Source: a virus. From it: a DNA stretch of 64,000 nt. The stretch lies in IMG/VR virus record IMGVR_UViG_3300021197_001489, positions 62,001 through 126,000 of that record. One strand, 5' to 3'. Position 1 is the stretch's first letter. The number at the start of each line of letters is the position of its first letter. The notes under the pieces are model-generated. The model saw nothing but the letters and a program-made list of their open reading frames with translations, made no database searches and had not been told where the DNA came from. Shown here one piece after another: positions 1-64,000 of the stretch. Both the position numbers and the translations under genes were made by a program.

Positions 1-2
1 TT

Positions 3-410
3 GATCCAGTAACAAGACGAGCAGTAAACATAGAACCAAACTTTTGCTGGGAGTGCTATTCATGCGTAAAAGCATGTCCACAAAATGCAATTGACGACAG
101 AGGCTACAGTGACTTTGCGCCTATGAATCACAAGGTCAGAGTATTACGAGAACCAGAAAAAGGCGTTATCAGTTGGCGACTCAAATTCAGAGACGGCAGA
201 GAAAAACACTTTGAATCACCTATTCGCACAACACCTTGGGGCAGTATACAATGCGCCAGTGAGTACGACGTGCCAGATGCAACACTAAATGACTCACAGC
301 AACTAGCACATGAACCAGAATACTTACTGGCAGATGGCGGGTTGCGCATGATTAGTAAGAATAAATTTGTTAAATACGAGTACACAGGAGACACACATGC
401 CACCACGTAA
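3..410 (+). CDS. aprB: Adenylylsulfate (APS) reductase beta subunit, 5'-truncated
   Basis: This is the C-terminal ~135 residues of an AprB-type ferredoxin subunit; the start lies left of the window. AprB passes electrons to or from the flavoprotein AprA, which interconverts sulfite + AMP and adenylylsulfate in the cytoplasm. The visible part begins just before the second 4Fe-4S motif CWECYSCVKACP, followed by the family-typical RGYSDFAP and then SPIRTTPWGSI in the C-terminal segment that wraps around AprA. The first cluster motif would be upstream. Its end overlaps the next gene by 14 nt, so the two are probably co-translated. A phage copy would be an auxiliary sulfur-metabolism gene. I am confident of the family. 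Whether aprA lies upstream is unknown. Confidence 0.88.
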   Translation, partial: DPVTRRAVNIEPNFCWECYSCVKACPQNAIDDRGYSDFAPMNHKVRVLREPEKGVISWRLKFRDGREKHFESPIRTTPWGSIQCASEYDVPDATLNDSQQLAHEPEYLLADGGLRMISKNKFVKYEYTGDTHATT

Positions 411-1500
411 TCATAATAACTGGACAGCAACACCCAAGGTTGAATACATCAGCAGCGAATGCTACAATAACTTTGAAGTGTTTGAACAAGAGCAAGAGCA
501 CATCTTTTCAAAAGTGTGGGTACCAATGTGCCACAAGTCAGAGCTTTCGGAAGCAGGTAGGTTTAGAACAACCAAGATTGCTGGTCAAAATGTTATAGCA
601 ATTAACAATGGCGACACTATTAAAACATACTTAAATCCTGGAAAGTTCAGTACTCCAGCTGGATCAATGACACGAGTTCAATTCTTAATGGATGACTATA
701 CTCCATTGCATACTGAAGTCAAACATGGTGGAATGGTATGGACAACGTTGGATTCTAATCCTACACAAAGCGTAGATGAGTGGACAGCAGGTGCATTTGA
801 TTGTATTGCTGATGCCATTGATACCGAAGAGATGGAAGTATTCCATTACCATAAAGCTGTTATAGATACCAATTATAAACTGTGGCATGATACCAACAGT
901 GAATTCTATCACGACTTCATGCATTATTTTAATAGAGTGAGTGGCTTCAATGATGAATATTTCGCTAGAAAAAATATCCCTTTTGATAATGGTCACGTTA
1001 ATGTGTCTAGCTTTACTGTTAACTATGAAGAGTATGACGGATTTGAAGATCGCGGGGACTTATCTTTTCCCAATTTGCCGCCCAACCAGTGGTACATGGT
1101 TGACCTCTTCCCAGGATTCAATTTTAACCTCCGCGGGAGTGCATATCGTTCAGACTCGGTGACTCCACTAGGTCCTAACAAAGTTCTTATCGAATTTAGA
1201 GGTTATGGATTACTCAATGATACTCCTGAAGAAAGACAAACACGCATTAAGCACCACAATAGTATATGGGGACCTTTCGGCAGAAACTTGCACGAAGACC
1301 TTATTGGCGTGGCTGGTCAAGGCACTACAATGCGTGAAGGTACAGAATCAAGAAACATACTGCACGGCAGACATGAAAATTCTACAATACATGATGAAGT
1401 TGGAATGAGACATTATTATGAAGCATGGGGTAACATGTTGGGTGTAAGTCCAATGAATCCACTACAAGGACAACTACAAGATGTTAGTAAGGCTGCGTAA
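397..1500 (+). CDS. Rieske-oxygenase-like alpha subunit lacking the Rieske ligands
   Basis: The 367-residue protein has the layout of aromatic-ring-hydroxylating oxygenase alpha subunits. The N-terminal Rieske-type fold begins with KVWVPMCHKSEL, but the region that should carry CxH and CxxH reads NPGKFSTPAG and TPLHTEVKHGG, so all four 2Fe-2S ligands appear absent. The catalytic domain keeps a recognisable mononuclear-iron site: EFYHDFMH near residue 175 (H-x3-H instead of the usual H-x4-H) and a later HEDLIGVAGQ that fits the acidic third ligand. I chose the ATG at 397 because AGGAG lies 6 nt upstream; an upstream TTG at 367 has no such site. The gene overlaps aprB, which hints at a sulfur-related substrate, but that is inference. 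Activity and electron donor are unknown. Confidence 0.7.
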   Translation: MPPRNHNNWTATPKVEYISSECYNNFEVFEQEQEHIFSKVWVPMCHKSELSEAGRFRTTKIAGQNVIAINNGDTIKTYLNPGKFSTPAGSMTRVQFLMDDYTPLHTEVKHGGMVWTTLDSNPTQSVDEWTAGAFDCIADAIDTEEMEVFHYHKAVIDTNYKLWHDTNSEFYHDFMHYFNRVSGFNDEYFARKNIPFDNGHVNVSSFTVNYEEYDGFEDRGDLSFPNLPPNQWYMVDLFPGFNFNLRGSAYRSDSVTPLGPNKVLIEFRGYGLLNDTPEERQTRIKHHNSIWGPFGRNLHEDLIGVAGQGTTMREGTESRNILHGRHENSTIHDEVGMRHYYEAWGNMLGVSPMNPLQGQLQDVSKAA

Positions 1501-1578
1501 AAAGATATTTAAACTGATGGATTGGCTATCTAGAGACTCTGGCTGCAAACATATGGGTCGTAATTAAAAGAGGCAATT

Positions 1579-1800
1579 ATGAAAGAATTCATGCTTGTTA
1601 TCTCTATGTGGGGGAACACTGGTTCCGAATGGGAATACATCGGTAATCAAATGGTATTGCAACAACCAATGACTGAAGCCCAATGCGAGTACATGGTTGA
1701 CAAAGATATGTGGACTCAATACATTGAAAATGAATACTATATGATGGTTGCACAGTGTTATCCTAAACACTGTGCTGGTCAAGAAACCTGTGAAAAATAG
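1579..1800 (+). CDS. Small hypothetical protein (73 aa)
   Basis: A 73-residue acidic protein rich in Met, Tyr, Trp and Glu, with three Cys in the C-terminal half (EAQCEYM, VAQCYPKHCAGQETC). A purine-rich AAAGAGG lies just upstream of the ATG. It has no signal peptide or membrane segment, and I do not recognise the family. It stands alone on the + strand and ends 1 nt before the 3' end of the convergent tRNA. The 78 nt before it hold no obvious promoter. Confidence 0.6.
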   Translation: MKEFMLVISMWGNTGSEWEYIGNQMVLQQPMTEAQCEYMVDKDMWTQYIENEYYMMVAQCYPKHCAGQETCEK

Positions 1801-1801
1801 T

Positions 1802-1903
1802 TGGCTTTGGGGGGAGGATTCGAACCTCCACGCTTAAATATATTGCAACACATTTAAACAGACCGTAAACAGCGGCCCACGTCTACCATTTCGTCACCCC
1901 AAA
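1802..1903 (-). tRNA. Unusual class II tRNA, apparent anticodon GUU
   Basis: Read on the - strand this folds as a complete tRNA. The acceptor stem TTTGGGG/CCCCAAA is perfect and the 3' GCCA is encoded. The D arm (ACG/CGT) contains GGTAGA as in Leu tRNAs. The anticodon stem GGCCG/CGGTC closes the loop CTGTTTA, and a TTCGAAT T-loop sits on GGAGG/CCTCC. The variable region is about 31 nt with an 8-bp stem and 12-nt loop, longer than usual even for Leu/Ser/Tyr tRNAs. The loop gives anticodon GUU (Asn) with U at position 37, where a purine is normal. An Asn anticodon on a Leu-like long-armed body is discordant. It lies 7 nt downstream of the synthetase-like gene on the same strand, so the two could be co-transcribed. 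The tRNA fold is well supported; the identity is not. Confidence 0.8.
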
Positions 1904-1910
1904 CTGGTTG

Positions 1911-2759
1911 TTATGCGGCTAGTGCAACCTCTTGCTTTTTATCCATTGCCGCAATCATTCTTGTTAAGCCAATACCGCCGCCTACTCTTGGGAAGAAGTC
2001 ATGCTTTAAAAACTGTTCTAGTTCTGCTTGCACACGCTCTTTGGTAAACAGTTCAAATAGTAGGTTACTGTATGCACCATCTGTAATAGTATGGAAAGTA
2101 TCTCTCATTTGATCTACGTCACAACTGCGTTCTGCACTGCCTATAGTTTCCATTCCACCTAGGATAACATCAATCTTTCTACTTGTCCCGTTATCGTTAC
2201 GGCTCATGTTCCAAAATGGTGATGTCATTTCAGGAAAGTCTGTTATCATTGTAGCGGTAAAATCTTCGTACATTTTAATTTCATGTTCTGCTTCTATTTC
2301 AGTCATTGGATCTAGACCATAATGTTTTTGCCATTCAGAGTAAGGCTTTGCAGTGATATCACCAAATCCGCCAAATCCCAAGTACTCGCAAAGTTCGTAT
2401 TCCATGTCTTTAAGGTCATTGATATCTCCAGGCATTTCAAATTCAAACATTGGAAAGATAATGTCGTGTCTACCTGGGATTGCATTTGGTTCTTGTCTGT
2501 AGGATGTGCTGACACAAAAAAAGCCTTTCGACGAAGGCTTGGTAAGCAATTCATATTCCAACCACATCTGGCCTGTTTGGGGTAAAGGCCAAACGTTGCC
2601 TGCGTAGTTGTATGTTGCTACATTAAACGGGTCTTCGCATGCTGCTAGTATGCTCAATCTGTTTTGTGTGTGTACTTCTTCGAAACCTTTGTCTAAAAAA
2701 AAGGACCTTAATAGGCCCGAGGTGTGCGTAAACTTCTGTGGATTAATCAGTTGTGTCAT
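1911..2759 (-). CDS. Class II aminoacyl-tRNA synthetase-like catalytic core (AsnRS/AsnA type)
   Basis: A 282-residue protein with the class II synthetase active-site motifs. Motif 2 is near residues 86-108 (SYRQEP, then GRHDIIFPMFEFE), there is a GGMETIGSAERS stretch near 201-212, and motif 3 GGGIGLTR is at 260-267. The pattern is closest to AsnRS/AspRS/LysRS and their paralogue asparagine synthetase A. No N-terminal OB anticodon-binding domain is present, so it is either an AsnA-like ligase or a stand-alone aminoacylating or amino-acid-modifying enzyme. I chose the ATG at 2759 because AGGAAAGGA lies directly upstream; a TTG 24 nt earlier is less likely. The next gene downstream is an unusual tRNA with an Asn-type anticodon, which makes a dedicated enzyme-tRNA pair plausible. 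Confidence 0.75.
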   Translation of the reverse strand: MTQLINPQKFTHTSGLLRSFFLDKGFEEVHTQNRLSILAACEDPFNVATYNYAGNVWPLPQTGQMWLEYELLTKPSSKGFFCVSTSYRQEPNAIPGRHDIIFPMFEFEMPGDINDLKDMEYELCEYLGFGGFGDITAKPYSEWQKHYGLDPMTEIEAEHEIKMYEDFTATMITDFPEMTSPFWNMSRNDNGTSRKIDVILGGMETIGSAERSCDVDQMRDTFHTITDGAYSNLLFELFTKERVQAELEQFLKHDFFPRVGGGIGLTRMIAAMDKKQEVALAA

Positions 2760-2833
2760 CTTTTTTCCTTTCCTGGCATTCAACCTAAAAAAATTTAGTC
2801 AAAAAAATATGCTTTTGACGTTCGTTTATTTAG

Positions 2834-2862
2834 TTGACATCACCTTTTTTGTGTGTTATAAA
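2834..2862 (+). promoter_or_regulatory. Sigma70-like promoter for the split tmRNA
   Basis: TTGACA (2834-2839), a 17-nt spacer and TATAAA (2857-2862) match the bacterial consensus closely. Transcription would start near 2868-2870, at the first bases of the tmRNA acceptor piece. The -10 box also sits inside TATAAATA (2857-2864), the T4 late-promoter octamer, so the site could serve both early and late transcription. Confidence 0.75.
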
Positions 2863-2867
2863 TAAAG

Positions 2868-2930
2868 GGCAATGTTGAAGCAAGTTCAACGCTGAACAGG
2901 ACGTGGGGGCAGTACCCACCGCCTCCACCA
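2868..2930 (+). ncRNA. ssrA: tmRNA acceptor piece (circularly permuted ssrA)
   Basis: The segment ends in CGCCTCCACCA (2920-2930), the 3' acceptor strand and encoded CCA of an alphaproteobacterial-type tmRNA. CGCCTCC pairs with GGGGGCG at 3208-3214 at the start of the coding piece (one G-U). GTGGG (2903-2907) and CCCAC (2915-2919) form the T stem. GCAAGTT (2880-2886) can pair with AACTTGC (3352-3358) near the end of the coding piece as the joining helix P2. The order acceptor-then-coding is the permuted, two-piece arrangement. The T loop reads GGCAGTA instead of the usual TTCRANN. The 5' end is inferred from the promoter. Confidence 0.85.
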
Positions 2931-2943
2931 AAAGGAGATTTTT

Positions 2944-3192
2944 ATGAAGATTCGCTTTTATAAAAATTTAGACAATTGGCGCTGGATAGGATTCTTACTT
3001 GCAATGCTTGGTGCATTTATACTGAGTGATGCTAACACTGAGACACAGTGGGTAGGATGGACTGTAGCAGGTAGCAGTGGTGCTATCTGGATTTACATGG
3101 GCTACAAAGATAAAGATGTTCCAAGAACACTAATGGAAGTAATGTATCTAGCAGTTGCGTGTCGCGCAGTTTACAATTGGATAACGGGATGA
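2944..3192 (+). CDS. Small membrane protein between the tmRNA pieces (82 aa)
   Basis: The 82-residue protein has two or three hydrophobic stretches (WIGFLLAMLGAFIL near 15-28, WVGWTVAGSSGAIWIYMGY near 36-54, and a C-terminal VMYLAVACRAVYNWI) with a DKDVPR turn. It looks like an inner-membrane protein of a type I associate with marine T4-like phages; the function is unknown. A strong Shine-Dalgarno, AAGGAG (2932-2937), begins 2 nt after the tmRNA CCA. The stop codon lies 15 nt before the tmRNA coding piece. The gene therefore occupies the segment that RNA processing must remove from the permuted tmRNA precursor. Confidence 0.7.
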   Translation: MKIRFYKNLDNWRWIGFLLAMLGAFILSDANTETQWVGWTVAGSSGAIWIYMGYKDKDVPRTLMEVMYLAVACRAVYNWITG

Positions 3193-3207
3193 GAATCTCT
3201 TTTTGAT

Positions 3208-3368
3208 GGGGGCGAAATAGGATCGACTGGCAGTTATTAGACAAGTGGAGTTGTCCGGCGCAAGCTCGGTTAACGCAAGAAAACAACTAAGAGCAGCAAA
3301 TGATAATGCTCCTGTAGGATTACGCCTAGCGGCATAAACTACTGGGCTGGCAACTTGCCTCGAAACAG
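3208..3368 (+). ncRNA. ssrA: tmRNA coding piece (permuted ssrA) with tag frame
   Basis: It starts with GGGGGCGAAATAGGATCGAC, the 5' acceptor strand and D-loop-like region of tmRNA. The tag frame at 3293-3337 reads AANDNAPVGLRLAA and stop; the resume codon could be the first or second GCA. The tag has the alphaproteobacterial AANDN beginning and the LAA end recognised by ClpXP-type proteases. AACTTGC (3352-3358) pairs with the acceptor piece. The 3' end is approximate and placed before the palindrome at 3369. In the cell the RNA would rescue stalled ribosomes with SmpB; no smpB is seen in this window. Confidence 0.87.
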
Positions 3369-3385
3369 AAAAGTTGCAACTTTTT
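3369..3385 (+). terminator. Palindrome, possible terminator after tmRNA
   Basis: AAAAGTTGCAACTTTTT is a perfect inverted repeat ending in a T run directly after the tmRNA coding piece. It could end transcription or set the 3' processing site. The loop is very short, so it may be weak. Confidence 0.45.
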
Positions 3386-3387
3386 AC

Positions 3388-3415
3388 TTGACTATGGTAG
3401 TTTTTGTGCTATAAT
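3388..3415 (+). promoter_or_regulatory. Sigma70-like promoter upstream of zinc-ribbon gene
   Basis: TTGACT (3388-3393), a 16-nt spacer and TATAAT (3410-3415) form a near-consensus promoter for the genes starting at 3437. It lacks the CAGTTA start-region motif found at four promoters further right. Its -10 box lies inside the upstream extension of the next reading frame, which is why the later ATG was taken as the start. Confidence 0.7.
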
Positions 3416-3436
3416 AAGTATAGTAAAGGATTCGAA

Positions 3437-3679
3437 ATGAGTTGGACTTGCACATTATTTGGACATAACTATTCAGTTACCAGCGTGTTTGGGAACTATG
3501 CTTTTTGTTCTAAATGTGGAGAACCACTGGTTATTAAAGATCCTTTTACACTATCACCTGGTGAACGCAGATACATTTCAGGTAAGTTATATGAATGTAA
3601 CGAGCTGGGCATAATGATATTGGTACCTATAGAAGGAGACGACAATGAAACTGTCATTGAAAGAAACGACCAAGAATAA
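3437..3679 (+). CDS. Small protein with a CxxC zinc-ribbon half (80 aa)
   Basis: The 80-residue protein begins MSWTCTLFGHNY and contains CSKCGEP near residue 27, so C5, H10 and the CxxC pair could form one zinc site. The rest is acidic and ends EDQ-like without a membrane segment. The ATG at 3437 follows AAAGGA and lies downstream of the promoter. Its 3' end overlaps the next gene by 35 nt in another frame. Function unknown. Confidence 0.6.
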   Translation: MSWTCTLFGHNYSVTSVFGNYAFCSKCGEPLVIKDPFTLSPGERRYISGKLYECNELGIMILVPIEGDDNETVIERNDQE

Positions 3680-4103
3680 ACTTTTTTATGCGCTGTTAGG
3701 TATTGGCTTTGTGCTCAATGTTATGCCGGCTAATGCTGTTGATAGTGTAAATGCAACCATTACCCAACATTACAAAACTGTGATTGACCGCAAGCCATAT
3801 GTTGTTGAAGTTTGTGAAAACAGAACAGTTGGCGGAGATCGAACCGGTGATACACTGCGTGGTGCAATTATTGGCGGTATTATTGGCAACAATGTTACAA
3901 AGAATGTAGACAATGGCGGTGCAGTAGGCGCACTGTTAGGCGGCATACTTGGTAATAAGAACAGCACTGCAACAGGCGGAACGCAACGTGTATGCTATCA
4001 ACAGACTCGCTACAATGAAACTGCTACTGAAGCATATTCGCACAGTACTGTTACCTTCCGCGACCAAAACGGTAAAACTCAAACACTGAGATTTTACCAA
4101 TAA
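3645..4103 (+). CDS. Exported glycine-zipper protein (17 kDa surface-antigen type)
   Basis: The 152-residue protein has a signal peptide (basic KNK, hydrophobic ALLGIGFVLNVM, then ANA cleavage near residue 31). Residues ~67-105 form a glycine-zipper 2TM segment (RGAIIGGIIGNNV and GGAVGALLGGILGNK) as in Rickettsia 17 kDa-like envelope proteins. Two cysteines (near 58 and 117) could form a disulfide in the periplasm. There is no lipobox. In the host it would sit in or near the outer membrane; a role in lysis or envelope change during infection is inference. AGGAG lies 6 nt before the ATG, inside the previous gene. Confidence 0.7.
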   Translation: MKLSLKETTKNKLFYALLGIGFVLNVMPANAVDSVNATITQHYKTVIDRKPYVVEVCENRTVGGDRTGDTLRGAIIGGIIGNNVTKNVDNGGAVGALLGGILGNKNSTATGGTQRVCYQQTRYNETATEAYSHSTVTFRDQNGKTQTLRFYQ

Positions 4104-4162
4104 GAACATATACGGTTTGAAGTGTGTATAAAAAAGCGTCTTAGTCACACAACTCCTAACTG

Positions 4163-4318
4163 TTAAGGAAACATTTGAGATCCTGAGCCTCTGTACCGTT
4201 ACTTTAGGTGTGCAGTTGACCACTGTTGAACATGCATCAGGAGGAATTGCTGGCTGTAGATAAGCCCATGGGAGAACATAGGTGTTGAACCTACCCTAGT
4301 CCGTAGTAGATTCCTTAA
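4163..4318 (+). ncRNA. Structured non-coding region, possible 6S-like RNA
   Basis: The 276-nt space between 4103 and 4380 has no credible reading frame. TTAAGGAA (4163-4170) and TTCCTTAA (4311-4318) are exact complements 140 nt apart and would close a long hairpin. Inside are TCCTGAGCC, which resembles the 5' arm of 6S RNA, and a TAGGT-GTTGA-ACCTA hairpin. The size (~156 nt), closing stem and mostly unpaired middle fit 6S RNA, the RNA that mimics an open promoter and binds sigma70 polymerase. The following gene encodes an RNA polymerase omega homologue, which makes this appealing but does not prove it. A plain regulatory leader is the alternative. Confidence 0.33.
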
Positions 4319-4379
4319 ACATGTGACAGTACTTTGAATCGTATATGCTAATTCCACTTAACCACAATGAGGATTTACA

Positions 4380-4640
4380 ATGGCACGAGTAAGCAACAAA
4401 GCAGGCATCGAAGCAGTTGGCGGATCACAGTTCGACCTTATCACAATAGCTGCACATCGAGGACGTCAGTACAGCAAAGGTGTACGTCCATTGGTTGATC
4501 GTCCAGGTGGACGCGGCATGACTGCACTGAGAGAAATTGAACAAGGGCTTGTTGGGCGCGAAGTAATGGACGACATCGTAGACAAGTATTCGCATATCAA
4601 ACCAAAAACTGAGTTTGAAGACTCCGACGACGATAATTAA
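4380..4640 (+). CDS. rpoZ: RNA polymerase omega subunit homologue
   Basis: This 86-residue protein matches RpoZ in length and order: MARV at the N terminus, the conserved helix FDLITIAAHRGRQYSKG (residues ~18-34), then MTALREIEQGLV (~47-58) and an acidic tail. Omega binds the beta' subunit and helps polymerase assembly; it also carries part of the ppGpp site in proteobacteria. A phage copy could replace host omega and retune polymerase late in infection, which is inference. GAGG lies 9 nt before the ATG. A possible polymerase-binding RNA precedes it. Confidence 0.8.
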   Translation: MARVSNKAGIEAVGGSQFDLITIAAHRGRQYSKGVRPLVDRPGGRGMTALREIEQGLVGREVMDDIVDKYSHIKPKTEFEDSDDDN

Positions 4641-4661
4641 AAGTGAATGGAGGAAACTACT

Positions 4662-5264
4662 ATGCGTTATTTTGAAAAATTATTCCATGCTGTAGTGCTT
4701 TGTTGTGCTTTGAGTTTTTGGAGTGCCACAGCATTTGCACAAGCACCCGAAGGTTTAACTATTTGTAACGGACAGTTTGCATTGTGCGCAGCCAGTGCTT
4801 GTAAACCAACTGGCGGGAAAATTACCAACAGTTCAGGTGTTGAATATCCAGAAGTGATTTGCACATGCCCAATTCTCAAAGGCAACAACCTGGCAGATCT
4901 TGATGCAGGCAACATGCAAGGTTCATGTGAGCCCACCGATGCTGACCATGTGTGGAGTACATTTTGGCCGCGTTTTGAATACCCAAGACAGCAAAATGAC
5001 TTTTCGCACAATCCAAAAGAAATGCGTGGCAGCATTCAAGAATGTCCGGCAGAGCTAAAGCAAGGATTTCGTGCTGCCAACTGTTTTAGTTGGAACTGTG
5101 AAATTGACGCAAACGGTTTAGCAATTTGCCGTTGCCCAATGGGACAGTCACCAGAGGATACACCATTTTTGATTGAAACAGTACCGGAAGAGTTTCCGCA
5201 GCGTTGTTTTGAGCATCCAGTGAGTTTGCCATTGTCAACTATCAAAAAGTTAGAAATGCAATAA
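4662..5264 (+). CDS. Secreted cysteine-rich protein (200 aa)
   Basis: The 200-residue protein has a clear signal peptide (AVVLCCALSFWSATAFAQA, cleavage after AFA or AQA). The mature part holds about 12 Cys in two similar halves: CNGQFALCAASACKP...VICTCPI and ECPAEL...NCFSWNCEI...ICRCPM. The repeated C-x-C-P ending suggests a duplicated disulfide-bonded domain for the periplasm or cell exterior. GGAGG lies 8 nt upstream of the ATG at 4662. I do not recognise the family. It is followed 7 nt later by tRNA-Ser. Confidence 0.65.
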   Translation: MRYFEKLFHAVVLCCALSFWSATAFAQAPEGLTICNGQFALCAASACKPTGGKITNSSGVEYPEVICTCPILKGNNLADLDAGNMQGSCEPTDADHVWSTFWPRFEYPRQQNDFSHNPKEMRGSIQECPAELKQGFRAANCFSWNCEIDANGLAICRCPMGQSPEDTPFLIETVPEEFPQRCFEHPVSLPLSTIKKLEMQ

Positions 5265-5271
5265 AGAACAA

Positions 5272-5361
5272 GGGCAGTTGGCTGAGCGGCTTAAGGCGGG
5301 GGATTACTAATCCCTTGAAGTTTTACGACTTCCGTGGGTTCGAATCCTACACTGCCCGCCA
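5272..5361 (+). tRNA. tRNA-Ser, apparent anticodon ACU
   Basis: A complete class II tRNA: acceptor GGGCAGT/ACTGCCC, encoded 3' GCCA, D arm GGCTGAGCGGCTTAAGGC, anticodon stem GGGGA/TCCCT, loop TTACTAA, a 16-nt variable hairpin (GAAGT..ACTTC) and TTCGAAT T loop. The body is a normal serine tRNA. The anticodon ACU reads AGU; bacteria normally use GCU for AGU/AGC, so A34 is unusual. Phages often carry tRNAs to match their own codon use. Confidence 0.92.
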
Positions 5362-5379
5362 TTTTTGAAGGACCAACTG

Positions 5380-6780
5380 ATGTCTATAGCGCAAGACTTT
5401 TTCAATATTGTGCAACGTTATGGAAACCGTATAGCAGTGGACGACCCTGAATCAGGTTCAATAACGTATAAAGATTTTGCAGGACTTGTTGCATATTTTG
5501 CAAATCACTATAGACAACTAGGCGATGCTCCACGTATCTTAATACACTTGCCGCAAGGTACTCTTGCTTATGCTGCAATGATGGGCAGTGTAGTATCGGG
5601 CGCAACCTACGCACCTGTAAATGTGCGATCGCCTGTTGCACGCCTTGACATGATAGTAGACCAGTTTACACCTGACTTAATTGTGTCACAGTCAAACGTG
5701 CCGTCAGTTACTGAAAGACACAGTGACTTTGGTATCTCGCCCTCTGATGCAAGTTCTTATGTAATCTTTACATCTGGTTCAACTGGCACACCAAAAGGTG
5801 TCGAAATTTCAAGAACAGCGCATGCCCTGTATGTAAACAACTGGCGTGAGTATACTGGTATTGGGCCTGACGATCGCGTTAGTCAACATCCTGCTATATC
5901 ATTTGATGCATCAGTTTCGGATATATACGGAGCATTAACAAGTGGCGCAACACTGATACCTTTTGGTAGCAATGTCAACCGAATGTTGCCTGGTAGAAAA
6001 ATTAAATCAGCAAAGATATCAATTTGGAACTCAACACCTTCAGTGATTGATCTAATGCTGAACTCAGGAGAACTCGAATCAGACAGTATGCCCGATCTTA
6101 AAATTTTTAGCAGTTGTGGAGAAGCACTTCTGCCCAGACATGTACTGGCATTGCGACACGCTGCACCTGATGTAAAAATTTTTAACGCCTATGGACCTAC
6201 TGAAGCAACAGTTGGAGTTACCTGTGCAGAAATTAAGGACAGTGATTTGATTTACACCAGTTTACCATTAGGCGATGCCTTGCCCGGCAACAGAATCGAG
6301 TTAATCAATGATGAGATTGTGATAGCAGGTGCTCAATTAGCCGAAGGATATTGGCGCGATCCGCAGCAGACTGAGAACAGTTTTCGTGTTGCGGATATTG
6401 GGCAAGGACCAGAAACAGTATACTTTACAGGTGATCTAGCAAAAATTATTGACAACAAATTGTTTTTCTGCGAACGCATAGACCATCAAGTAAAGATAAA
6501 TGGATATCGCGTTGAATTAGAAGAAGTTGCCCGTGCTGTCAGCGACGCAGCAGGATTGCCCACTGTAGCAATAGATTTAGATAATAAAATCTATGCAGTA
6601 GTAGAGGGTAAGGTTGTCAATATTGTGGGACGGAAGTCCGAAATATTACAAGCCACAGCAAAGACACTGGACAGTTATGCAGTACCAGTTGATATTGTTT
6701 GTGTTGATCATTTTCCAAAAACTCTAAATGATAAAGTTGACCGTTCCGAAATAAAAAGGATAATTACAAGCAATAGATGA
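5380..6780 (+). CDS. Adenylation enzyme, DltA-like (amino acid to carrier protein)
   Basis: The 466-residue ANL-family enzyme carries the adenylation core motifs in order: FTSGSTGTPKGVE (~133-145), SFDASVSDIYGALTSG (~183-198), SSCGEAL (~245), NAYGPTEATVG (~269), YFTGDLA (~352), HQVKINGYRVELEE (~371) and the final LNDKVDR lysine. The Asp in the FDAS motif fits binding of an amino-acid amino group. The layout and the CGE cysteine resemble D-alanine-carrier ligase DltA, where that Cys favours D-Ala. The likely reaction is ATP-dependent loading of an amino acid onto the carrier protein encoded next (4-nt overlap). The ATG at 5380 has AAGGA 7 nt upstream. The substrate is inferred, not shown. Confidence 0.82.
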   Translation: MSIAQDFFNIVQRYGNRIAVDDPESGSITYKDFAGLVAYFANHYRQLGDAPRILIHLPQGTLAYAAMMGSVVSGATYAPVNVRSPVARLDMIVDQFTPDLIVSQSNVPSVTERHSDFGISPSDASSYVIFTSGSTGTPKGVEISRTAHALYVNNWREYTGIGPDDRVSQHPAISFDASVSDIYGALTSGATLIPFGSNVNRMLPGRKIKSAKISIWNSTPSVIDLMLNSGELESDSMPDLKIFSSCGEALLPRHVLALRHAAPDVKIFNAYGPTEATVGVTCAEIKDSDLIYTSLPLGDALPGNRIELINDEIVIAGAQLAEGYWRDPQQTENSFRVADIGQGPETVYFTGDLAKIIDNKLFFCERIDHQVKINGYRVELEEVARAVSDAAGLPTVAIDLDNKIYAVVEGKVVNIVGRKSEILQATAKTLDSYAVPVDIVCVDHFPKTLNDKVDRSEIKRIITSNR

Positions 6781-6995
6781 CTGAGAAAGCAAAAATCGTA
6801 CTGGCTGATGCACTTGATTGTGCAGTTGATGATATCCAAGATGGATGGACTCGTGGCACAGGTAGATGGGATAGTTTAGCACATGTGCGATTGATGTTGA
6901 TATTGGAAAGTGAGTACAATTTTGTTATCAATGACGATAATTTTGAAACAGTGAACACAGTCTCAGACATACAGGTAGCAATAGAGGAACAATAA
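6777..6995 (+). CDS. Acyl/peptidyl carrier protein
   Basis: A 72-residue acidic protein with the four-helix carrier layout. The phosphopantetheine site is Ser in RWDSLAHVRL (residues ~30-39), followed by ESEYNFVI and a C-terminal helix SDIQVAIEE. The start ATGA overlaps the stop of the adenylation gene, so the two are translationally coupled and the enzyme most likely charges this carrier. A holo-ACP synthase gene 360 nt downstream could add the phosphopantetheine arm. A D-alanyl carrier (DltC-like) role is possible. Confidence 0.83.
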   Translation: MTEKAKIVLADALDCAVDDIQDGWTRGTGRWDSLAHVRLMLILESEYNFVINDDNFETVNTVSDIQVAIEEQ

Positions 6996-7017
6996 AATGG
7001 GTGCTGGAGGAAATTTT

Positions 7018-7098
7018 ATGCTTATATGGATGCTAGCAATCTGTATAACACCATTCATTATTGATTTTCTTTTAAATAAATGGACAATAGAGGAATAG
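7018..7098 (+). CDS. Tiny single-span membrane protein (26 aa)
   Basis: The frame ATG 7018 to TAG 7096-7098 encodes MLIWMLAICITPFIIDFLLN followed by KWTIEE, one hydrophobic helix with a charged tail. GGAGG lies 7 nt upstream. An ATG at 6997 would give 33 residues but lacks a site. It fills the gap between the carrier gene and the next basic protein and is likely translated. Function unknown. Confidence 0.45.
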   Translation: MLIWMLAICITPFIIDFLLNKWTIEE

Positions 7099-7102
7099 GC
7101 AA

Positions 7103-7360
7103 ATGGGTAAAAAAAGATCAAGAGCATCACAAACCTCCAAAGGCTTGGTGAACAAGAATCCAAACAGTGACAGCAAGCGTGTGCAAAAAGCATTGCGCAG
7201 AGAATATCGTGGCAGCACTGCTGAATTGAATAACAAGATGAAAGCACATCTTAAATTAAAAAATGTTATGCTTACTGTCCCAAATCCAAACACAAACGAA
7301 ACCAACAAGCGTTTTATCCGTGTTTCGTCACGTGAAGTTTGGGGAAGTTCTAAACGATGA
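7103..7360 (+). CDS. Basic hypothetical protein (85 aa)
   Basis: An 85-residue, strongly basic protein (MGKKRSRASQTSKG start; many Lys, Arg and Asn) with no hydrophobic segment and no Cys. It could bind nucleic acid or ribosomes, but no domain is recognised. Its stop overlaps the acpS start (ATGA), tying it to the carrier-protein operon. GAGG lies upstream of the ATG. Confidence 0.6.
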   Translation: MGKKRSRASQTSKGLVNKNPNSDSKRVQKALRREYRGSTAELNNKMKAHLKLKNVMLTVPNPNTNETNKRFIRVSSREVWGSSKR

Positions 7361-7758
7361 TTCTTGGCATTGGCACTGATATTGTCGATGCACGACGCAT
7401 TCAGTCTGAGGTAGATCGGAATTACGATAAATTTACCAAACGCATTTTTTCAGCTGCTGAAATAACCGCCGCCAGAGAATCCAGCGATCAAGCCAACTAT
7501 TTTGCCAAGCGTTTTGCAGTTAAAGAAGCAGTCTATAAGGCACTGAGCGTTTCAGGTACAAGCGGCTGTAAGTGGCATGAAGTAGAAACTGTTTCTGCAC
7601 CAAATGGTGCACCAATAGTCAATCTTACTGGTCGCTGCAAAACAGCACTTGAGACAATGACGCCAAATGGATATACAGCAGATCTAGCCGTATCACTGAG
7701 TGACGAGCCGCCATATGCCTTGGCGTTTATTGTCATTAGCGCCGAACCGAATGGATAA
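7357..7758 (+). CDS. acpS: Holo-[acyl-carrier-protein] synthase
   Basis: A 133-residue AcpS-type phosphopantetheinyl transferase. It starts ILGIGTDIVDARRI with the catalytic Asp and contains FAKRFAVKEAVYKAL (~48-62) with the Mg-binding Glu and conserved Lys. Length and motifs match AcpS, which moves phosphopantetheine from CoA to the carrier serine. Together with the upstream adenylation enzyme and carrier it completes a minimal thiolation module in one operon. Phages rarely carry acpS, so a dedicated partner for the phage carrier is the simplest reading. Confidence 0.9.
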   Translation: MILGIGTDIVDARRIQSEVDRNYDKFTKRIFSAAEITAARESSDQANYFAKRFAVKEAVYKALSVSGTSGCKWHEVETVSAPNGAPIVNLTGRCKTALETMTPNGYTADLAVSLSDEPPYALAFIVISAEPNG

Positions 7759-7891
7759 CAAATGCCCACACTGTACCTACAAAAATAGTGTATTAGTAAA
7801 ACAGTGTGGGTTCTGTGAAGAAAAAGATATTGCTGCCAGAATACGATGGTGGCAACAGGGCAAGAAAAAACTTAAAGAAAAGAGCAATTGA
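7751..7891 (+). CDS. Zinc-ribbon mini-protein (46 aa)
   Basis: The frame from ATG 7751 encodes ~46 residues with CPHCTY near the N terminus and CGFCEEKD after ~14 residues, a CxxC-x14-CxxC zinc ribbon. A basic tail (KKKLKEKSN) follows. The start overlaps acpS by 8 nt and the stop TGA overlaps the next ATG. Similar ribbons occur in small nucleic-acid or protein adaptors; the role here is unknown. Confidence 0.6.
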   Translation: MDNKCPHCTYKNSVLVKQCGFCEEKDIAARIRWWQQGKKKLKEKSN

Positions 7892-8457
7892 TGTTAGGTA
7901 AAACAGAATATCTTGGAGAGGGACTTTGGTACTTGCCAGATCTGTTTGCTGATCAAAGAGATTTTTTCACAGTAAAGCGCACCTATAGAGAAACTGCTAC
8001 AACCTGGCAAATGCTCACACCAAACAGACTAATGGCTATGCCTAATAACTATGCAGAACTAAATGACATAGGTGCTAGGCTAGCACATCATGTTAGCGAG
8101 CTAACTGACTTTCCTGGCTTAAGGTGTAACAACGTAGATATCTTTGTTGATCTGCCTGGGCACAGTTTAAGCTGGCATTTTGATCACAACAACTACAAAG
8201 TGTTATTGCAAGTGTACACTGGCGACAAAGACATCAATGAAGGCGGAACGCAATGGTATATTGGCGATCGTAACCCTGAGCTACTGGAAAAGTATGGCAC
8301 AGACAGCATTGTAAGCAACTCTGGTTTACCACGAACAGAAACTCCATACAAACGTTTTGCAGGCTATATCAATGATAACACACAGCGCAAGGCCCACGGC
8401 ACCAATAGAGTGCTGCCTGGTAATGTACGTGAAAGTGTTTTATTTACATTTAATTAA
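7891..8457 (+). CDS. 2-oxoglutarate/Fe(II) oxygenase-like protein
   Basis: The 188-residue protein has a double-stranded beta-helix pattern with HFDHNNYKVLLQVYTG (~93-108; HxD iron ligands), then KAHGTNRVLPGNVRESVLF (~167-185), which supplies the distal His and the basic residue for 2-oxoglutarate. This fits the phage 2OG-Fe(II) dioxygenase/prolyl-hydroxylase-like group. Substrates in other phages include proteins, nucleotides and bases, so none is assigned. Its place directly after the carrier/acpS genes suggests it might hydroxylate a carrier-bound or free amino acid, which is inference. Confidence 0.65.
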   Translation: MLGKTEYLGEGLWYLPDLFADQRDFFTVKRTYRETATTWQMLTPNRLMAMPNNYAELNDIGARLAHHVSELTDFPGLRCNNVDIFVDLPGHSLSWHFDHNNYKVLLQVYTGDKDINEGGTQWYIGDRNPELLEKYGTDSIVSNSGLPRTETPYKRFAGYINDNTQRKAHGTNRVLPGNVRESVLFTFN

Positions 8458-8466
8458 AAAAACTGG

Positions 8467-8509
8467 TTGACCATTTTGCTTTTTCCGGTTATACTGTATA
8501 TACAGTTAG
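8467..8509 (+). promoter_or_regulatory. Promoter with CAGTTA start motif (P1)
   Basis: TTGACC (8467-8472), 17-nt spacer, TATACT (8490-8495), then ACAGTTAG at 8502-8509, where transcription should begin. It drives the three-gene set from 8526. The same layout recurs at 9237, 11298 and 12771. Confidence 0.75.
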
Positions 8510-8525
8510 GAAATAGGAGCAAGAT

Positions 8526-8888
8526 ATGTCAAAACAAATTCTCTCAGATGCTACTGCGAGTGCAGTGATCTTTGCTGGCGAAGCAGCAGAAAAGGCTGCT
8601 CAGCAAGCAGTGCAAGCAATGTACGACGAGCATGGCGGCGATCAAATTGGTGCTTGTGGCTTTGGCTTTGTAAACATCTATGGTGTGCGAGCAAACAGCA
8701 AAGTTGGCAAGGCACTTAAACAGGTAGGCTTCCGCAAAGAAGAATGGAATCGTTCATTTCAACTTTGGAACCCAGGTGGGTACGGCGGACAAAACGTCGA
8801 CATCAAAGAAGCAGGTGCTAGAGCATATGCTAACAAGTTTAAAGAAATCACTGGTATTGAAATTTATCCAGGATCGAGGTTAGACTAA
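8526..8888 (+). CDS. Conserved phage protein (120 aa)
   Basis: The 120-residue soluble protein has an Ala-rich N-terminal helix and a conserved centre (GDQIGACGFGFVNIYGVRANS, then NPGGYGGQNVDIKEAGARAYA) ending YPGSRLD. I recognise the type as common in marine T4-like phages but know no function. It has its own promoter 30-60 nt upstream and a good AGGAG. The next gene overlaps its stop. Confidence 0.7.
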   Translation: MSKQILSDATASAVIFAGEAAEKAAQQAVQAMYDEHGGDQIGACGFGFVNIYGVRANSKVGKALKQVGFRKEEWNRSFQLWNPGGYGGQNVDIKEAGARAYANKFKEITGIEIYPGSRLD

Positions 8889-9079
8889 TGGAAGTTAAAC
8901 TTACTGAGAATGGCACATTTGAATTGTTGTATGACAAGTTAGATTTAATAATCTATTTACTAGCATTTGGATTCACTGCGGCAATAGTTATTGCGGTAGT
9001 TGTTGCAGGTATACGCATAGGTTGGGTTTTGATGCCTTGGATACTTGGGCTAGGACTACTAGCATTTTTGTTTACATGA
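8888..9079 (+). CDS. Two-span membrane protein (63 aa)
   Basis: A 63-residue protein with two hydrophobic helices: LIIYLLAFGFTAAIVIAVVVAG (~20-41) and VLMPWILGLGLLAFLF (~47-62). The N terminus is charged and likely cytoplasmic. It overlaps the previous gene by 1 nt and the following one by 4 nt (ATGA). It could affect the host membrane or lysis timing; nothing specific can be said. Confidence 0.55.
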   Translation: MEVKLTENGTFELLYDKLDLIIYLLAFGFTAAIVIAVVVAGIRIGWVLMPWILGLGLLAFLFT

Positions 9080-9240
9080 GGCGCGGCAGAGCAAAAGATC
9101 CTGTTGCATATATTAAAGTTCGTATGAAACAGTTGATAGATGAATCAAACAAGTGTCATGATCCACATGATTCACAATGGTACAATAGATGCGCTGAAGA
9201 ACTGCATTGGGTACTTAAAATAATGGAGAATAAAGGTTGA
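9076..9240 (+). CDS. Small soluble protein (54 aa)
   Basis: The frame from ATG 9076 encodes MRRGRAKDPVAYIKVRMKQL and ends with an amphipathic helix LHWVLKIMENKG. It has two Cys and several His in the middle (NKCHDPHDSQWYNRCAEE), possibly a metal site. The start overlaps the previous stop, and the stop codon TGA sits inside the -35 box of the next promoter. Function unknown. Confidence 0.55.
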   Translation: MRRGRAKDPVAYIKVRMKQLIDESNKCHDPHDSQWYNRCAEELHWVLKIMENKG

Positions 9241-9278
9241 CACATCCTTATAATGTGTTATACTAAGTGTACAGTTAG
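9237..9278 (+). promoter_or_regulatory. Promoter with CAGTTA start motif (P2)
   Basis: TTGACA (9237-9242), 16-nt spacer, TATACT (9259-9264), then ACAGTTAG (9271-9278). It precedes the MoxR-type ATPase gene. The -35 overlaps the previous stop codon, which keeps the upstream gene packed against it. Confidence 0.75.
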
Positions 9279-9302
9279 AAAATAGAGAAAAGGACAAGCC
9301 CT

Positions 9303-10391
9303 ATGTCAAATGCTATCGAATATCGTACAGTCACCGCAGTAGGTGCAACCAAAGCAATTAAAATTGCTTTTAACCGTAAACGCCCGTTGTTCCTTTGGGG
9401 ACCTCCGGGTATTGGCAAATCAGAAGTTGTTGGCGGTATTACCGAAGAAATGTCGGGCATTATGTATGACCTGCGCTTGGGTCAAATGGATCCAACTGAT
9501 GTGCGCGGTATGCCTTACTACAACAAAGAAACAGGCATGATGGATTGGGCTCCCCCGATTGATCTTCCTACAGCAGAGATTGCTGCACAGTATCCTATAG
9601 TTGTGCTATTCCTAGATGAAATGAATGCCGCTCCTGCTAGTGTGCAAGCGGCTGCGTATCAATTGATTTTGAATCGCAGAATTGGCAAGTATGTGTTACC
9701 GGATAATGTAGTTGTTATTGCCGCAGGTAACAGGGAGTCAGACAAAGGTGTTACATACCGTATGCCTACTCCGCTTGCGAATCGTTTCATACACGTTGAG
9801 ATGAGAGCAGACTTTGAAGCCTGGTTAGACTGGGCTGTTAACAACAACATTCACGAAGATGTTGTAGGTTACTTGAGCTTTGCCAAACAAGACTTGTATG
9901 ACTTTGATGCTAAGAGTGCAAGTCGTGCATTTGCTACGCCGCGCACTTGGAGTTTTGTAAGTGAGCTACTAGACGAGCCAATGGAAGACACAACTGCAAC
10001 TGATTTGATTGCTGGTGCTATTGGTGAAGGGCTTGCTGTAAAGTTTCAAGCACACAGGAAAATTGCAGGCAAACTGCCTAATCCCGAAGATGTACTGTCC
10101 GGCAAGGTTACAGAGCTAGAAGTCAAAGAAGTATCGGCTATGTACAGCCTGGTTATTTCAATGTGCTACGAACTTAAAGAGTCACAGGGTTCAGTAAAAG
10201 AATCAGAGTGGCACGGTATGACTGATAACTTCTTCCGCTTTATGATGGATAACTTCGAAACTGAATTGGTTGTTATGGGTGCGCGAATTGCACTTACTAC
10301 ATACAACCTTCCATTCCAGCCAACCAAGTTGAAGAACTTTGACGAGTTCCACAACCGTTATGGCAAGTATATACTGGCTAGCCAAAGCTAG
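9303..10391 (+). CDS. MoxR-type AAA+ ATPase
   Basis: The 362-residue protein has Walker A GPPGIGKS (33-40), Walker B VLFLDEMN (~101-108), sensor-1 IAAGNRE (~139) and the RMPTPLANRF segment typical of MoxR/RavA ATPases. These act as chaperones that activate or insert metal into a partner that often has a VWA domain. Such a partner starts at 11350, three genes downstream. Its own promoter P2 and an AAAGGA site precede the ATG. In the phage the pair may remodel a host or virion complex. Confidence 0.87.
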   Translation: MSNAIEYRTVTAVGATKAIKIAFNRKRPLFLWGPPGIGKSEVVGGITEEMSGIMYDLRLGQMDPTDVRGMPYYNKETGMMDWAPPIDLPTAEIAAQYPIVVLFLDEMNAAPASVQAAAYQLILNRRIGKYVLPDNVVVIAAGNRESDKGVTYRMPTPLANRFIHVEMRADFEAWLDWAVNNNIHEDVVGYLSFAKQDLYDFDAKSASRAFATPRTWSFVSELLDEPMEDTTATDLIAGAIGEGLAVKFQAHRKIAGKLPNPEDVLSGKVTELEVKEVSAMYSLVISMCYELKESQGSVKESEWHGMTDNFFRFMMDNFETELVVMGARIALTTYNLPFQPTKLKNFDEFHNRYGKYILASQS

Positions 10392-10399
10392 TACCTGTT

Positions 10400-10463
10400 A
10401 TGAGTGAGGTCCACTTTCTAACTGTAATTTTAAAGGCATAGGGCTATGCAGGGCCTCACTCAT
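10400..10463 (+). promoter_or_regulatory. Hairpin enclosing a start codon
   Basis: ATGAGTGAGGTCC (10400-10412) and GGGCCTCACTCAT (10451-10463) can pair over 13 bp with one wobble. Inside the 38-nt loop, GCATAG and CTATGC (10436-10449) form a second small hairpin that holds the ATG at 10446. In RNA this would hide the start of the following gene. No T run follows, so it is not a standard terminator. Confidence 0.55.
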
Positions 10464-10736
10464 ATCTCCCAAGCAATCAAAGAAACAGACGAAGTACTAA
10501 AGCGACACCTTGATGGTTACCATCGGGTGTTTCGTCATTATACCCCTTATGATCCAGATGCTTGGATGGCCTTGCTCAAAGACGTACATGGCACATTTGG
10601 ACGCCCAAGCACACGCTGGCAGTGGAGTCAGGATAACACACCCAATTGGGAAGAGATAGATGGTGGAAATAATTTTTCGGTGTGTTTTCATTTCCTAGAA
10701 GAATCAGACGCTGTGCTGTTTGCGCTTAAATACTAG
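10446..10736 (+). CDS. Hypothetical protein (96 aa)
   Basis: A 96-residue soluble protein with a helical N terminus (SQAIKETDEVLKRHLDGYHR) and a Trp-rich centre (WQWSQDNTPNW). No known domain. It lies between the MoxR ATPase and its likely VWA partner, so it may belong to that complex. Its start codon is inside the nested hairpin described at 10400-10463. Confidence 0.55.
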   Translation: MQGLTHISQAIKETDEVLKRHLDGYHRVFRHYTPYDPDAWMALLKDVHGTFGRPSTRWQWSQDNTPNWEEIDGGNNFSVCFHFLEESDAVLFALKY

Positions 10737-10740
10737 TGCA

Positions 10741-11079
10741 ATGGAATACAAAGTTAAAAAACTAGATGGGCGTTATAGTCATAGAAAATATTTTAAGTAT
10801 TGTGTTGAATTTGACAAAAGCCAGTGGGGACCGCTGAAGTTTCACAATGCGCTAAAATGGATGATGGAAACTTATGGGTACACTGCTGAAATACGTGAAT
10901 GGCAGCACATTAAACATCTACATCAACAACGCAGTACCTACAATTTAACTGACAGTAAAGTACCTGATGTTGTAAATCAAACTTGGAGTTGGACAAACGA
11001 ATACAATTTGCGCATATATATAAAAAGCGACAAAGAGTTAAGTTTCTTTAAACTGAAATGGTCCAGTGAGGGAAAGTAA
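10741..11079 (+). CDS. Hypothetical protein (112 aa)
   Basis: From ATG 10741 the protein is 112 residues, rich in Lys, Trp and Tyr, with alternating beta-strand-like segments (YFKYCVEFDKSQW, NLRIYIKSDKEL, FFKLKW). It is 4 nt after the previous gene and directly abuts the Smr gene, so it is in the same transcript. I chose this ATG over an in-frame TTG at 10720, which lies inside the previous gene. No family recognised. Confidence 0.55.
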   Translation: MEYKVKKLDGRYSHRKYFKYCVEFDKSQWGPLKFHNALKWMMETYGYTAEIREWQHIKHLHQQRSTYNLTDSKVPDVVNQTWSWTNEYNLRIYIKSDKELSFFKLKWSSEGK

Positions 11080-11301
11080 ATGCGGCTTGATTTACATGGA
11101 TATACTGTACACAATGCTTGGGCGCGGTTCTGTGCGTTTATTGTAGACTGCAAATACGCAGGGCATAAGTCAGTTGTTATAGTCACAGGACAAGGCGAAA
11201 TTGAAAAAGAATTGCCAGTCTGGGCTGATTTAGATCCAAACATTAGATCATGTGAACAAGCAAATCCAGGTGCATACAGAATATACCTTAAAAAAGGTTG
11301 A
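11080..11301 (+). CDS. Stand-alone Smr-domain protein (73 aa)
   Basis: The 73 residues cover a minimal Smr domain: LDLHGYTVHNAW (3-14), a long helix to KYAGHKSVVIVTGQGEIEKELPVW (25-48) and a closing AYRIYLKKG. The LDLHG and TGxG motifs are those of the Smr nuclease fold, found at the C terminus of MutS2 and in RNA-cleaving enzymes that act on stalled ribosomes. Whether this copy cuts DNA or RNA is unknown. It sits between the MoxR and VWA genes; the stop codon overlaps the -35 of P3. Confidence 0.78.
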   Translation: MRLDLHGYTVHNAWARFCAFIVDCKYAGHKSVVIVTGQGEIEKELPVWADLDPNIRSCEQANPGAYRIYLKKG

Positions 11302-11340
11302 CCATACTGCTAGATGTGTTATAATATATATAACAGTTAG
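11298..11340 (+). promoter_or_regulatory. Promoter with CAGTTA start motif (P3)
   Basis: TTGACC (11298-11303), 16-nt spacer, TATAAT (11320-11325), then ACAGTTAG (11333-11340) running directly into the AGGAG of the VWA gene. The leader is therefore only about 15 nt. Confidence 0.77.
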
Positions 11341-11349
11341 GAGCAAGCT

Positions 11350-12609
11350 ATGAGTACAGATACCACCGTAAACAAAGATGTAGCAGACAAGTTCAAAGAC
11401 ATTCTTGGTCCAATGGATAGTAAACTGGATCGTGAGGTCCGCGAAATACTTGTAACTGCTCGTGTAGGTATGTTACTTCGTGCCAGTTTCTTTGGCAACC
11501 TTGCTACACGGTTAAAACTGGTTAATGCAGACGAGTGGTGCCCAACTGCCGCTACAGACGGTCGCAACTTTTACTATAACTGCAAATTTATCAAAATGCT
11601 CAAGCCCAAAGAAGTTGAATTTTTGTTTGGGCATGAAGTATTGCATTGTGTGTATGATCATTTTGATAGGCGGCAAGACAGAGATCCGCAATTGTACAAC
11701 ATTGCTGCCGACTATTGTGTAAACGCTGATCTTAAGAAACACAAGGTAGGTGAGTTTATTACCACTGTTCCTTGCTTGTACGACACCAAGTATCAAGACT
11801 GGACCAGCGAAGCAGTCTACGATGACCTTTTCGAGAATGCAGAAAAAATTGATATTAACAGTTTGCTAGATCAAATGCTTGATCAGCACATTGATCCCAA
11901 TGGTGAAGGCGCTGGTGACGAAAACGGCAAAGGTCCTGCAAAATACAGCAAAGAAGAGCGTGAGCAGATCAAACAGGAGCTCAAAGAAGCCATGCTAAGT
12001 GCTGCTCAAACATCAGATGCAGGCAACTTGCCCGCTGGTGTAAAGAGAATGATTCAGCAGTTGACTGAGCCTAAAATGAACTGGCGTGAACTGCTTCGCA
12101 TGCAATTGCAAAGCACTATAAAAAGTGACTATACATTTAACAGAGTGCATCGTAAAGGTTGGGACAGTGATGCTATCCTACCTGGTATGAACTATGACGA
12201 AATGGTTGACATTGTGGTTGCAATGGATATGTCAGGATCAATTGGTGAGGTGCAAGGCAGAGACTTCTTAAGTGAAGTACAAGGTATCACTGAAGAGTTT
12301 GGTAGCTTTAACATCAAAATTGTTTGCTTTGACACTGAAGTTTACAATCCGCAGGACTTTAGCAGCGACAACCTCGACGAGATATCAGAATATGAACTGG
12401 TCGGCGGAGGTGGGACCGACTTTGACTGTGTGTTTGATTGGCTTAAAGCAGAAGCAATCGAGCCCAAAAGACTGGTTATGTTCACTGATGGGTATCCGTG
12501 GAACAGCTGGGGCGATGAGAACTACTGCGACACAGTGTTTATTATACACGGCGACAAGAATCCTAATCCACCATTTGGTACTTGGGCATTGTACGAACAG
12601 GACGGCTGA
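11350..12609 (+). CDS. VWA-domain metallopeptidase-like protein (MoxR partner)
   Basis: The 419-residue protein combines an N-terminal zinc-peptidase-like domain with HEVLH (95-99) and a C-terminal VWA domain whose MIDAS starts DMSGS (293-297), followed by VGGGGTDFDCVFDW and MFTDGYPW. This architecture (DUF2201-type) is usually encoded beside a MoxR ATPase, here at 9303. A linker of Glu/Lys-rich sequence lies at ~195-225. The pair would act as a metal- and ATP-dependent remodelling system in the cytoplasm. All MIDAS residues look intact; protease activity is not certain. Confidence 0.82.
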   Translation: MSTDTTVNKDVADKFKDILGPMDSKLDREVREILVTARVGMLLRASFFGNLATRLKLVNADEWCPTAATDGRNFYYNCKFIKMLKPKEVEFLFGHEVLHCVYDHFDRRQDRDPQLYNIAADYCVNADLKKHKVGEFITTVPCLYDTKYQDWTSEAVYDDLFENAEKIDINSLLDQMLDQHIDPNGEGAGDENGKGPAKYSKEEREQIKQELKEAMLSAAQTSDAGNLPAGVKRMIQQLTEPKMNWRELLRMQLQSTIKSDYTFNRVHRKGWDSDAILPGMNYDEMVDIVVAMDMSGSIGEVQGRDFLSEVQGITEEFGSFNIKIVCFDTEVYNPQDFSSDNLDEISEYELVGGGGTDFDCVFDWLKAEAIEPKRLVMFTDGYPWNSWGDENYCDTVFIIHGDKNPNPPFGTWALYEQDG

Positions 12610-12610
12610 T

Positions 12611-12769
12611 ATGTGCATGCCCGAGTATATTGAACCTGAACAGACAGGGGTAGAAATCGTGGCAGACTTTGACTATGAGGCTCCGGAGTGCTTTGTGCCT
12701 CGTGATTGGGTTATTAACAACAAATATGAATGGGGCGAGCCGGATACTGCTTGCTTTATGGAAAAGTAA
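12611..12769 (+). CDS. Small acidic protein (52 aa)
   Basis: The ATG at 12611 follows the VWA stop by 1 nt and gives 52 acidic residues (MCMPEYIEPEQTGVEIV start, ending DTACFMEK) with three Cys. Position suggests translational coupling with the VWA gene. No family is recognised. Confidence 0.5.
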   Translation: MCMPEYIEPEQTGVEIVADFDYEAPECFVPRDWVINNKYEWGEPDTACFMEK

Positions 12770-12770
12770 T

Positions 12771-12813
12771 TTTACCGAAACCGCTAAAATACCTTAAATA
12801 AACTGCGCAGTTA
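12771..12813 (+). promoter_or_regulatory. Candidate promoter with CAGTTA motif (P4)
   Basis: TTTACC (12771-12776), 17-nt spacer, TTAAAT (12794-12799), then CAGTTA at 12808-12813, 9 nt after the -10 as in P3. The boxes are weaker than in P1-P3; the shared start motif is the main support. Confidence 0.5.
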
Positions 12814-12837
12814 ACGATAGCGGAGATAACTATTATT

Positions 12838-13089
12838 ATGGAAAACACAACTGAACCCCAAGAAACTGAACTTACAATACAGGATATTAGTATTTTTAAA
12901 CAGGCCATTGAAGTAGCAGCCTCAAGAGGTGCATTCAAAGCTGACGAAATGGCAGTTGTAGGAGCCACCTATAACAAAGTATCAGCCTGGTTAAACCAAA
13001 TGCAACCCGCAGTTGAAAATGATGGCAGGCAAGATGAAACAATAAACTCTGAAGAGACGTCTTCAGATCAAGGAGAAACAAATGATTAA
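12838..13089 (+). CDS. Conserved phage protein (83 aa)
   Basis: An 83-residue acidic protein with one clear helical core (LTIQDISIFKQAIEVAASRG and VGATYNKVSAWLNQM) and a disordered Glu/Ser/Asp tail. CGGAG lies upstream. I recognise the core as a type common in marine T4-like phages, next to the following gene. Function unknown. Confidence 0.65.
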   Translation: MENTTEPQETELTIQDISIFKQAIEVAASRGAFKADEMAVVGATYNKVSAWLNQMQPAVENDGRQDETINSEETSSDQGETND

Positions 13090-13807
13090 ACATGTTGGTA
13101 AACAAGGCGATCGCAAAGTTGCAATCGTATTTAGAGAAGTGCCTGGTGAAGAGCATATGTGCCTAGTAGTATACCCAGATTTATTGCCACAAAGCATGCA
13201 CGATAGCTTGATGCAGGCTATTGAAAGTGCAGAAGGGCAACAGGCAGACAACCTCGGCGATGCACTTGGCAGTAAAAAGTTCCCCGATGGAACAGCACAG
13301 TTGCAGAGAATTCACCAAGAAGGCATGATGAAAAAAGTGCAAACTGCAACTGTTATTGTAACGCCAACCCCGCAAAGTCATGTAAGACTGGATGAAATGA
13401 ACTCGATCATTAACGAAATGAAAACTGGCGAAGAGGCTATAAAGAAATTAGCTGACATCGACAGTGACTCTGGTTACACAGGCAAGGCAGTTCGCAAGGA
13501 TGACTATGGTCGTGAAGTTGGCGCACCAGTTGATATTGCAAAAGGTGCATTAAATGAAACTTCAAACCCTGGACTACGCAACCAAGCAATGCAAGCAGGG
13601 CCGCAAGGCGCACTTGACGATGCCAGCATTGCAGCAGGTTTAATGCAGCAAGCAGAACAAATGCAGGCACAAATGGCTACACTGCAAGCAGAGTCAGCTC
13701 GTTTACTAGCAGAAGCTGCTACACTGAATCCTACACTAGCACCAAAGACCAAAGCAAAAACTGCTAAAAAACGTGGACGTCCAGCTAAGAAGGCTGCATC
13801 TGCTTAG
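13082..13807 (+). CDS. Conserved phage protein with AT-hook-like tail (241 aa)
   Basis: Residues ~1-125 form a compact domain (KHVGKQGDRKVAIVFREVPG, later KKVQTATVIVTPTPQSH). A low-complexity Ala/Gln/Met helical region (MQQAEQMQAQMATLQAE) follows, and the C terminus is KKRGRPAKKA, an AT-hook-like DNA-binding motif. I recognise the N-terminal domain from marine T4-like phages but know no function. It overlaps the previous gene by 8 nt. DNA binding through the tail is inference. Confidence 0.68.
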   Translation: MIKHVGKQGDRKVAIVFREVPGEEHMCLVVYPDLLPQSMHDSLMQAIESAEGQQADNLGDALGSKKFPDGTAQLQRIHQEGMMKKVQTATVIVTPTPQSHVRLDEMNSIINEMKTGEEAIKKLADIDSDSGYTGKAVRKDDYGREVGAPVDIAKGALNETSNPGLRNQAMQAGPQGALDDASIAAGLMQQAEQMQAQMATLQAESARLLAEAATLNPTLAPKTKAKTAKKRGRPAKKAASA

Positions 13808-13808
13808 T

Positions 13809-14108
13809 ATGCTATGCACTGATCAGCTAGAGAAATGGAACGAAGTTATTAAAAGCATCGACCAAGACATGATTCCAATTGGTTGTGTGAAAAAGGTAGT
13901 GTTTAAACTTCGAGGCGGTAAGCAGCGCACAATTAACCTTGCCAAGTTACGCAATCAAGGTCTGCACATTGAAGATATAGAAGTTGCTGTGAATAGACAG
14001 CTTCTTGAATTCAGCAAAGACATTGTTAATTTGGATTTTATAATTGATGTTGCGGCAGTAGCAAAACAAATTGAACCTTTTACAAAAAAATATCTGGAGA
14101 ATCTATGA
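13809..14108 (+). CDS. Conserved phage hypothetical protein (99 aa)
   Basis: From ATG 13809 the protein has 99 residues, helical with a central basic strand pair (VKKVVFKLRGGKQRTINLAK). It begins 1 nt after the previous stop and overlaps thyX by 4 nt (ATGA). The earlier in-frame start lies inside the previous gene and is unlikely. No domain recognised. Confidence 0.6.
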   Translation: MLCTDQLEKWNEVIKSIDQDMIPIGCVKKVVFKLRGGKQRTINLAKLRNQGLHIEDIEVAVNRQLLEFSKDIVNLDFIIDVAAVAKQIEPFTKKYLENL

Positions 14109-14773
14109 ACGTAAAACTTGTATCTTATTCAACCCCCACTAACGAGTGGGCATCTGAAGGCCTTGACGATTTACAAGATCTAATCGCATTTTGTGCTAAG
14201 GTATCAAACCCTAGCGCACAGATCAATTTGGAAACAGCTGAACGCTTGCTAAATTATCTAGTAAAACACCAGCACTGGTCACCATTTGAAATGGTCAGTG
14301 CTTGTTTAGAAATTGAAACCACTAGAGATATTGCACATCAGATTGTCAGGCACAGAAGTTTCTCGTTTCAAGAATTCTCACAGCGTTATGCAGAACCCAA
14401 AGAAATGGGCGAAATTTTTGAATATGCTGAAGCACGTTTACAAGACACAAAGAACAGACAAAACAGTCTAGAAACTGAAAATGTAGATTTACATCACGCA
14501 TGGCATGAGCAACAAGAAAAAGTTGTTGAAGCAGCACAAGATGCATACGAGTGGGCTATAGAAAATGGTATTGCCAAAGAACAAGCTCGCAAGGTATTAC
14601 CCGAAGGCTTAACTAAAACACGTTTATACATGAACGGGACAATTCGCAGTTGGATTCACTACATTGATTTGCGGGGAGCTAACGGTACACAAAAAGAACA
14701 CATGGAGATTGCACATGCCTGCGCAAAAGTCATCAAAGAAGTCTTCCCGCAAATCCAAAACTACACAACCTAA
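14105..14773 (+). CDS. thyX: Flavin-dependent thymidylate synthase
   Basis: A 222-residue ThyX. The signature RHRSFSFQEFSQRY (~83-96) matches RHRxxSxxxxSxRY, and the C-terminal half has the LPEGLTKTRLYMNGTIRSW segment. ThyX makes dTMP from dUMP using FAD, NADPH and methylene-tetrahydrofolate. Phages carry it to supply thymidine for DNA replication. The following epimerase gene overlaps its 3' end by 59 nt. Confidence 0.95.
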   Translation: MNVKLVSYSTPTNEWASEGLDDLQDLIAFCAKVSNPSAQINLETAERLLNYLVKHQHWSPFEMVSACLEIETTRDIAHQIVRHRSFSFQEFSQRYAEPKEMGEIFEYAEARLQDTKNRQNSLETENVDLHHAWHEQQEKVVEAAQDAYEWAIENGIAKEQARKVLPEGLTKTRLYMNGTIRSWIHYIDLRGANGTQKEHMEIAHACAKVIKEVFPQIQNYTT

Positions 14774-15734
14774 AAACAAAATTCTAGTCACTGGCGGACT
14801 TGGTCTTATTGGTCACAATGTTGTAGCACAACTGCAAGCCAGTGGTCACAACGTACAAATTATAGATGCACTAACAACTTACGGTTCAATTGATCGAGAT
14901 GAGTTAGAATATCTATACAACGAACGTCTTACTAAGATCAACAAAAACACACAGATTTACAAAATTGACATTGCTGATGAAGCTGTAGAAGAAATATTCA
15001 GCAAGTTTAAGCCTGACTATGTTATTCATCTTGCCAGTTTTCCAAGAGAAAAAGCTGTTAAGAATAACCCAGTAGAAGCAGCACACACTATGGGGCAAGG
15101 ACTTGCTCGTGTGGTCGATTGTGCAATGCGCTGCAAAGTGAAAAAGTTGATGTATGCCAGTAGCAGCATGGTTTACGGCGACTTTGAAGATGGCGTCAAA
15201 GAAGATGCACAACTCAATCCCAAAGGTGCATATGCTATTTGGAAGATTGCTGGTGAACAACTGGTAAAAGACTACCATCGCCAATATGGATTGCCCTATG
15301 CAATTGTGCGTCCCAGTGCAGTGTATGGTCCACTGGACGTTGGTGATAGAGTTATTGCAAAATTTTTAATTGCTGCTATGCGCGGTAGAACTCTCAATGT
15401 AAATGGTGCAGACGAAAAGCTAGACTTTACCTATGTAGAAGACTGTGCTGCTGGAATTATTGCTGCAACACTTAGCAAACACACAGGCACTTACAATATC
15501 ACAAAAGGCCACAGTTGCACTCTGGAGCAAGCTGCTAACCTTGCAGTCAAACTGGCAGGCAGCGGCACAGTTAATGTTGTTGGAAAAGATTCAGACTTTC
15601 CAAGTCGCGGTGCATTAAACATAGATGCAGCTAAAGCGGACTTCAATTACAATCCCACAGTGGACATCCAAAAAGGATTTCAAAAGTATTATAAATGGCT
15701 TACAAATTCCAGTTACTGGAAAGAGAAAATCTAA
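14715..15734 (+). CDS. NAD-dependent epimerase/dehydratase (extended SDR)
   Basis: From ATG 14715 the protein is 339 residues. After a basic 20-residue leader (SSKKSSRKSK) comes the NAD-binding TGGLGLIGHNV, then a catalytic YAIWK (Tyr and Lys, ~174-178) and VRPSAVYGP. The family converts nucleotide sugars (UDP-glucose 4-epimerase type). The start lies 59 nt inside thyX, which is unusual, but the Rossmann motif leaves little room for a later one. It begins a run of sugar-pathway genes (aminotransferase, oxidoreductase) on the same strand. The exact sugar is not predictable. Confidence 0.85.
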   Translation: MPAQKSSKKSSRKSKTTQPKNKILVTGGLGLIGHNVVAQLQASGHNVQIIDALTTYGSIDRDELEYLYNERLTKINKNTQIYKIDIADEAVEEIFSKFKPDYVIHLASFPREKAVKNNPVEAAHTMGQGLARVVDCAMRCKVKKLMYASSSMVYGDFEDGVKEDAQLNPKGAYAIWKIAGEQLVKDYHRQYGLPYAIVRPSAVYGPLDVGDRVIAKFLIAAMRGRTLNVNGADEKLDFTYVEDCAAGIIAATLSKHTGTYNITKGHSCTLEQAANLAVKLAGSGTVNVVGKDSDFPSRGALNIDAAKADFNYNPTVDIQKGFQKYYKWLTNSSYWKEKI

Positions 15735-15737
15735 AAA

Positions 15738-16817
15738 ATGAAAATACCTTTTACAGACTTGCAGAGTCAGTATCAAGAATGTAAAACTGAAATTGATGCA
15801 GCAATTGAACATTGTTTGCATACCAATAGTTTTATTACTGGCAAAGACACAACACTTTTCGAACAAGATATGATTGCATACACAGGTGCAGAAGCCTGTA
15901 CAGCATGTGGTAGTGGCACTACTGCTCTGCAAATATCTCTTAAAGCATGCGGTATTGGTCCTGGTGATGAAGTTATCACTGTAAGTCATACTTTTGTTAG
16001 CACGCCAGAAGCAGTTTGCACAGTTGGTGCTACGCCTGTGTTTTGTGATGTCGACGAATACAGTATAATAGACATTGCACAAGCAGAAAGTTTAATCACA
16101 GAACGCACCCGAGCAATACTGTGGGTTGACCTATACGGGCAAACTCCTGATGTTGATGCAATTGTTGCACTGTGTAAAAAGTACGGGCTGTACAGCATTG
16201 CAGATGCAGCACAGAGCTTTGGTTATCAATACAAAGGTCGCCGGGTTGGGAGTCTGGCGGACTTAACTTGTATCAGTTTTAATCCAGTGAAAAACTTGGG
16301 TGCGATTGGCGATGCTGGCTGTGTTACAGGACGCAAGGACTTGGTTGATCTGGCAAGATACTATAGTAATCACGGTAGAGATACAAAGTATGTGTACGAA
16401 TACTTGGGATATAACGCTCGCATTGATAATATTCAAGCTCGGGTAGTGCAAGCAAAACTTCCATACTTGCAAGGCTGGTTGGATCGCAAGTATGAAATTG
16501 CGCAATACTACCATAAAGAACTAGCAGGATATTATATTACGCCAATAGAACATGATTGGGGGCAGCACAGTTACTATGTGTATGTTGTTGAGCATGTGGA
16601 TCGTGATAGAGTGAGAACAGCATTGCTTGAACAAGGCATTCAAACAAATATTCACTATGCTAATCCAGCACACAGTACGCCAGCGTTTGCACCGTGGCAT
16701 CGCAGTTTGCCTGTCACAGAACGTAAGAGCGCAAATATTTTCAGTATACCAGTGTACCCGCACCTAACAGATCAACAAGTAGAATACATTGCGGAAAAGT
16801 GTAAGGATGTAGCATGA
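15738..16817 (+). CDS. DegT/DnrJ/StrS-family PLP aminotransferase
   Basis: A 359-residue sugar or cyclitol aminotransferase. The N terminus has the FTDLQSQYQECKTEI pattern, ACGSGTTALQISLKA (~57-71) binds PLP phosphate, DAAQSFG (~156) holds the pyridine-binding Asp, and FNPVKNLG carries the Schiff-base Lys at 185. These enzymes move an amino group from Gln or Glu to a keto-sugar or keto-inositol. It is 3 nt after the epimerase and overlaps the oxidoreductase by 4 nt. With that oxidoreductase it could oxidise then aminate a sugar or inositol. Confidence 0.9.
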   Translation: MKIPFTDLQSQYQECKTEIDAAIEHCLHTNSFITGKDTTLFEQDMIAYTGAEACTACGSGTTALQISLKACGIGPGDEVITVSHTFVSTPEAVCTVGATPVFCDVDEYSIIDIAQAESLITERTRAILWVDLYGQTPDVDAIVALCKKYGLYSIADAAQSFGYQYKGRRVGSLADLTCISFNPVKNLGAIGDAGCVTGRKDLVDLARYYSNHGRDTKYVYEYLGYNARIDNIQARVVQAKLPYLQGWLDRKYEIAQYYHKELAGYYITPIEHDWGQHSYYVYVVEHVDRDRVRTALLEQGIQTNIHYANPAHSTPAFAPWHRSLPVTERKSANIFSIPVYPHLTDQQVEYIAEKCKDVA

Positions 16818-17683
16818 GAATGAATTTAGTAGGAGCTGGCTATTGGGGCAGTAAACTTTTAGCAAGTCTCAAACAGTTTGATGTTGATGCTACAGTAATT
16901 GACATACGCAACGGGCAAACCATTGATGATATCAAAAATCTCGACCCAGTAATACTGGCAACACCACTATGGCAGCACCATGAACAAGCTGTTGAACTAC
17001 TTAAACGAGGGCATGATGTTTACGTTGAAAAACCAATGGCAGAAACTGCTGCCGAAATCAAAGATATTGCACGTTACCTAGAGCCAGGCCAGTTAATCAT
17101 GGTAGGTCATATTTTCATACATCATCCGCAGCTCAAATTGATTGAAACCATCATTGACAATGATGACATTGGTGATCTAAATCATATTCGAAGCGAACGC
17201 ACAAACTGGGGCATTTATCAAACCAAAACAGATCCTGTTCTAAGTTTAGCAACACACGACATTAGTATTGTAAACCACTTTCAGGCACCATTAAATATAC
17301 AAAATGCACAATCATGGAACTACAGCAACAATATTGTTCCTGATAGAGTATGGTTTAGTGGCATACCTGGTTTTGATATTGATGTTAGTTGGTACAGCCC
17401 TGTGCGTGTTCGGCGAACTACATTTTTAGGCAGCAAAGGACAGATTGTATGGGATCAAGATGCCAATACTGTTACTGTGAGCAACCACACTGTGGAAGAT
17501 CGTAGAAGTAAAACTGATACGCAGCCAAAGGTGTACCACTATGGATATGAATATTCGCCACTGGAATATGAATTAAAACATTGGGTAGACTGTGTACGAG
17601 AACGCCGCGATCCAAGTACAGGCATTGACAACGCACTGGCAGTTGCTACTGTTATTGACAAACTCAAAGAATTCCGTACTTAG
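16814..17683 (+). CDS. Gfo/Idh/MocA-family oxidoreductase
   Basis: A 289-residue NAD(P)-dependent dehydrogenase: Rossmann GAGYWGSKLL (8-17), EKPMAETAAEI (~73-83) with the catalytic Lys-Pro, and a C-terminal beta-sheet domain ending SPLEYELKHWVDCVRERRDP. The family oxidises sugars or inositol at a hydroxyl. It follows the aminotransferase with an ATGA overlap. Its last 20 nt overlap the end of the convergent gene 17664-19229. Confidence 0.88.
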   Translation: MRMNLVGAGYWGSKLLASLKQFDVDATVIDIRNGQTIDDIKNLDPVILATPLWQHHEQAVELLKRGHDVYVEKPMAETAAEIKDIARYLEPGQLIMVGHIFIHHPQLKLIETIIDNDDIGDLNHIRSERTNWGIYQTKTDPVLSLATHDISIVNHFQAPLNIQNAQSWNYSNNIVPDRVWFSGIPGFDIDVSWYSPVRVRRTTFLGSKGQIVWDQDANTVTVSNHTVEDRRSKTDTQPKVYHYGYEYSPLEYELKHWVDCVRERRDPSTGIDNALAVATVIDKLKEFRT

Positions 17684-19229
17684 ATTCAAAACGATCATTA
17701 AGCCAGTTCCAATCAAAAGCAGCTTTAAGTTTAACTAGATCTGGGCCAGTCTGCTCAAAAAATTCTACGCCATCACGAGCACCGTTAAGTACCCACTCAC
17801 TGTATTCGCCATGTGCTTTAGAAGTCCATACATGCAATCGGTGCCGGTTTTCTATATCAGGTTTTTCAGTTTGGAAGTAAGCCAGTTTTGAAGTTTCTCT
17901 AAATGCTGTACGCCACGCTTGATACGGCGAAGTTGCAAAATGTCCAAAGCAACTGAGTTCAGGCACTACCTCAACTGGAAAACTCATTGTAAAGTCTAGT
18001 CCTAGTTCACTATAGTCAGCACTCTCAATTATCATACGATTGTTGTATAACACAACGCCCATATGTCCATACACCAGGTCATTGCTCATGTTTTTACAGT
18101 TAAAAATATAGTTCTTAGGAACCTGCATATAGTCGGGCACATAGTTAAATTTAAAATCTGGATTTAATGCAGTTTTTGCAAACACATGATAACTCCAGGG
18201 TGTACTGCTTTTTGAACTAGCTGCTTTTAGTGCTTGCTGCATACCATTGATCCCATGTACTCTATGAACAGTGTTAGGCAAATCTTTTGTTATTTCTAGC
18301 AGTATAGCATAATTCTTTTCTGCATCGATTTCATCATAGCTGATATAAACAATGTCCTGCGGCTGTGCAGGATATACTGGGTAGGTTTTATCTACCCAAG
18401 GATAATCATACACCTGTGTCTTTAAATAATTTTTCACTTCTCGCGGAATAAGCACTGTACTGGCCCCGTCAATTAAAGGCACAACTGTTTTGGTTCGCTC
18501 TTGCCACAGACTGATCACAGGCGCTGAAATACGCATGTCACGGTAGAACACAGCGTAAGGATCCGTAAACTCATGTTGCCAAACTGCATCCACTACACTG
18601 TCTGACTCATACTTAATAAACTGTGTGCTGTGCCTTGCAACGCTTACGCCTTCAACAAAGTGCAGTGTTTCGAACCATTCTAGCACTTTTAAATTTTCTG
18701 TTTTGGACAAAAAACTAGGTACATGTACATAAAAGGTATCGCCAAACTTTTGTGTTTCACTGGCAAACACATGCAGCATGTCTGCTTGAAATTCGCTAGG
18801 ATGCCAGGTGAAATCAAAGTCATCATATATGCAAATATCACTGGTAACCCAGCAGTATTCCCAGTTGGTTTTCTTTAATACACGACGCATTGTGCCAAGG
18901 TAGTCACTGATGTAGCGAGTATGAATATCACCTTGATCTGTACTACTTGGTGCATGCTTGATGTGCAACCTGGGTGCTTGTCCTGTGCGCTTCACTATAC
19001 TGTGATTGTAGTTTTTGTCGTCTGCACCTTGTTTAGGTACAAGCATGGTGCCTGAATTCTCCTGATGCTGACTGGGCCACACATGTATTTGGTTGCTTTC
19101 CCACGGAACTGGTTCCCAAGTAAAGTCAAAGTCGGAATAATCACAGTGCGCATCTAGCACCCATAAGTACCTAGTCCTGCTTAAAGCACGGGCTTCTTCA
19201 ATATTGGATGTATAAAATTTATCAAACAT
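17664..19229 (-). CDS. Large protein with FDFTW repeats, GT-related (521 aa)
   Basis: The 521-residue protein contains two clear copies of a ~45-residue unit: one at ~20-65 (SDFDFTWEP, IHVWPSQHQ, GTMLVP) and one at ~122-170 (DDFDFTWHP, LHVFASETQ, GDTFYVHVP). A fainter third is near 345-380 (PDFKFNYVP). The C-terminal QAWRTAFRETSK resembles HAWRAGFREGVK in the protein at 35173, so the two are relatives. Both have YISYDE at the start of a putative nucleotide-sugar-transferase-like domain. I know the type only as a marine phage protein of unknown function. The start codon overlaps that of the divergent gene. Confidence 0.65.
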   Translation of the reverse strand: MFDKFYTSNIEEARALSRTRYLWVLDAHCDYSDFDFTWEPVPWESNQIHVWPSQHQENSGTMLVPKQGADDKNYNHSIVKRTGQAPRLHIKHAPSSTDQGDIHTRYISDYLGTMRRVLKKTNWEYCWVTSDICIYDDFDFTWHPSEFQADMLHVFASETQKFGDTFYVHVPSFLSKTENLKVLEWFETLHFVEGVSVARHSTQFIKYESDSVVDAVWQHEFTDPYAVFYRDMRISAPVISLWQERTKTVVPLIDGASTVLIPREVKNYLKTQVYDYPWVDKTYPVYPAQPQDIVYISYDEIDAEKNYAILLEITKDLPNTVHRVHGINGMQQALKAASSKSSTPWSYHVFAKTALNPDFKFNYVPDYMQVPKNYIFNCKNMSNDLVYGHMGVVLYNNRMIIESADYSELGLDFTMSFPVEVVPELSCFGHFATSPYQAWRTAFRETSKLAYFQTEKPDIENRHRLHVWTSKAHGEYSEWVLNGARDGVEFFEQTGPDLVKLKAAFDWNWLNDRFESKYGIL

Positions 19230-20286
19230 GATTAGAATCGACGAAATTTACGATAATGTTTTTGTGCCGTTGGCCAAACGCAAAGGACGAGATGTTGTTA
19301 TACACTGGTTTCATCCATTTGGCACAACAGAATTTAAAAATTTGGTTAACAAACAACCAATTGACAGCATAAAAGACAAAAGAATTATTTGCTGGGATCA
19401 AGAACCACTGCATCGTGATAGATTCGAACCTTTTATAAAAGAATTTTTGCATACGCATCTAGATCCTATGCAATTACGTTTAATGACCAGCGAATATAAT
19501 AGTGACAGTGTCCGATGGGCTAGCGATACTTATGGACTTGAAAGCGACTACTATTTCTTTCATGGATGGGCTGCACTCGATTGGTATCGCGGTTATAATA
19601 GAACTAGTTTAGCACAACCTTTTTCAGAACGCAAGCCTTATAATACATTTCTTTGTCCTAATAACATCATTGGTGGCGAACGAAAACACAGGATTGAACT
19701 GTTAAATGAATTGGTAAACAGAAACTTATTAGAAAAGAATTCAATATCATTTCCCGACGTGTGTCCTTATGAAGGACTCAGCTTAAAAGCATTGTGCGCA
19801 AAGTATTCAATCCCGATGCCCACAGTGAATTTGCCACTCACAATTGACAACGGCTCAGGATACGCTGCTCAAAGTCACAGAATTGACTTATGGGAGCAAG
19901 CAAACAACAGTCTGATACATGTGGTTACTGAAACTGCGTACGGCGGAAACAGGCAACATCTAACAGAAAAAACTTTTAAGCCTATTGTGATGCAACAGCC
20001 ATTTATTATACAAAGTTGTAGAGGCAGTTTGGAATATTTGCGCAGCTACGGATTTAAAACATTCTCAGAATTCTGGGACGAGAGCTATGATAACTGCGAT
20101 GACCAAACTAGAACTGCAAAAATTGGACAGTTAATGCAGGATCTCAATTCAATGAGTCAAAAAGAAAAGGCCTCGTTGCAAAATGCTGTAAGTAGTACAG
20201 TATGGTGGAATCAACAATGGTTTTATGGAGAGATGTTTGAAAAGCAGCTTTGGGCTGAACTCAACAGCATGACAAAACAATGGTAA
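19228..20286 (+). CDS. Glycosyltransferase-like protein, paralogue A
   Basis: The 352-residue protein has a C-terminal GT-B-like donor-site region: HVVTETAYGG, then HLTEKTFKPIVMQQPFII, a Gly/Leu-rich LEYLRSYGFKTF and DESYD. The LTEKTFKP pattern resembles the nucleotide-sugar site of fucosyltransferase-like or capsular glycosyltransferases. The next gene repeats this arrangement, so they are tandem paralogues. Its ATG overlaps the divergent ATG at 19227-19229 and no Shine-Dalgarno is visible, so a start a little downstream is possible. Donor and acceptor unknown. Confidence 0.65.
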   Translation: MIRIDEIYDNVFVPLAKRKGRDVVIHWFHPFGTTEFKNLVNKQPIDSIKDKRIICWDQEPLHRDRFEPFIKEFLHTHLDPMQLRLMTSEYNSDSVRWASDTYGLESDYYFFHGWAALDWYRGYNRTSLAQPFSERKPYNTFLCPNNIIGGERKHRIELLNELVNRNLLEKNSISFPDVCPYEGLSLKALCAKYSIPMPTVNLPLTIDNGSGYAAQSHRIDLWEQANNSLIHVVTETAYGGNRQHLTEKTFKPIVMQQPFIIQSCRGSLEYLRSYGFKTFSEFWDESYDNCDDQTRTAKIGQLMQDLNSMSQKEKASLQNAVSSTVWWNQQWFYGEMFEKQLWAELNSMTKQW

Positions 20287-21452
20287 CATTTTGTGCAGAT
20301 AAATTTGTAGGCAACAAGCCTTATCCCAATTGTGCTACATGGGAGGCACAACCCTTTACGACTGAATGGCGACAGTTCAGTGTTAATGCACCGTTCAGTG
20401 AACCAGTACATTTTTACGAATATCTTGATCAAGAAGGTATTGAGTACACTGTGTTTGACACAGAACTTGCACCCGAAGGCAGTGTTTATCCAATTAGCCT
20501 CAGTTTCTTTGATTTTGACATAAATTGGTTTGAAATTATTCCAAAAACAGTGGTAGATCGTTTGGTAGAGAACCGATTGAAAATTTGGTTTTTCTATTCT
20601 GAGGGAGATAACCCTTTTCGCATAAAAAAACATATTGAAAAACAAATGGTTATTGCTGGCATTTCCACTGAAAACCTACATTTTACCACTGCAAACACTA
20701 AAAGTCACGATCTTGCACAGTTTAGCTACCTATGTGACGACGAGCTTCTATACAGGCTCCGTAATCAAGGTTTAGCAACTGAGTACCACGAAAAGCCACG
20801 CAGTAAAAACTTTACAGCACTGGTGCGCACACACAAATGGTGGCGTGCTAACACCATGGCGCGGCTATGGAGCAAGGGTTTGAACGAACGCGGATACTTC
20901 AGCTACAATAACAGTCTTGACGTAGGCGATGTTCCAGAAGACAACCCCATTGAAATTGACAGCTTTGGCAGTCTCAAGCATCACACAGAATTCTTTTTAA
21001 AGCAGTGTCCTTTTCATGCAGATCTGCTATCCAGCAACGAACACAATCTCTATCATCACACTGTGTACACACATCACGACGATGCATATTTTAACTTTGT
21101 AATTGAAACGCATCTTGATGTTGACCAAAGTGCAGGTGTGTTTTTGACAGAGAAAACATTTAAACCAATTAAACATGCACAGCCGTTTGTTATTGTTGGT
21201 GCCGCTGGCAGCATACAACAATTGCGTGATATGGGTTACCGGACGTTTGACTCAGTGATCAATCACGAATACGACACTATTGAAAACAATACCAAACGCT
21301 GGGATGCAGTGTGTACTGAAATGGAACGCATTGCCAAAAATAAAAGAATACACGAAATGTATATACAATGTAAAGATGACATACTGTGGAATCAACAATT
21401 ATTTTTAGCCAGCAAAGCTGACAGATTAAAAAAGGTACTAGAACAACTATGA
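20280..21452 (+). CDS. Glycosyltransferase-like protein, paralogue B
   Basis: A 390-residue relative of the previous gene. It shares VIETHLD, FLTEKTFKPIKHAQPFVIVG, QLRDMGYRTFDSVINHEYD and a C-terminal WNQQLFL that matches WNQQWFYG in paralogue A. The N-terminal ~180 residues differ from paralogue A, suggesting a different acceptor. It overlaps paralogue A by 7 nt and the amidinotransferase by 4 nt. Probable glycan-building enzyme; target unknown. Confidence 0.65.
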   Translation: MVTFCADKFVGNKPYPNCATWEAQPFTTEWRQFSVNAPFSEPVHFYEYLDQEGIEYTVFDTELAPEGSVYPISLSFFDFDINWFEIIPKTVVDRLVENRLKIWFFYSEGDNPFRIKKHIEKQMVIAGISTENLHFTTANTKSHDLAQFSYLCDDELLYRLRNQGLATEYHEKPRSKNFTALVRTHKWWRANTMARLWSKGLNERGYFSYNNSLDVGDVPEDNPIEIDSFGSLKHHTEFFLKQCPFHADLLSSNEHNLYHHTVYTHHDDAYFNFVIETHLDVDQSAGVFLTEKTFKPIKHAQPFVIVGAAGSIQQLRDMGYRTFDSVINHEYDTIENNTKRWDAVCTEMERIAKNKRIHEMYIQCKDDILWNQQLFLASKADRLKKVLEQL

Positions 21453-22474
21453 GCAAAGTAAGCAGCTACACCAGTTGGCAACCACTTGAAGAAGTTATTG
21501 TTGGCAGAGCATACACACCTGACTATTTTGACTTCATTGAAAATGCACAAGTGCGAGAGCAACTGCAATTGATATTAAGTGAAACCAATGAAGACTTGGA
21601 CAACTTGCAAAAGACTTGCGAACAGTATGGTGCTATAGTCAAACGGCCTAATTTGCCCACTAAAGATAACTTTCAAGAATGGCAAACATCAGGACAAGGT
21701 GCGCCACTTCCGCCACTGACACCGCGCGACTGGCAGATTAGTCTCGGTGACAAGTTGCTGCGTGTACTGCCAATTGATGAATTAAACGATATTTGCACTG
21801 AATATGGTGAGCAAGTGATTAATCCACATGGAGAAACATTTGATCCAGACTGTATCTTAAACGGTGCTAGTGCTAGCTGTATTGTGCGTGTTGGTCGTGA
21901 TGTGTTCTTTGACAACAGCGAACACTTGCAGCCTCATCAAACAGACTGGATTGTGAAAAACGTACTGAGTTCAGAATATAGAATACACGAAGCAATCACA
22001 GACGGACACGGAGACGCTGTATTTGCTATCCTTAAACCTGGCGTGTTGCTATCAAGCAAATGGGACGACCAACTTGATCTTGCTGGCGACTTTCCGGGCT
22101 GGGATGTTTGTAAAATTTGGGATAGCTCAATTTGGGCAGCAATGGAAGTTGGCAAGTTCAAAGAAGAAAATTTCAATGGTGCCTGGTATGTACAAGGACA
22201 AACACCCACAAAAGAATTCAGCGACTTTGTTGATACCTATCTAAACAAATGGGTAGGCTTTGTTAGCGAGACTGTGTTTGATGTAAACTGTCTGGTGCTA
22301 GACGAAGAGAATGTTGTGTTCTCAGCATACAACAAACAGGTATTTGATTACTGTGAAAAGCACAAAATCAATCCGATTATTTCTGAACTGCGTCACAGTT
22401 ACTTTTGGGATGGTGGTGTTAGCTGTTGCACACAGGATATTAGACGGTCTGGGGAACTAGAAAGTTATCTCTAA
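21449..22474 (+). CDS. Amidinotransferase (glycine/inosamine type)
   Basis: A 341-residue member of the amidinotransferase family. It starts SSYTSWQPLEEVIVG, has the LTPRDWQISLGDKLLR segment (~90-105), the catalytic His in DGHGD (H187) and the active-site Cys in GVSCCTQDIRR (C326 or C327). These enzymes move an amidino group from arginine to an amine, giving a guanidino product: creatine precursors, or guanidino-cyclitols in streptomycin synthesis (StrB1). It closes a + strand run with sugar enzymes. Its last 4 nt overlap the opposing MIP18 gene end. Confidence 0.85.
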   Translation: MSKVSSYTSWQPLEEVIVGRAYTPDYFDFIENAQVREQLQLILSETNEDLDNLQKTCEQYGAIVKRPNLPTKDNFQEWQTSGQGAPLPPLTPRDWQISLGDKLLRVLPIDELNDICTEYGEQVINPHGETFDPDCILNGASASCIVRVGRDVFFDNSEHLQPHQTDWIVKNVLSSEYRIHEAITDGHGDAVFAILKPGVLLSSKWDDQLDLAGDFPGWDVCKIWDSSIWAAMEVGKFKEENFNGAWYVQGQTPTKEFSDFVDTYLNKWVGFVSETVFDVNCLVLDEENVVFSAYNKQVFDYCEKHKINPIISELRHSYFWDGGVSCCTQDIRRSGELESYL

Positions 22475-22773
22475 CAGTCCCAGCCTAAAGCAAATTTTGT
22501 TTCCTCAGGGATCATATCTGGTCCAAAAGGAGGATCCCATACTAATTCACGTTCTACTTTATTCACACCTTCAACAGACATTGCAGCATCATATATATTC
22601 TGACATATTTGATCTGCAAAAGGACACATCATACTTGTAAGTGTGTGCTTTATAATTACGCTTTCTGCTGTGCAATCTATGTGATATATTAATCCAAGAT
22701 CATATACGTTCACACTAATCTCAGGATCATATACTTCACGCAGTGCGCCTATAACTTTCTCTTCTAACTGCAC
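22471..22773 (-). CDS. MIP18/DUF59-family Fe-S assembly protein
   Basis: The 100-residue protein starts LEEKVIGALREVYDPEISVN and has VYDLGLIYHIDC and MMCPFADQI, the signature of the MIP18 (DUF59, SufT/PaaD-like) family. These act in iron-sulfur cluster assembly or insertion; the Cys in MMCPF is the usual reactive residue. It is the last gene of the long - strand operon that holds five radical SAM proteins, which need 4Fe-4S clusters. A supporting role for them is the natural inference. Confidence 0.85.
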   Translation of the reverse strand: MQLEEKVIGALREVYDPEISVNVYDLGLIYHIDCTAESVIIKHTLTSMMCPFADQICQNIYDAAMSVEGVNKVERELVWDPPFGPDMIPEETKFALGWDC

Positions 22774-24362
22774 ACTTTTACTCCGTATTCTTTTTCAAAT
22801 CTGTCTGCGTCTTCACGAGTGTCTACCATTGGTTCTCCTCGTATGTTTAACGAAGTATTTAACAGCATTGGACAGCCAGTTTCTGCATGCCATGCTTCCA
22901 GCAACTGTCGTATTCCTGATCCATCAGCAGGCACAGTTTGCACTCGCGCTGTGCCATCATGATGTGTGATAGCAGGAAACTTGAGAGGATACTTAACCAG
23001 GGCAACTATTTGCATGTATCGACTTGTGCGTTGATTTACAGGCATGTTGAAATAGTCATGCACATGTTCTTCCAGTATTACAGGAGCAAATGGACGAAAC
23101 TGTTGTCTGCGCTTTATTTTGTTTACTTGATCTTTTATCTTTTTGCCGCGCGGGTCAGCAAGTAAACTTCTGTTGCCTAAAGCTCTTGGTCCAAATTCTG
23201 CTTTTCCACTTGCTACTCCCACTATCTTTTTGGTCTTTAATTCTGTGATCAATTCTTTTACAGGGTATTCACCACCAATGTTGGTGCCCAAGAAAGGAGT
23301 TGTCCAGTTCAGGTTGCTGCCATATGCTAATGCGGCTGCACCTAAACTTGAACCAGCATCACCAGGGTTGGGCATGATCCAAACTTGATCGAACAGCTTA
23401 CCTAGTTGGCTGTTTGCTACACAGTTTAGTGCAACGCCGCCCATGTATACCAAATTCCTACTGCCAGTTAGTTCACGAGCTTTACGCATCACTGCCATAA
23501 TCAATTCTTCGCAGAGCTGTTGTCCAGCGGCAGCAATTTCCCAGTCTCCGGTGCCTGGGAAGAATTCAACATCTTGCATGCCAATGTGCAAGTTTTGTTT
23601 AAAAGTTGCTGTGTCTACATCGTGTATCAGTGTATCACGAAGCGATGCAACTGCCATGCCTGCTTTACCGCCGTATGCTGCCATACCCATTGTGATGTAC
23701 TCTTCATCCATCGGCCTGAGGCCTACACGCTTTGTTACTGCACTATAAAACATTCCAATGCTGTGTGGATACTTTTGACAGTAAACACGCTTGTAGCGGG
23801 CTTTTTTGCGCTGTTTACACCCCATATAAGCAGGAGTTGTGCCGTGGTCTGCTTTGTAGATGCTGATGGTATCCATTTCGCCAATGGCATCGATTACCAC
23901 TACTGCCGCTTCTTTAAATGGGCTTGTCTGAAACCCTGCGGCAGCATGACTTAAATGGTGACTGACACTGCTTATAGGTTTATATGGACGTTTTATTAGC
24001 GACGTTGCATTGGCAATATCAATATTTGCAACAGTCTCTTCATCCGACGTTGACCTCCAGTGTTTGTTCATTATTAAGGGAATAGTGGATTTCAGTTCAC
24101 TTTGTAACAGCCAGGAACCTCCCCACGGTTCGCCACTGCGTATTTTACGCAACTGACGTTTCCAAGGCTTTTCGTAGTAGACAATTTCATCAAAAGGTCC
24201 ATACTCTAGTGCAGCACGTTCCAATGCTTCACAGATAGTGCTGTCGTTTTTCTTTTTACTATAGCGTTCACTGTGAGCAGCAAAAACAATTTCATCATTG
24301 TGCAAAACTGTTAATGCTGCATCATGGAATCCTGCACTTACTCCAAGTATTTGTTTGGTCAT
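22764..24362 (-). CDS. NodU/CmcH-family carbamoyltransferase
   Basis: The 532-residue protein has the actin-like/Kae1-like N-terminal domain (GVSAGFHDAALTVLHNDEIV, HHLSHAAAGF ~138-147 with metal-binding His, VVVIDAIGEMD) and the YrdC-related C-terminal region (EFGPRALGNRSLLADPR ~393-409, FRPFAPVIL). The family carbamoylates sugars or antibiotic scaffolds through carbamoyl-adenylate. It overlaps both neighbours, so it is part of the operon. It probably decorates the sugar or cyclitol made by the other enzymes. Confidence 0.92.
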   Translation of the reverse strand: MTKQILGVSAGFHDAALTVLHNDEIVFAAHSERYSKKKNDSTICEALERAALEYGPFDEIVYYEKPWKRQLRKIRSGEPWGGSWLLQSELKSTIPLIMNKHWRSTSDEETVANIDIANATSLIKRPYKPISSVSHHLSHAAAGFQTSPFKEAAVVVIDAIGEMDTISIYKADHGTTPAYMGCKQRKKARYKRVYCQKYPHSIGMFYSAVTKRVGLRPMDEEYITMGMAAYGGKAGMAVASLRDTLIHDVDTATFKQNLHIGMQDVEFFPGTGDWEIAAAGQQLCEELIMAVMRKARELTGSRNLVYMGGVALNCVANSQLGKLFDQVWIMPNPGDAGSSLGAAALAYGSNLNWTTPFLGTNIGGEYPVKELITELKTKKIVGVASGKAEFGPRALGNRSLLADPRGKKIKDQVNKIKRRQQFRPFAPVILEEHVHDYFNMPVNQRTSRYMQIVALVKYPLKFPAITHHDGTARVQTVPADGSGIRQLLEAWHAETGCPMLLNTSLNIRGEPMVDTREDADRFEKEYGVKVCS

Positions 24363-24613
24363 ACACCATCATCCCTATAGATCCAAGTCTTGGAACAGTA
24401 ATAACAACTAACTACGTGTGGACTTTTAGGGCCTACCTTGATCATAAACAGCGGATGACTGTCATCAGGACAGGGACCAGTCCAAGGCTTGTCCAAATAA
24501 ATCTTTTCTTTGTCTTTCCAAAGTTTTTCTTTATTCACAGGTTCTTTGGGACTTGCACGTTGATTTGTATCACGTTCAGTAATAACAAAGTCTAGTTCAA
24601 TGTCATCGTCCAT
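24359..24613 (-). CDS. Protein with CHCC zinc-finger end (84 aa)
   Basis: The acidic N-terminal ~45 residues precede a compact C-terminal motif: CPDDSHPLFMIKV, then HVVSCYYCSKTWIY. C-x4-H and C-x2-C spacing fits the zf-CHCC zinc-binding fold seen in NDUFS6-like proteins. It overlaps the carbamoyltransferase start by 4 nt. Possible adaptor or Fe-S related function; unknown. Confidence 0.65.
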   Translation of the reverse strand: MDDDIELDFVITERDTNQRASPKEPVNKEKLWKDKEKIYLDKPWTGPCPDDSHPLFMIKVGPKSPHVVSCYYCSKTWIYRDDGV

Positions 24614-24615
24614 TA

Positions 24616-24795
24616 TTAGCCTTTGCTCAAGGGAATTGTGCTTACACTGTCGTTGTAATCCTCGCCAAAGTAAGAGCGCACTGCTCTTTCCATTTGCATT
24701 TTACCATTCTTGTATCGGTAGGTAATAATTTCTCTGCGCACTACACCTTCGAGATCTTTATCAAAATCTGAAGCAAAAGGACCATCCTGTGCCAT
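24616..24795 (-). CDS. Small protein MAQDGPFASDFDKDLEG... (59 aa)
   Basis: The - strand frame from ATG 24795 to TAA 24616 encodes 59 residues, beginning MAQDGPFASDFDKDLEGVVR and ending STIPLSKG, with a YRYKNGKMQMERA basic strand in the middle. GGAGAAT lies upstream of the ATG. It fits the operon spacing on both sides (9 nt before, 2 nt after). Function unknown. Confidence 0.6.
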   Translation of the reverse strand: MAQDGPFASDFDKDLEGVVRREIITYRYKNGKMQMERAVRSYFGEDYNDSVSTIPLSKG

Positions 24796-24804
24796 GTTAT
24801 TCTC

Positions 24805-24906
24805 CTATTTGTAAATGAAAGGATCGCGCTTGCGCAATTCTTTGAGTTTCTTGCGATATCGTATCTCAAGTTTAATTTTGTTAATTAAGTTTTTAATCCA
24901 TTTCAT
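24805..24906 (-). CDS. Tiny basic helix protein (33 aa)
   Basis: The - strand frame 24906 to 24805 encodes MKWIKNLINKIKLEIRYRKK followed by a tail ending KRDPFIYK, an amphipathic, very basic helix. Its ATG overlaps the stop of the preceding gene (ATGA). I recall similar short ORFs ending DPFIYK in marine T4-like phages. It might bind membrane or RNA; unknown. Confidence 0.5.
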   Translation of the reverse strand: MKWIKNLINKIKLEIRYRKKLKELRKRDPFIYK

Positions 24907-25961
24907 AGCAGTGGTACCTGTAGCTGTTTGCTGTCACGCCAGGTGTAATCATATTCGGCGTATGCACGAGATGTTTTTATACTGTACACATCCAAATGCT
25001 CTGTTAAAATACTTAGTGTTTCGTGAAAGTCCGTAGTAGAAAAACTTGCATCGAGATCCACTTGTGCTACTTTAGGATGTCCAATTGTTAGACTTGAATC
25101 GTCTGGATCGAAGTTGTTAATCACAAGCCATTCGCGAAAATCAGCTAAATGTTCTTGCATAAACGCTTGACCTCCTGGGTCTTTGCCCCATTCAATATCA
25201 AAGTCACCTGCTGCTTCCGTTTGCGGTTTAAGTGTTGTTGTTGTAAGTTCGTCTATGCGACTGTCTCTGCCTTCGTCTTGAAACACTTCCCAATGATGCT
25301 TGCCAACTGCTTTGTTTACCCCAACGTATACCCCGCCATGGTGGCGTGCAATAGTGTCAATTCCAAACAGTTCATAATCCTGTTCGTCGAGTATGAATCG
25401 CGGCGCATTTAACCAACACATAACATTGCTAGGACGAACCCATTCTGGTGCAGTTTTGTGTTTTGCATTGCTTAGTATAAGACATTCAGCTTCGTGACAT
25501 AGCAAGTTTAATTGTCGAATATGCCAGCGGGTTTCTGCATCGGCTTGGTTGTAGTGATGACTCATTGCACCGCTTACGCCTTGTGTTTCTTCAAAGTACA
25601 AATGTAACTGGTTGAATTTGTCATGATTAGCAGTAAATGTATTGCCGCCGGCGGAGCGTTTGTATGCTGGTTCAACAACATTGTCTACTGTAAAATGATC
25701 ATCAATATGGTAATCAATGTTACCGTTGTTAATACCCACAAACGTTTGATTGATTTGTTGGACAAGTAAATCCAGATTCCGTTCTCCTTCTGGGAAACCA
25801 AAGAAGCAGTAGTTCTTTTCGAGGTGGCAGTTTTTTTCAAGCAGTTCCTCCAATGCCGGCAGCCATTTGCGACTTAGACTGTTATCGTATACATCAATGT
25901 ACACAGGATAAAGATCGCTGGTTTGGTTGTGTCTTAATTTTATTTCTATCCTATCCAGCAT
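24903..25961 (-). CDS. Hypothetical protein (352 aa)
   Basis: A 352-residue soluble protein with no familiar domain. Noticeable segments are NHDKFNQLHLYFEETQG near 114-130, a His-rich GAMSHHYNQAD, and a paired HHGGVYVGVNKAVGKHHWEVF near 210-230. His and Asp richness could indicate a metal site. It lies between a radical SAM gene (11-nt overlap) and the tiny basic protein, so it is probably part of the same pathway. Confidence 0.55.
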   Translation of the reverse strand: MLDRIEIKLRHNQTSDLYPVYIDVYDNSLSRKWLPALEELLEKNCHLEKNYCFFGFPEGERNLDLLVQQINQTFVGINNGNIDYHIDDHFTVDNVVEPAYKRSAGGNTFTANHDKFNQLHLYFEETQGVSGAMSHHYNQADAETRWHIRQLNLLCHEAECLILSNAKHKTAPEWVRPSNVMCWLNAPRFILDEQDYELFGIDTIARHHGGVYVGVNKAVGKHHWEVFQDEGRDSRIDELTTTTLKPQTEAAGDFDIEWGKDPGGQAFMQEHLADFREWLVINNFDPDDSSLTIGHPKVAQVDLDASFSTTDFHETLSILTEHLDVYSIKTSRAYAEYDYTWRDSKQLQVPLL

Positions 25962-27273
25962 CTATGCTATCCCACCATGATAATACTTCTTGATCTGCAC
26001 TCAGTATATCTTTCATACAAAACAAATCTTTTCTAATACGTTCCAATGTAAGTATGCGTTTTTTGCCTTTGACCATACCGCTATCATACTCGTCAGGCCA
26101 CTGTTCTGCCATAGTTGGACGATTCTTTAACTGTAACAGTACATCTTTTAATGCGCTACCAAAGTTATTATCTGTAATTAGTTTGTCTACAATACGATCT
26201 AAGGTTTTTCTTGGCAATGCCAGTGGACTCATAATAATATCTGGCGTAAATGTAAATGTAACTTTGGCCAGTATGTCTACGTCTAATTCATCTGCTAGCT
26301 GTTGCATGTTTACAACATCAAACAAGCCCGGTAATGTGAGTGTAAAGTCCAGACGCATTTGCCGACGGTGCATGGCTATACTTGTGCCTTGTTTGAAATT
26401 TTCTACAAACTGATCGTATTTTAATCCTGTGCGTATATATTCTCCAATAGCACCAGTGCCATCTATGCTTGCACACATTTGCCAATCTCTAATGTTTGAG
26501 AGTATGTCTGTGTACAAGTTAATGCCTTTGTAGTTTACTCTACTAAGGTTGCTGTTGTATCGTGCATACAGTCTCGGCCCGTCGCCCAATTCAATGATGC
26601 GTTTCATGTAACGCCAATGCTGTTCATACATCAGCGGCTCGCCGCCTACCCAGTATATTTCTTCTATTCTGTGTTCTTCAACTGCTGCGGCAAATTCTTT
26701 TTCAATTTGTTCATCTTGAAACTTAGAGATCTTTTCACGCACATCAGGCAGCATCCAGTTGTTGCTGGAATTATTCCAGTTGATCATGTTGTGCTGTTTT
26801 TGTTCACTTTCCCAACTACTGCTCAACATGTCTCCACACATTCTGCATTTGAAATTGCAAAGATTGCTAAAACGATAGTCCCAACTAACGGGCTTCATAG
26901 TGGTGTAACCAGATTCTTCAGTACTGTCCCAAATATCATCATACTTGTGTCGAAACAACTGTTCAAAGTAACTTCTGTACACATCTGTGTTTAGCAGTTT
27001 GCTATTGCACACGTCACATTCAGGAAGAGTTTCACCGGCCATCATTCGTCGTCGAACACTCTGCATATGATCGTTGTTCCAGTGTTCTTCCAGTGTTTGC
27101 GGGTTGTATATACCAGAGCCTGACTCAGTGTCAATGTACTGTTCAAAGCTCTGCGCAGGCTCGCGACTAGCACAACACAATCTGCGTTCAGTTTGTGGAC
27201 TAAGATAAGTGTGTGTCCATGGGGCCATGCACAGTGTAGGCGGCCTGTTTTCAGGTTTAGATGCCACTCTCAT
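25951..27273 (-). CDS. Twitch-type radical SAM protein 1 (440 aa)
   Basis: The radical SAM core carries NLCNFKCRMCG with Cys at 139, 143 and 146, which bind the 4Fe-4S cluster that cleaves SAM, followed by YWVGGEPLMY. The ~135 residues before it hold four further Cys with the operon-wide pattern (C15, C33, C86, C89), consistent with an N-terminal twitch domain binding an auxiliary cluster. C33 is followed by another Cys. The family is known from sequence only, so the substrate is open: peptide, sugar or lipid. The end overlaps the next gene by 11 nt and the start overlaps the cytidylyltransferase by 17 nt. Confidence 0.85.
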   Translation of the reverse strand: MRVASKPENRPPTLCMAPWTHTYLSPQTERRLCCASREPAQSFEQYIDTESGSGIYNPQTLEEHWNNDHMQSVRRRMMAGETLPECDVCNSKLLNTDVYRSYFEQLFRHKYDDIWDSTEESGYTTMKPVSWDYRFSNLCNFKCRMCGDMLSSSWESEQKQHNMINWNNSSNNWMLPDVREKISKFQDEQIEKEFAAAVEEHRIEEIYWVGGEPLMYEQHWRYMKRIIELGDGPRLYARYNSNLSRVNYKGINLYTDILSNIRDWQMCASIDGTGAIGEYIRTGLKYDQFVENFKQGTSIAMHRRQMRLDFTLTLPGLFDVVNMQQLADELDVDILAKVTFTFTPDIIMSPLALPRKTLDRIVDKLITDNNFGSALKDVLLQLKNRPTMAEQWPDEYDSGMVKGKKRILTLERIRKDLFCMKDILSADQEVLSWWDSIDAG

Positions 27274-27670
27274 TTACCCTGCGACGAAGTTCACTGCTGG
27301 AGAATCTATGATCACGCTTGTTAAAATACAGTGCAATGTCGCGCCGCTTGCAAATTTCTTTGCCTGTGAAGTCTTTTTCTCTATATTCATCTCCAAGTAT
27401 ACGCACATCAATGTGATACATGCTCAATATGTCTTTTAAGTCTTCTTCGGTTGCATAAGGAATGATCTCATCCACATACTGCACTGCTTTGAGTTGTGTG
27501 TAGCGTTCTACCACTGTTTGTATTGGGCGATTCTTTTCAGGACGGTCGGCACTAGGATCAGTTTGCAATCCACAAATAAGATAATCGCATTGTTCTCCGG
27601 CATCGCGTAGCATCTGTATGTGGCCGCTATGCAGCATGTCAAATGCGCTACAAGTAAATCCTACTTTCAT
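27257..27670 (-). CDS. Cytidylyltransferase-like protein (TagD type)
   Basis: The 137-residue nucleotidyltransferase has GFTCSAFDMLHSGHIQML with the HxGH nucleotide-binding motif at ~14-17, RPIQTVVERY at ~46, and SSSELRRR at the C terminus in place of the usual ISTT motif. Length fits glycerol-3-phosphate cytidylyltransferase or heptose/phosphosugar nucleotidyltransferases. It would activate a phosphorylated building block as a CDP (or NDP) derivative. Overlaps with both neighbours put it firmly in the operon. Confidence 0.83.
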   Translation of the reverse strand: MKVGFTCSAFDMLHSGHIQMLRDAGEQCDYLICGLQTDPSADRPEKNRPIQTVVERYTQLKAVQYVDEIIPYATEEDLKDILSMYHIDVRILGDEYREKDFTGKEICKRRDIALYFNKRDHRFSSSELRRRVNESGI

Positions 27671-27912
27671 TTTTTTCTTGATCCTATCAGTTTGTCTGTG
27701 TGGGTGTCCAGCATGTGTTGCTCAATGTCGATTATCTTCTCACTTTGTATAATATCGATTATTGTATTGGTCAAATCAACATCCTTTTGCAAAAAGAACA
27801 TTTTCTTTGTAAGCTCTTCCAGTTGTTGTTGGTAGTATTCTAACTCTTTTTCTTTGCGAATCTTGGTTTCGATCATTTCGCCAATCAAAGCAATTTTACC
27901 GTCTAGTGTCAA
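27667..27912 (-). CDS. Coiled-coil protein (81 aa)
   Basis: An 81-residue protein with a long heptad-rich helix (KEKELEYYQQQLEELTKKMF to ~45) and no Cys. It overlaps the cytidylyltransferase start and the cupin stop by 4 nt each. It may hold enzymes of the operon together; no family is recognised. Confidence 0.55.
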   Translation of the reverse strand: MTLDGKIALIGEMIETKIRKEKELEYYQQQLEELTKKMFFLQKDVDLTNTIIDIIQSEKIIDIEQHMLDTHTDKLIGSRKK

Positions 27913-28250
27913 TGTGATCTCCTGCCGTCAAATACACAAACAAAGTAACAACCTGTTGGTCCGGCATGTACGCGGTGAAACCAACCATCAGGGATAAGCA
28001 CAATGTCGCCAGGGCCTACTGTAGTGTTATGGTCTTTCCCATTGGTATCAATTAACTCAATCCAGCCTGCACCTTTAACAAAGTGATAAACTTCTTCTTG
28101 TCCAGCATGGGCATGACCGCCGGTCTTCTTGTCAGCTTTTAGGTCGGTACTACTAACCACAAGGTTGTTCAGGGAGTTGTTATCCACAACACGATAACGG
28201 TCGTCTTCTTTTACAACTTTGCCACCTATATTCTGTACATTATATTTCAT
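27909..28250 (-). CDS. Cupin-domain protein (113 aa)
   Basis: The single cupin domain shows HAHAGQEEVYHFVKGAG (motif 1, metal-binding His and Glu, ~46-62) and PGDIVLIPDGWFHRVHAG (motif 2, ~79-96). Cupins of this size include sugar epimerases/isomerases and small-molecule binding proteins. The context suggests a sugar or amino-sugar intermediate. GGAG lies upstream of the ATG. Confidence 0.82.
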   Translation of the reverse strand: MKYNVQNIGGKVVKEDDRYRVVDNNSLNNLVVSSTDLKADKKTGGHAHAGQEEVYHFVKGAGWIELIDTNGKDHNTTVGPGDIVLIPDGWFHRVHAGPTGCYFVCVFDGRRSH

Positions 28251-28259
28251 GCTATCCTC

Positions 28260-28436
28260 CTAGAACGCATCCATTATAAGTTCTTGTATACGTTTTTCTA
28301 AGTCGTCGTTTTCTTGTTCAATCAATGCAACCTGGTTGCGCAGTTCTTCAATGCGATCTTTGCGCTGATGCATAAGATCGCGCAGCTCATTTAACACTGT
28401 GTTTAGTCTTGCTGCTAGTTCTGCTGGATCGTCCAT
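28260..28436 (-). CDS. Small coiled-coil protein (58 aa)
   Basis: The - strand frame 28436 to 28260 encodes MDDPAELAARLNTVLNELRD and continues as one acidic-basic heptad helix to LIMDAF. Its ATG overlaps the stop of the nucleosidase gene (TAATG), a common coupling signal. It is the second short coiled coil in this operon and may pair with the one at 27667. Confidence 0.55.
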   Translation of the reverse strand: MDDPAELAARLNTVLNELRDLMHQRKDRIEELRNQVALIEQENDDLEKRIQELIMDAF

Positions 28437-28999
28437 TATATCAATTCCAATTGGTCATTGTCTAGCACTGGCTGTTTTTCCAGTACTTGTCTTTTAAACT
28501 GTTCCGCACCTTTGTGTACATTGTCTTTCCAGTCATCTCCGTCTCCGCTGTCTGAGATAAATTTGTAGCAGTCAAAGGGCAATCCAAACTTGGTAGAAAC
28601 TTTTGCTAGTGCGTAGGCTTCCATTTCACACACTTGATAGTTAATATGCGGCGTGCTAAAACTGTCACCGGTTCCACAAACGTACAAGCTGTCATGTTTG
28701 GTATCACACACAATCATTTGTTCTTCATCACCAGGTGACACATACAATGGCAAGCCCAGTGGTGTACAATCCATATCGCGCTCAATTACTGCACTAATAC
28801 CAATCAGTTTGCCTACCATTTCTGGTAACCCTCCAGCACTACCATAGTTTACCACTTTACTGTATAGATTATTATAGCACAGTTCTGAAGTCAATGCAAT
28901 GGTAGCATTTACCTTTCCTACACCTGTAATTAACTTTTTATATCCTAGTGGCAGCGGGCCAGGTAATTCTTCTTCTAATGCAACTACTACCAGGATCAT
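28436..28999 (-). CDS. Nucleosidase/phosphorylase-family protein (MTAN-like)
   Basis: The 187-residue protein has the purine-nucleoside phosphorylase fold: MILVVVALEEELPG start, TGVGKVNA (~25-32), NYGSAGG (~50-56) and the substrate site VCEMEAYALAKVSTKFGLP (~124-142). In MTA/SAH nucleosidase the same EMEA holds the ribose, and the FISDSGD segment supplies the catalytic Asp. It is shorter than typical MTAN (~230 aa), missing part of the middle. MTAN also removes 5'-deoxyadenosine, the inhibitory by-product of radical SAM enzymes, four of which are encoded just upstream in the operon. Confidence 0.78.
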   Translation of the reverse strand: MILVVVALEEELPGPLPLGYKKLITGVGKVNATIALTSELCYNNLYSKVVNYGSAGGLPEMVGKLIGISAVIERDMDCTPLGLPLYVSPGDEEQMIVCDTKHDSLYVCGTGDSFSTPHINYQVCEMEAYALAKVSTKFGLPFDCYKFISDSGDGDDWKDNVHKGAEQFKRQVLEKQPVLDNDQLELI

Positions 29000-30198
29000 T
29001 GAGGTCCCCCATATTCAATTGCTTCGGCTAGTTCGCTGTGATGGCTACGCAAGTCTTGACTTCTGCGCCAGTCAACATCTGCTACTTTCATGCGCAAGAT
29101 ATTGCCATCAAGGCTAGCACCACCGTTTATAAAGTCAATGATATTGTCAAACTCTTTTCTGTGGTATGCAGTTACGTCAGCATCTTGCAAACGTTTGATA
29201 GCTACTTTCTTTGCTGCTTCGGGCAGTGTGCTTACACTGTGATAGTATGCTTCGTGCAGCATATTCCAATACACAAAGTCAAACTTGCGTGTGTCTATCC
29301 ATTTCGCAAGTCCTTCGAGGTACATTACATTGAACACATTAACTGTAGAGCATACCTGTAATTGCATGTTGTTGCTCCGGTCGCGCATTGCTTCAAAGCT
29401 ATCGATGTTGCTGTTTACTTCAGCCCATACAGCATTGGCTCTTTGATATTCAAATCGTTCGTCAACGTCGTCGATTGAAAAAGCAACTTCTACCAGTTTG
29501 AAGTGCTGCCAAATTTCTTCCGCATGCTCTGGATAGTGTGTGCCGTTTGTGTTGTAGTGTATTTCAATATTGCCAGCAATGCCTCTATCTATACAGCGTT
29601 TTAGTAATTCAAAGTGTTCTTTGATCATAAATGGTTCACCGCCAGTAAACTCCAAGTAGCGAATTTGATCCATCATAGGATCCACTGTATTCCAAAATTC
29701 TACATTCTTTCTTGGCCACGCGCCTTTTTGTAACATCTCGTAGTGAAAGCTGTCTTTGCCTTCAAACTTGACTTCTTCGGTTGCAAATGTACTGCTGCTC
29801 CAACTTCCGCAAATACGACATTTGAGGTTACAGATGTTGCCCAATTTAAAATCAATGAATATAAGCGGTTTAGCATCTTGTGTCCATTCTGTGTCTGGGA
29901 CAATGTGTTTGAGTCTATCCAGTGTGTGCATGCGTTTGCTTGTGCGACCGCTTCGTTCTTCATTCCAGCATTTCCTACAAGTTTGCGGCTTCTTGCCATC
30001 CAAGAAGTCTTGCCTAAGATTATTCATGTAATTACTGTGATGTATTTCATTTAGTGTGTTGGTATTGAGATCATATTTGTTACCATCAGTATCCTTGATC
30101 TCATCTTCTGCCAAACAACAAGGACGAGTTGTGCCAATTGGGCTTGTTTCAATACTGATCCAAGGAAGCACACAAAACTTATCGTGTGGTATTTTCAC
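28996..30198 (-). CDS. Twitch-type radical SAM protein 2 (400 aa)
   Basis: NICNLKCRICGSW places the radical SAM Cys at 123, 127 and 130, followed by LEFTGGEPFMI. N-terminal Cys at 9, 27, 74 and 77 match the operon-wide twitch pattern (C-x17-C, then C-x2-C). The FCVLPWISIE and RPCCLAEDE stretches are shared with protein 3, its closest relative here. It overlaps the nucleosidase gene by 4 nt and protein 3 by 4 nt. Substrate unknown. Confidence 0.86.
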   Translation of the reverse strand: MKIPHDKFCVLPWISIETSPIGTTRPCCLAEDEIKDTDGNKYDLNTNTLNEIHHSNYMNNLRQDFLDGKKPQTCRKCWNEERSGRTSKRMHTLDRLKHIVPDTEWTQDAKPLIFIDFKLGNICNLKCRICGSWSSSTFATEEVKFEGKDSFHYEMLQKGAWPRKNVEFWNTVDPMMDQIRYLEFTGGEPFMIKEHFELLKRCIDRGIAGNIEIHYNTNGTHYPEHAEEIWQHFKLVEVAFSIDDVDERFEYQRANAVWAEVNSNIDSFEAMRDRSNNMQLQVCSTVNVFNVMYLEGLAKWIDTRKFDFVYWNMLHEAYYHSVSTLPEAAKKVAIKRLQDADVTAYHRKEFDNIIDFINGGASLDGNILRMKVADVDWRRSQDLRSHHSELAEAIEYGGPQ

Positions 30199-31481
30199 GT
30201 TAGGACTCCTAGCTCTGGAATTGCATCCAGGATATTTTCTTTTCTAATACTGTCGAGTTGATTGGTTTTCTGCCAAAATTTTTCAATAAGTGCAGTATTA
30301 TCTGTGCTGTTCATATACTGCAATGCACTTTCAAATCCTACTGTTGCTCTATTAAGTTGGTCCAACGGACGCAACCATTCTAAATGGTCACGGTACTTTT
30401 GTTCAATTTGATCTTTGTATGCTTGCGGCGCAATATCGATGCGCAAGTACGCAGGGTCTTGTAAAATATTTACATTGAGGTCTTGCGGCTTTAGCAATCC
30501 TTTATCAACCCAATCTCTGTGAAAGTCAGGCAAGTGCAGTGCATTCATAATGCTTAGTGTTGGAGAAATATAAAAGTCTACCTTGGGACAGATTTCCATC
30601 ATGGTAATTCTATTCTGTTCAATCTCTTTCCATTTAGTTCCTTTGCGTATATACTCGCCGTGTATACCCGAGGCGTCTAGGCTGGCACCAACGGCTACAC
30701 TGTCAAACTTTTTCCAGTAGTCAAATACCAGTCGGTCTTTGAGTTTGGTTTGTGTAAAGTTTGTGTTATAGATAAGACGAACATCGAAGCGTCCTCTGCG
30801 TTCTAGTTCTTCCAGTATAACATAATGCTCGTCCATCATGCAAGGCTCGCCGCCTGCAAAGTAAATCTGCTCTACGTGATCCAAGTGTTCAAACAACTGA
30901 TCCATCATATCAGTCTCAAAACGCCCAGCATAGTTTAACGGCTTGTTTTTCTTTGCCCATTCAGGTCCAGCTAGTGCTACTTGATCTTTGTACCAACTTG
31001 AACTAAAGATATGACCACAGCTTCGGCAACTTAAATTGCACAAGTTTGAAAAGCGAATGTCCCAGTAGGTCATTTCAAAATCGTCATATCCACCGTCTGC
31101 TTGCGTTTCAAAAACTCTGCTAATGTGGTGTCCATGGTGCTTGTTTGCGCTTTGACGTCCTGAAAAGAAACCTGATTTTTCTTGCTCATAACAACGTCCG
31201 CATGCAGGATTGTGTTGCTCCGTTAGCATGTCTACACGCAATTGTTTTTGCTCAGGTGAGTTCCAAATTTCCTTCATGGTGTTATTTTTGCAGTTGCCCA
31301 CTTGCCCTACACCCATTTCAGCATGACAACAAGGATATGCTTCGCCTGTTGGATAAGCATGTAGGTGTATCCAAGGATACATGCAAAACGTTTTGCTTTC
31401 TGTTAGCAGTGTACGTTCACGCGGGTTTAGATCAGCAAGCGCAATTTTGATTGGCTCGCTACTGTTGTAATTATAGCTCAT
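30195..31481 (-). CDS. Twitch-type radical SAM protein 3 (428 aa)
   Basis: Radical SAM motif NLCNLSCRSCG (Cys 148, 152, 155) followed by IYFAGGEPCMM. N-terminal cluster Cys at 33, 51, 94 and 97, with FCMYPWIHLHAYPTG and YPCCHAEMG. After the second Cys pair the EIWNSPEQKQLR segment is typical of SPASM/twitch proteins that act on peptides or sugars. It overlaps proteins 2 and 4. Confidence 0.86.
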   Translation of the reverse strand: MSYNYNSSEPIKIALADLNPRERTLLTESKTFCMYPWIHLHAYPTGEAYPCCHAEMGVGQVGNCKNNTMKEIWNSPEQKQLRVDMLTEQHNPACGRCYEQEKSGFFSGRQSANKHHGHHISRVFETQADGGYDDFEMTYWDIRFSNLCNLSCRSCGHIFSSSWYKDQVALAGPEWAKKNKPLNYAGRFETDMMDQLFEHLDHVEQIYFAGGEPCMMDEHYVILEELERRGRFDVRLIYNTNFTQTKLKDRLVFDYWKKFDSVAVGASLDASGIHGEYIRKGTKWKEIEQNRITMMEICPKVDFYISPTLSIMNALHLPDFHRDWVDKGLLKPQDLNVNILQDPAYLRIDIAPQAYKDQIEQKYRDHLEWLRPLDQLNRATVGFESALQYMNSTDNTALIEKFWQKTNQLDSIRKENILDAIPELGVLT

Positions 31482-32823
31482 TGTACCAATCCTTTATAGT
31501 GGGAAATGCTGTGCCAAAGTCTTTGCCTCTACGTTCATCGTACTGTGTGTAAAATTGTTTAAAGTCGTTATGCAATTTAGGCATATCAAACGTATCACTG
31601 TGCGGAGTTTTAACAACATCAAGATAATCAATTAAGCGTTCAGTTTGATTGATTTCGTGTTCGTGAATAAGCTCACTGTCTCTGTTTGTGTCTAACCAAG
31701 ACTGCAATCGATTCTTGTGCAGTGTGCGCAGTTCATCGGGCAGTGCTAATGGTGATTGAAAACTGGGAAAACGCAATATGTTTAGTGTAAAGCTAGGAAA
31801 GTCTCTGCCATATTGCTTTTTAAATTGCATCAAGTAATCCAAAAACTCTGGCAGTGATTCCAAACATAGTGCGTTAATGGTACACATGTTGTGCAAGCCG
31901 CGCAGTTTGCCTGAGCCTGCTAGCAAATGCATGTTGCGTGTCCAGGTGCCCCACTCTAATCCGTCACGAATATATTCTGCCTGGGTGCCTAGACTTTCAT
32001 TGCTTGTATAGATGTCAAGTGGTGTGCTGTCTGCCCTGTCTAACAATTTCAGTATGTCTGCGCTCTCCAATCCAAGATTGCTGTTAATAGCAATAGTGGT
32101 TTTGCTTGCACCTTTGTTTTCTTTAAACCAGTCTAGTAACTTCCATAGGTGCCCGCTCATAGCAGGCTCACCGCCGGTAATACGCAACTCGTCGAGTGTC
32201 TTGTGTAAATCGCTTTCCCACCATTTAAAAAATGCTTCAATGTAAGGATTGGTTTCATTGTATCTGTAACGCTGCGAACTATCATGTTCATGCGTAAAGT
32301 GATTGCGGCCATCACTGATTAAATTTTCATATCCGCCATGCTTTTTTAAATCTTTAACCCAAGTGGTACTGAACGCTGGATTACAATAGCTGCAAGCAAA
32401 CTGACAAGTTCTGTCAAATGCTATTTCCAGTGTTTTGAGATCAACATCTTGATTGTAGTCAAGTTCGTGTGCTGCTTGTAGGTCTTGATCGGTGTAGATA
32501 TTGCTTTTGTACACTCTATCACTTATGTTATCTCGACCAATATCCTCAATCTTCCAGCAGTATTCACAACCACCAGGCCGTTCGCCGCACTGCATTTGTC
32601 GGCGTTCTTCTTTTTTCTGTGGCGTATTATGTAGAGCTTTTGGATTTGCTTCTACTTCCTCAACACTTACATAGTGCGGAAGTGGATGATGGCAACTAGT
32701 AGTCATGCCGCTGCCTAACCATATGGTAGCATTGTACCACTTGGCACCACACATGCTCGAACTAAGTGGATCGAGAACCCGTTGTTTATATTGTAAATCA
32801 GTTTCGTTGTTTTGCTTTGGCAT
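31471..32823 (-). CDS. Twitch-type radical SAM protein 4 (450 aa)
   Basis: Radical SAM motif RTCQFACSYCNPAFS with Cys 140, 144 and 147, then LRITGGEPAMSGHLW. N-terminal Cys at 25, 44, 86 and 89. It shares the MCGAKW, NPKALHNT, CEYCWKIED and FSTTWVKDL stretches with protein 5 in equivalent places, so the two are paralogues. The SGNH gene lies between them. It ends 10 nt into protein 3. Confidence 0.86.
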   Translation of the reverse strand: MPKQNNETDLQYKQRVLDPLSSSMCGAKWYNATIWLGSGMTTSCHHPLPHYVSVEEVEANPKALHNTPQKKEERRQMQCGERPGGCEYCWKIEDIGRDNISDRVYKSNIYTDQDLQAAHELDYNQDVDLKTLEIAFDRTCQFACSYCNPAFSTTWVKDLKKHGGYENLISDGRNHFTHEHDSSQRYRYNETNPYIEAFFKWWESDLHKTLDELRITGGEPAMSGHLWKLLDWFKENKGASKTTIAINSNLGLESADILKLLDRADSTPLDIYTSNESLGTQAEYIRDGLEWGTWTRNMHLLAGSGKLRGLHNMCTINALCLESLPEFLDYLMQFKKQYGRDFPSFTLNILRFPSFQSPLALPDELRTLHKNRLQSWLDTNRDSELIHEHEINQTERLIDYLDVVKTPHSDTFDMPKLHNDFKQFYTQYDERRGKDFGTAFPTIKDWYNEL

Positions 32824-32831
32824 ATGTGTAC

Positions 32832-33743
32832 TTACTTCCTTGCAATTTGGTCGAGAATTTTATTTGCGTAAACTTGATGCTGTTGCGGTCCTGGATGTAC
32901 ACCATCAAAACCAAAATCAATGTGCTGAGTTTGATATGGTAATTGCACATACTCTGGCAGAGTATTGATTAGCACTATGAGATTTTCACTGCATAGTAGT
33001 GGCACTAATAATAATCTGGCTTGAATTTTATTACAAAAGTTTTTCACTTGGTGTATGGCTATCACAGATTTATACAGCGATGTTTCACTGAATGTATCTC
33101 TATTCCAAGACATGGTATTTTCCTTACCATTGTTCCATTCAGATCGTCTCAGTTCTTGTGTGATGCCCCATAATACTATATCATTTTTGTTAATATTAGA
33201 TCTTAAGATTTGATCAGCATGGAATTCGTTACTGCTACCACCCTTTGCAAGATCTACCAATGGAAGTTGTAATTGATTAGCAATTAATACTGGAAACCTT
33301 TGATCATTGTTGACACCTACACCTTTGGAATAAGAACATCCTGTTACAAATAAATTACATGAGCTGTTTTTTCTCGTGTCTAATAGATCACAATAGTGTA
33401 TGCCTAGTGAGGAGTAGTCTCCAATAATATGTTTATCTACTAATAGCGATAAAAAATATTTGGTAATATTACAAGAATTAGCTACCCGATACGTCCCATC
33501 ATCATCTGACCAAACCTTGGGTGGTTCATACACAATAGTATCTGCATGGCACATTACAGAATACAAAGCTGCTTCAGTGTTGGTAATTTTAGGTAGATCC
33601 GCCATTGACGTGTGAAATACTACATCATTGGTATAGGTAGTTTCCAGATATGTTTGGTAGTTTTTACCAGTCAACAACACACTGTTTGGTCCTGCAATGT
33701 CTGACAGATACTGCCCACAATCTCCCACGTATAGTTTTATCAT
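32832..33743 (-). CDS. SGNH-hydrolase-like protein (303 aa)
   Basis: The 303-residue protein has an N-terminal ~125 residues without known domain, then FVTGCSYSKGVGVNNDQRFP (~134-153), a GDS-like nucleophile block with Ser in GCSYS, AKGGSSNEFHADQIL (~167-181) with the Gly and Asn of blocks II/III, WGITQELRR, and DGVHPGPQQHQVYA near the C terminus with the Asp-x-x-His pair. This is the SGNH/GDSL ester hydrolase or acyltransferase fold. It could deacylate or acylate a sugar. The DltD transferase of D-alanylation also has this fold, but similarity to it is not established. Confidence 0.72.
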   Translation of the reverse strand: MIKLYVGDCGQYLSDIAGPNSVLLTGKNYQTYLETTYTNDVVFHTSMADLPKITNTEAALYSVMCHADTIVYEPPKVWSDDDGTYRVANSCNITKYFLSLLVDKHIIGDYSSLGIHYCDLLDTRKNSSCNLFVTGCSYSKGVGVNNDQRFPVLIANQLQLPLVDLAKGGSSNEFHADQILRSNINKNDIVLWGITQELRRSEWNNGKENTMSWNRDTFSETSLYKSVIAIHQVKNFCNKIQARLLLVPLLCSENLIVLINTLPEYVQLPYQTQHIDFGFDGVHPGPQQHQVYANKILDQIARK

Positions 33744-35179
33744 GCTAATGCTTTGGCCAATTGTTCACACTCTTTCCACCATGTTTCCATTTCAGGAAAT
33801 GTGTTAATAAAGTTAGTGCCTCTGCGTCTATCATGTTCGTTGAAAAATCTGTAGAAGTCTGCTTTGTTGCGATTGATGTATTCTGGATCTAGTTTTTGCC
33901 CATCGCGCATCCAGGCAATGTCTCTGTCCAGCCTGTTCACTTCATAGTCTTTGAATCCTTTGAAGCGTGTAGATTCAGTCTCCAAATTCTGCTGTGTCCA
34001 AGTTTTAAGCATCTCCAGTTCATGTACATAGCTCTCAGGTAATAACTGTAAACTTTGCCATGTTGGTGTGCGTAGCACAGGTGTATCAAACCAAACTCTT
34101 TGGTAGGTTTTGCTGTATATTTGACGCAAGCCTAAAATAGCAGCAAACAAATCTTGTAATGTGGTCACACTTAAATTGTTCATTGTTATAATAAATGTTA
34201 CACTGTTACGCTCTGGTATGTCATTGAGAAACTGGTTTACTCTGTCCCACAACAGATTAAAGTCAAGCCCATGACGCATGTATTCTGCTTGTGCAAACAT
34301 GCCGTCCAAGCTCACATACTGCATAAAGTGTTCAACAGTGCCTGGTTTTTCGCAAAGCATTGTAACATATGCTTTGTACTTTTGCCACAGTTTTTCATCT
34401 ACACTAAAGTTTGATGTCGTACTCAGATGCAGTTTGCTAGATGGATTCATCATCACATGATCAAATACTTTGTAGGTATTCTTATCCATCATTGGCTCAC
34501 CACCGGTCATTCTAAAGTGTTCAAGTTCCGGATACAGTGTAGGCCACCATTCCCAAAATGCTTCCACATATGGGTTGTGTTCTCTTGCCGGTATTGGTCG
34601 ACGCTCACCTTGAAAGTGTGCAGGATCGTTGTGCGGAGTTGATGTTGGCCAAGCGCCTTCGCGCTGTGCTTCTGCCATCCAACTTGAACTAAACTGTGGG
34701 CTGCAATAACTGCAACTTAGATTGCATGCACTGTTAAAGTCTACTTCAACATAACTTGGTGTAATATCTTGATCCCAGGGTGCATTTTTAATAGTTTCAA
34801 AGTCTTTGATTGCCCATGGTTCTCCACTACGATAATGACGGTCGCTTAGTTTGCCGTTGTCCTCCATCTTCCAACAATAGTCACATTCGGGCGGACGAAC
34901 ACCTTCTAACATCAATTTGCGTTGTTGCTTTTTGTGTTCTGTGTTGTGCAATGCACCAGGGTTGGTTTTGATTGCTTCAGCATCTGCTCTGTGCAACGGC
35001 GGATGATAGCAACTGTTGTTCATGCCAGTTGTTAGATGCAGACTAAGTTGCTTCCATTTAGCCAAACACATGCTAGGACTTACAGTGTCTAGTTTTTGTT
35101 GTGCAATTTCGGCGTCACTAAGGAACTTGCTTTTAAAGTCGGCATCAACTTCGTCGCCTTTATTTTGTTTGATTACCAA
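33740..35179 (-). CDS. Twitch-type radical SAM protein 5 (479 aa)
   Basis: Radical SAM motif SACNLSCSYCSPQFSSSW (Cys 152, 156, 159), then FRMTGGEPMMDKNTY. N-terminal Cys at 38, 57, 99 and 102. It shares NPGALHNT, ECDYCWKMED and SDRHYRSG with protein 4. Both end with a similar tail (GTNFINTFPEMETWW here; GTAFPTIKDWY in protein 4). It overlaps the SGNH gene by 4 nt and the glycosyltransferase-like gene by 7 nt. Confidence 0.86.
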   Translation of the reverse strand: MVIKQNKGDEVDADFKSKFLSDAEIAQQKLDTVSPSMCLAKWKQLSLHLTTGMNNSCYHPPLHRADAEAIKTNPGALHNTEHKKQQRKLMLEGVRPPECDYCWKMEDNGKLSDRHYRSGEPWAIKDFETIKNAPWDQDITPSYVEVDFNSACNLSCSYCSPQFSSSWMAEAQREGAWPTSTPHNDPAHFQGERRPIPAREHNPYVEAFWEWWPTLYPELEHFRMTGGEPMMDKNTYKVFDHVMMNPSSKLHLSTTSNFSVDEKLWQKYKAYVTMLCEKPGTVEHFMQYVSLDGMFAQAEYMRHGLDFNLLWDRVNQFLNDIPERNSVTFIITMNNLSVTTLQDLFAAILGLRQIYSKTYQRVWFDTPVLRTPTWQSLQLLPESYVHELEMLKTWTQQNLETESTRFKGFKDYEVNRLDRDIAWMRDGQKLDPEYINRNKADFYRFFNEHDRRRGTNFINTFPEMETWWKECEQLAKALA

Positions 35180-36099
35180 CCTTCTTGACTCCTAATGACA
35201 TCAATTTCACGAGTCATAATGCTGCGATTGTGCCAGTTACTGCGATAGTGATGTTTAAAAAATTTACTTTGGTCTGGTGTTAGCACATTCATTGGCAAAT
35301 CCAGTTGTGTGTGCAACGCATCTTTGTACAAGCTAACTATTTCTGCAGGCGTTAAGTGTTCAATGTCCGCCCACATCTGTTCGAGATTGTCAAACCACTG
35401 TACTTCTGTGTGATTCCAGTCAGTGAGCATGGTTTTGTATGTGCCTAGTCTTGCACCAGCAATAGCCCACAGACCATTTTCTGTATCTGAGCCAACGTTT
35501 TGCCAAATAGTTAAGTGATCAAGATTGCGACTGTGTACTTTATCTTTGAACTCTCCGGTGCTAGGCTTGCGTCCTCTGTCAAGACACATCTTTACACCTT
35601 CACGGAATCCAGCACGCCACGCATGTTTAGCACTGCCACCCGGATAGGTAGTTGAATAACAATTATACATTGGCCAATACAGCTCATTAAAACAAAATTC
35701 CACATCAGTTTCATCTGCGCCCTCGCTGGCTTCGTGTGTTCGCATGTTGTTTACAAATTTCTTTGTCCACGAGCTTATGCCACCGTTGCCATACATAAGT
35801 CCATTGATATCGTTTCTGGCACGCCAGCGATAGACTGCCTGTTCATAGTCGTTATTGATATACTCAATGGTTTGATTGAAAAAATCTTCAACAGGCAAGT
35901 TATCGCCGTCGATCAAGATAAAACGTTCTGTGTCGCTAGCTGCTGCCGCAGCTTTGTGTGCTGCATCGCTGCCTTTTACATTGTCAACACGCTTTGCCCA
36001 CGGCACCATGTTGCGTATTTTTACCCAGAACTCTTCTTTTTGTGGCTCGTCATAACTGAGATATACACAGTCCAAATCTGCAATATCACATGCCTTCAC
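35173..36099 (-). CDS. Glycosyltransferase-like protein (GT-A type, 308 aa)
   Basis: The N-terminal half reads as a nucleotide-sugar-binding domain: CVYLSYDEPQKEEF, AKRVDNVKGSDAAHKAA and RFILIDGDNLPV with a DxD-like DGDN at ~79-82. Later segments include FCFNELYWPMYNC and KHAWRAGFREGVKM (~168-181), the latter shared with the protein at 17664. The family occurs in marine phages and cyanobacteria as a putative transferase. It overlaps radical SAM protein 5 and the exported protein upstream. Confidence 0.68.
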   Translation of the reverse strand: MKACDIADLDCVYLSYDEPQKEEFWVKIRNMVPWAKRVDNVKGSDAAHKAAAAASDTERFILIDGDNLPVEDFFNQTIEYINNDYEQAVYRWRARNDINGLMYGNGGISSWTKKFVNNMRTHEASEGADETDVEFCFNELYWPMYNCYSTTYPGGSAKHAWRAGFREGVKMCLDRGRKPSTGEFKDKVHSRNLDHLTIWQNVGSDTENGLWAIAGARLGTYKTMLTDWNHTEVQWFDNLEQMWADIEHLTPAEIVSLYKDALHTQLDLPMNVLTPDQSKFFKHHYRSNWHNRSIMTREIDVIRSQEGW

Positions 36100-36451
36100 T
36101 TTTTACTCCGTCAGTCCATGGTCTAAAGTCTTTGCCATTGACAAACATGCAGGTATATGGGTCGCCGTCAATTACAGTTAACATGGTAAAATTGCCATCT
36201 TCTGGATTGACATACATCCACATATCGGCTTCCATGTATTCTTTTACATTCGCTGAGCGGATTTGCACTCTACCGGTTGCAAAGGGTACTTCTCCGTACT
36301 TTTCCGGAACTGCTTCCATTTTTTCTCTGTGGAGACCACAAATAATATCCGCAGTAAGCATTACTTTTTCCTCATCGCCACTTACTTGTGCTGCTACTGG
36401 ATGGCAAGCAACAAGCATGGTGAAAAAAATTGCACTTGTTAATCTTATCAT
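36086..36451 (-). CDS. Exported small protein (121 aa)
   Basis: The signal peptide is LTSAIFFTMLVACHPVAAQ with cleavage likely after VAAQ or VAA; the Cys in ACH could instead be a weak lipobox. The mature part has two Cys (IICGLHREK and YTCMFVNGKDF) that could bridge, and a beta-rich profile. It is expected in the periplasm. Small exported proteins of this shape occur in T4-like marine phages; function unknown. Confidence 0.65.
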   Translation of the reverse strand: MIRLTSAIFFTMLVACHPVAAQVSGDEEKVMLTADIICGLHREKMEAVPEKYGEVPFATGRVQIRSANVKEYMEADMWMYVNPEDGNFTMLTVIDGDPYTCMFVNGKDFRPWTDGVKSEGM

Positions 36452-36798
36452 AATACATCCTCTTCATAGTATGTTTTAATCCCCCATTTGGTATTGCTGT
36501 TAGGTTCAACAATCATTACATTATCTGCTCTACAACCTGTGCCTGCGTTACTCGGCACCAGTTTTGTCCAGCTTACTGAATCAATTAAACGTTCAATAAT
36601 GCCGTTTCGGATTACTAGATCATAACGCCCTTGGGCATATTGTTCGGCAGTGACTTCAATGTAATCTCCTTCGAGCTCTTCCATTGTGTATGCAATAGGC
36701 TCTCCTGTTTGTTTATTGTAGTACAATCTGTATTCAAAGTCAACCTTAATATCTGGTATTGACTGATTGAATAATTTTGCAAACTCAACAGGATCCAT
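36448..36798 (-). CDS. Hypothetical protein (116 aa)
   Basis: A 116-residue acidic, beta-rich protein: RLYYNKQTGEPIAYTMEELE, DYIEVTAEQYAQGRYD, and a C-terminal WGIKTYYEEDVL. The pattern is typical of small phage structural or tail-associated proteins. It overlaps the GT-like gene upstream by 14 nt and the exported gene downstream by 4 nt. Confidence 0.58.
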   Translation of the reverse strand: MDPVEFAKLFNQSIPDIKVDFEYRLYYNKQTGEPIAYTMEELEGDYIEVTAEQYAQGRYDLVIRNGIIERLIDSVSWTKLVPSNAGTGCRADNVMIVEPNSNTKWGIKTYYEEDVL

Positions 36799-37567
36799 AA
36801 CATTCTCCTAACTTTTGTGCTAGTTCTTTGATTTGATAGTGTACAAAACCTTGCTGGTTATGTCCATTGATGCGTATTACCCCATTGGATATTTCCCAAA
36901 CTAACTCTTTGGTCCAATCTTCAGCACTGGTGCCAAGCATTGCTGGTTTCATGTGTACAATCTGCGGTCCTACTCCTGGCGTAACAAAATCGTCACTGTT
37001 TAGTGCGTAGATTAAATCTGTACTGGCCTCTTCGTCCTGCCCGCCCTTGATGTTCTGTTTGATCTCATCCCAATTTTGAAAACACTGTTTTACATTGTTG
37101 AAAAACTGCAATGCTTCAACACTCTTTCGCCAATAGGTAACAGCATTGTAAACATCAGGTAGATTGTTATAGTCAAATATTTTTCTGTAACGACGACTTG
37201 TAGCAGTGACATTGTGAAAGTTCCGTGCGCCAGTACTTATCCACAGTGGCTTGTTGCGATACAGTGTCCACCAATGATCAATTGGACCGCTGACTATCAT
37301 ATCAGCTTCAAGTTTTACAGTTTCGTGAAACGGACTAGCATGATACACTTGCCAGTCAGTGCTCCAGCCACCCGAGTTACCGTGTGGGAAAGGTCTAACA
37401 TAATCAAACAGTGTATTTTTATAATCTTCTTGATCAGTGATTAAACAAATTTTTGCATCTGGGTGCCAGTACTTGAGGCTCTTTGCAAGTGTTTCTGCAC
37501 ATGCAACATAATCAGCAGATTGTGATACTCCGGCAACAATCAAGTAACCTCTATCTGCTTCATACAT
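36785..37567 (-). CDS. Glycosyltransferase family 8-like protein, paralogue 1
   Basis: The 260-residue protein has the GT-A nucleotide-diphospho-sugar fold: a Rossmann-type start GYLIVAGVSQSADYVACAE, ICLITDQEDY, KLEADMIVSGPIDHWW (EADM in the place of the metal-binding DxD) and NAVTYWRKS. The next gene has the same length and order, so they are a tandem pair. Probably adds a sugar to a glycan or protein; the acceptor is unknown. Confidence 0.67.
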   Translation of the reverse strand: MYEADRGYLIVAGVSQSADYVACAETLAKSLKYWHPDAKICLITDQEDYKNTLFDYVRPFPHGNSGGWSTDWQVYHASPFHETVKLEADMIVSGPIDHWWTLYRNKPLWISTGARNFHNVTATSRRYRKIFDYNNLPDVYNAVTYWRKSVEALQFFNNVKQCFQNWDEIKQNIKGGQDEEASTDLIYALNSDDFVTPGVGPQIVHMKPAMLGTSAEDWTKELVWEISNGVIRINGHNQQGFVHYQIKELAQKLGECYGSC

Positions 37568-38342
37568 ACAATTTCTCCAGATAGCTTTTACACATTATGT
37601 GCAAATCGTGATTTTTAACACAAATACGCTTTTTGAGATTGTTAACAGTATACGTGATCCACCAGGTGTTGTCAATCTGCTCAACCTCCAATTCAGTGTC
37701 TACATTGAGAAGTGGCCATGGAATTTCGCATTGATGTGGATGAGTGTTTCCGTTACACAAAAGCAGCGCAATACTAAGTGCATAGTCATTGCGAAACTGG
37801 CGAATGTTGAATCCAAATAGGTTTGCATAGTGCTGATAGTTTTGTTCTACCATTTTCCATACTGCAAAAACATCTTGTGTAAACTGACTGTTACGATCAA
37901 AAATAACAACAGTGGCCCACCACATGTGCGTATTTTTTGTGCCAAATGTTTGCAATCTTGGTTCGAGATGTAAACTTTGAACACGTCTATGACACAAAAA
38001 TGGCTGTGAACTTTCTAACATAGGCAACAGGTCTGCACTGTTAAGCATGTAGTCTGTGTCAACCAACAGTGTCCTATCATAGGACGAAAGATCAAGAGCT
38101 GCATTACGGCCAAAGTTAAACCATGTAGTTGCTGCATTGCGATCAGCAAAAAATCTTCGATTGGTATCTGGACCGCGTTCAACTATAACTTCTTTGTTGA
38201 AAATATCACAGTCAACAGTTTTGTCGGTGACCAGGGTCACTGGAATATCTAAGTACTTTTTTATTCGGGTAGCACATTCAACAGCAAGTTTGGTGTATTT
38301 TATTTCGCTGTCAAAAGCAAAGAGTAAAGCACCTGTGGTCAT
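37560..38342 (-). CDS. Glycosyltransferase family 8-like protein, paralogue 2
   Basis: The 260-residue partner of the previous gene: LLFAFDSEIKYTKLAVECA, VTLVTDKTVD, and RTLLVDTDYMLNSADLLPML with a proper DTD metal motif at ~94-96, then MWWATVVIFDRNS. The conserved metal motif makes this the more likely active member of the pair. Overlaps of 8 nt and 4 nt with its neighbours show one transcript. Confidence 0.7.
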   Translation of the reverse strand: MTTGALLFAFDSEIKYTKLAVECATRIKKYLDIPVTLVTDKTVDCDIFNKEVIVERGPDTNRRFFADRNAATTWFNFGRNAALDLSSYDRTLLVDTDYMLNSADLLPMLESSQPFLCHRRVQSLHLEPRLQTFGTKNTHMWWATVVIFDRNSQFTQDVFAVWKMVEQNYQHYANLFGFNIRQFRNDYALSIALLLCNGNTHPHQCEIPWPLLNVDTELEVEQIDNTWWITYTVNNLKKRICVKNHDLHIMCKSYLEKLYV

Positions 38343-38644
38343 CTTTGTTTAGAAATTTCTTCATACTCAGCTTGCCAAGCATTCATTTGCTCTTGCCAAC
38401 GCTGCATTGCTAACTGTTTCAGCACTGCTGGCTCTACACTAACAGGAGTGTCATAGTAGTCTTGAAATACTGAATCCCTCCCAAGGAATAAATCACACAA
38501 CACAATTAACTCTGGCGATGCTTTCCACATGCCACCATTGTGTGCAAAAAGCATTTTGGCTTGATATGTTTCTCGCAACACCTGTCTTGCTTGTTGATGA
38601 TCAAATCTTGTTTTTATATTTTGGCTGAGTTTGTCTGTTTGCAT
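38339..38644 (-). CDS. Conserved phage hypothetical protein (101 aa)
   Basis: A 101-residue helical protein (QQARQVLRETYQAKMLFAHN, then LIVLCDLFLGRDSVFQDYYD). It is the first gene of the - strand operon and has no recognised domain. I see no strong promoter directly upstream; the hairpin at 38663 lies between it and the fibre gene. Confidence 0.58.
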   Translation of the reverse strand: MQTDKLSQNIKTRFDHQQARQVLRETYQAKMLFAHNGGMWKASPELIVLCDLFLGRDSVFQDYYDTPVSVEPAVLKQLAMQRWQEQMNAWQAEYEEISKQR

Positions 38645-38662
38645 AACAGTAATTAGTCACAA

Positions 38663-38693
38663 AAAAATCCTAGTGAAAAAAACCAAGATTTTT
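38663..38693 (-). terminator. Hairpin between tail-fibre gene and biosynthetic operon
   Basis: On the - strand AAAAATCTTGG and CTAGGATTTTT form an 11-bp stem (two wobble pairs) with a 9-nt loop, ending in a T run. It falls 24 nt after the stop of the fibre gene at 38717 and could end late transcripts before the operon. The stem is symmetric enough to work on either strand. Confidence 0.5.
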
Positions 38694-38716
38694 GTATTAA
38701 GGTCTACTAAATGTTA

Positions 38717-39634
38717 TTATGATAATGACCAGCTAGCACTGTTTTGTGTTGGCGTACCCCAGGTATCAGCCAAAGCACTTGTACTCGGCTTACGAATCAC
38801 TGTTGTCATTGTTAGTGTTCCGTCAATACTGTCCACGCCCGGTGTTGCAACATCACTTAATGTTACAGCAAATGTAATTACGTTACCACTGATTGATCCA
38901 TTGATTTGGATAAAATTCGAAGTATATTGATAGGTTGTACCAATCTGTTTGAAAAGTGTAACAGCACTACCAGTAAGATCATATGCACCAGTACCTGTTA
39001 GCAGTGTAGTAGGTGTTCCTGCGCCACCAATCTTGGTTGTTCCTGTATAAGCTGTACTAGCAATGGTTTTGTTTTCTCCTGGACTTCCTTGCCCTGTCAG
39101 AACAATTGTACCAGTGTTACTCAGCAAGTTTGTCCAAGATGTGTTCTGATCTGACGTTGTACCACCTGAACGACTGAAACTCATTCTAATCATGCCGCCA
39201 GCGTTAAAAAAGTACCTTAACTGGTCAGCACTTGGAAATGTTATTGTTTTAGATGTTGTTGCACTTGATGTCCATGCACTGGTTGTTGTAGTTGATGCTG
39301 AGCTATCACTGCCGCTTGCTGCTGCATTATTTTTGGCATTTAATATTGCTGTGATGTTTGTGCTTAATGCTGCGTAGGCTTCAATGGTGTTGCCTGCAAC
39401 TGGATTTGTAATTGAAGTAATTGAAGTACCTTGGTGAGAGGCTGAACTGGTAATTCTTGTTAGCAATGTTGCCCACTGTGTTGCAGTAATTGTTGATCCT
39501 GCAGCAACGGTCGCAATGGTGTTTGTCTGCCCATAACCAGCGTTGCCGCTACCAGATCCCCAAATACTGTTAACTTGCCCGGCAAAGGTGTTATAATCAT
39601 CATCTAATATGGTTGATCCGGCTGAGTATGTCAT
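38717..39634 (-). CDS. Tail-fibre-like structural protein (305 aa)
   Basis: A 305-residue Ser/Thr/Gly/Ala-rich protein. It starts MTYSAGSTILDDDYNTFAGQ and has many short beta repeats and glycine turns; residues ~105-130 are low complexity. The composition is that of phage fibre shafts or head/tail decoration. The C terminus (VDSIDGTLTMTTVIRKPS) looks like a folded tip. It follows the other tail genes on the - strand. No receptor-binding domain is identifiable by eye. Confidence 0.68.
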   Translation of the reverse strand: MTYSAGSTILDDDYNTFAGQVNSIWGSGSGNAGYGQTNTIATVAAGSTITATQWATLLTRITSSASHQGTSITSITNPVAGNTIEAYAALSTNITAILNAKNNAAASGSDSSASTTTTSAWTSSATTSKTITFPSADQLRYFFNAGGMIRMSFSRSGGTTSDQNTSWTNLLSNTGTIVLTGQGSPGENKTIASTAYTGTTKIGGAGTPTTLLTGTGAYDLTGSAVTLFKQIGTTYQYTSNFIQINGSISGNVITFAVTLSDVATPGVDSIDGTLTMTTVIRKPSTSALADTWGTPTQNSASWSLS

Positions 39635-39678
39635 TTCTTTTTATTTCCCTTTGTATTAGTAGGCTGTTTCCTACGCTA

Positions 39679-39729
39679 CTATCGACGGCGTTCTGTTAAG
39701 TAAAGAGCATATTGCTCAGGCGTCATCAT
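39679..39729 (-). CDS. Possible micro-ORF (16 aa)
   Basis: The - strand frame MMTPEQYALYLTERRR lies in the 143-nt gap between two tail genes. AAGGAAGGA is about 20 nt upstream, which is rather far. The sequence looks protein-like, but evidence for translation is thin. The rest of the gap shows no further feature. Confidence 0.25.
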   Translation of the reverse strand: MMTPEQYALYLTERRR

Positions 39730-39777
39730 TTGTATATAGTAGTTGGGTCCTTCCTTTTATAAAACTACTTATCTATT

Positions 39778-41133
39778 TTATGCAATTTTGACAATGGCTT
39801 CTACACTGCCAAGATCTCCGTCTGTTTTGCTTTCTAAAGCTCGGCCAATAACATTAAACGAAGTTACTTCTTCTAAGTTTGCTGCTCTTGCTACGCCGTT
39901 ACCTGCGCTTACAAGTCTGTCGCCCTTGGCAACGAAGCCCATTACGCTTACAGGTACTCTTCCGGTCATTGCAATTGCTGGATGTGTTGCATCTGTCCCT
40001 GCACCACCGTTCATAAGATATGCTGGCTTGTCTGACACAACTCCAAACACTCTGTCACTTAATTCGTCAACGCAAAGAGTAACTTCATTAACACCACCTA
40101 ATTCAACTACTGTACCTGCTGAGTATTCATCATCTGCATGGAAACGTTCTGCCATATCAGCGTATTCTGCTGACGTTGCACGAGCATGTATTACGTTAAA
40201 TGCCCCGCCGCTTGCGCCAATGTTTCCTACACCATCTGCTTGTAGGTTTGTTATACCACGTACACCTATGCTTGCAGTTGCTCCGTCAATTTGAATACAA
40301 GTTGTAGTAACACCCCCATCATTGATTTGCATAATGATATCGCCATCTTGTGTTTGGTTTTGCATGTATACATCTGTGCCAGTAACACTTAGTTTACCGT
40401 CGTTGTCAGCACCAAAAAGTATGCCTGTGTCGTTGAGTACGCTAAGTGATCCAGTTGTTGATGTGCTTGCATCTGCTCTCATAAATGATGTGGAGTCTAG
40501 TGTGTCAAGCGTATCAGCGTTTGTTGCTGTTCCGTTGAACACTGCGTTAGAAACAGTTGTACTTAGATTTAGGCCAGGGCCAATAGTTGCAAAGCCTGAT
40601 ATTGCCGATGCCGGAGTAAATGTTGCATCTTTTGAGAATATCCCAACAATAACGTTGTTAACGTACATTTGCACAACAACGTGATCGTTGCCTGGTGCGC
40701 TGTCTGTGATTGTTGTAACAATAGCACCCGAAGTTCCTTCGCCACTTGTAAACGCAGGACCAATGGTAACAAATGCTGCACCACTATATGTTTTCAGCTG
40801 ACCGTTTGTGGTATCAAACCAAAGGTCGCCTGCAACGTTGCTAGTTGGAGTAGATGATGATGCAATTGCGCCCGATATTGACTTGAACAATGTACCGTTG
40901 TACACTTTAATGATGTTGTTGGTTTTATCGTACCAAAGTTGCCCTGTAAGTGGTGCTCCTGGTGCGCTTGTGTTTGCAGCATTTTCAAGCAAACGTATAA
41001 AGTTTTCGCCTAAAAACTCACCATAACCTGCGTAGTTTTTACCTACGATGGTTTGACTCGAATCTGTGTTGATAGTACCATCTGCAACTACTGCAAAGAT
41101 TGTCCCATCTGTTAAATTAATGGTATATGCCAT
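39778..41133 (-). CDS. Tail-fibre protein with C-terminal maturation-like domain (451 aa)
   Basis: Residues ~1-130 contain a twice-repeated unit (GQLWYDKTNN and GDLWFDTTNG, each followed by a Tyr-rich beta turn) that I associate with marine phage fibres. The C-terminal ~125 residues (EYADMAERFHADDEYSAGTV, DRVFGVVSDKPAYLMNGG, RVPVSVMGFVAKGDRLV) resemble the Peptidase_G2 or intramolecular-chaperone end domain of tail fibres, which is often cut off after trimerisation. A T4-late-promoter-like octamer lies 26 nt upstream. Confidence 0.72.
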   Translation of the reverse strand: MAYTINLTDGTIFAVVADGTINTDSSQTIVGKNYAGYGEFLGENFIRLLENAANTSAPGAPLTGQLWYDKTNNIIKVYNGTLFKSISGAIASSSTPTSNVAGDLWFDTTNGQLKTYSGAAFVTIGPAFTSGEGTSGAIVTTITDSAPGNDHVVVQMYVNNVIVGIFSKDATFTPASAISGFATIGPGLNLSTTVSNAVFNGTATNADTLDTLDSTSFMRADASTSTTGSLSVLNDTGILFGADNDGKLSVTGTDVYMQNQTQDGDIIMQINDGGVTTTCIQIDGATASIGVRGITNLQADGVGNIGASGGAFNVIHARATSAEYADMAERFHADDEYSAGTVVELGGVNEVTLCVDELSDRVFGVVSDKPAYLMNGGAGTDATHPAIAMTGRVPVSVMGFVAKGDRLVSAGNGVARAANLEEVTSFNVIGRALESKTDGDLGSVEAIVKIA

Positions 41134-41158
41134 TTGTTTCTACTCCGTTTTCCAAGTG

Positions 41159-41166
41159 TATTTATA
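41159..41166 (-). promoter_or_regulatory. T4-type late promoter (TATAAATA)
   Basis: The - strand reads TATAAATA exactly, ending 26 nt before the start codon of the fibre gene at 41133. This is the consensus late promoter of T4, recognised by the phage late sigma factor. No -35 box is needed. It supports late expression of the downstream tail genes. Confidence 0.65.
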
Positions 41167-41186
41167 TGTATATATTATACCTATAT

Positions 41187-41855
41187 TTATGTTGCGCTTA
41201 AATTCGTTAGTGTTTGTATGCGCACTGTGTAATCAATCTGGATCTGTCTGTTCAATGACTTTTGAACTGGGTGGAAAATAACATGAGTAATCAATCTCAG
41301 GTCAGTTGCACTGCCATTCCAAGTTTTTAGTCCTAGTTCATCAAAAACATAGTCTCCATTAAAATCTGTTGAATTGTCAAAAGCCTGTTGTCCACTAGGC
41401 TCGCCGTAATCCAACAGACAGCTAACTAATATATCTGAATACACTTTACCTGTGGTATGTGTAACAGTTAGGTTGTTGCGAGCACTGTCAGTGTTTGATG
41501 CACTGTTGTCATCTACAACCTTTGAATATGTTGGGTTATACAGGTTAGCATTTTGTCCTGTGGTGTTAGGTGGCAAATAAGTGATAACCCCTGTTGGATC
41601 TACACTGCTACCGCCGTTGCCAAAAGCCATTTCGTATATTTGGCCAATGTTTTTGTTTGCAAGACTGTTTGCTAACGATTCGCTGATGTTTTCATAGTGA
41701 ATAGCATTGCGCTTGTCCACAATGACTTCTCCGCTGTTAGGGTCAAAGATCTTGATATGACCGCTAATTGCAATTTGTCCATTTTCGTTTGGACGTTTTT
41801 CTTCTAGTTCCTGTTTCACTATGGTCTCATCAATGTTGTTTTTTTCTAATTCCAT
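41187..41855 (-). CDS. Tail/virion structural protein (222 aa)
   Basis: The 222-residue protein starts acidic and disordered (MELEKNNIDETIVKQELEEK), followed by beta-rich repeats and GGSSVDPTG turns. NISESLANSLANKNIGQIYEMAFGNGG and the C-terminal HVIFHPVQKSLNRQIQIDYT look like the conserved core. Position between the giant protein and the fibre suggests a fibre attachment or connector. No close family recognised. Confidence 0.6.
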   Translation of the reverse strand: MELEKNNIDETIVKQELEEKRPNENGQIAISGHIKIFDPNSGEVIVDKRNAIHYENISESLANSLANKNIGQIYEMAFGNGGSSVDPTGVITYLPPNTTGQNANLYNPTYSKVVDDNSASNTDSARNNLTVTHTTGKVYSDILVSCLLDYGEPSGQQAFDNSTDFNGDYVFDELGLKTWNGSATDLRLITHVIFHPVQKSLNRQIQIDYTVRIQTLTNLSAT

Positions 41856-41874
41856 GCTGTATTTACCTATCTAC

Positions 41875-44800
41875 TTAACCTTGGTCCTTAAGAAACAGTG
41901 CCGCAGGAGTTGTTTGTTCTTGCAGCGCAATTCCGTTGCTTGCAGTGCTTGCACCTTGTGCATACATCACCTTACTAGTTAATTTACTAAACCAAACATC
42001 CACATTTGCTGCCGGAGCTGTTGTTAAAGTAATTTCAGTAAAGGCTATATCTGTTCCTGTAATTGTGTAATCTGTTTCAGGTGTTAACACTTTTCCAGCA
42101 ACTGTAACTTTTATTGATTCGGCGTATTCTGTGCTATCTTCACTTACTGGAACGGTGATTGAAGTAATGAATCTAGTTGTTGTTCCGTCGCCGGTATTTG
42201 TTGTGTCAGTTGTAGTTACTTCTTGATACTGGCTCGGTAACTGTTCGCCCGGACCGACATCACTTGCTACTGTGCCAATTGCATGAGCACTTGCACCAGT
42301 ACCAGCAGTACCTCTACGCAATCCGCTTACACTGTTGCTGCTATCGTTGCGTTCTCTGTATGTGATTCTTTCTGCACCGACCATAACTTGACCAAAAATG
42401 TTCGAAGCAAGATTGGGTTCACTGAGTTTTGTTACGTCTGTGAAATATAAGACATCGTCAGTTTGGGTAGCAGCTTGTGCAAGTTCTGTTGTATTGCCGG
42501 TGTTCAGTCTTAGTAGTTTTTCATTTCCAAGCATATCTTGGAAAATACGGAAGTTCAAACTGTCGGGAACTAAATCCATTGTAAACATGGTAACTGCTAG
42601 TACGTCAGCAGCACCAAGGATACTGCCACTCACAGTGAGTATGCTAAGTCCGTCGCCGCCTGTGCTAATAGTAAATTCAGATCCAGGTTGCAAAAAGTCA
42701 CCGTTCAGTGTGACTGATATGCGACTTGGATCCGTAATTAATCTGCCTAGTGCAAAGTCATTTGTGTCAACTGTTGTACCAACTGTTAGATCAAAACCGG
42801 CACTATCGTATGGAACCTCATCAAACCCATCACCGGTTGTTACACCTGTAGTGGTTGGCCCTACAAACACTTTTGTCAGTATGTCTTGTTGTGCAGTATC
42901 ATTGAAAGTGTAAACTGTAAACTCTGCATTTGGAATAGCACTAACACGCAGATTCAAATCAGTTGTATTCACCATAGTATAGTCAGCCTCAGTGGTGACT
43001 GCAATTTTGATATCTGCTCCTGCTGCTGGCAATGCACTAGCAGTGAACTCAACATAACGATCGCTACTTCCGTCCCATGTACTCAGTGTAAAATCCAATG
43101 CAAGATTCTGCTGCACGTTGTCCACGTACACCAGTACGTCATTGTCTGAAATTAAATTCTGATCTGTTTTGTCTGCGGTTGCAAGGTAATAAGGTCCAAG
43201 GCTTGATCCATCACCAGTATATTCAATTCCTGATGGTGGACGCAGTCTAAAGCCGTTACGCTCAACAATCATGTTCGCTATATTGGTGCCTTGTAGACTG
43301 TTTGTTAATGGATACTGTGAGCTTGATCCGTCATAGTCAAAGTATTGCGCTTGTGGAGTACTCCACGAATACTGTATTGGCGTTGTTGCACCGAGTGCAA
43401 CAATTGTTACCCAATCACTTAAGGTTGGCTGTGTTGTGAAGGTTACCGCGGTTGCAAAACTTCCGCTAGCTGCATAGGTGTAGTCTGTGGTAATCTCACC
43501 ATTGATAAACACCACAAGTTCTACAATTTCACTATATGTCACAGTGATAATTTGTGTTTTGGCTTTTATGTTACTTCCAACAAAACTTTCTTTGTAAAGT
43601 TGTGATCCGCCGCCAATACCCCACACTGTAACACCTAATATATCTCCAACTGTTGCTCCAGCGTTCACGGTAAGTGTTTTAGATACCCAGTCCACTACAT
43701 AATTGCTTGGGCTAATATTTTGTGTTACTGTATTATTGACAATATCAATGCCAACAGGATGAAGCATTAAATCGCCAAAGGATACCACTGTGCTTACGGC
43801 TGTGTACAAAGCGTTGACGTTTTTAATATCAAACCCATGCCCGTCACTGTTCCAGTCACTGCCTGGGCGTGTATAAACTTTTAAGTCTAATGTATCAAAC
43901 TCGCTGCCAGGCACTAGTTCTTCAGGAGCATGTGAACTGTATGTGTCAATGAACCCGCCGCCTTCAACATTGATGTCTGTTGCTCTAATGCCAAGATACG
44001 AATCAGAAAATGCACTTTCGTAAATTACATCTAGTATAGCAGGATCATACGTTGGCAATCCTTCTGGTCCAAAGTCAAGGTTATCAAATGGATTGATATC
44101 AAAGTTGCCTACATCAAACCCTGTGTTTTGATTAAAGTTTGGCCCTGTAACTTGCACTCCAGGATAATCAATGCCTGTCATTACCTGTGCCAGTTCGCGA
44201 CCAGGTTCACTTGGATCTGGAGTGTACAAACCTATTGTTCTATCAGCACCGTCAAGTGTGTCTTGCCCAACTTTTGTATAGTTCTCTGGATTAAACGTTG
44301 CTTCACTTGTAAAGTTAGCAGTAACACTGTATACTTCTGGCAAAGTTACATCGACTACGCCTACAGTTGGTACTGGGAACCTAACTAGTTCTCCAGCAGT
44401 AAATGCAGTGTTAGCAGTCCAGTCTTTGACTTGGCTGGTGTATGTAATTCTATCATACTTGATTGTGGTTGTAAGGTCTCGCACCAAGTTTGGAGTAAGC
44501 ACTGCAACCGCAGTTGCCCCGCTGCCGTTGCCACCTGATATAGTAAGTATTGGTGTAGTGACATAACCACTACCTGGAGTGTCAACTACAATCGATACTA
44601 GTACTCCAGCACTGTTTACTTTGGCAGTCATTGTTGCCTGTGTAACGGCATCTCCAGTTACAATAACTTGCGGCGGTACTGTATATCCGCTGCCGCCTTC
44701 TATCACAGTAACGCTGGCAACTTTAAGTTTGTAGTTTGTGATCCATTGACTGTAAGGCCAAGTTTCCCAAATTGGAGCGGTGCTTGGGAAACTGCTTAGT

Positions 44801-47800
44801 GAACTCGGTTCGTCAACATTTTCATCAAGTATTGGTGATATAAACTGCTGTCGCAACTGATCATAATAGGCAGGCAAATCAAAGTCAGTTGTATTGCCCA
44901 AGTATGTGTCTTCGCCTTCGTAACGCAGGTTGAACTCACGTATCTGCACATGATATGGCTTGACTTCTTTAATATATTCACTTACAAAGTCTTGGTTATC
45001 TCTTCTAAAGATTGGGTATTCAATTAAATCGCGAATCTTGTGATTAACATCAATCAATGAGGTTTTAAACAACCAATCCGGAGCAGCCTGCTCGGTCATG
45101 ATAAACTCGAATGTGAGGATCAGCAGTTCATTGCGGAAAATTTCCAAGTCCGTTGTAAAGATTTCTTGATTTAATGCCTTAAGAATCTGGCGTGTTTCAG
45201 TTGTTGGTGCTTGGTCAAAACGTTGTGCATCAAACACTTCTGTGTCAAACCCAAAGTTTCCAACACTGTAATCCCAAATAGTTTCGCTAATTGCAATAGT
45301 GCCATCTTCTAGGTACACTCTGGTCCATTCACCACTGGCAACACTGTATTGATAAATTTCAATCTTGTTAAAGCTATTTGCTGCAACTTGTGCGTATTCG
45401 CCATCACTTAAATTCTGTAGTGCTAACAAGTCACTGTACACTGCAACTTCAACTTCAGGTTTGTTTGCTACGCTGTACAAAGTTCCGTCAAGTGTGGTGC
45501 CTTTCCAGTCAACATAATACCAAAACAGTTTTGTATCGTAATTTTGTACCCTTGCTAGTTGAAGTGTTGGACCAGCAATCACAGTATATATTGTCCACAA
45601 TCCTTCTTGGGTACTATCACTTTCTACCAAGTAATTGAATCCAACCGCTACTTGTCTTAGATCTTGATAGGTTAGTTCAGCATAGGTGGCAACCTTTTGA
45701 TCCCACTCACCACTGGCGCTAGTTGGCACAGGTTCTTCGCTGTTTAGCAAATCAAATTTCTTAGTTTCAGTCACTGGGTACAGTGCCATAATTTTATTTG
45801 CACGAGTTAGGTAATTTTCAAGTGCAAGGAATCTGTCTACAAAGAAACTTTGTCTTGGACGGAAACTAACACCATACTTGTCAGCAACACCAAGTGTCGC
45901 ATCAGGAACAAGATTGCCCAGTGTATCCTCACCACAATAACTGTCCAAAAACTTTCTGTAAAGTCCTCCGCTAAGGAAACTATCTTTATTACCAACAGTG
46001 ATCAGATCATATTCAGCGTGAACATTGTCAGTATTAGAAATTTTATCAAACTCAATATGCAAAATTGTATCAGTAGCACTGATTAAATTGCGGCAATTAT
46101 ACAATGCTACTGTATTTTGTGCAATGGCAGCAACGTAACTAACACCACTTGAGCGCGGGTTATCAATATACTGTGTAATACCATTTGAACTCAGTGTCTT
46201 TCCTTGTGGAACTGCGGTTAATCCTTTTACCCAATAGTAATAAGAAGTAATAAACGTGCCAGCACTGTCAAGCGCACTTGTAATTGTGTAACTGGTAGTA
46301 GAAAACACTGTGCCTGGGCCTGTGTACTGTGCTGGAGGCACACTATTTTCCGTCCATTCGTAGACATCTACACTAGAACCATCAAACAGCTGACCCCAGC
46401 GTCTTGATCTATACTCAATGGTGTCCTGGTGATAATCAATAAATCTTACAGTTGACAAGTCCCACCAAAACTCACCGAGGTGATCAGTGTTCCACTGTGA
46501 TCCAAAATTGTTTATTGTACCTGTATTATAAGCTGCTGGGTCAATACCACCGGTGTAATTGATATTTGCTTGTGCTGCGCCAAGTATTTTGCCTTGTAAT
46601 GGATCAATAAAGTCCAAGTAGTTTGTTACACTGTTACTGATCTTGTCGTATGTGAATACACTATTGAGTAAAGATGCATTAACAATTGGCTGTTCATTAT
46701 AGATTGCCTTCCAAGCTGGCTGTTTAAGTGCATTAAGCAAGCTGCTTACACGACCAAAGTCACCTGAGCTATCATTGAGGTCATCGTTTGGTGCTCCAAT
46801 CAGCAGTATTCCATCAACATAGCTAACGGCTGTCCCAAACTTGTCAAGACTGGCAATAGTGGTATCAAATATTTGTTGACCAAATACAAACTTGCCAGGA
46901 TTGGTGGCGCTTGCACTTGCTGCATTCAAGAAATCAAACGTATATACAACACCTGATTCGTCAGCAGGATCAAGAAAGTTCAAACTCTTACTGTCAAAGT
47001 ATGTTGAGTCAGTATCAAAGGTGGTTGGTAACAGTGCTGTTGCATCCGGTGCACCAACTGCCAAAGTGGATGCAGTGTCACTAATTGATATACTAGCGCC
47101 AAAGTGTCCATATGCCTGTGGTACAGGATTAACAAGTGTTTGTGCATACATAATTGGCTGCATTCCAAGATCAGCAAATGCTGTTCCAGTACCAGGTAGT
47201 ACTTGCAGTTTAATAAATTCTTCTCCAACAACAACATTCTCAAGAGTAAGTTGCAATTCGCCGTTACTTGTAGCAAAAGCAACCACGTTTGGAATGTCTA
47301 AAGCAGTAATGTCAGTGACAAGACTAGCTACAGTTGTGCCTGTTAGTGTAACATAGTAGTTGTTGATGCGAATACTGTTGCCAACTGTCAGCACAGGATT
47401 TGCAATTGTGCCTGTAATTGTGCCGTACAGTCTTGCTTGATTCATCCAACGTTCTACCGATCCGCCTTCTGGGACAACTGCACTGTCGTTTGGCATACCC
47501 AGATATAAACTACAATTTGTTGGGCATACATCAACTGTCTTAGCAAAGTTATAACTTTGCCCTGGCATTGGCGACTGAATAGTCTGCATCAAGCGGAATG
47601 TGTTTGTCTCAATTTCAATAATATCGCCAACTTGCAGTACGACTGGGGTGGCAGTTGTACCAATTGTTATAGCACTGCCAACAACACTGTACTGTGCATT
47701 GTTTGCATTGCCTGGTGCTATCAAGTAGGTGCCATTCAGTATAACAGCTGGTGTTCCAACCGGAGCATCAGTAACAGTATATGTTGCAGTAGCAGCATTG

Positions 47801-50800
47801 GTAACTTGGAAACGTTGAACACTTCTGTCAATGATGTGTGCAGTTCCAGCAAGTGTGTCTGAACCAACTGTGTCGTTTGGCGCACCAATAAGAATTTGTC
47901 TGCCGTCTGTTGTGGTTGCAAGACTATTGCCAAACCTGCCGCCGCTAATGACACTAGCGGGTGCCGAGATGGTTGAAACAAAGTCCCAATGTGTATCTGC
48001 CTTGGTAAGAATTAATGTGCCGTTTGACGGTGGACTGGTAAATGTAATGGTAGTACCAGCAAATGTGTAATCATATGTTGGACGCTGTAATGTGTCACCA
48101 ATGAATACGCTGAAGCCATAAATGTCATTGGCAGTAAACAATGGACCAATGTCAAATGCCACTGTGGAGCCATCACCGATGTTTTGTTGACTTTGCAATC
48201 GAATAATTCTTATGGTATCACCATCATTCGGTGCTACTGCAAACTGCACTGTCTGTACGCTGTTAACCAATACCAAGGACCAATCAGAGCCAGCAACAGT
48301 TGCATTATTGTTTTTAGTAACACCCAATTGTGTTTGTGCTGTTACCAGGTTAGTATCAACTAAAATAGTTGGTTCTATTGTAAAATTAACTGTTGTTCCG
48401 TCGCCAGTAAAGTCTAATACTTGCGATTGCACATCTTCTCTGGTGTACGCATACACTTTGTTATCAGCTGGTTCTGAAATATACATCCAGCGTTCGTCAT
48501 CGCTAACTGCAACAGCATAGCCAAACTCGTATGCTACATTTTGTCCAATGAATAGTTGTGTTTGTCTGTAACTACCGTTGTCGCCATCCCTGTTAATTGC
48601 AACAGCATATCCTTTGCTGCTATTTGATGCAGGGGCACCAGCAACTGCCCAATCAAATTTGCCACTTGCTAGACTGGATCCAAATCCACTAAACCCAGTT
48701 GCACTAGGAATAATAATGGTTGTTCCAACGTATGCACCTTCAGCTTTGTTGTAAGCATAGACGCCGCCGCTGCCCGGAGCACCAATTAAAGCACCTTGAT
48801 TACGCAATCCTTGGGTGATGGTTGATCCAAACAAATTGTTTATAATTGGTGTGCTTGCGACTAGCTCAGTTGGGCTAGCAAAAGGATCAATTTTTTGATA
48901 AACTACCCAATTCCCAGTGCCATCATCATCAACCCAAACTTGATTGCCCGCTGTGATTGAAGTAGCAAAACTTAATCCTGCAACATCAGCAGCTTGTGCT
49001 ACCCGTACACTTTCAAGTTCAAAGCAAATACCGTCCCCAGTCAGCGAGGTTGTTTCGCCAGGCAATGCCAGGATAATATTGATCTGTTTTAGCCCCGGAA
49101 CACTGTCAACAATGTAAGCTCCGTCAACATCATCATTGAAATACTTGATAGTAATTCTATCATTGACCAGTAGTCCATGATTTACATCAAATGTGACAGT
49201 GCAGGTGTTGTTTAGATTGTCAAATACACTGACAACACTTGCACTTACCAAGTTAGTTCTGTAAATATTCCAGTCATAGCTGTTAGCTTTAGCGACCCAG
49301 ATGTTTGTGCCAACTGAGATATTGTCGAGGCTGTTAATAACTGCGGTTAGATCATCATAGTCAAATACTTTGATAGCTACATCATCGTAGTTTACATAAC
49401 CAGCAGTTGGTAAGCCAAGATCTTCTGGTGTTTGATCCAATACAGGCAATATATTTTTGTTGGTAATCTTGTAGCTTTCCCTCCAAAGATTGTCAACAAG
49501 CACAGTTTGATTTGCTGTAGTAACATCGCCAGGATCGATTACTGCAATCGTACTTGGATTAGCAAGCAGTTTGCTTTCATCAAGGCGTAATTCAAAATAA
49601 CTTCTGTTTGCATTTGCACCATATAGACCTCGTTGAATAGCCCAGTTTTCAAATATGTTGTATTCGGCTTCTTCCTTACCGAGATTTGCGCTGGTAAAGA
49701 TTTCAGCACTGCTAAGAGTTCCTTTTGTTGCAAGGAACTGTCGATACAGCCCGACCTGTGAAATATCGTCGAGGTTCAAGTTTTGCATGTACTGTCTTGG
49801 GCGGAAACCAATAAGTCCAAATCCCAGTAAATCTGCATCACTTTCTAAGTTTGCAGTGTTTGCATCATAGTTGTTGCGAATGCTGTCTGCTTTGGTTGCA
49901 AGGTTGGGTAGCAACCCTGTTTGAATTCTTTCATAGTCGCTTCTAATCCAATCAGCAAACACAAATGTTTCGTTTGGCGACAACAGTTTAGTTGCGCTCC
50001 AGTATGCATTTTTGTACTCAACAATCTGACCTTTGGTATATGATACGTTTGGTACCCACTCTTCAATGTTGTCTTGGTTGAGAATAAACCCTTGTGCATC
50101 TAGTGTACCATTCCAGTCAAAGACTGTAAAGCCATTTAGCAGAAGTCTTGCTTGACGAGCAGCAGTCTTTGGTTCATATATTAAGTCATTGAAGATACTG
50201 GTGTTATCAAATACAATAATATGTTCGTAACTGGTGAATCTTGCATTGAGGTAACTGAATGTTTGGTTATTTAAAGCAACCAATTTTAATTCGTTGCCCA
50301 GTCTTTCTACAGCAAAGTCTTTGCTTGTCATTGGACCAAAGTTTTGATCAAGCATGATATCATTGATGTTTTCTTCACTTAACCCTTCAACAACACTAAA
50401 TGGTTGGCTAAGTTTAATTTGATTAGCACCAGGATTTAAATTAATTAAACTGCCAGCTGTCCAACTTTGATTGACCCAATACAGAAACTCTTGTGCCATT
50501 TGGCCCCAGTTTAAAATTACGCCATTTTCGCTGTTATCAAATGTCATACCTTGGCTTGTAAGAAATGCACCGTAACTGTTTAAGAAATCAACTACTGCAC
50601 TAGCAGAAGTAAATTCATATCCGTAAGGCACTTGTACAACTGTGTTGCTGTAGTCATTGGCAACTCGGGCTGTTTGATTGGCAACTGTAATTGTTTGAAA
50701 GTTTCCATTGGTTAGGCTTTTTAATATTTCAAAATAAGGACGATCTTGCGAATATCCACTTACACTATAACCAGTTGCTGTGCGTTGTACAATAACACTA

Positions 50801-53800
50801 CTCCAAGTTATATCATTGAATGCAGGATTTTTATACAAGAACAATTGGTAGCTTTCATCAGGCAGCAACAAACTACTGTTAAGACTGTTAGGTGATGATT
50901 TCTCAGTAAAGATTTTTAAATAGTTCTGATCGCTAAATGCTCCCATTCTGTAACACAAGCGTATGTCCATGTTATCCAGTTTGGTTTCAAGTAAGTCAGT
51001 GCTATCTAGTCCTGTAACTCTATTGTAATCAACAATCCAGTTTATATAACTGTTCTTGATTACGCCGTTGCCGTAGATGCTGATCACTGATGGATCAATA
51101 CGGAATCTGTTGTTGTAAAGGTACTGATTGAATTCTGTATTGTATTTCCATAAGTCTCTGTCGGCAAACAATGAGAAGTAACTTGCAGGTTTTGTTAATG
51201 CCAATAACTCTTGGATAGCAAACGGATAGTAACTGCTACGTCTCCACACAGTTTCAACTGGACCCATGTCGCCAGCAACCCATGATTTTTTGAAACTGTT
51301 CTGATCATAGTTGCCTACAATTGTATCAATTGGCGGTAATAGATTACCTTGACTGTCGGTTGGAATACACTGCAATAATCCTGGGCGCACATAGTCTGCG
51401 CGAATATAAGGTGCAACTGGATCTGCAACAAGCCCAGCGGCCATATCATTCCACAACACCAAGTTGCCTGAAGTATATGGAGCAGGTCCGTATTGTTCGT
51501 TCCACCAAGTTGGTCTTTCAGTGAGTCCAACCATTTCCCAGGGAGTAGTATGTGGGCTATCTGTGTCATACAACTGGAAGTAGATTGCTCTCCAGCCACC
51601 TAACAACGGAGCACCAGTAAGTCGGTTCGAGCTTTGGCTGTAGTTCCATGTAAATGCGTCGTCTTCAATATAAGTTTGGTCTTTGTATGGCAAGCGCACG
51701 GCGCCGTCCCAGGTCAAGAAGTTTCTGTTGAGTATATCATTAACTTCAGTTAAGGTATAATCAGTTGTGCGGAACTGTCCGGGAATAACATCAACACTGC
51801 TAATTGGTGGAGTAGCTCTTTCAGCTGCACCAATTTTAATATTGTTGTATATGCGCTTTTCAAATTCCAGTAACACAGCATTTCGATAGTCACCGTCTTC
51901 ATAGGCAACAGTTAAACTGCCGTCATGTCCTTGTATAACCTGCTGGGGATCAACATAGGTAGTGTCAAGGAATTGTTGCGGCTTATAAATTTGGTACAAT
52001 CCCATGCTGCTTGGTGTCGACGGCACAAAGCTACCAAGTGTAGATTTGTATTCACGAATTATAATCTTGTCGCCAATTGCTAGTGTGACCGCAGTGGTAT
52101 TGATTGTGATGCGCGGGCCGTCAGCAGCAACAGTGTACTCTTGCCCGGAACCAACCAGTATAGTTTGAATACCAGTGCTAATTGGTGTGTAATATACCAA
52201 TATGCCTGCATAGTTTGCAGCAAACATATCATAACTGTAAAGCGTATCAAACACATTTGTTGTGATAGGAGAAACAGTATAAGTTGTTGTTTCAAATTGG
52301 CTTCCTCCCGGAATAGTATCAGTGTAATAGAACGGAGAAAATTCATTTTTGCCTTGATTCAAAGCAAACAGTGCAGCATCTAGTATGTCGGCAGTGCTTT
52401 TGCCTTCAAAGTCATTTCTTGCAACATAATTAAGAATTTGTTCTTTGGTTTTGTTGTACTCGCTAGCATTGAATGCAGCCGAACGGAAGTAATCAAACTG
52501 TCTATCTGTGATAAACGGTGTGGTCATTGTTAATGGCGCACTGTGTTGTAGTATTAGCGCACCATAAGGTACAACATTGCCCAGGTCACGCACGTTGTTT
52601 GCGCCATTAATTTTTCCATTTAGATTTTCTAAATTTTCGCAAATGCTACCATAATGATTTCGAATAGTGCCAAGTGTAAGACTTGTGGTATTTTCATTCA
52701 TTGCATTTGATTCAAGATTATCTGGAATAGTATAAAATGCAACACTACTTGCTTGATTGCTTAACACCTGCACTTCAATGCTGTCACCAAATGTTGCAGT
52801 TGTGCTATTGGATGCAAAACTAATTTCAGTAACGCCATCAGCATTTGTGGTATAGCTGTAGTATTCAGGAAGAACAAAAGTGCCGTTCACAAAAACTTTT
52901 ACTGGTACAAGTGATGTGTCGGTCAGGACTACAACATCAAGCACCAACGGCAGTCCAGTATAGTCAAAAGAGAAACTTTGACGCTGAACATATTCAGTAA
53001 AGCTGGTTTGCCATCCTAATAATTTGTCAAAAGTTGTTATAGTGTTATATTGTCTGACTACACCTGTGTCAATTTTTGTTGTTACACTCACTGTGCCTTT
53101 CACATATACAAAAGTGTCTACGTACAGATTGTTATCAAAAACTATATCACCTACGTTTGCAATAGTAAGATACTTGAGAGGCTGCTCAATAATTGTATCT
53201 GTAGCTCCTGTGCCTAGTGCATAACTGAATATCTTTGAACCAACAAAAGTTGTACTTGGGTACACAGTGTTGTCACCAAAACTGTAACCATTGCTATCGT
53301 ATACATCAAAAAGAGGCGCCTGATTGACATCTGTTTTTTGTTGTGATGCAACCCAAGTCGTTCCATCAAACCAATAACTGTTGCCTTGTAATGTTGAACC
53401 TGATGTTACAACTGTAACACTGTTGGTTGGAGTATCCGAAGTTGTTAAACTTGCGGGTTGTAGGTCAATTACAGGCTCGCTACTATCGTCAAACTGTACA
53501 AACTTGACTTCGTAGATTTTGTTCCGAACTTCTGGATCTAAGTCTGCTGCAAAAATCACTCTCGAGCCAGAAATAAAACTGTATCCGTCAACGCTATAGC
53601 CAATTGTACCATTGATGTTTGAAAAAGCATCTGTCTCGCCGAAGTCAATGATATCAATTGGGGCAATGCCTTCTGTTCCATAGTCGAACAGTTTGAGGCT
53701 CTTACGGAATTCTAAAATAGGTCTTTTAGCGCGGTTATCGTTGTTAACTTGCGGAGCAACATTGTTGTATGTAGCTGTGGCATTTAGCACATCAATGTGG

Positions 53801-55407
53801 AACCATCTATTACTGCGAGCCCAAGCATTGCGATCAAGACTTGCTCTGTTAATGGTCATGTAGTCTTGCACAGTTGGCGCATTCAGTGTGCTATCAAAGT
53901 TTCCTTCGTCAAAGCCAGTGCTATCAAAAGGAACACTAGAACTTTTAGTATACTTTTCTGGAGTAATAAAATCACTAACCAACAATAGCTCGATTGCAGT
54001 GCCAACTCCTTCTATGTAGTAGTCATTGCCTTGGTAACTGGTCGGCGTAGTTGCTCCAATAAATCTGACTTTAAGTCCATTTGTAAACACCACCCCATTG
54101 GGAGAAGTATAATTTTTATGTCCCAGGATATCATCAATTATAATGCTAGCATCACTTGGCTGATCAACAAGACGTATCACACCAAAGTTAGTTTCGTCAC
54201 TTTGGTCTTGGTAATATAGTATATCAAGATTGGCAGTAATAAGAGGCTGACGCTCGAATGTGCCTTCTGCATTTTTATAAAATGTAACACCTGCATAATC
54301 AGTGCCATATTCAATCAATGTTTTTGAAAGATCAGCAATTGACTGAACTTTAGTAAGTTCCATAAATGGACGGGCAGGGTCAGCATAGTTAAAGTTAATT
54401 CGCCACTGCACATATCTTTCTGCATCCGTTACCAGTGGAGTTCCGCTGTCGAACCCTTCGTCAAAGCCGCCTTCTTCGTCAATTGGAGTTTCTATAACCC
54501 AACCTAGCTCAGTGTCAGTGGCAAAAATCAGTGTTCTGTTTTGCAGATCAGTAATGCCATCAATACCACCGTTAGCAGCCAAGAACACATCAACATATTG
54601 ATTGTTTACTTGATTAAACTGTAGTGTGTCTTCAACTAGATCGGTTGATCCAATATCAGTAAGTGTAAAGAAAAAGTTTTGAGCTGTGTTGGTTGGAATT
54701 TTAAATGTTACTGTGCCAACATCATCGCCGTTGTTTTCTACGCCAAGTACGTCACGTGAACTCTGATTTGGTTGTTGCGGCAATACTCCACTTGTTCCCG
54801 GAACACTCTGTATCCAAAAGTTTTGGCCAAGGTTGTTTACATTAAAAGTGTATGTGCCTTGACGTGCCAGTGTTAGCGTTGGCAATGTACCTGCTTCGCC
54901 TGAAAATGTATAGCCATCATCGGTGTCAGTTACATCAAAGTCGTCGCGTATAGGAATAGCATTTGCAAATACATCTACATCGTCTGGGCCTTCAGGAACC
55001 CAAACGTATTGTCCAAAGTTGACAAACTTGTCAAAGTCTATCATTGGATCCCAAGAATAGTGTTCACTGTTAAACAATCTGTCGTGGCGTGTTACGTTAG
55101 ATCCTTTTAACTCTAAACTGTCAATTATACCTGGATAGGTTACTGCATTGCTGACAGTACTGGTGCCTGTTTTTAATTGCACAACGCCTGGTTCTAGTTG
55201 ATAGTTGGTACGGTTTTCAGTTGCTTCAAGTACATAGCTATCTTTTGGATTTACCCCTTGACCAACTTTGCGGCCAATATAGCCTTCAGTTGGTTTGAGA
55301 GTTGGATTTTGTGTAAGCTGGTCAAGTGTACTGCGTAACAATTGCTTGTTAGCAGGAGTTTGGAAGATTTCAGGAAGAAAGTCTTCAGAACGAATTCTAT
55401 TGGCCAT
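41875..55407 (-). CDS. Giant virion structural protein with FG-GAP repeats (4510 aa)
   Basis: A single uninterrupted frame of 4,510 residues, 20 nt before the next tail gene and 3 nt after gp6, occupies the place of T4 gp7/gp8. It starts MANRIRSEDFLPEIFQTPAN, known to me from large marine myovirus structural proteins. At ~2190-2890 there are at least five FG-GAP-like units (FGSSLASGKFDWAVAGAP, FGNSLATTTDG, FGASISISDTASTLAVGAP, FGTAVSYVDGILLIGAP), suggesting an integrin-type beta-propeller. GFDxxxFD motifs recur throughout. It probably forms part of the baseplate periphery or a long adhesin. One-third of the visible structural module is this gene. Confidence 0.8.
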   Translation of the reverse strand: MANRIRSEDFLPEIFQTPANKQLLRSTLDQLTQNPTLKPTEGYIGRKVGQGVNPKDSYVLEATENRTNYQLEPGVVQLKTGTSTVSNAVTYPGIIDSLELKGSNVTRHDRLFNSEHYSWDPMIDFDKFVNFGQYVWVPEGPDDVDVFANAIPIRDDFDVTDTDDGYTFSGEAGTLPTLTLARQGTYTFNVNNLGQNFWIQSVPGTSGVLPQQPNQSSRDVLGVENNGDDVGTVTFKIPTNTAQNFFFTLTDIGSTDLVEDTLQFNQVNNQYVDVFLAANGGIDGITDLQNRTLIFATDTELGWVIETPIDEEGGFDEGFDSGTPLVTDAERYVQWRINFNYADPARPFMELTKVQSIADLSKTLIEYGTDYAGVTFYKNAEGTFERQPLITANLDILYYQDQSDETNFGVIRLVDQPSDASIIIDDILGHKNYTSPNGVVFTNGLKVRFIGATTPTSYQGNDYYIEGVGTAIELLLVSDFITPEKYTKSSSVPFDSTGFDEGNFDSTLNAPTVQDYMTINRASLDRNAWARSNRWFHIDVLNATATYNNVAPQVNNDNRAKRPILEFRKSLKLFDYGTEGIAPIDIIDFGETDAFSNINGTIGYSVDGYSFISGSRVIFAADLDPEVRNKIYEVKFVQFDDSSEPVIDLQPASLTTSDTPTNSVTVVTSGSTLQGNSYWFDGTTWVASQQKTDVNQAPLFDVYDSNGYSFGDNTVYPSTTFVGSKIFSYALGTGATDTIIEQPLKYLTIANVGDIVFDNNLYVDTFVYVKGTVSVTTKIDTGVVRQYNTITTFDKLLGWQTSFTEYVQRQSFSFDYTGLPLVLDVVVLTDTSLVPVKVFVNGTFVLPEYYSYTTNADGVTEISFASNSTTATFGDSIEVQVLSNQASSVAFYTIPDNLESNAMNENTTSLTLGTIRNHYGSICENLENLNGKINGANNVRDLGNVVPYGALILQHSAPLTMTTPFITDRQFDYFRSAAFNASEYNKTKEQILNYVARNDFEGKSTADILDAALFALNQGKNEFSPFYYTDTIPGGSQFETTTYTVSPITTNVFDTLYSYDMFAANYAGILVYYTPISTGIQTILVGSGQEYTVAADGPRITINTTAVTLAIGDKIIIREYKSTLGSFVPSTPSSMGLYQIYKPQQFLDTTYVDPQQVIQGHDGSLTVAYEDGDYRNAVLLEFEKRIYNNIKIGAAERATPPISSVDVIPGQFRTTDYTLTEVNDILNRNFLTWDGAVRLPYKDQTYIEDDAFTWNYSQSSNRLTGAPLLGGWRAIYFQLYDTDSPHTTPWEMVGLTERPTWWNEQYGPAPYTSGNLVLWNDMAAGLVADPVAPYIRADYVRPGLLQCIPTDSQGNLLPPIDTIVGNYDQNSFKKSWVAGDMGPVETVWRRSSYYPFAIQELLALTKPASYFSLFADRDLWKYNTEFNQYLYNNRFRIDPSVISIYGNGVIKNSYINWIVDYNRVTGLDSTDLLETKLDNMDIRLCYRMGAFSDQNYLKIFTEKSSPNSLNSSLLLPDESYQLFLYKNPAFNDITWSSVIVQRTATGYSVSGYSQDRPYFEILKSLTNGNFQTITVANQTARVANDYSNTVVQVPYGYEFTSASAVVDFLNSYGAFLTSQGMTFDNSENGVILNWGQMAQEFLYWVNQSWTAGSLINLNPGANQIKLSQPFSVVEGLSEENINDIMLDQNFGPMTSKDFAVERLGNELKLVALNNQTFSYLNARFTSYEHIIVFDNTSIFNDLIYEPKTAARQARLLLNGFTVFDWNGTLDAQGFILNQDNIEEWVPNVSYTKGQIVEYKNAYWSATKLLSPNETFVFADWIRSDYERIQTGLLPNLATKADSIRNNYDANTANLESDADLLGFGLIGFRPRQYMQNLNLDDISQVGLYRQFLATKGTLSSAEIFTSANLGKEEAEYNIFENWAIQRGLYGANANRSYFELRLDESKLLANPSTIAVIDPGDVTTANQTVLVDNLWRESYKITNKNILPVLDQTPEDLGLPTAGYVNYDDVAIKVFDYDDLTAVINSLDNISVGTNIWVAKANSYDWNIYRTNLVSASVVSVFDNLNNTCTVTFDVNHGLLVNDRITIKYFNDDVDGAYIVDSVPGLKQINIILALPGETTSLTGDGICFELESVRVAQAADVAGLSFATSITAGNQVWVDDDGTGNWVVYQKIDPFASPTELVASTPIINNLFGSTITQGLRNQGALIGAPGSGGVYAYNKAEGAYVGTTIIIPSATGFSGFGSSLASGKFDWAVAGAPASNSSKGYAVAINRDGDNGSYRQTQLFIGQNVAYEFGYAVAVSDDERWMYISEPADNKVYAYTREDVQSQVLDFTGDGTTVNFTIEPTILVDTNLVTAQTQLGVTKNNNATVAGSDWSLVLVNSVQTVQFAVAPNDGDTIRIIRLQSQQNIGDGSTVAFDIGPLFTANDIYGFSVFIGDTLQRPTYDYTFAGTTITFTSPPSNGTLILTKADTHWDFVSTISAPASVISGGRFGNSLATTTDGRQILIGAPNDTVGSDTLAGTAHIIDRSVQRFQVTNAATATYTVTDAPVGTPAVILNGTYLIAPGNANNAQYSVVGSAITIGTTATPVVLQVGDIIEIETNTFRLMQTIQSPMPGQSYNFAKTVDVCPTNCSLYLGMPNDSAVVPEGGSVERWMNQARLYGTITGTIANPVLTVGNSIRINNYYVTLTGTTVASLVTDITALDIPNVVAFATSNGELQLTLENVVVGEEFIKLQVLPGTGTAFADLGMQPIMYAQTLVNPVPQAYGHFGASISISDTASTLAVGAPDATALLPTTFDTDSTYFDSKSLNFLDPADESGVVYTFDFLNAASASATNPGKFVFGQQIFDTTIASLDKFGTAVSYVDGILLIGAPNDDLNDSSGDFGRVSSLLNALKQPAWKAIYNEQPIVNASLLNSVFTYDKISNSVTNYLDFIDPLQGKILGAAQANINYTGGIDPAAYNTGTINNFGSQWNTDHLGEFWWDLSTVRFIDYHQDTIEYRSRRWGQLFDGSSVDVYEWTENSVPPAQYTGPGTVFSTTSYTITSALDSAGTFITSYYYWVKGLTAVPQGKTLSSNGITQYIDNPRSSGVSYVAAIAQNTVALYNCRNLISATDTILHIEFDKISNTDNVHAEYDLITVGNKDSFLSGGLYRKFLDSYCGEDTLGNLVPDATLGVADKYGVSFRPRQSFFVDRFLALENYLTRANKIMALYPVTETKKFDLLNSEEPVPTSASGEWDQKVATYAELTYQDLRQVAVGFNYLVESDSTQEGLWTIYTVIAGPTLQLARVQNYDTKLFWYYVDWKGTTLDGTLYSVANKPEVEVAVYSDLLALQNLSDGEYAQVAANSFNKIEIYQYSVASGEWTRVYLEDGTIAISETIWDYSVGNFGFDTEVFDAQRFDQAPTTETRQILKALNQEIFTTDLEIFRNELLILTFEFIMTEQAAPDWLFKTSLIDVNHKIRDLIEYPIFRRDNQDFVSEYIKEVKPYHVQIREFNLRYEGEDTYLGNTTDFDLPAYYDQLRQQFISPILDENVDEPSSLSSFPSTAPIWETWPYSQWITNYKLKVASVTVIEGGSGYTVPPQVIVTGDAVTQATMTAKVNSAGVLVSIVVDTPGSGYVTTPILTISGGNGSGATAVAVLTPNLVRDLTTTIKYDRITYTSQVKDWTANTAFTAGELVRFPVPTVGVVDVTLPEVYSVTANFTSEATFNPENYTKVGQDTLDGADRTIGLYTPDPSEPGRELAQVMTGIDYPGVQVTGPNFNQNTGFDVGNFDINPFDNLDFGPEGLPTYDPAILDVIYESAFSDSYLGIRATDINVEGGGFIDTYSSHAPEELVPGSEFDTLDLKVYTRPGSDWNSDGHGFDIKNVNALYTAVSTVVSFGDLMLHPVGIDIVNNTVTQNISPSNYVVDWVSKTLTVNAGATVGDILGVTVWGIGGGSQLYKESFVGSNIKAKTQIITVTYSEIVELVVFINGEITTDYTYAASGSFATAVTFTTQPTLSDWVTIVALGATTPIQYSWSTPQAQYFDYDGSSSQYPLTNSLQGTNIANMIVERNGFRLRPPSGIEYTGDGSSLGPYYLATADKTDQNLISDNDVLVYVDNVQQNLALDFTLSTWDGSSDRYVEFTASALPAAGADIKIAVTTEADYTMVNTTDLNLRVSAIPNAEFTVYTFNDTAQQDILTKVFVGPTTTGVTTGDGFDEVPYDSAGFDLTVGTTVDTNDFALGRLITDPSRISVTLNGDFLQPGSEFTISTGGDGLSILTVSGSILGAADVLAVTMFTMDLVPDSLNFRIFQDMLGNEKLLRLNTGNTTELAQAATQTDDVLYFTDVTKLSEPNLASNIFGQVMVGAERITYRERNDSSNSVSGLRRGTAGTGASAHAIGTVASDVGPGEQLPSQYQEVTTTDTTNTGDGTTTRFITSITVPVSEDSTEYAESIKVTVAGKVLTPETDYTITGTDIAFTEITLTTAPAANVDVWFSKLTSKVMYAQGASTASNGIALQEQTTPAALFLKDQG

Positions 55408-55410
55408 AGT

Positions 55411-58400
55411 TTACACTACTCCGCTGTTTGTTGCAGTTCGTAATTGACTGCTGGTGAGTGCGTCAATGACTTCAACATCGTTGACTGTTGCTGCGTTTAC
55501 AAAAATTTCATTTGCTTGGCTGCGTATTTCGTAAAGATCTCCAAAGCTCTTGAGTGGATCAGTTGGCACAAGTACCACTGTTGAAATAATAGTTCCGAGC
55601 TGATCATGCAAGTATGCACTGAGTTCTGAGAAGAAGAAAGTATCACCAAAGTCCCAGTTTTCAATGGTAAAGTATTGATTCATTGCATTTACCACTTGAC
55701 TTTTTATTTCACTTACACTAACTGTGCTGTTTGGATTTTTAACACATTTAATTGTTGCTCTAAGCTCAGTTGCTGCCTTGGTCCCAAACAATGGCTTAAA
55801 TGTAGCACTGTTAAGAATGATGTTGTCTGAGATCATTTTATACTGATTCAGTGTGCTGTAACTTGCAGTCAACTCATCAATTGTTGGTTGTGCTGGCTGT
55901 ACCACAGTTCCTGTGCTGTCCTTGACATAGTTCTGGTATGCAGTATAATAAGCACTGGTAACAAGATAGATATCAATGATATTGGTTGTGCCTGGATCAA
56001 TGCGTCGGCTTAGCGGAGCATTGTGGCGATACTGAAAGTATAAGTCTTGACGACCAGTGTACGTTTCGTAGCCAGTTACTTGAGCAAGAGTTCTCAATCC
56101 GTCATATGCAACTGTTAACTGGTAAAATTTCTTATCTGTGTAAGCATAAAACACTTGCGCATCTGGATACTCACTTTTGACCAATTCAATTGCTGCCTCA
56201 GTGGCAAAACTACCAATTACTACACCACTTGCAAGCGGCAAGTATCTTTCAAGATTGTCAAAGTCTGTAGTTCTCTGCAAGAACACACGTTTGCTATTTG
56301 GATTAACTGTTGGGTCAACCAGTGTTTCAAAGTAATCTGGATTGTCTGGTACACCGTCATTGTCAGAATCTTTATATGAAATCCTAACACGGAAGTCATC
56401 TACAAACCCGTCAGTTTCAACTGGCTGTCCAATGATGTCCAATATTTCATCGCTGTTTAGTGTTGCGCTTGAATCTGGCAAACTGTTTGTTTTAAGCACA
56501 TTGATAAAATCGTTAATAACTGTACCTGTTTTTGGATCATAAACTTTTTGTGTGCCATCGTAAAAGAAACGTGTTTCCAATACACTTGCCCAGAAGCGTT
56601 GTAAACTGCGAGAACTTACAGTGTATGTGACTCCGTCCGTTTCAAATGCTATTAACCAACTGTTGTCTAGTCCTGTGCCCGAAGTGTTTTGTGCATTATT
56701 AAGACTAAAGGTTGTTGCTGCATTTAAATTTGTTGAAGTAATTACATACCAAGTTTCAGTAAGGTTGTTGTAACCCAACCCAAAATCTCTATAGAGTTCA
56801 ATTTGCTCACGCATAGTTGTCTCAGTGGCAGTTGGCAGATCAGTGATAAAGTTTACAACTACTTCAGTTGGTACTGCGTTAGTTGGAATAAAATTGTTCA
56901 GTGTCACTGGCCCAGTTCCGTCAGCATTGTTACCAACACCAAAGTTTGTGCCGTCAAGTTCAAGTGCAGTAACAGTTGCCCAAATTACTGTCTTATCGCC
57001 AGGAAGTGTTGGAGAACCAGTTTTCAATCTGTTAAACTTGTTAAAGTATTGCCCTGCTGGTGGCACAAATTTAATCAGTCCTCCCTGTGCAATATACTGT
57101 TTGTTGTCGCTTGTTTGTGGACCTACAGGTGCAGGTGCCTGTGAACTTACAAAACGGAAATAGCCAGTTGTTTCATTTGTGCCAGCGGTGCTTTGTACCC
57201 AGTCTAAGTTAAGTGTTGCCAAGTTAGGGCGGATAAAGTTTTGATAGTAAAACTCCTGCATACCTCTACCACTAAGCACAGGCTCAACTTGATTTACAAT
57301 AACATCTGAAATGTCATTTTGGTCAATAAATGTAAATGTAAAACTTGGAACTTCAGTGTTCTCAAAAATTAATCCATCGCTGGCAAACACATTGGTACTT
57401 GAGTACTTGCCTGTGATGTCAACAAGATCGAGATATCTGCTTGTACCAATTGAACTGCGGTTAACTGCTTTGGATTTAATAATTGTGCTGTACAATGTAT
57501 AAGGAAAGTTATTGTAGTCTTCTCCGTTAACCATGCGGTTCTGTGTGTAAAATCTTGCAGGCGCACGTTGTTTGATTGCATCAATGTTTTCCCTGTTTGT
57601 TGCATTGCTAACAGGTTGAGTTAAAGCACAACTCAGGGTAAGTGTTTCGTTTCGTCCAGTTCTGCTAACGTATGCAATGGCAATTGTTACATTTTGTAAT
57701 TCATCAGTGTCAATAATATAGTTAAGTCCATTTGAACTTCTAACATAGGTTCTAAATAACCCGACCGGAATACTACTAAACACGCCATCGCCAAAGTTCA
57801 GATTGATCTGATCATTTGTTCTTGATGTGATAGCAAAGTACTTGCGATCCTCAGGAGCAAGTTGCTCAACTGCGCCAGAATAAATGTTATCTACAAACTC
57901 CCATTCAGCTTCAATGTTACCTTCAGCGTCCAATTGGTATAACCAAGTGTCTTCGTTGTTGATACCTTCAATGTTTACGTTCACAACTCTATTTGAAATA
58001 CGTTCGCCCAAGTTAAATGTTGTGTCTTCCAATGATCCTTGTTTGAACAAGAAAAAGAAGCCTGTGTTAGCACTGGCATAACCTTGTCTGTCATTTCTAT
58101 ACAGCACATTAAACATACTGTTTGGAGCAGGTGATGGTTCGTATATAAAAGTTTTGTCTTGTGAAGTTGCACTGACTGCTTCGAACACCATATTCGTGCC
58201 ATTAACAAGTGAATTAAACGGAACCACTGGCAAGAAGCCATTTACTAGGTTTAGTGCATATTCATCAGTTTGTACACCTAGAATGGTTTGACTGTTACCC
58301 GGGCGACCAAAACGCTGTGCACCGCTCATTGCAGCATTCATAATAACTGTAAACTGTTCTAGCCAATTTGCATTGGTTGTGTCGTTCCAGTTTACCGTGA

Positions 58401-58818
58401 CATTTGAGAGATTTACGCCAGTAAAGTCCACAATGTTTTCAGTTGTGGTTACGCTTTGCACTTTGATGAAACCTTGTGCAGCAGTATTACGCTTTGGTGT
58501 ATAACTTACTAATTCAGCAAGACGGGTCACGCTGTCACGTCTTTCAGCAGTATCAATAAAGTTTTCTCTAGTGTTCAGATCGTTTCTGAAACTGGCTGCT
58601 TGACCCATAAATGCCATAACGTCCAGTAAAGCAATAAACTCAGAACTTTCAATGTAGTCATTGAAGCTCTCAGGATAGTACAGGCGAATGTAATCAATAA
58701 AGCTCTTGCGAAGTGTTTCAAAGTCATAGCTTTGAAAGTCAGCTTCACGATAGGTTTGATAGATACGCTTCCAATCTTCTACGCCAAATATGCTGGTTTG
58801 TCTAGTTGTTTTTGCCAT
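55411..58818 (-). CDS. gp6: Baseplate wedge protein gp6
   Basis: The 1,135-residue protein matches T4 gp6 in its N-terminal region: FIDYIRLYYPESFNDYIESS, ALLDVMAFMGQAASFRNDLN and REDSV-like RRDSVTRLAELVSYTPKR. gp6 forms the inner ring that holds the six wedges together. It is larger than T4 gp6 (~660 aa), as in marine T4-like phages. A late-promoter-like octamer lies 21 nt upstream. gp25 precedes it, as in T4-like gene order. Confidence 0.88.
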   Translation of the reverse strand: MAKTTRQTSIFGVEDWKRIYQTYREADFQSYDFETLRKSFIDYIRLYYPESFNDYIESSEFIALLDVMAFMGQAASFRNDLNTRENFIDTAERRDSVTRLAELVSYTPKRNTAAQGFIKVQSVTTTENIVDFTGVNLSNVTVNWNDTTNANWLEQFTVIMNAAMSGAQRFGRPGNSQTILGVQTDEYALNLVNGFLPVVPFNSLVNGTNMVFEAVSATSQDKTFIYEPSPAPNSMFNVLYRNDRQGYASANTGFFFLFKQGSLEDTTFNLGERISNRVVNVNIEGINNEDTWLYQLDAEGNIEAEWEFVDNIYSGAVEQLAPEDRKYFAITSRTNDQINLNFGDGVFSSIPVGLFRTYVRSSNGLNYIIDTDELQNVTIAIAYVSRTGRNETLTLSCALTQPVSNATNRENIDAIKQRAPARFYTQNRMVNGEDYNNFPYTLYSTIIKSKAVNRSSIGTSRYLDLVDITGKYSSTNVFASDGLIFENTEVPSFTFTFIDQNDISDVIVNQVEPVLSGRGMQEFYYQNFIRPNLATLNLDWVQSTAGTNETTGYFRFVSSQAPAPVGPQTSDNKQYIAQGGLIKFVPPAGQYFNKFNRLKTGSPTLPGDKTVIWATVTALELDGTNFGVGNNADGTGPVTLNNFIPTNAVPTEVVVNFITDLPTATETTMREQIELYRDFGLGYNNLTETWYVITSTNLNAATTFSLNNAQNTSGTGLDNSWLIAFETDGVTYTVSSRSLQRFWASVLETRFFYDGTQKVYDPKTGTVINDFINVLKTNSLPDSSATLNSDEILDIIGQPVETDGFVDDFRVRISYKDSDNDGVPDNPDYFETLVDPTVNPNSKRVFLQRTTDFDNLERYLPLASGVVIGSFATEAAIELVKSEYPDAQVFYAYTDKKFYQLTVAYDGLRTLAQVTGYETYTGRQDLYFQYRHNAPLSRRIDPGTTNIIDIYLVTSAYYTAYQNYVKDSTGTVVQPAQPTIDELTASYSTLNQYKMISDNIILNSATFKPLFGTKAATELRATIKCVKNPNSTVSVSEIKSQVVNAMNQYFTIENWDFGDTFFFSELSAYLHDQLGTIISTVVLVPTDPLKSFGDLYEIRSQANEIFVNAATVNDVEVIDALTSSQLRTATNSGVV

Positions 58819-58838
58819 GTTTTTCTATCCTTGGCAAG

Positions 58839-58846
58839 TATTTATG
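58839..58846 (-). promoter_or_regulatory. T4-late-like promoter (CATAAATA)
   Basis: The - strand reads CATAAATA, one mismatch from the T4 late consensus, 21 nt before the gp6 start codon. Transcription would begin near 58833 and give a short leader. Confidence 0.5.
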
Positions 58847-58871
58847 ATATTAATAAACTGGGCAGTTTATA

Positions 58872-59252
58872 CTAAACGTCTGCGAACGCGGCACGTTGCT
58901 GTTGGTTGTCAAAAAACACAGTTAATAGTTCACCATTTTGTCCACTAACAGTGTCAACTTGTAATTCAACCAATATGCCGTTTTCTTGAGCAAAAACGTT
59001 AATGTCAGCGATACTTATACGAGGATCTTGTGCAACTACACGTTGTATTTCTGTGTTTATCTGCTGTGTTGTTGCTGCACTCTGTGGTTCAAAGATCAAG
59101 TTCCACATTGCAGTTCCAACTTCAGGACGTCCTGGCACTTCGCCTTGGCGAATATTCAATGCATTCAGCAAATCACGCTTAATCAACTCAAAGTCAGTGA
59201 GTGTGTAAGTTTTATATCTGTCTATTGTGCTGTATCCGATAAATGTTGGCAT
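58872..59252 (-). CDS. gp25: Baseplate wedge protein gp25
   Basis: A 126-residue gp25/lysozyme-like wedge protein. It has the core LIKRDLLNALNIRQGEVPGR followed by GTAMWNLIFEPQS (~45-57), which is diagnostic for the gp25 family of contractile-tail baseplates (also TssE). It sits between the spike and gp6 and initiates sheath assembly. The stop is followed by the gp6 late promoter. Confidence 0.92.
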   Translation of the reverse strand: MPTFIGYSTIDRYKTYTLTDFELIKRDLLNALNIRQGEVPGRPEVGTAMWNLIFEPQSAATTQQINTEIQRVVAQDPRISIADINVFAQENGILVELQVDTVSGQNGELLTVFFDNQQQRAAFADV

Positions 59253-59262
59253 AATGTATTTA

Positions 59263-61494
59263 TTACCTCAATCCTGGGTGTCCTGGCACCTTATCAGATG
59301 CTACTACGCCTTTGACTGCACTGTCAATATTGGTTCTAACACTGGTTCCTGTAGCACTGTTTATGGCTGTATTGAACCCTTGCACCGCTTCTGGCAATTT
59401 TTGTATAGCCAATTCAACTGCATACTGGCCGCCTCTGACTAGTTCGTCCATTTGTGTGCTGCTAATTTTGCTGCTTGCACTACCTGCTAGTGTCTGGCCT
59501 AGCACACCTGCACCTTGTGTCCACTTTGAGACTGCTTCTCCGCCAAATTTAGCTGCGCCAGCTACCAATCCTGCTAATGCACCTGTATCTTCTAGGCCTG
59601 TTACGACTCCTAGACTTTGCAATTCACCAAGTCCTTTGTTGAACAAATCTGTTTGTGCAAAATCTTGCAAACTTTCGTTGCCGAGAAAATCACTTAGTCC
59701 GCTAACACCTTGATTGCCAGTCCACACACTGCTACTTCCTAACACTGTATTAATATCGGCAGTGCCATCTTTGAGAAAGAACTCTGTGGTTCCAGGTTTT
59801 ACAAAACCAGTTTTCTCTAACTGTTCAGCTGACATGCCAAACTTGCCAACGCCAACAGTATTGGATATATCACTTGCACCTTGTGGCACTTGTTTGCTGC
59901 TTTGTGCCAGCATACCTTGTACCTGCTGTGGTTGTATTTTTCCAACGGCTGTGTCTGTGTTGGTCTGTGTTTCATAGTCTGATTCAGTAATCTTAGGCAC
60001 ATCTGCTTTGTCTGAATTGTCTACTGCGGCCTGCGTTTTAGGTTCCAGGGGTATCTCTGCTGCGCCGCCTGTGAAGTTTGTAGTGGTATTCACACCAGTA
60101 CCGTGGAAAGGAAAAGGCTCGTGCGTTGGTGCTCTACTAACCACTGTTTCAATTTTGCTGTCTTCAACAATCCAGCCAGTGTCAGCTTCAAACTTGGTGT
60201 CTGGCAGTCTGTTCTTTGGAATCTCTGTTGGCTTTGCAACGTCGCTAGCTGCACCGCTGTTTAACCTCACAGGTTGGCCTTCTAGCGTTAGTGTACTAGC
60301 ACCCCATGATCCTGCGTTAGACTTGATAGCAAGGCTGCCATCACTTTTTATACCAATGGTTTTTTGACTGTACGCAATCCAGTTATCAGTAGCACTGAGA
60401 CTGAGTGATTTGGTTTCCACAGTCATTGCAGTTTTAGCAAACATATTGATACTGCCTTCTTCACTGTTGATATTGATATCTTTAGTGGCATGCATGTTTA
60501 TTTCGCCCTGGCTACGAATGTTCACACTGTTAGATGCATAAACATCAAGAGTGCCTTCAGCACCCATTTCAATCCAAGTTTGTCCATTGGCATGCATGAT
60601 GTGAATAGTTTCGCCTGTGTCGTTCATCATAATCTGATGACCAGTTGCTGTGCGTATTCTAAACAGTTGATCATTTCCAGCAAGATTACCGTCATCCATT
60701 ACAATGCTATGACCGCCGCGGCGCGAAATAACTTCAACTTCGTTTGGTTGTAAACTGCTGGCATTTACTTTTGCAGCAAACTCAGCGTCAGTCATGCCAC
60801 CGCTGTATACTGGACGACCAGGGCTACTCCATCCTTGTACTGTGCTAGGAGACTCGCGCTGGCTGTTTGATGTAATTGGTCCAAGCAATGGATCTGCAAT
60901 GACACCCTGGTTAAGCATTTGCCCAGCAAGCACACTGTGAACTGGTTTTTCTTCGTCAAAGAATCTAGCGTTTTCTGAAATTGCTTTGTTACTGTTGTTG
61001 ATTTCAGTTACTGGCAACTGTGCTTGCCCGCTTAGGTAAGGTGAATCAGTGTCATCAGTGTATTTTGTACTGGCGCCAATTGCTGGCATCATGTGATTTA
61101 TACCTGGCTCAATTGGGCCGCCAATGTAATACCCTTGATTAGGATCACCATTAGCAAAGAAACAAATCACTTTGGTTCCCAAGTCCGGTGATATGCCCCA
61201 GAAACCATAGCTCTGTTGGTTGCCTACAAACGATCCAGGGCCAGTGGGCTGCGGTGCGCTTTGCTGTGTAGTTCCGTACATTGGACTAATGTAGCTTACT
61301 GTGCGCCAAAGACTTTTTACATTTTTATCTGGCCCTGCAAGGTATTCGATGTAAACTTGCAATCGTCCACTGCGTGTTGGATCAACATTGTTGACAACTT
61401 CGCCAATAAACGGACCAGTTTCGGCTGGAATGCCGCCTTTGTCAATTTTATATGACCTTGGTGTTCCTACGCTTCTTTGATAATTCTCTGACAT
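59263..61494 (-). CDS. gp5: Baseplate hub spike gp5-like protein, without lysozyme domain
   Basis: The 743-residue protein has an N-terminal gp5/VgrG OB-fold (GPFIGEVVNNVDPTRSGRLQ, LGTKVICFFANGDPNQGYYI) and a middle beta-helix region of short repeats (NGQTWIEMGAEGTLDVYA, INMHATKDININSEEGSINM, ~300-390) that forms the trimeric cell-puncturing needle. Unlike T4 gp5 I see no lysozyme domain between them, as in other marine T4-like phages. The C-terminal ~250 residues are Gly/Ser/Ala-rich and unrelated to T4. It follows the hub-like gene by 3 nt. Confidence 0.85.
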   Translation of the reverse strand: MSENYQRSVGTPRSYKIDKGGIPAETGPFIGEVVNNVDPTRSGRLQVYIEYLAGPDKNVKSLWRTVSYISPMYGTTQQSAPQPTGPGSFVGNQQSYGFWGISPDLGTKVICFFANGDPNQGYYIGGPIEPGINHMMPAIGASTKYTDDTDSPYLSGQAQLPVTEINNSNKAISENARFFDEEKPVHSVLAGQMLNQGVIADPLLGPITSNSQRESPSTVQGWSSPGRPVYSGGMTDAEFAAKVNASSLQPNEVEVISRRGGHSIVMDDGNLAGNDQLFRIRTATGHQIMMNDTGETIHIMHANGQTWIEMGAEGTLDVYASNSVNIRSQGEINMHATKDININSEEGSINMFAKTAMTVETKSLSLSATDNWIAYSQKTIGIKSDGSLAIKSNAGSWGASTLTLEGQPVRLNSGAASDVAKPTEIPKNRLPDTKFEADTGWIVEDSKIETVVSRAPTHEPFPFHGTGVNTTTNFTGGAAEIPLEPKTQAAVDNSDKADVPKITESDYETQTNTDTAVGKIQPQQVQGMLAQSSKQVPQGASDISNTVGVGKFGMSAEQLEKTGFVKPGTTEFFLKDGTADINTVLGSSSVWTGNQGVSGLSDFLGNESLQDFAQTDLFNKGLGELQSLGVVTGLEDTGALAGLVAGAAKFGGEAVSKWTQGAGVLGQTLAGSASSKISSTQMDELVRGGQYAVELAIQKLPEAVQGFNTAINSATGTSVRTNIDSAVKGVVASDKVPGHPGLR

Positions 61495-61497
61495 TGA

Positions 61498-63999
61498 TTA
61501 TAATGCTCCGTCTGGGTATCCAGCATCATCACTTACGACTGTACTACCTGGTTTAGGTGGCACATTCGGTGCTGTATTGTTTTGTGCTTGCAATAATCTT
61601 CTGGCTCTTGCCATTGGATCTCCAAATCTATTATTGCCAGCGGCGGTAGTTTCACTTAGACTTGGGCCGTTCTGTGCTGGTATACTGCTACTTGCGCTTC
61701 CAGATATTGCAACATTTGCTGCGTCAGTTTGATCTTTTGTAAGTTTATTCACTGGCGCCTTGTTAGCCTTTACTGGTGTTGAAGCTATGCCTTTTGGTTT
61801 CTGAACTTGTACAACTTCAACTTCGTTCTTTTGTGCTGCAACCTTTTGTGGTGCGTCAACGGCTGTATCAAAGTTTCTCAATGTTCCACTTAGCTTCTGT
61901 GTAAATTTTCCTTCTTTAAAGTAGTTAGTCACTTCGTATGCAGCAAACACTAAACTTTCTTCTGCTAGGTTAGTTTCCCCTGTTATTCTACTTTGATCTA
62001 AATTGTTTTTGAATACTGGAGTAAGTCCAGTTGCGGCATCGTAATCGACCACACGATTGAAACGTATTTCAAACAAGACTTCACTGGCATTTACATTGCA
62101 ACTGCCATCAGGTTCGAATGCACCAAGATTAGATGATGTGTAAAAAAGTTCACTTTGTGTAATCCAATCTGGATCTCCTACGATTTCCATTTCAACTTTG
62201 GCTACGTCTGCAGGACCATACAGTCTTGAGGCCAGTTGTGCTGCTGGCAGTGTGCTTTCACCTCTGCCGCCTTGTGTACTTTGCTCTGCACTGGCTTGAA
62301 AGTATCTTTTTTCAGCATACCGTGCATCGCCTCTAACCATATCAACTTTGCCACTGTTGTTGATTGGAGTAAGATAGTTTGTGTTTGCGTCAATTTCAAA
62401 GTTTAGCACTTCGGTGTTAAGTCCAGTAAACCAATACTCGTATACTTTGTGTACGCCTCTATACATTGCTGGCGGAAAATATGGAGATCTTGGCGTGTTA
62501 ATTTGATATCTAGAAACACGATATTTGATTTCGTACGCATAATCTTTCCTAGCACTATCATACTCGAGTGGTGTTGCTGTTTGAATTATTCGATACCATT
62601 GCACAGTTTTTACTGGTGTATTTTGTATCTCTTGTTTGGTTATTTCGTCAAATGCCACAGTTTGCTGAGCCGTAATATATGAACTGTTTTTCATCACTTG
62701 GTCAATCAACTGCACAATCTGCGTGCCTGCGGCAATACTGAATGATTTTGATTCTGTGTCAAACTGCTGGCGTTTTGGATCATTTATAATATTGGGATTG
62801 TTATTGGTTACCATTGGAGAGTCTTGCTTGGCCACTGTTCCTTGTTTTTTCATCTTGGCATCTTTAAAGCCAGGAACATTTTCCAATTCAATGATGTACA
62901 CGTCAGGAACATATCCAGGAGTTTTTTTAGCAAGCTCTTGCTGATGCTGATTGAGTGCTTCAACCAGCCCTTGTGTTACTGTTGCATTGGCCAGTCCTGC
63001 TGATTCGTTGTTACGATCTTCATTGGGATTGCCGCCGCGAACTGGAGTTTGTTGTTGTCTGGTAAGCAAGCTATTGCCGTTAAGCAATGTTTGGACATCA
63101 GGTGCATTCAACTGGAAGTTAAAAGGTATACTACCTCTGCCTGTGCTATACCCCACTTGAGTCTGTGGTATTACACACTCAATGTTGTATTCAACTGCCT
63201 GGCTGGCAATCTTGTACCTGATATTGGCCATTTGAAATGGAATAAATTTTTCAACTAGAGAGTTAGGATCACTGGTTGGTTCACCGCCTCTGTTAAGTGA
63301 TGCGTTACTAACAAGATTGCCGTTTTCGTCATAGCCAAAAAAGCGTATAACCATGAGATAGTTTTGACCGTTAATAGTTTGGGTTTGATCACCAGTATGT
63401 TGCCAAACTGCTTGGCGCAGCCGCTCCAAGAATGTAATTCCTTGCGGCTCAAGAAGATCAAACTTCATGGTAACAGCATTGTGCGGGCTGGATGTTCCTT
63501 GTGTGCCAACTTGGCATTTAAGTTCAAAATTTTCTGGATAAAAGTCCAAGTCAAAAAACTGGTTACGCTGTCCTATTGGTGCGCCTCCTGATTGAAAAAG
63601 CAACTGCTGACCGGGCAGTATTTTCCTGTCTGTGTTTAAAAACTTTTTAAACTCTTCTTTATCCATAAGATAGACACTGAGTGTGTAGGTTTGACTTGCA
63701 AGACCTGCTAGTTTGTTTGGCGTTGCAACAATGGGTTGCATAAATTCATCTGCAATTGCAGCACGGCCTTCTACTGCTTGTGATGCAGTGCCCACTGTGT
63801 TTTGCTTTTCCTGAAATGCATCATCAGGGTTTTCAATACGACCTTGGGTTGGGGTATTGCCGCCAGTGGTGCTAACTGTGCTGGTATTGTTGTCACTGCC
63901 CAGTTGTGCATCGCTTGGTCCAGCAAGCGTAGGACGAATTGCATTTGTAGCTTTGCTCGCTGATGCTTGCACTACTTGTGCGCTGTCTGTGCTTATGTT
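61498..63999 (-). CDS. Baseplate/tail hub-like structural protein, 5'-truncated
   Basis: The frame stays open to the right edge of the window, so the true start is outside; at least 830 residues are visible. The N-terminal ~75 residues are low complexity (Thr/Asn/Gly). The body has TYTLSVYLMDKEEFKKFLNT, QFFDLDFYPENFELKCQVGT, EYNIECVIPQTQVGYSTGRG, and a beta-rich VHKVYEYWFTGLNTEVLNFE. The order hub-spike-gp25-gp6 suggests a central hub component. The C-terminal ~130 residues are again low complexity. I cannot match it to a named T4 protein. Confidence 0.65.
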   Translation of the reverse strand, partial: NISTDSAQVVQASASKATNAIRPTLAGPSDAQLGSDNNTSTVSTTGGNTPTQGRIENPDDAFQEKQNTVGTASQAVEGRAAIADEFMQPIVATPNKLAGLASQTYTLSVYLMDKEEFKKFLNTDRKILPGQQLLFQSGGAPIGQRNQFFDLDFYPENFELKCQVGTQGTSSPHNAVTMKFDLLEPQGITFLERLRQAVWQHTGDQTQTINGQNYLMVIRFFGYDENGNLVSNASLNRGGEPTSDPNSLVEKFIPFQMANIRYKIASQAVEYNIECVIPQTQVGYSTGRGSIPFNFQLNAPDVQTLLNGNSLLTRQQQTPVRGGNPNEDRNNESAGLANATVTQGLVEALNQHQQELAKKTPGYVPDVYIIELENVPGFKDAKMKKQGTVAKQDSPMVTNNNPNIINDPKRQQFDTESKSFSIAAGTQIVQLIDQVMKNSSYITAQQTVAFDEITKQEIQNTPVKTVQWYRIIQTATPLEYDSARKDYAYEIKYRVSRYQINTPRSPYFPPAMYRGVHKVYEYWFTGLNTEVLNFEIDANTNYLTPINNSGKVDMVRGDARYAEKRYFQASAEQSTQGGRGESTLPAAQLASRLYGPADVAKVEMEIVGDPDWITQSELFYTSSNLGAFEPDGSCNVNASEVLFEIRFNRVVDYDAATGLTPVFKNNLDQSRITGETNLAEESLVFAAYEVTNYFKEGKFTQKLSGTLRNFDTAVDAPQKVAAQKNEVEVVQVQKPKGIASTPVKANKAPVNKLTKDQTDAANVAISGSASSSIPAQNGPSLSETTAAGNNRFGDPMARARRLLQAQNNTAPNVPPKPGSTVVSDDAGYPDGAL

Positions 64000-64000
64000 A

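Follow-up and report, generated by a model that had tools for sequence, protein, structure and literature searches.

A candidate family of structured RNAs recurs beside an RNA polymerase omega gene in jumbo phages

Introduction

The bacterial 6S RNA (SsrS, RF00013) is a rod-like hairpin of about 200 nt with paired ends and one large central bubble; it binds the RNA polymerase holoenzyme and templates pRNA. The GOLLD and ROOL RNAs, roughly 600–800 nt in length, form RNA-only oligomeric cages. One report describes GOLLD and ROOL as phage-carried structured RNAs of unknown function that often lie near tRNA islands, with GOLLD bound to ribosomes in pull-downs (PMC12286853). Phage two-piece tmRNAs have already been published (PMC9004378). 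In gene transfer agents, GafA, the regulator of a phage-like element, binds the RNA polymerase subunit omega, which shows that phage-like control can take hold of omega (PMC9638019).

Here we describe a structured RNA that adjoins an omega gene in a jumbo-phage record. The window, that is, the whole stretch of 64,000 nt analyzed, comprises positions 62001–126000 of a 316,012-base virus record (IMGVR_UViG_3300021197_001489). In setting, GOLLD and ROOL are the closest known systems, as the RNA is likewise phage-borne and found near tRNAs; it differs from them in having no Rfam match, in its length of 190–241 nt and in being linked to omega. Like 6S RNA, it has ends that pair and it sits beside the gene of an RNA polymerase subunit, but it is multibranched with a loop–strand pseudoknot where 6S is a rod, and it has no match to the 6S covariance model. 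tmRNAs (alpha, beta and permuted models) are found in the same phage clusters; the RNA itself has no tmRNA-model match, and a permuted tmRNA is encoded apart from it in the window and in many relatives. The neighboring phage protein is a homolog of bacterial RpoZ (PF01192, TIGR00690). Unlike bacterial RpoZ, and unlike the omega bound by GafA, it is encoded by the phage and adjoins an RNA. At a coarser level, structured RNAs that phages carry close to tRNA islands are a known phenomenon; what we rate as new is this family.

Genomic setting of the phage omega gene

The region is a gene-expression cluster containing tRNAs, a permuted tmRNA, a phage omega gene and the RNA. The features flanking the RNA in the window are as follows.

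2830–3381 (+): permuted two-piece tmRNA of the same cluster, separate from the RNA (Rfam alpha_tmRNA, 69.5 bits; tmRNA_permuted, 82.4 bits)
3645–4103 (+): glycine-zipper ORF (Rick_17kDa_Anti, Pfam PF05433), with its stop 3 nt before the RNA
4380–4640 (+): RNA polymerase omega (RpoZ) homolog of 86 aa (Pfam PF01192), 32 nt after the RNA

An earlier note on this DNA had placed an rpoZ homolog after the RNA, and the ORF at 4380–4640 bears this out, matching Pfam RNA_pol_Rpb6 (PF01192) at 27.1 bits with a cut-off of 26. Against NCBIfam TIGR00690 the same protein scored 23.4 bits, just under the cut-off of 23.6. The phage omegas tested matched PF01192 (14/14) and TIGR00690 (14/14) at E ≤ 1e-3. When two phage omegas were compared by tblastn with isolated phages, only distant rpoZ genes were recovered, in records taken for contamination or bacterial contigs. 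Omega homologs are common in this jumbo-phage group, and the phage gene appears to have been little noted.

An Rfam search of the whole window at gathering thresholds returned only the permuted tmRNA, hit by two models that overlap, and a single tRNA. The tmRNA halves are parted by a stretch with an 82-aa ORF (2944–3192), and the tag read by eye is ANDNAPVGLRLAA; ARAGORN missed this tmRNA and Rfam detected it. Adjoining omega at 4647–5264 (+) is a secreted Cys-rich protein of no known family, with relatives in 36 viral loci, many of them without omega or the RNA; one phage contig encoding this protein (L105) carries a glutamine riboswitch at 2766–2817. Elsewhere in the window, an APS reductase beta-subunit-like protein (3–410, +, PF12139) overlaps a ring-hydroxylating oxygenase-like protein (367–1500, +, PF00848), and a class II tRNA-synthetase-like protein (PF00152) lies at 1911–2783 (−). 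The genes at 5365–7758 (+), an AMP-binding enzyme (PF00501), a small acyl-carrier-like ORF with no Pfam match and a phosphopantetheinyl transferase (PF01648), form a possible small acyl/peptide activation set. A run of similar Cys-containing ORFs occupies 28996–35179 (−), of which the one tested (30195–31481) has a SPASM iron–sulfur domain, and a single ORF of 4510 aa spans 41875–55407 (−).

Relatives of the RNA in other phage records

With the omega protein as query, 16 viral loci were obtained, and comparison of the DNA upstream of omega revealed that several have a common segment ending in CCTTAAAC. An alignment of five of these loci (A4) contained a long closing stem, a hairpin P3 and a P4/P5 arm, and the loop of P3 pairs as a pseudoknot with the strand that leads into the closing stem; 98.4% of cells were paired, with two-sided change in 7 of 38 pairs. 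One of the A4-type relatives, L013 (contig 3300044723_007539, about 210–230), is without the P4 hairpin and inner P5 stem of its near relatives. A covariance model built from the five A4 near relatives, with the window excluded (R1), matched the window at 4109–4345 with 29.7 bits (E 4e-6) in a search of 4 kb with filters off, the next-best match there scoring 7.4 bits. Over the complete 316-kb record, this locus was the sole match at E ≤ 10 (E 3.1e-4).

Independently of omega, an alignment of the MoxR ATPase from the same cluster led to 80 jumbo-phage loci. R1 applied to 65 of these (1.11 Mb) yielded a new member, L128 (28.9 bits, E 0.0016); the only other match, L115, is a contig of a training sequence. 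A descriptor search then gave L121 (= L123), L134, L135, L138, L139, L140, L150 (= L151) and L153 (= L154). The descriptor requires P1, P3 and the pseudoknot, and contains neither P5–P8 nor the inner hairpin. As it is unspecific by itself, with 99 matches in reversed sequences, hits were retained only if the closing stem was complete or nearly so (12/12; 11/12 in L140) and the common motifs were present (GUGAG[CA]GAAAG after P1, an 8-nt P3 loop and UUAAAC), and they were then tested with a model.

A second covariance model (R2), built from an alignment of nine distant jumbo-phage RNAs (A9) and again excluding the window, matched the window at the same positions, 4109–4345, with 72.7 bits and E 4.8e-20 (7.0e-20 over the whole record). 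R2 matched 13 of 63 loci, among them L142, which the descriptor had overlooked because it has UUAAUC instead of UUAAAC; a fourteenth match, L129 (13 bits), was left out. On R1-type members R2 was weak (L026, 19.1 bits; L115, 11.8 bits) or, in L008, L012, L013 and L020, without a match at E ≤ 1, so the two branches are joined through the window, found by both models, and through L128, also found by R1.

A broader pattern of the 3′ motif occurred in 25 stretches, 10 in known contigs and 15 judged on reading to be chance; R1 matched none of the 12 of these 15 that were scored. Nine stretches from a pattern scan of bacterial genome contigs were likewise unmatched by R1, and a scan of neighboring genes through the Cys-rich protein gave no additional RNA. 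In 398 Pseudomonadota genomes, R2 under stricter filters found no convincing copy; its one marginal match (L196, 19.3 bits) lacks UUAAAC at its place and was judged to be chance. A scan of all IMG/VR by two RNA motifs alone returned 19 stretches, 7 in known records; the other 12 included one true member, L213/G467 (199.5 bits), with its omega gene 14 nt away. A 14-bit match from that scan (L202) was taken for chance. Short R2 matches (61 nt, 16–19 bits) in L033 (3992–4052) and in L110 and L111 (4914–4974), which bear omega without the full RNA, are perhaps chance or remnants. None of these, nor an R2 match at 55611–55691 of the window (10.6 bits), enters the counts, all being either unclear or chance.

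Structure and covariation of the RNA

The RNA is predicted to adopt a branched, pseudoknotted fold in which six bases of the P3 loop pair, as a pseudoknot, with the strand that abuts the closing stem P1. Its parts in the window are listed below; paired cells are those of the 14 aligned members described after the list.

4107–4347 (+): whole structured non-coding RNA of the proposed new jumbo-phage family, ~241 nt (R1 and R2 matches at 4109–4345, with P1 extended)
4107–4123 (+): P1 closing stem, 5′ strand, 17 bp with 4331–4347
4124–4150 (+): P2 hairpin, GUGU 4124–4127 with ACAC 4147–4150, drawn by eye from the sequence and alignment A12
4154–4169 (+): P3 hairpin, UCCU-AACUGUUA-AGGA, its loop carrying the pseudoknot strand 4159–4164
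4181–4242 (+): P7 enclosing P8 and P6, containing the TCCTGAGCC arm
4181–4185 and 4238–4242 (+): P7, UCCUG with CAGGA, 82.9% of cells paired
4196–4197 and 4207–4208 (+): P8, CC with GG, 90.5% of cells paired
4213–4216 and 4222–4225 (+): P6, CAGU with ACUG, 96.2% of cells paired
4243–4314 (+): P5, GGAAUU 4243–4248 with GAUUCC 4309–4314, 93.1% paired, two-sided change in 7 of 8 pairs
4279–4283 and 4289–4293 (+): P5 inner hairpin, UAGGU with ACCUA, the window copy drawn by eye
4315–4320 (+): UUAAAC, near-invariant, before the pseudoknot strand (13 of 14 members; UUAAUC in L191)
4325–4330 (+): pseudoknot 3′ strand GACAGU, paired with ACUGUU 4159–4164 and abutting P1
4331–4347 (+): P1 closing stem, 3′ strand, 17 bp with 4107–4123

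Given no structure, RNAalifold predicted 48 pairs on A9, 30 of which differ on both sides in at least one sequence; the pseudoknot helix emerged among them unprompted. Fourteen members were then fitted to R2 (alignment A12), with a final structure of 48 pairs; across these related, not independent, records, 95.2% of 647 cells pair and 40 of 48 pairs changed on both sides. None of 500 shuffles reached any of five measures, and pairing fell to 33–49% when partners were slid by 1–3 columns. P1 is 96.7% paired (two-sided change in 12 of 13 modeled pairs), P3 is 100% paired (3 of 4 pairs) and the pseudoknot is paired in 84 of 84 cells (4 of 6 pairs), figures that are biased upward for the nine members selected by a descriptor demanding these three elements. 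The pseudoknot, which R2 does not model, also pairs in five members from outside its training set: L190, L191, L193, L194 and the window. P2, at the place of the GUGAG[CA]GAAAG motif of the relatives, was not counted as a helix. Judged by the R2 match and the strong covariation, the conserved RNA element at 4107–4347 is real, far beyond chance. The earlier note had named a lack of covariance in related phages as evidence against its RNA, and such covariance is present.

What that note had outlined was a 156-nt segment closed by TTAAGGAA and TTCCTTAA. Both strings are present (4163–4170 and 4311–4318, 156 nt end to end), as is TCCTGAGCC (4181–4189), but the conserved element runs from 4107 to 4347 and not from 4163 to 4318. 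TTAAGGAA and TTCCTTAA form 8 of 8 pairs in the window and only 4–6 per sequence in the remaining 13 members, so that 72 cells out of 109 pair over all 14, and are thus not the conserved closing stem. In the revised structure, TTAAGGAA spans some of the P3 loop together with the 3′ arm of P3, and TTCCTTAA takes in the last bases of the 3′ strand of P5 and the conserved UUAA. The folding energy of the 156-nt segment was no better than that of shuffles (z +0.38; 126 of 200 shuffles folded at least as well), and folding energy alone was uninformative (z +0.38 and −0.59).

Comparison with known RNA families

Rfam comparisons took in all families at E ≤ 5 or 10. Across 3400–4700 of the window at E ≤ 10, neither 6S nor any other family matched on the RNA, and searches of L008, L020, L021, L024, L026, L121, L138 and L153 found tRNAs and tmRNAs but nothing on the RNA; the tmRNA models match other places of the same loci. 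A separate search of eight RNA loci again placed no family on the RNA; RF00013 in particular had no match in these loci, whereas E. coli ssrS, the positive control, scored 139.8 bits in the same search. The missing RF00013 match and the branched, pseudoknotted fold together indicate that the RNA is not 6S. The proposal of a 6S-like RNA directly upstream of a phage omega therefore stands in its RNA and its omega gene, and falls in its 6S identity, boundaries and closing pair. Readings as RNase P, SRP, a group I intron or a retron were dismissed by eye and had no Rfam matches. In a literature search with preprints and most subscription journals outside its scope, we found no omega-linked RNA and no publication joining 'omega subunit' and 'jumbo phage'. 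With no match to a known family and no such RNA in that literature, we rate the family as new.

Linkage of the RNA to omega, tmRNA and tRNA genes

Linkage was assessed in 50 whole records, 49 from the viral loci plus that of the window. The RNA was found in 20 (17 by R2 below E 1e-15, plus the R1-type G002, G008 and G012; an R2 match in G001 at E 0.09 was counted as noise) and omega in 32. Both were present in 19 records, omega alone in 13, neither in 17 and the RNA alone in one, G027, a 110-kb fragment. R1 and R2 thus found no RNA in 13 of 32 omega-bearing records, including G001, G013, G025 and G046 (220–350 kb). All 19 RNA–omega pairs share a strand (the omega of G021 being a weak match, E 1.4e-9), with a median gap of 199 nt, a maximum of 2788 nt and, in six of the 19, a gap of 13 nt or less. 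The RNA lies 5′ of omega in 9 of the 19 records and 3′ in 10. The omega link of R1-type members, first found through omega, is partly a matter of ascertainment; R2-type members were found through MoxR, and the motif-only IMG/VR scan is a less biased sample. The RNA and omega recur as neighbors in distantly related jumbo phages.

A tmRNA was found in 22 of 27 records searched. Of the 20 RNA records, 17 of the 17 having a tmRNA carry it within 5 kb of the RNA (median 1242 nt, maximum 4954 nt, using the farther of two tmRNAs in G033; the nearer one leaves the median as it is). Because tmRNA is also close, a common cargo region may explain part of the linkage to omega. Omega is usually the nearer of the two, its median distance from the RNA being approximately six-fold shorter, and in the RNA-bearing G002, G006, G008, G009 and G012, where the tmRNA search gave no match, the RNA is still beside omega. 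In L121, L128, L134, L135, L138, L140 and L142, tRNAs are found no more than about 1 kb from the RNA, and in L128 and L134 the RNA is within tRNA arrays. The element and a predicted tRNA-Thr overlap in L135, at the 3′ end of the tRNA. The RNA of the window, like that of several relatives, starts a few bases from the preceding stop codon and ends ahead of a new start, and the L128 element stops 2 nt before tRNA-Arg, an arrangement that suggests a processed stable RNA.

Discussion

We consider it very probable that 4107–4347 encodes a free-standing, trans-acting RNA of a new family, linked to omega within a jumbo-phage gene-expression cluster; this confidence covers a new-family, trans-acting, omega-linked RNA and excludes the polymerase step. 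Action in trans is what we infer. The RNA would be transcribed as part of a polycistronic message, from which host RNases would free it by cutting at the ends of P1, and as a ribonucleoprotein it would then act on the gene-expression machinery of the host.

Seen in the window alone, where the RNA ends 32 nt before omega and between two same-strand genes, a cis-acting leader or intercistronic element controlling omega expression might be suspected. We regard this as quite unlikely, for the RNA keeps no fixed 5′ place, lying 3′ of omega in over half of the paired records; the next downstream gene varies (omega in the window, small ORFs in L036, L042 and L043, a 247-aa ORF in L031), and both the length of the closing stem and the occurrence in tRNA arrays are in keeping with a separate RNA. 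A divergent 6S RNA, suggested by string resemblance (CCTGAGCC and pairing ends) and the omega neighbor, is far less credible still, given the branched, pseudoknotted fold and the failure of RF00013, at E ≤ 10, to match either 3400–4700 of the window or the eight RNA loci searched with the ssrS control, which was readily detected. The RNA may nevertheless have a function resembling that of 6S while standing outside the 6S family.

A stable RNA of the phage tRNA island, in a GOLLD/ROOL-like setting and acting on ribosomes, tRNAs or trans-translation, with omega merely a neighbor in the cargo cluster, deserves more weight, although we think it rather unlikely. It would account for the members within tRNA arrays and the tmRNA near every RNA in records having both, and it would parallel ROOL and GOLLD near tRNA islands and the ribosome-bound GOLLD of the pull-downs (PMC12286853). 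Against it stand the five records in which the RNA remains beside omega with no tmRNA match, and the much shorter distance to omega. As the RNA stays with omega despite changes of order and where tmRNA was not found, we rank host RNA polymerase carrying the phage omega as the likeliest partner of the trans-acting RNA, a tentative choice that falls short of an even chance; a partner on the ribosome, tmRNA or tRNA side ranks below it, as a possibility we doubt. Joint action of RNA and omega on host RNA polymerase is plausible. More speculatively, the two could form one unit, in which omega replaces or joins the host subunit and the RNA binds the polymerase so marked.

The family is a covarying RNA without Rfam relatives, carried in records of up to about 350 kb beside a phage-encoded RNA polymerase subunit. 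Its small size and defined partner gene make it an easier target than ornate RNAs, and it poses a sharp question: do jumbo phages take over host transcription via an RNA? If the one-unit reading is true, a jumbo phage would redirect or tune the transcription of its host through an RNA cofactor that differs from 6S.

Follow-up and report, generated by a model that had tools for sequence, protein, structure and literature searches.

What does a giant phage do with five paralogous radical SAM (rSAM) enzymes placed between its tail genes and a set of sugar enzymes? The question arises from a window of 64,000 nucleotides, the whole stretch analysed here, which stems from the record of a 316-kb jumbo myovirus (IMGVR_UViG_3300021197_001489). 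A first-pass annotation had assigned positions 5380-38644 to a phage pathway for an amino-, guanidino- and carbamoyl-decorated glycan, and every gene type that it named is present in the interval. Judged from sequence comparison, the conserved unit is the segment from ~14.7 to 38.6 kb, and the genes at 5380-38644 are not all one system. The block is syntenic over ~150 metagenomic contigs, in the order tail-fibre genes, GT37560-GT36785-GT35173, five rSAM genes, 24903 and carbamoyltransferase gene, followed by a convergent operon with amidinotransferase-like, glycosyltransferase (GT) and sugar genes. rSAM1-5 and the three genes GT35173, GT36785 and GT37560 are present in 100% of the contigs spanning them. 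The sugar-nucleotide enzymes turn over among relatives while the core enzymes stay (median identity 28% for the DegT enzyme versus 62-68% for the rSAM enzymes). Genome bins assigned to Betaproteobacteria, Verrucomicrobia, Rickettsiales and Pelagibacter all hold contigs of these phages; since they are mutually inconsistent, no host was assigned.

The thiolation module lies outside the conserved unit, at 5.4-7.8 kb. It comprises an AMP-binding A-domain (5365-6780; PF00501, 1e-46), a carrier protein (6777-6995; weak PF00550) and a PPTase (7357-7758; PF01648). Nothing in 18 related phage records matches the A-domain over its full length, and only two viral contigs carrying a match were found; therefore the module is regarded as separate from the island and is removed from the proposed pathway. 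MoxR, VWA and ThyX are unrelated phage genes in the same interval, likewise separate from the conserved unit. What stands of the proposed glycan-type cluster are the aminotransferase, carbamoyltransferase and amidinotransferase-like genes, several GT genes and the five rSAM genes in the block.

The rSAM genes span 25951-35179 on the minus strand: rSAM1 (25951..27273; 292 bits; 116 of 116 spanning loci), rSAM2 (28996..30198; 338 bits; 114 of 114), rSAM3 (30195..31481; 406 bits; 100 of 100), rSAM4 (31471..32823; 288 bits; 73 of 73) and rSAM5 (33740..35179; 303 bits; 65 of 65). All five exceed the curated cut-off of 170 bits for NCBIfam NF033640 (twitch domain-containing radical SAM), with scores of 288-406 bits; the island differs from the family at large in that its set of five is fixed and each position has its own clade. 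A CxxxCxxC motif is found in each enzyme and in all orthologues that are at least 40% identical. For each of the five, a sister is encoded on Bdellovibrionota chromosomes, in most cases with no glycan or glycosyltransferase gene close by, and glycan context was not enriched in a Pfam survey of bacterial neighbourhoods. The sisters suggest that the pentad may form an independent multistep unit or have another substrate. Some of the Bdellovibrionota copies have a gene resembling a sugar nucleotidyltransferase or a GT2 enzyme in their vicinity, as judged by eye.

Next to rSAM1 a conserved protein with no assigned function is encoded (24903..25961, minus strand; AF2 pLDDT 84.9), whose model has no fold match in the PDB and matches only uncharacterised phage proteins in BFVD. 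One of these BFVD matches, an Atu_ph07 protein, superposes with a poor rmsd, and hhalign did not confirm a candidate gene at the homologous site. Several further genes on the minus strand are accessory: a SufT/MIP18-type FeS-assembly protein (22471..22773; PF01883, FeS_assembly_P, 7e-16; 14 of 115 loci), a cytidylyltransferase-like gene (27257..27670; PF01467; 10 of 118 loci), a cupin (27909..28250; PF07883; 0 of 118 loci, none in relatives), an MTAN-like nucleosidase (28436..28999; PF01048 and nucleosidase models; 19 of 118 loci) and an SGNH-hydrolase-like gene read from its motifs (32832..33743; no family match; 0 of 78 loci), which has one hydrophobic window in a simple hydropathy analysis.

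The sugar enzymes on the plus strand are an NAD-dependent sugar-nucleotide epimerase/dehydratase (14664..15734; PF01370, 2.6e-46; 56 of 60 spanning loci), a DegT/DnrJ/EryC1/StrS aminotransferase (15738..16817; PF01041, 1.8e-98), which is variable among relatives and whose nearest solved chains are scyllo-inositol transaminase 7b0d, QdtB and WbpE, and an accessory Gfo/Idh/MocA dehydrogenase (16814..17683; PF01408; 10 of 81 spanning loci). The carbamoyltransferase gene (22764..24362, minus strand; PF02543 and PF16861) encodes an O-carbamoyltransferase of the NodU/TobZ type with PDB matches to Carbamoyltransferase 7xb6, novobiocin carbamoyltransferase, GdmN and TobZ; its relatives are common in cyanophages. 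The amidinotransferase-like enzyme (21449..22474, plus strand; AGAT/StrB/SxtG superfamily) is conserved more strongly than any other island protein (median identity 78%); it has no Pfam match and matches human AGAT in the PDB with 7e-15. The catalytic AGAT residues Cys407 and His303 and the substrate-binding Asp305 and Asp170 align with Cys326, His187, Asp189 and Asp94, which are conserved. The residue aligned with AGAT Asp254, the third member of the catalytic triad, is Ser141, invariant in the alignment, with the register set by ungapped extension. The guanidino decoration proposed in the first-pass annotation is unproven, given this serine and an enzyme that is unmapped in the deepest branches.

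Among the glycosyltransferases, a GT-A fold is predicted for GT35173 alone (35173..36099, minus strand; AF2 pLDDT 81.6; 61 of 61 loci), whose model matches nucleotidyl- and glycosyltransferases in Foldseek, including the PBCV-1 capsid glycosyltransferase 2p6w. The other five are putative, and neither the PDB nor any annotated library entry matched them. GT36785 (36785..37567, minus strand; 59 of 59 loci) falls into a PHROG without assigned function, and GT37560 (37560..38342, minus strand; 55 of 55 loci) has no library match. GT17664 (17664..19229, minus strand; 79 of 81 loci) is named for its likeness by eye to GT35173. GT19228 (19228..20286) and GT20280 (20280..21452), both on the plus strand, carry an EKTFK motif in 76 of 85 and 79 of 82 homologues, respectively. 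Profiles of GT36785 and GT20280 matched no solved structure.

The location of the island points to the virion. An almost unbroken co-directional run of mostly overlapping genes leads from the baseplate genes to 22471, and terminator-like sites in this run are not above those in shuffles (11 versus 16). Directly upstream of the block lies the gene for a Ser/Thr-rich virion tail protein (38717..39634, minus strand), with 33% S+T, about three times the content of most neighbours, and no Cys. It has 46 homologues (median 30%), and its N-terminal 185 residues share 30% identity with a protein of PA5oct that carries the flag ESI-MS/MS. It is preceded by a tail-fibre/virion structural protein (39778..41133, minus strand) with homologues in PA5oct, again flagged ESI-MS/MS, and in Atu_ph07 and Phosso. 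Giant and tail proteins upstream of the island also have relatives in PA5oct with this flag; no such island follows the homologous giant/tail genes of PA5oct, and Paride likewise has the tail genes but lacks the island. By simple hydropathy, the GT, rSAM and sugar enzymes of the block all lack TM-like segments. The GT genes are linked to virion genes and predicted to encode soluble proteins, as would be expected of a virion glycosylation island.

Because the baseplate/tail run continues into the island, a Ser/Thr-rich PA5oct-related gene lies upstream and no GT or rSAM is membranous, we favour modification of the virion. That the island is a late-expressed virion-modification kit is our leading, still tentative reading, at slightly less than an even chance. 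Epimerase, DegT aminotransferase and the optional Gfo/Idh dehydrogenase would make an amino sugar, which the soluble glycosyltransferases would attach in the cytoplasm to a virion tail protein, with the 38717-39634 protein as first candidate. Decoration of the glycan would fall to the carbamoyltransferase and possibly also to the amidinotransferase-like enzyme, and the five co-inherited twitch rSAMs could act one after another by radical chemistry on this glycan or its protein carrier. Where present, the SufT-like helper might supply Fe-S clusters and the MTAN-like nucleosidase could clear the 5'-deoxyadenosine made by the rSAMs. The benefit may lie in receptor binding, stability or shielding.

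We also count in favour of virion modification the likeness of the GT35173 model to a capsid glycosyltransferase, the retention of the core while sugar enzymes turn over, and rSAM cassettes in the tail regions of CP220 and of Atu_ph07/Phosso. Against it stand the five GT labels without library or PDB match, the hydrophobic window of the SGNH-like protein and the Bdellovibrionota orthologues. Moreover, richness in Ser/Thr is common in tail fibres that bear no glycans, and late operons of phages acquire genes of no related function.

The Bdellovibrionota orthologues, mostly without glycan genes, also speak for two separable systems, in which the pentad would modify a tail peptide or protein (crosslink, epimerisation, methylation) and the glycan genes would do something else. 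In Phosso and Atu_ph07 the homologous tail genes are followed by rSAMs that resemble peptide maturases, adjoining a protein with the C-terminal motif CH[ST]SCHASCH[NS]SRSRR. However, three GT genes and 24903 are syntenic with the pentad in the phage clade, glycosyltransferase-like genes were repeatedly inserted between rSAM genes, and no Cys-rich precursor-like peptide is found among the listed ORFs of the window. We consider such a split unlikely, if the strongest of the alternatives.

A changed host-surface polysaccharide, as the first-pass annotation had also suggested, or a small molecule secreted to keep out competing phages is still less probable. Polysaccharide and carbamoyltransferase clusters of jumbo cyanophages are interpreted in this way (PMC7824862), and the cyanophage relatives of the island carbamoyltransferase and the sugar-gene neighbours of some Bdellovibrionota copies would fit. 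But the island genes come after tail genes, by simple hydropathy the block lacks a membrane flippase, a polymerase and a lipid-linked transferase, and the lack of membranous GT or rSAM genes makes a surface target less likely. That the island alters bases of the phage DNA, such as by forming 5-carbamoyloxymethylcytosine, is very improbable: 5hmC can be a substrate of phage carbamoyltransferases, which marked modified DNA beside thymidylate synthase and unmodified DNA beside glycosyltransferases (PMC8670742), and other phages modify DNA by glycosyltransferases, but the block sits with tail genes and PF00303 (thymidylate synthase/dCMP hydroxymethylase) is missing from the 316-kb record, where the positive control matched, and from 8 of 10 related records.

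A bolder reading is possible but rather doubtful: a five-enzyme rSAM relay, inherited as a set in aquatic jumbo phages and Bdellovibrionota, would install an undescribed tail-fibre modification, a radical-tailored glycan or peptide. If the island does modify the virion, widespread uncultured giant phages devote ~24 kb to the chemical tailoring of their own tail, NF033640 gains a testable function and virion modification a radical-chemistry route. They would do so with a co-inherited set of five twitch rSAMs for which, as far as we found, no substrate has been described in any organism. Cultured entry points are Vibrio phages K566/K567 (twitch-like rSAMs), CP220-type phages and Atu_ph07/Phosso (other rSAM genes at a homologous site).

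Compared with aminoglycoside/aminocyclitol clusters, the island shares a DegT enzyme near scyllo-inositol transaminase and the amidino- and O-carbamoyltransferase families but is embedded in virion genes; no 2-deoxy-scyllo-inosose synthase or inositol-phosphate synthase was found among the Pfam-scanned ORFs of the window. Virion glycosylation in mycobacteriophages (Freeman et al. 2023, cited in PMC12619734) would be a comparable end result, glycans on virion proteins, although the island's own glycan is unproven and no rSAM set is mentioned for those phages there. The rSAMs of Atu_ph07/Phosso also follow homologous genes for giant and tail-fibre proteins; they differ in being peptide-maturase-like rSAM/SPASM proteins, and direct homology was rejected, since no profile matched the pentad at E 1e-3 and hhalign aligned only the rSAM core weakly. 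Jumbo cyanophage clusters share GTs, cupins, sugar nucleotidyltransferases and carbamoyltransferases with the island, whereas their makeup differs between relatives and the corresponding section describes no rSAM set (PMC7824862). Campylobacter phages CP220/CPt10 have an interchangeable cluster with five rSAM genes and a glycine-amidinotransferase-like gene (Timms et al. 2010, PMC2853527). Like the island, it combines these with nucleotide-diphospho-sugar-transferase genes and is separated by a few genes from the tail/baseplate genes that precede it, but the genome is 177 kb, the cluster has no annotated carbamoyltransferase or DegT gene, the rSAM and GT proteins are non-homologous by profiles (best rSAM hmmsearch E 8.6e-4), and the amidinotransferase is the only homologous protein (1e-13). 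With the CP220/CPt10 cluster and those of jumbo cyanophages as precedents, the initial view that the island resembles an aminoglycoside-type cluster more than any known phage module was too strong.

The parent virus record is 316,012 bases long, and the window covers its bases 62001-126000. Since the baseplate wedge protein (55411-58818) shares about 34% identity with its counterparts in Atu_ph07, Phosso, SCTP-2, CBB and PA5oct-type jumbo myoviruses, the island resides in a jumbo phage, flanked by MoxR, VWA and ThyX genes on one side and by baseplate and tail genes on the other. Pfam, NCBIfam and PDB searches found the gene types named in the first-pass annotation. We took 14664-38644 plus the adjoining tail genes as the unit. 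The thiolation module, which had been counted in, consists of real genes (a stand-alone A-domain, a 72 aa carrier protein at 6777-6995 and a PPTase; together 5365-7758) but is not conserved with the rest of the island. Among 18 related records, several of them 290-364 kb long, the sole match to the A-domain module was partial (2.7e-5), and a viral contig scan showed this rare module in just two short contigs, at the same position before MoxR. The window also encodes a tRNA-Ser with the unusual anticodon ACT (5272-5361), a protein resembling by eye a catalytic core of the class II aminoacyl-tRNA synthetase/asparagine-synthetase type (1911-2783, minus strand) and, in a phage, a Ring_hydroxyl_A protein (Rieske-type oxygenase catalytic domain, 367-1500).

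Window proteins were mapped onto the loci from two scans (80 and 73 loci), which revealed a single shared order: tail-fibre gene 39778, Ser/Thr-rich tail gene 38717, h38339, the putative glycosyltransferase (GT) genes GT37560 and GT36785, h36448, GT35173, the radical-SAM gene rSAM5 (33740-35179), an insert, rSAM4 (31471-32823), rSAM3 (30195-31481), rSAM2 (28996-30198), an insert, rSAM1 (25951-27273), the conserved gene 24903 and the carbamoyltransferase gene CarbT (22764-24362). Convergent to these follow the amidinotransferase-like gene (21449-22474), GT20280, GT19228, GT17664, DegT, epimerase and ThyX. Most inserts among the rSAM genes encode GT-like proteins, epimerases or additional rSAMs. 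Presence was counted only where other island genes lie on both flanks. All spanning loci contain rSAM5 (65/65), rSAM4 (73/73), rSAM3 (100/100), rSAM2 (114/114), rSAM1 (116/116), GT35173 (61/61), GT36785 (59/59) and GT37560 (55/55); CarbT is present in 94 of 106 and the amidinotransferase-like gene in 94 of 112. Accessory genes are rarer (Gfo/Idh 10/81, MTAN 19/118, SufT 14/115, CytT 10/118), and the cupin and SGNH-like genes occur in no spanning locus of the relatives. Loci retrieved by rSAM3 alone contain CarbT in 26 of 36 cases and the amidinotransferase-like gene in 14 of the 19 long enough to tell. The deepest branches (L139-L146, L148, L159) retain all five rSAMs, lack CarbT and yielded no mapped amidinotransferase. 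Median identity is highest for the amidinotransferase-like protein (78%), followed by the rSAMs (62-68%), CarbT (56%) and DegT (28%): the core is fixed and the sugar supply turns over.

All five rSAMs are NF033640 proteins with a CxxxCxxC motif. According to a genome scan and tree, each forms its own clade, with chromosomal proteins of Bdellovibrionota as sisters (L179, L180, L190, L228). Locus L179 adjoins rplU/obgE and is therefore part of a cell chromosome; it carries representatives of all five rSAMs in one run, which gave no matches to the island GT, CarbT or DegT profiles. Orthologues of rSAM1 are scarce in Bdellovibrionota (6/129 and 4/144 genomes in two surveys), and an rSAM2 relative is adjacent in five of the six loci inspected, some also with rSAM4. 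This run and this adjacency suggest that the pentad is inherited together as a unit and can in some cases do without the glycan genes. An Elusimicrobia MAG (L187) has six tandem rSAM3-like genes, several encoding more than 650 aa and thus probably fused to further domains. Further single twitch-type rSAM genes are scattered in the same phage at about 51.6, 198.2 and 214.3 kb (L167, L168, L169); GT20280/GT19228-like genes lie near the first two, and methyltransferase-like genes and a cytidylyltransferase-like gene also near the second.

In the amidinotransferase-like enzyme the positions of the AGAT catalytic residues Cys407, His303, Asp305 and Asp170 are conserved, but the AGAT Asp254 position, counted by ungapped extension, is occupied by Ser141; counted likewise, CP220 has Asp there and the cyanophage relative Cys. 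The enzyme likely transfers amidino groups, and the product may be guanidino-decorated. Amidinotransferase-like and carbamoyltransferase genes related to those of the window also occur in single-cell-derived viral contigs (Marine virus AG-345-D19; MH319724, MH319727, MH319720). Protein 24903 (24903-25961), syntenic with rSAM1, gave a confident model (pLDDT 85) that had no match in the PDB and whose BFVD matches are all uncharacterised phage proteins; it would make a good target for structure work.

The island prolongs the tail gene run: genes from 63972 down to 22471 are co-directional with a largest gap of 289 bases, most island genes in the run overlap by 4-17 bases, and terminator-like sites are not in excess. 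The PA5oct relatives of the giant protein, 39778 (39778-41133) and 38717 (38717-39634) are all annotated with ESI-MS/MS evidence; in PA5oct no rSAM/GT island follows these genes, and Paride has the identical layout. Protein 38717 contains 33% Ser+Thr (median of 46 homologues 30%, most neighbours 9-19%) and no Cys. Membrane-like segments are absent from every GT, rSAM and sugar enzyme of the island; the SGNH-like accessory, with one hydrophobic window, is the only island protein with such a feature. The model of GT35173 is confident and GT-A-like; HddC and the PBCV-1 capsid glycosyltransferase are among its best PDB matches, with E-values of only about 1e-3. Based on the tail gene run, the PA5oct virion relatives, 38717, the soluble enzymes and the GT35173 model, we favour cytoplasmic modification of a virion tail protein, with glycan and target putative.

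DNA was also considered as a target. MetaGPA identified a phage carbamoyltransferase making 5-carbamoyloxymethylcytosine; carbamoyltransferase and thymidylate-synthase-family genes co-occurred in modified contigs only, and glycosyltransferase-flanked carbamoyltransferases came from unmodified DNA (PMC8670742). PF00303 had no match in the possibly incomplete record, with the control detected, and is absent from eight of ten related records.

Directly downstream of homologous tail-fibre genes, Atu_ph07 (AUZ94952, L254:37119-38009) and Phosso (gp289, L253:40415-41335) encode proteins with conserved Cys/His-rich C-terminal tails (FCHSSCHASCHNSRSRR / YCHTSCHASCHSSRSRR), alongside several peptide-maturase-like rSAM genes; they are candidates for RiPP-type modification of a phage protein.

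Five rSAM genes together with a glycine amidinotransferase are also known from an interchangeable cluster in the Campylobacter phages CP220 and CPt10 (PMC2853527). In CP220 this cluster lies a few genes after a baseplate lysozyme and PAAR gene and contains nucleotide-diphospho-sugar transferases; its rSAMs are not close relatives of those of the island, whereas its amidinotransferase is one (1e-13 in a profile search). The Vibrio phages K566/K567 have four to five rSAMs matching the island profiles. The combination therefore arose or was swapped on more than one occasion, which is support for a shared role, and with these precedents the combination in the island is less new.

Follow-up and report, generated by a model that had tools for sequence, protein, structure and literature searches.

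Two independently inherited sugar-gene units in a jumbo phage and an amidinotransferase-like enzyme that may act on a glycan

The 316 kb genome of an aquatic T4-like jumbo phage (IMG/VR record IMGVR_UViG_3300021197_001489) contains two neighboring sugar units, the second of which encodes an amidinotransferase-like enzyme, AMT1, that we tentatively propose amidinates a glycan or glycan precursor. The window analyzed here is the 64,000-nucleotide stretch from position 62,001 to 126,000 of that record, and baseplate genes within it confirm the phage origin given by a first-pass annotation. The genes named in that annotation, which it had read as a streptidine-like trio with two glycosyltransferase-like genes, are present where it placed them. 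The gene families, their overlaps, the conserved neighborhood, the retained core active-site residues and the independent inheritance of the two units were observed directly; the amine acceptor, the guanidine donor, any action of AMT1 on a glycan and the destination of that glycan are inferred, and a shared neighborhood does not amount to a pathway.

Unit 1 (14715–17683) consists of three plus-strand genes, encoding an NAD-dependent nucleotide-sugar epimerase/dehydratase (Epi; 14715–15734; PF01370, E = 2.6e-46; PHROG 540 nucleotide-sugar epimerase, E = 2.8e-60), a DegT/StrS PLP aminotransferase (15738–16817; PF01041, E = 1.8e-98), and a short Gfo/Idh/MocA dehydrogenase that overlaps the DegT stop (16814–17683; PF01408, E = 7.7e-10). 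Unit 2 (19228–22474), also on the plus strand, comprises the glycosyltransferase-like protein GT a (19228–20286), its paralogue GT b (20280–21452), which falls in the same cluster and overlaps the AMT1 start, and AMT1 itself (21449–22474), for which phmmer and profile searches place the gene in the GATM/StrB superfamily. The presence of all three enzyme families is thus confirmed. Unit 2 lies behind a minus-strand gene, m17 (17664–19229), which encodes a conserved protein with no Pfam or PHROG match and homologues of about 511 to 1784 amino acids. With m17 and the two GT genes between Gfo/Idh and AMT1, the three enzymes do not form the single gene run that had been assumed.

By phmmer, DegT scored 260 bits to QdtB and 241 bits to both WbpE and DesV, versus 95–106 bits to 2-deoxy-scyllo-inosose (2-DOI) aminotransferases and about 70 bits to an StsC-like protein (locus L130), which identifies it as a sugar 3-aminotransferase type. 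Gfo/Idh was nearest to UDP-GlcNAc 3-dehydrogenase (NF040723, 69 bits against a cut-off of 450) and scored 43 bits to the inositol dehydrogenase IolG (cut-off 355), in a comparison made without a StrI reference. The candidate for that reference, annotated as a ‘streptomycin biosynthesis protein’ and adjoining a StrB1-like gene on a plasmid (L130), had been taken as StrI and was rejected because it reads as ParB-like. Judged from these sequence comparisons, unit 1 is most likely a 3-amino-type nucleotide-sugar cassette, in which a nucleotide sugar would most likely be oxidized at C3 and then aminated to give an NDP-3-amino-sugar; no acyltransferase such as those of 3-amino-sugar pathways was identified with the unit. 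A streptidine-like route to a guanidino-cyclitol would instead make Gfo/Idh an inositol dehydrogenase, DegT a scyllo-inosose aminotransferase and AMT1 an inosamine-phosphate amidinotransferase. The same three superfamilies do supply StrI, StsC and StrB1, and AMT3, encoded elsewhere in the genome, falls on the StrB1 side of the amidinotransferase tree. Nevertheless, the affinities of DegT and Gfo/Idh, the position of AMT1 outside the StrB1 clade and the separate inheritance of the units, both described below, make this route very improbable and leave the proposed trio unsupported.

Inheritance was followed by counting loci among the best 80 matches per scan, near-identical contigs included, so that the counts are not independent samples. 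Among the matches listed, AMT1 and the GT family were present in all 54 loci spanning the block, as was the set of m17, GT, AMT1, carbamoyltransferase and radical SAM genes. Epi occurred in 48 of these 54 listed loci, the cyclophilin-like gene in 53, the MIP18/PaaD gene in 7 and Gfo/Idh in 6. AMT1 was missing from 15 of the 21 listed Gfo/Idh loci that span the slot, and seven records of the same phage group (286–364 kb) contained no relative of Gfo/Idh. Loci found through the radical SAM gene, not AMT1, carried an amidinotransferase in 53 of 53 cases that reached beyond the carbamoyltransferase (among the matches listed). The two halves are inherited independently, with Gfo/Idh in few AMT1 loci and AMT1 absent from most Gfo/Idh loci, and the trio therefore does not constitute a pathway. 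Unit 1 is a swap cassette; because AMT1 is nearly invariant while the local DegT is exchanged, the AMT1 acceptor is probably something other than the local DegT product. In four Gfo/Idh loci (L140–L143) both GTs are present and AMT1 is cleanly absent, which indicates that the GTs are able to work without it.

AMT1 has no Pfam match, but phmmer related it to human GATM (E = 7e-15) and StrB1 (E = 9e-10), and a profile search (hmmsearch) gave E = 1e-26 to GATM, which was also the best match among solved structures (97 bits, versus 71 for StrB1). This significant profile match and a Cys/His/Asp/Asp core place AMT1 in the GATM/StrB superfamily (pentein fold). In a tree that left out HsvA and SxtG, AMT1 fell in clade B (support 100/99), and GATM and StrB1 fell in clade A together with bacterial and StrB1-type enzymes, so AMT1 is not the StrB1 relative that the first-pass annotation had supposed. 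That annotation had held that a creatine-type amidinotransferase and partners acting on unrelated sugars would tell against the trio; the tree keeps AMT1 apart from GATM, and DegT and Gfo/Idh do lie nearer other sugar enzymes. The AMT1 clade is well supported and so far virus-only: bacterial genomes scanned with the clade B alignment yielded one distant homologue, placed outside clade B, and a plasmid scan yielded only 22–24% matches, to StrB1/GATM-type enzymes. AMT1 shares 74–88% identity among the best 80 IMG/VR loci and, with a dN/dS of ~0.04, is the slowest-changing gene tested, under strong purifying selection.

Within the active site, AMT1 retains D94, H187, D189 and C326, that is, the Cys/His pair and the two substrate Asp residues. 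Their equivalents (D170, H303, D305 and C407 in GATM numbering) are found in all alignment rows, and the Cys, the His and both guanidinium-binding Asp are invariant in 20/20 clade B rows. The catalytic triad named for GATM, Asp254-His303-Cys407 (PMC3684758), is incomplete in AMT1, which keeps the His and Cys and lacks the acidic dyad residue at 254. Every AMT1 copy checked, and almost the whole of clade B, has another residue in place of this Asp; it is kept by every clade A member, including StrB1 and GATM. The transfer chemistry of AMT1 is therefore putative, and the clade offers a natural test of that residue's role. The missing Asp254 would also fit a protein devoid of transferase chemistry, either a deiminase-like hydrolase or a subunit with a binding or scaffolding role in the machinery for glycans or radical SAM chemistry; given the invariant core and the purifying selection, we consider this unlikely, while allowing it some weight. 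We give a lower standing to a small-molecule role, in which AMT1 would be an arginine:glycine (creatine-type) or an ornithine/polyamine-supplying enzyme that alters host metabolism and its GT neighbors would reflect genome order only. The lead of GATM among known structures favors such a role, as does an ocean survey in which guanidinoacetate enzymes of viruses were assigned to creatine synthesis (PMC11360552); the tree, the translational coupling with a GT at almost every locus and the occurrence of paralogues among sugar genes argue against it. Since the AMT1 clade is neither GATM nor StrB1, the filing of viral amidinotransferases under creatine synthesis is itself open to question.

GT a and GT b have no sequence family match in Pfam or PHROG, and their description as glycosyltransferase-like gains its support from the predicted structure of GT a, which carries a TEKTFKP motif. 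Using VIA-align, the AlphaFold model of GT a (pLDDT 87.9) matched T4 β-glucosyltransferase (BGT; Z 11.8, rmsd 4.8, 276 aligned), T4 α-glucosyltransferase (Z 11.0) and a GT10 fucosyltransferase (Z 10.7), and reached Z 9–11.8 to many GT-B enzymes over ~185–285 residues; the model is a GT-B fold. The GT b–AMT1 overlap or gap lay within −30 to 10 nt in 71 of 76 loci among the matches listed. The two T4 enzymes as top matches, and a ThyX gene just upstream of the region, raise the possibility that the substrate of the two GTs and AMT1 is the phage's DNA, which would then carry a guanidino-glycosylated base. However, these Z values are near those of ordinary GT-B enzymes, a common fold shows no function, and no base-hydroxymethylating enzyme was recognized; we regard DNA decoration as improbable.

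Downstream of unit 2, on the minus strand, are genes for a MIP18/PaaD-type Fe-S assembly protein (22471–22773; PF01883, E = 7e-16), a NodU/TobZ-type O-carbamoyltransferase (22764–24362; PF16861/PF02543) and a cyclophilin-like barrel into which a large helical segment is inserted (24903–25961). A profile search of the last against solved-structure sequences gave nothing useful; its predicted model (pLDDT 85) resembled cyclophilins at Z 7.4–8.8 (VIA-align), with the next fold at 4.7. Five twitch-domain radical SAM proteins follow on the same strand (25951–27273, 292 bits; 28996–30198, 338 bits; 30195–31481, 406 bits; 31471–32823, 288 bits; 33740–35179, 303 bits), all at 288–406 bits to NCBIfam NF033640 and thus above its cut-off of 170. 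The MIP18/PaaD-type protein may support these enzymes, and an MTA/SAH-nucleosidase-like protein (PNP_UDP_1; 28436–28999, minus strand; PF01048, E = 7e-11) may clear their by-products. Where AMT1 is absent, the second of the radical SAM genes (28996) appeared to be less similar in identity, a trend confounded by kinship.

The StrB1-like enzyme of this genome, AMT3 (194.6 bits), lies 188 kb away, outside the window. A match with stops had suggested a pseudogene, which was rejected in favor of an intact 306 aa gene. It adjoins a GT a homologue, and in most of 22 loci its neighbors are genes for a dioxygenase, a nucleotide-sugar dehydrogenase and a GT from the family seen in the window. Two loci (L022 and L061) have a second amidinotransferase within an epimerase–AMT–DegT run with overlapping ends. 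The isolated cyanophage S-SCSM2R encodes DegT, radical SAM, GT, dioxygenase, amidinotransferase and GT as one run, and has another amidinotransferase next to KdsA/KdsB; radical SAM–carbamoyltransferase–AMT is the order on a phage contig from a marine single cell. In Campylobacter phages an amidinotransferase accompanies radical SAM genes, joined in CP220/F379 by GT-like genes. Amidinotransferases are thus repeatedly paired with glycan or radical SAM genes in unrelated phages. Their company of glycosyltransferases, aminotransferases and nucleotide-sugar enzymes makes an amidino (guanidino) sugar a fair guess, and to that extent the guanidino-sugar part of the first-pass annotation stands.

In the glycan reading, arginine or some other guanidine donor would supply an amidino group, which the AMT1 Cys would pass to an amine. 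That amine would belong to a glycan, or to a precursor of one, on which the two co-translated GT-B enzymes work, and the glycan would gain a charged guanidino group. The carbamoyltransferase and the five radical SAM enzymes would probably decorate the same glycan, destined perhaps for the virion, the host surface or DNA. If AMT1 does amidinate a glycan, jumbo phages throughout an entire freshwater and marine clade install a positive charge, and there is a testable explanation for the long-standing puzzle of why Campylobacter phages have radical SAM clusters that include an amidinotransferase; our literature search found no guanidino-bearing phage glycan. More speculatively, large phages of several unrelated groups could share this theme, with a virus-only amidinotransferase clade that lacks the dyad Asp, is co-translated with GTs and is associated with several radical SAM enzymes and a carbamoyltransferase amidinating phage-made glycans, for example on virions or infected-cell surfaces.

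Several known systems resemble parts of this region. Like the WbpB/WbpE, QdtB and GnnA/GnnB-type 3-amino-sugar pathways, unit 1 combines a dehydrogenase with a DegT aminotransferase for chemistry at the C3 position of a nucleotide sugar, but it is phage-borne and its Gfo/Idh is short, divergent and below the curated cut-off. Campylobacter phages CP220/CPt10 have a cluster of radical SAM genes with a putative glycine amidinotransferase (PMC2853527); the amidinotransferase likewise sits among several radical SAM genes, and CP220 has two nucleotide-diphospho-sugar-transferase-like genes. The amidinotransferases of these phages, however, retain Asp254 and are placed outside clade B, and the stretches read there have no annotated carbamoyltransferase. 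Human GATM (1jdw) is the top-scoring solved structure for AMT1, yet it retains Asp254 and clusters with the bacterial and StrB1-type enzymes. StrB1 (1bwd) belongs to the same superfamily and has the same Cys/His and two substrate Asp residues, whereas AMT1 forms part of a separate, virus-only clade without the dyad Asp.

The virus record (G000) is 316,012 bases long, with the window covering G000:62001-126000, and its source is a T4-like jumbo phage, because the window carries baseplate genes whose relatives lie in jumbo myoviruses. Beside the baseplate genes, one open frame of 4510 amino acids occupies 41875-55407 on the minus strand. From 14715 on the plus strand, an epimerase, a DegT aminotransferase (15738-16817) and a Gfo/Idh dehydrogenase (16814-17683) lie in that order, with assignments firm by Pfam; two glycosyltransferase (GT)-like proteins and then an amidinotransferase, AMT1 (21449-22474), continue up to 22474. 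The first-pass annotation had placed DegT, Gfo/Idh and AMT1 on one strand with the two GT-like genes; all are indeed on the plus strand, but a minus-strand gene for a 521-residue protein (17664-19229) intervenes after Gfo/Idh. This protein is family-less, has homologues of about 511 to 1784 residues, a range apparently due to repeated 'DYSDFDF.W.P..W' modules, and has a paralogue at 35173-36099.

A scan of IMG/VR with AMT1 gave at least 80 loci (74-88% identity among the matches listed), and 54 of those listed, including the window, span the region from ThyX through the radical SAM genes. Every one of these 54 listed loci carries AMT1, members of the GT family, the minus-strand gene, a carbamoyltransferase (22764-24362, minus strand) and radical SAM genes (25951-35179, minus strand); DegT is in 49, the epimerase in 48 and Gfo/Idh in 6. 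DegT identity is ~28% in most AMT1 loci versus ~50% where Gfo/Idh is present. Searching in the opposite direction, with Gfo/Idh as query, yielded 25 loci, in every one of which DegT lies directly upstream; AMT1 is missing from 15 of the 21 that cover its slot, and at L140-L143 its expected position is a tail-to-tail junction of the GT and carbamoyltransferase genes. No Gfo/Idh relative was found in seven records (286-364 kb) bearing AMT1 or AMT3, a further amidinotransferase of the same genome, in a search without positive control, though the same query matched relatives elsewhere; the large Gfo/Idh records hold only more distant kinds of amidinotransferase. From the locus counts in both directions, epimerase-DegT-Gfo/Idh and GT-GT-AMT1 are therefore distinct units, found together in few phages, and the streptidine-like trio does not hold as one set.

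DegT scored 241-260 bits against the solved sugar 3-aminotransferases QdtB, WbpE and DesV, 95-106 bits against 2-deoxy-scyllo-inosose aminotransferases and ~70 bits against an StsC-like plasmid protein. Its best match, 7b0d (321 bits), is named 'glutamine--scyllo-inositol transaminase', which we took as a putative automatic label. Gfo/Idh reached 69 bits to UDP-GlcNAc 3-dehydrogenase and 43 bits to inositol 2-dehydrogenase, both far below cut-off. Combined, these scores suggest a 3-amino nucleotide sugar as the product, and speak against the StsC-type aminotransferase and inositol dehydrogenase envisaged earlier.

AMT1 has no Pfam or NCBIfam match and only an unnamed PHROG match; phmmer aligned it with GATM (7e-15), HsvA (3e-10), StrB1 (9e-10) and SxtG (6e-9), and its family profile reached E 1e-26 to GATM and 1e-18 to StrB1. 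In a tree of 39 proteins, clade A contains StrB1, GATM, bacterial enzymes, Campylobacter phage enzymes and AMT3, and clade B (support 100/99) contains AMT1, a second copy in the genome (AMT2), extra copies of related phages, one cyanophage enzyme and two marine single-cell-phage enzymes; placement within the clades is unsure because of long branches. AMT1 thus stands apart from StrB1, its supposed counterpart, and equally from creatine-type enzymes, a grouping that had been named as counting against that role. Equivalents of Asp170, His303, Asp305 and Cys407 are retained in every aligned row. Asp254, the third residue of the catalytic triad (PMC3684758), is retained in all clade A rows but is Asn, Ala, Gln or His in clade B, except in the cyanophage row, where the alignment is ambiguous; a second alignment puts Ser, likewise non-acidic, at this position of AMT1. 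Clade B appears virus-only as far as searched, since the single distant homologue from a bacterial-genome scan falls outside it.

AMT2 (349 residues; G000:232028-233077, equivalent to L084:10028-11077) lies near structural genes and small genes without assigned function. AMT3 (306 residues; G000:271825-272745, equivalent to L085:9825-10745) is StrB1-like with all triad residues, scoring 194.6 bits to StrB1 versus 91 to GATM, and lies on the StrB1 side of the tree (support 98/95). It was found in 22 IMG/VR loci; in most of them a nucleotide-sugar dehydrogenase, an Asp/Arg-hydroxylase-like dioxygenase and the amidinotransferase form one run, joined by a divergent member of the GT family represented in the window, and none of the loci showed an inositol dehydrogenase. 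Also phage-encoded are a Gram-negative porin (PF13609), a TctA tricarboxylate-transporter subunit and a PnrA-like substrate-binding protein (L085:468-1331; L086:13496-14830; L121:16250-17320), and GTP cyclohydrolase I with a QueE-like protein (L121:15497-16192 and G000 around 41265), possibly for 7-deazaguanine synthesis.

The two GT-like proteins had no family match in sequence searches. The AlphaFold model of the first (pLDDT 87.9) resembles many GT-B enzymes, including T4 BGT (Z 11.8) and a GT10 fucosyltransferase (Z 10.7); Foldseek with this model returned zero matches at E below 0.001. The favoured reading, put at a little under even odds, is that AMT1 would form an amidino-Cys intermediate and transfer the amidino group to an amine of the glycan, or of a glycan precursor, on which the GT pair acts; its weakest points are the identity of the acceptor and the absence of the dyad Asp. 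Because AMT1 changes slowly (pairwise dN/dS ~0.04, the lowest among genes compared, with dS near saturation) while DegT is swapped, the acceptor is arguably something other than just what the local DegT makes. A heavily decorated glycan would fit the presence of the carbamoyltransferase and radical SAM enzymes and, in this subclade, of the MTA/SAH nucleosidase and Fe-S assembly protein. The radical SAM cluster includes the Fe-S assembly protein (22471-22773), the MTA/SAH-nucleosidase-like protein (28436-28999) and, in some relatives, a MetK-like gene (L007:12959-14062), all of which possibly support SAM chemistry. A conserved protein of 352 residues (24903-25961) adjoins the radical SAM genes in 53 of the 54 listed spanning loci; its fold is a cyclophilin-like barrel (Z 7.4-8.8) into which a large helical segment is inserted. 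These glycan regions are also dotted with numerous SGNH-hydrolase-like genes bearing a GDSF/GCSF motif (L117:2313-4050; L044:11066-11758; L072:3842-4627).

Related arrangements recur in other phages. Cyanophage S-SCSM2R has a run of three GTs, a DegT-like gene, radical SAM, GT, dioxygenase, 'inosamine amidinotransferase' and GT2, and its second amidinotransferase adjoins KdsA/KdsB; a marine single-cell phage contig carries radical SAM, carbamoyltransferase, two SGNH-like genes and an amidinotransferase; and in L022 and L061 an additional amidinotransferase overlaps both epimerase and DegT. In Campylobacter phages, an amidinotransferase is embedded among radical SAM genes, five to a cluster, and CP220 and F379 have GT-A-like genes as well. 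A 2010 paper (PMC2853527) already described radical SAM genes combined with an amidinotransferase in phages, assigning no function to them; searches of the open-access literature did not turn up the virus-only clade, the dyad Asp loss, the GT-B co-translation or the separate StrB1-like module. The Campylobacter phage enzymes differ from AMT1 in belonging to clade A and keeping Asp254, and GATM does likewise, whereas AMT1 is non-acidic there and belongs to clade B. StrB1 shares with AMT1 the Cys/His pair and two Asp residues, but AMT1 lacks Asp254 and falls in the other clade.
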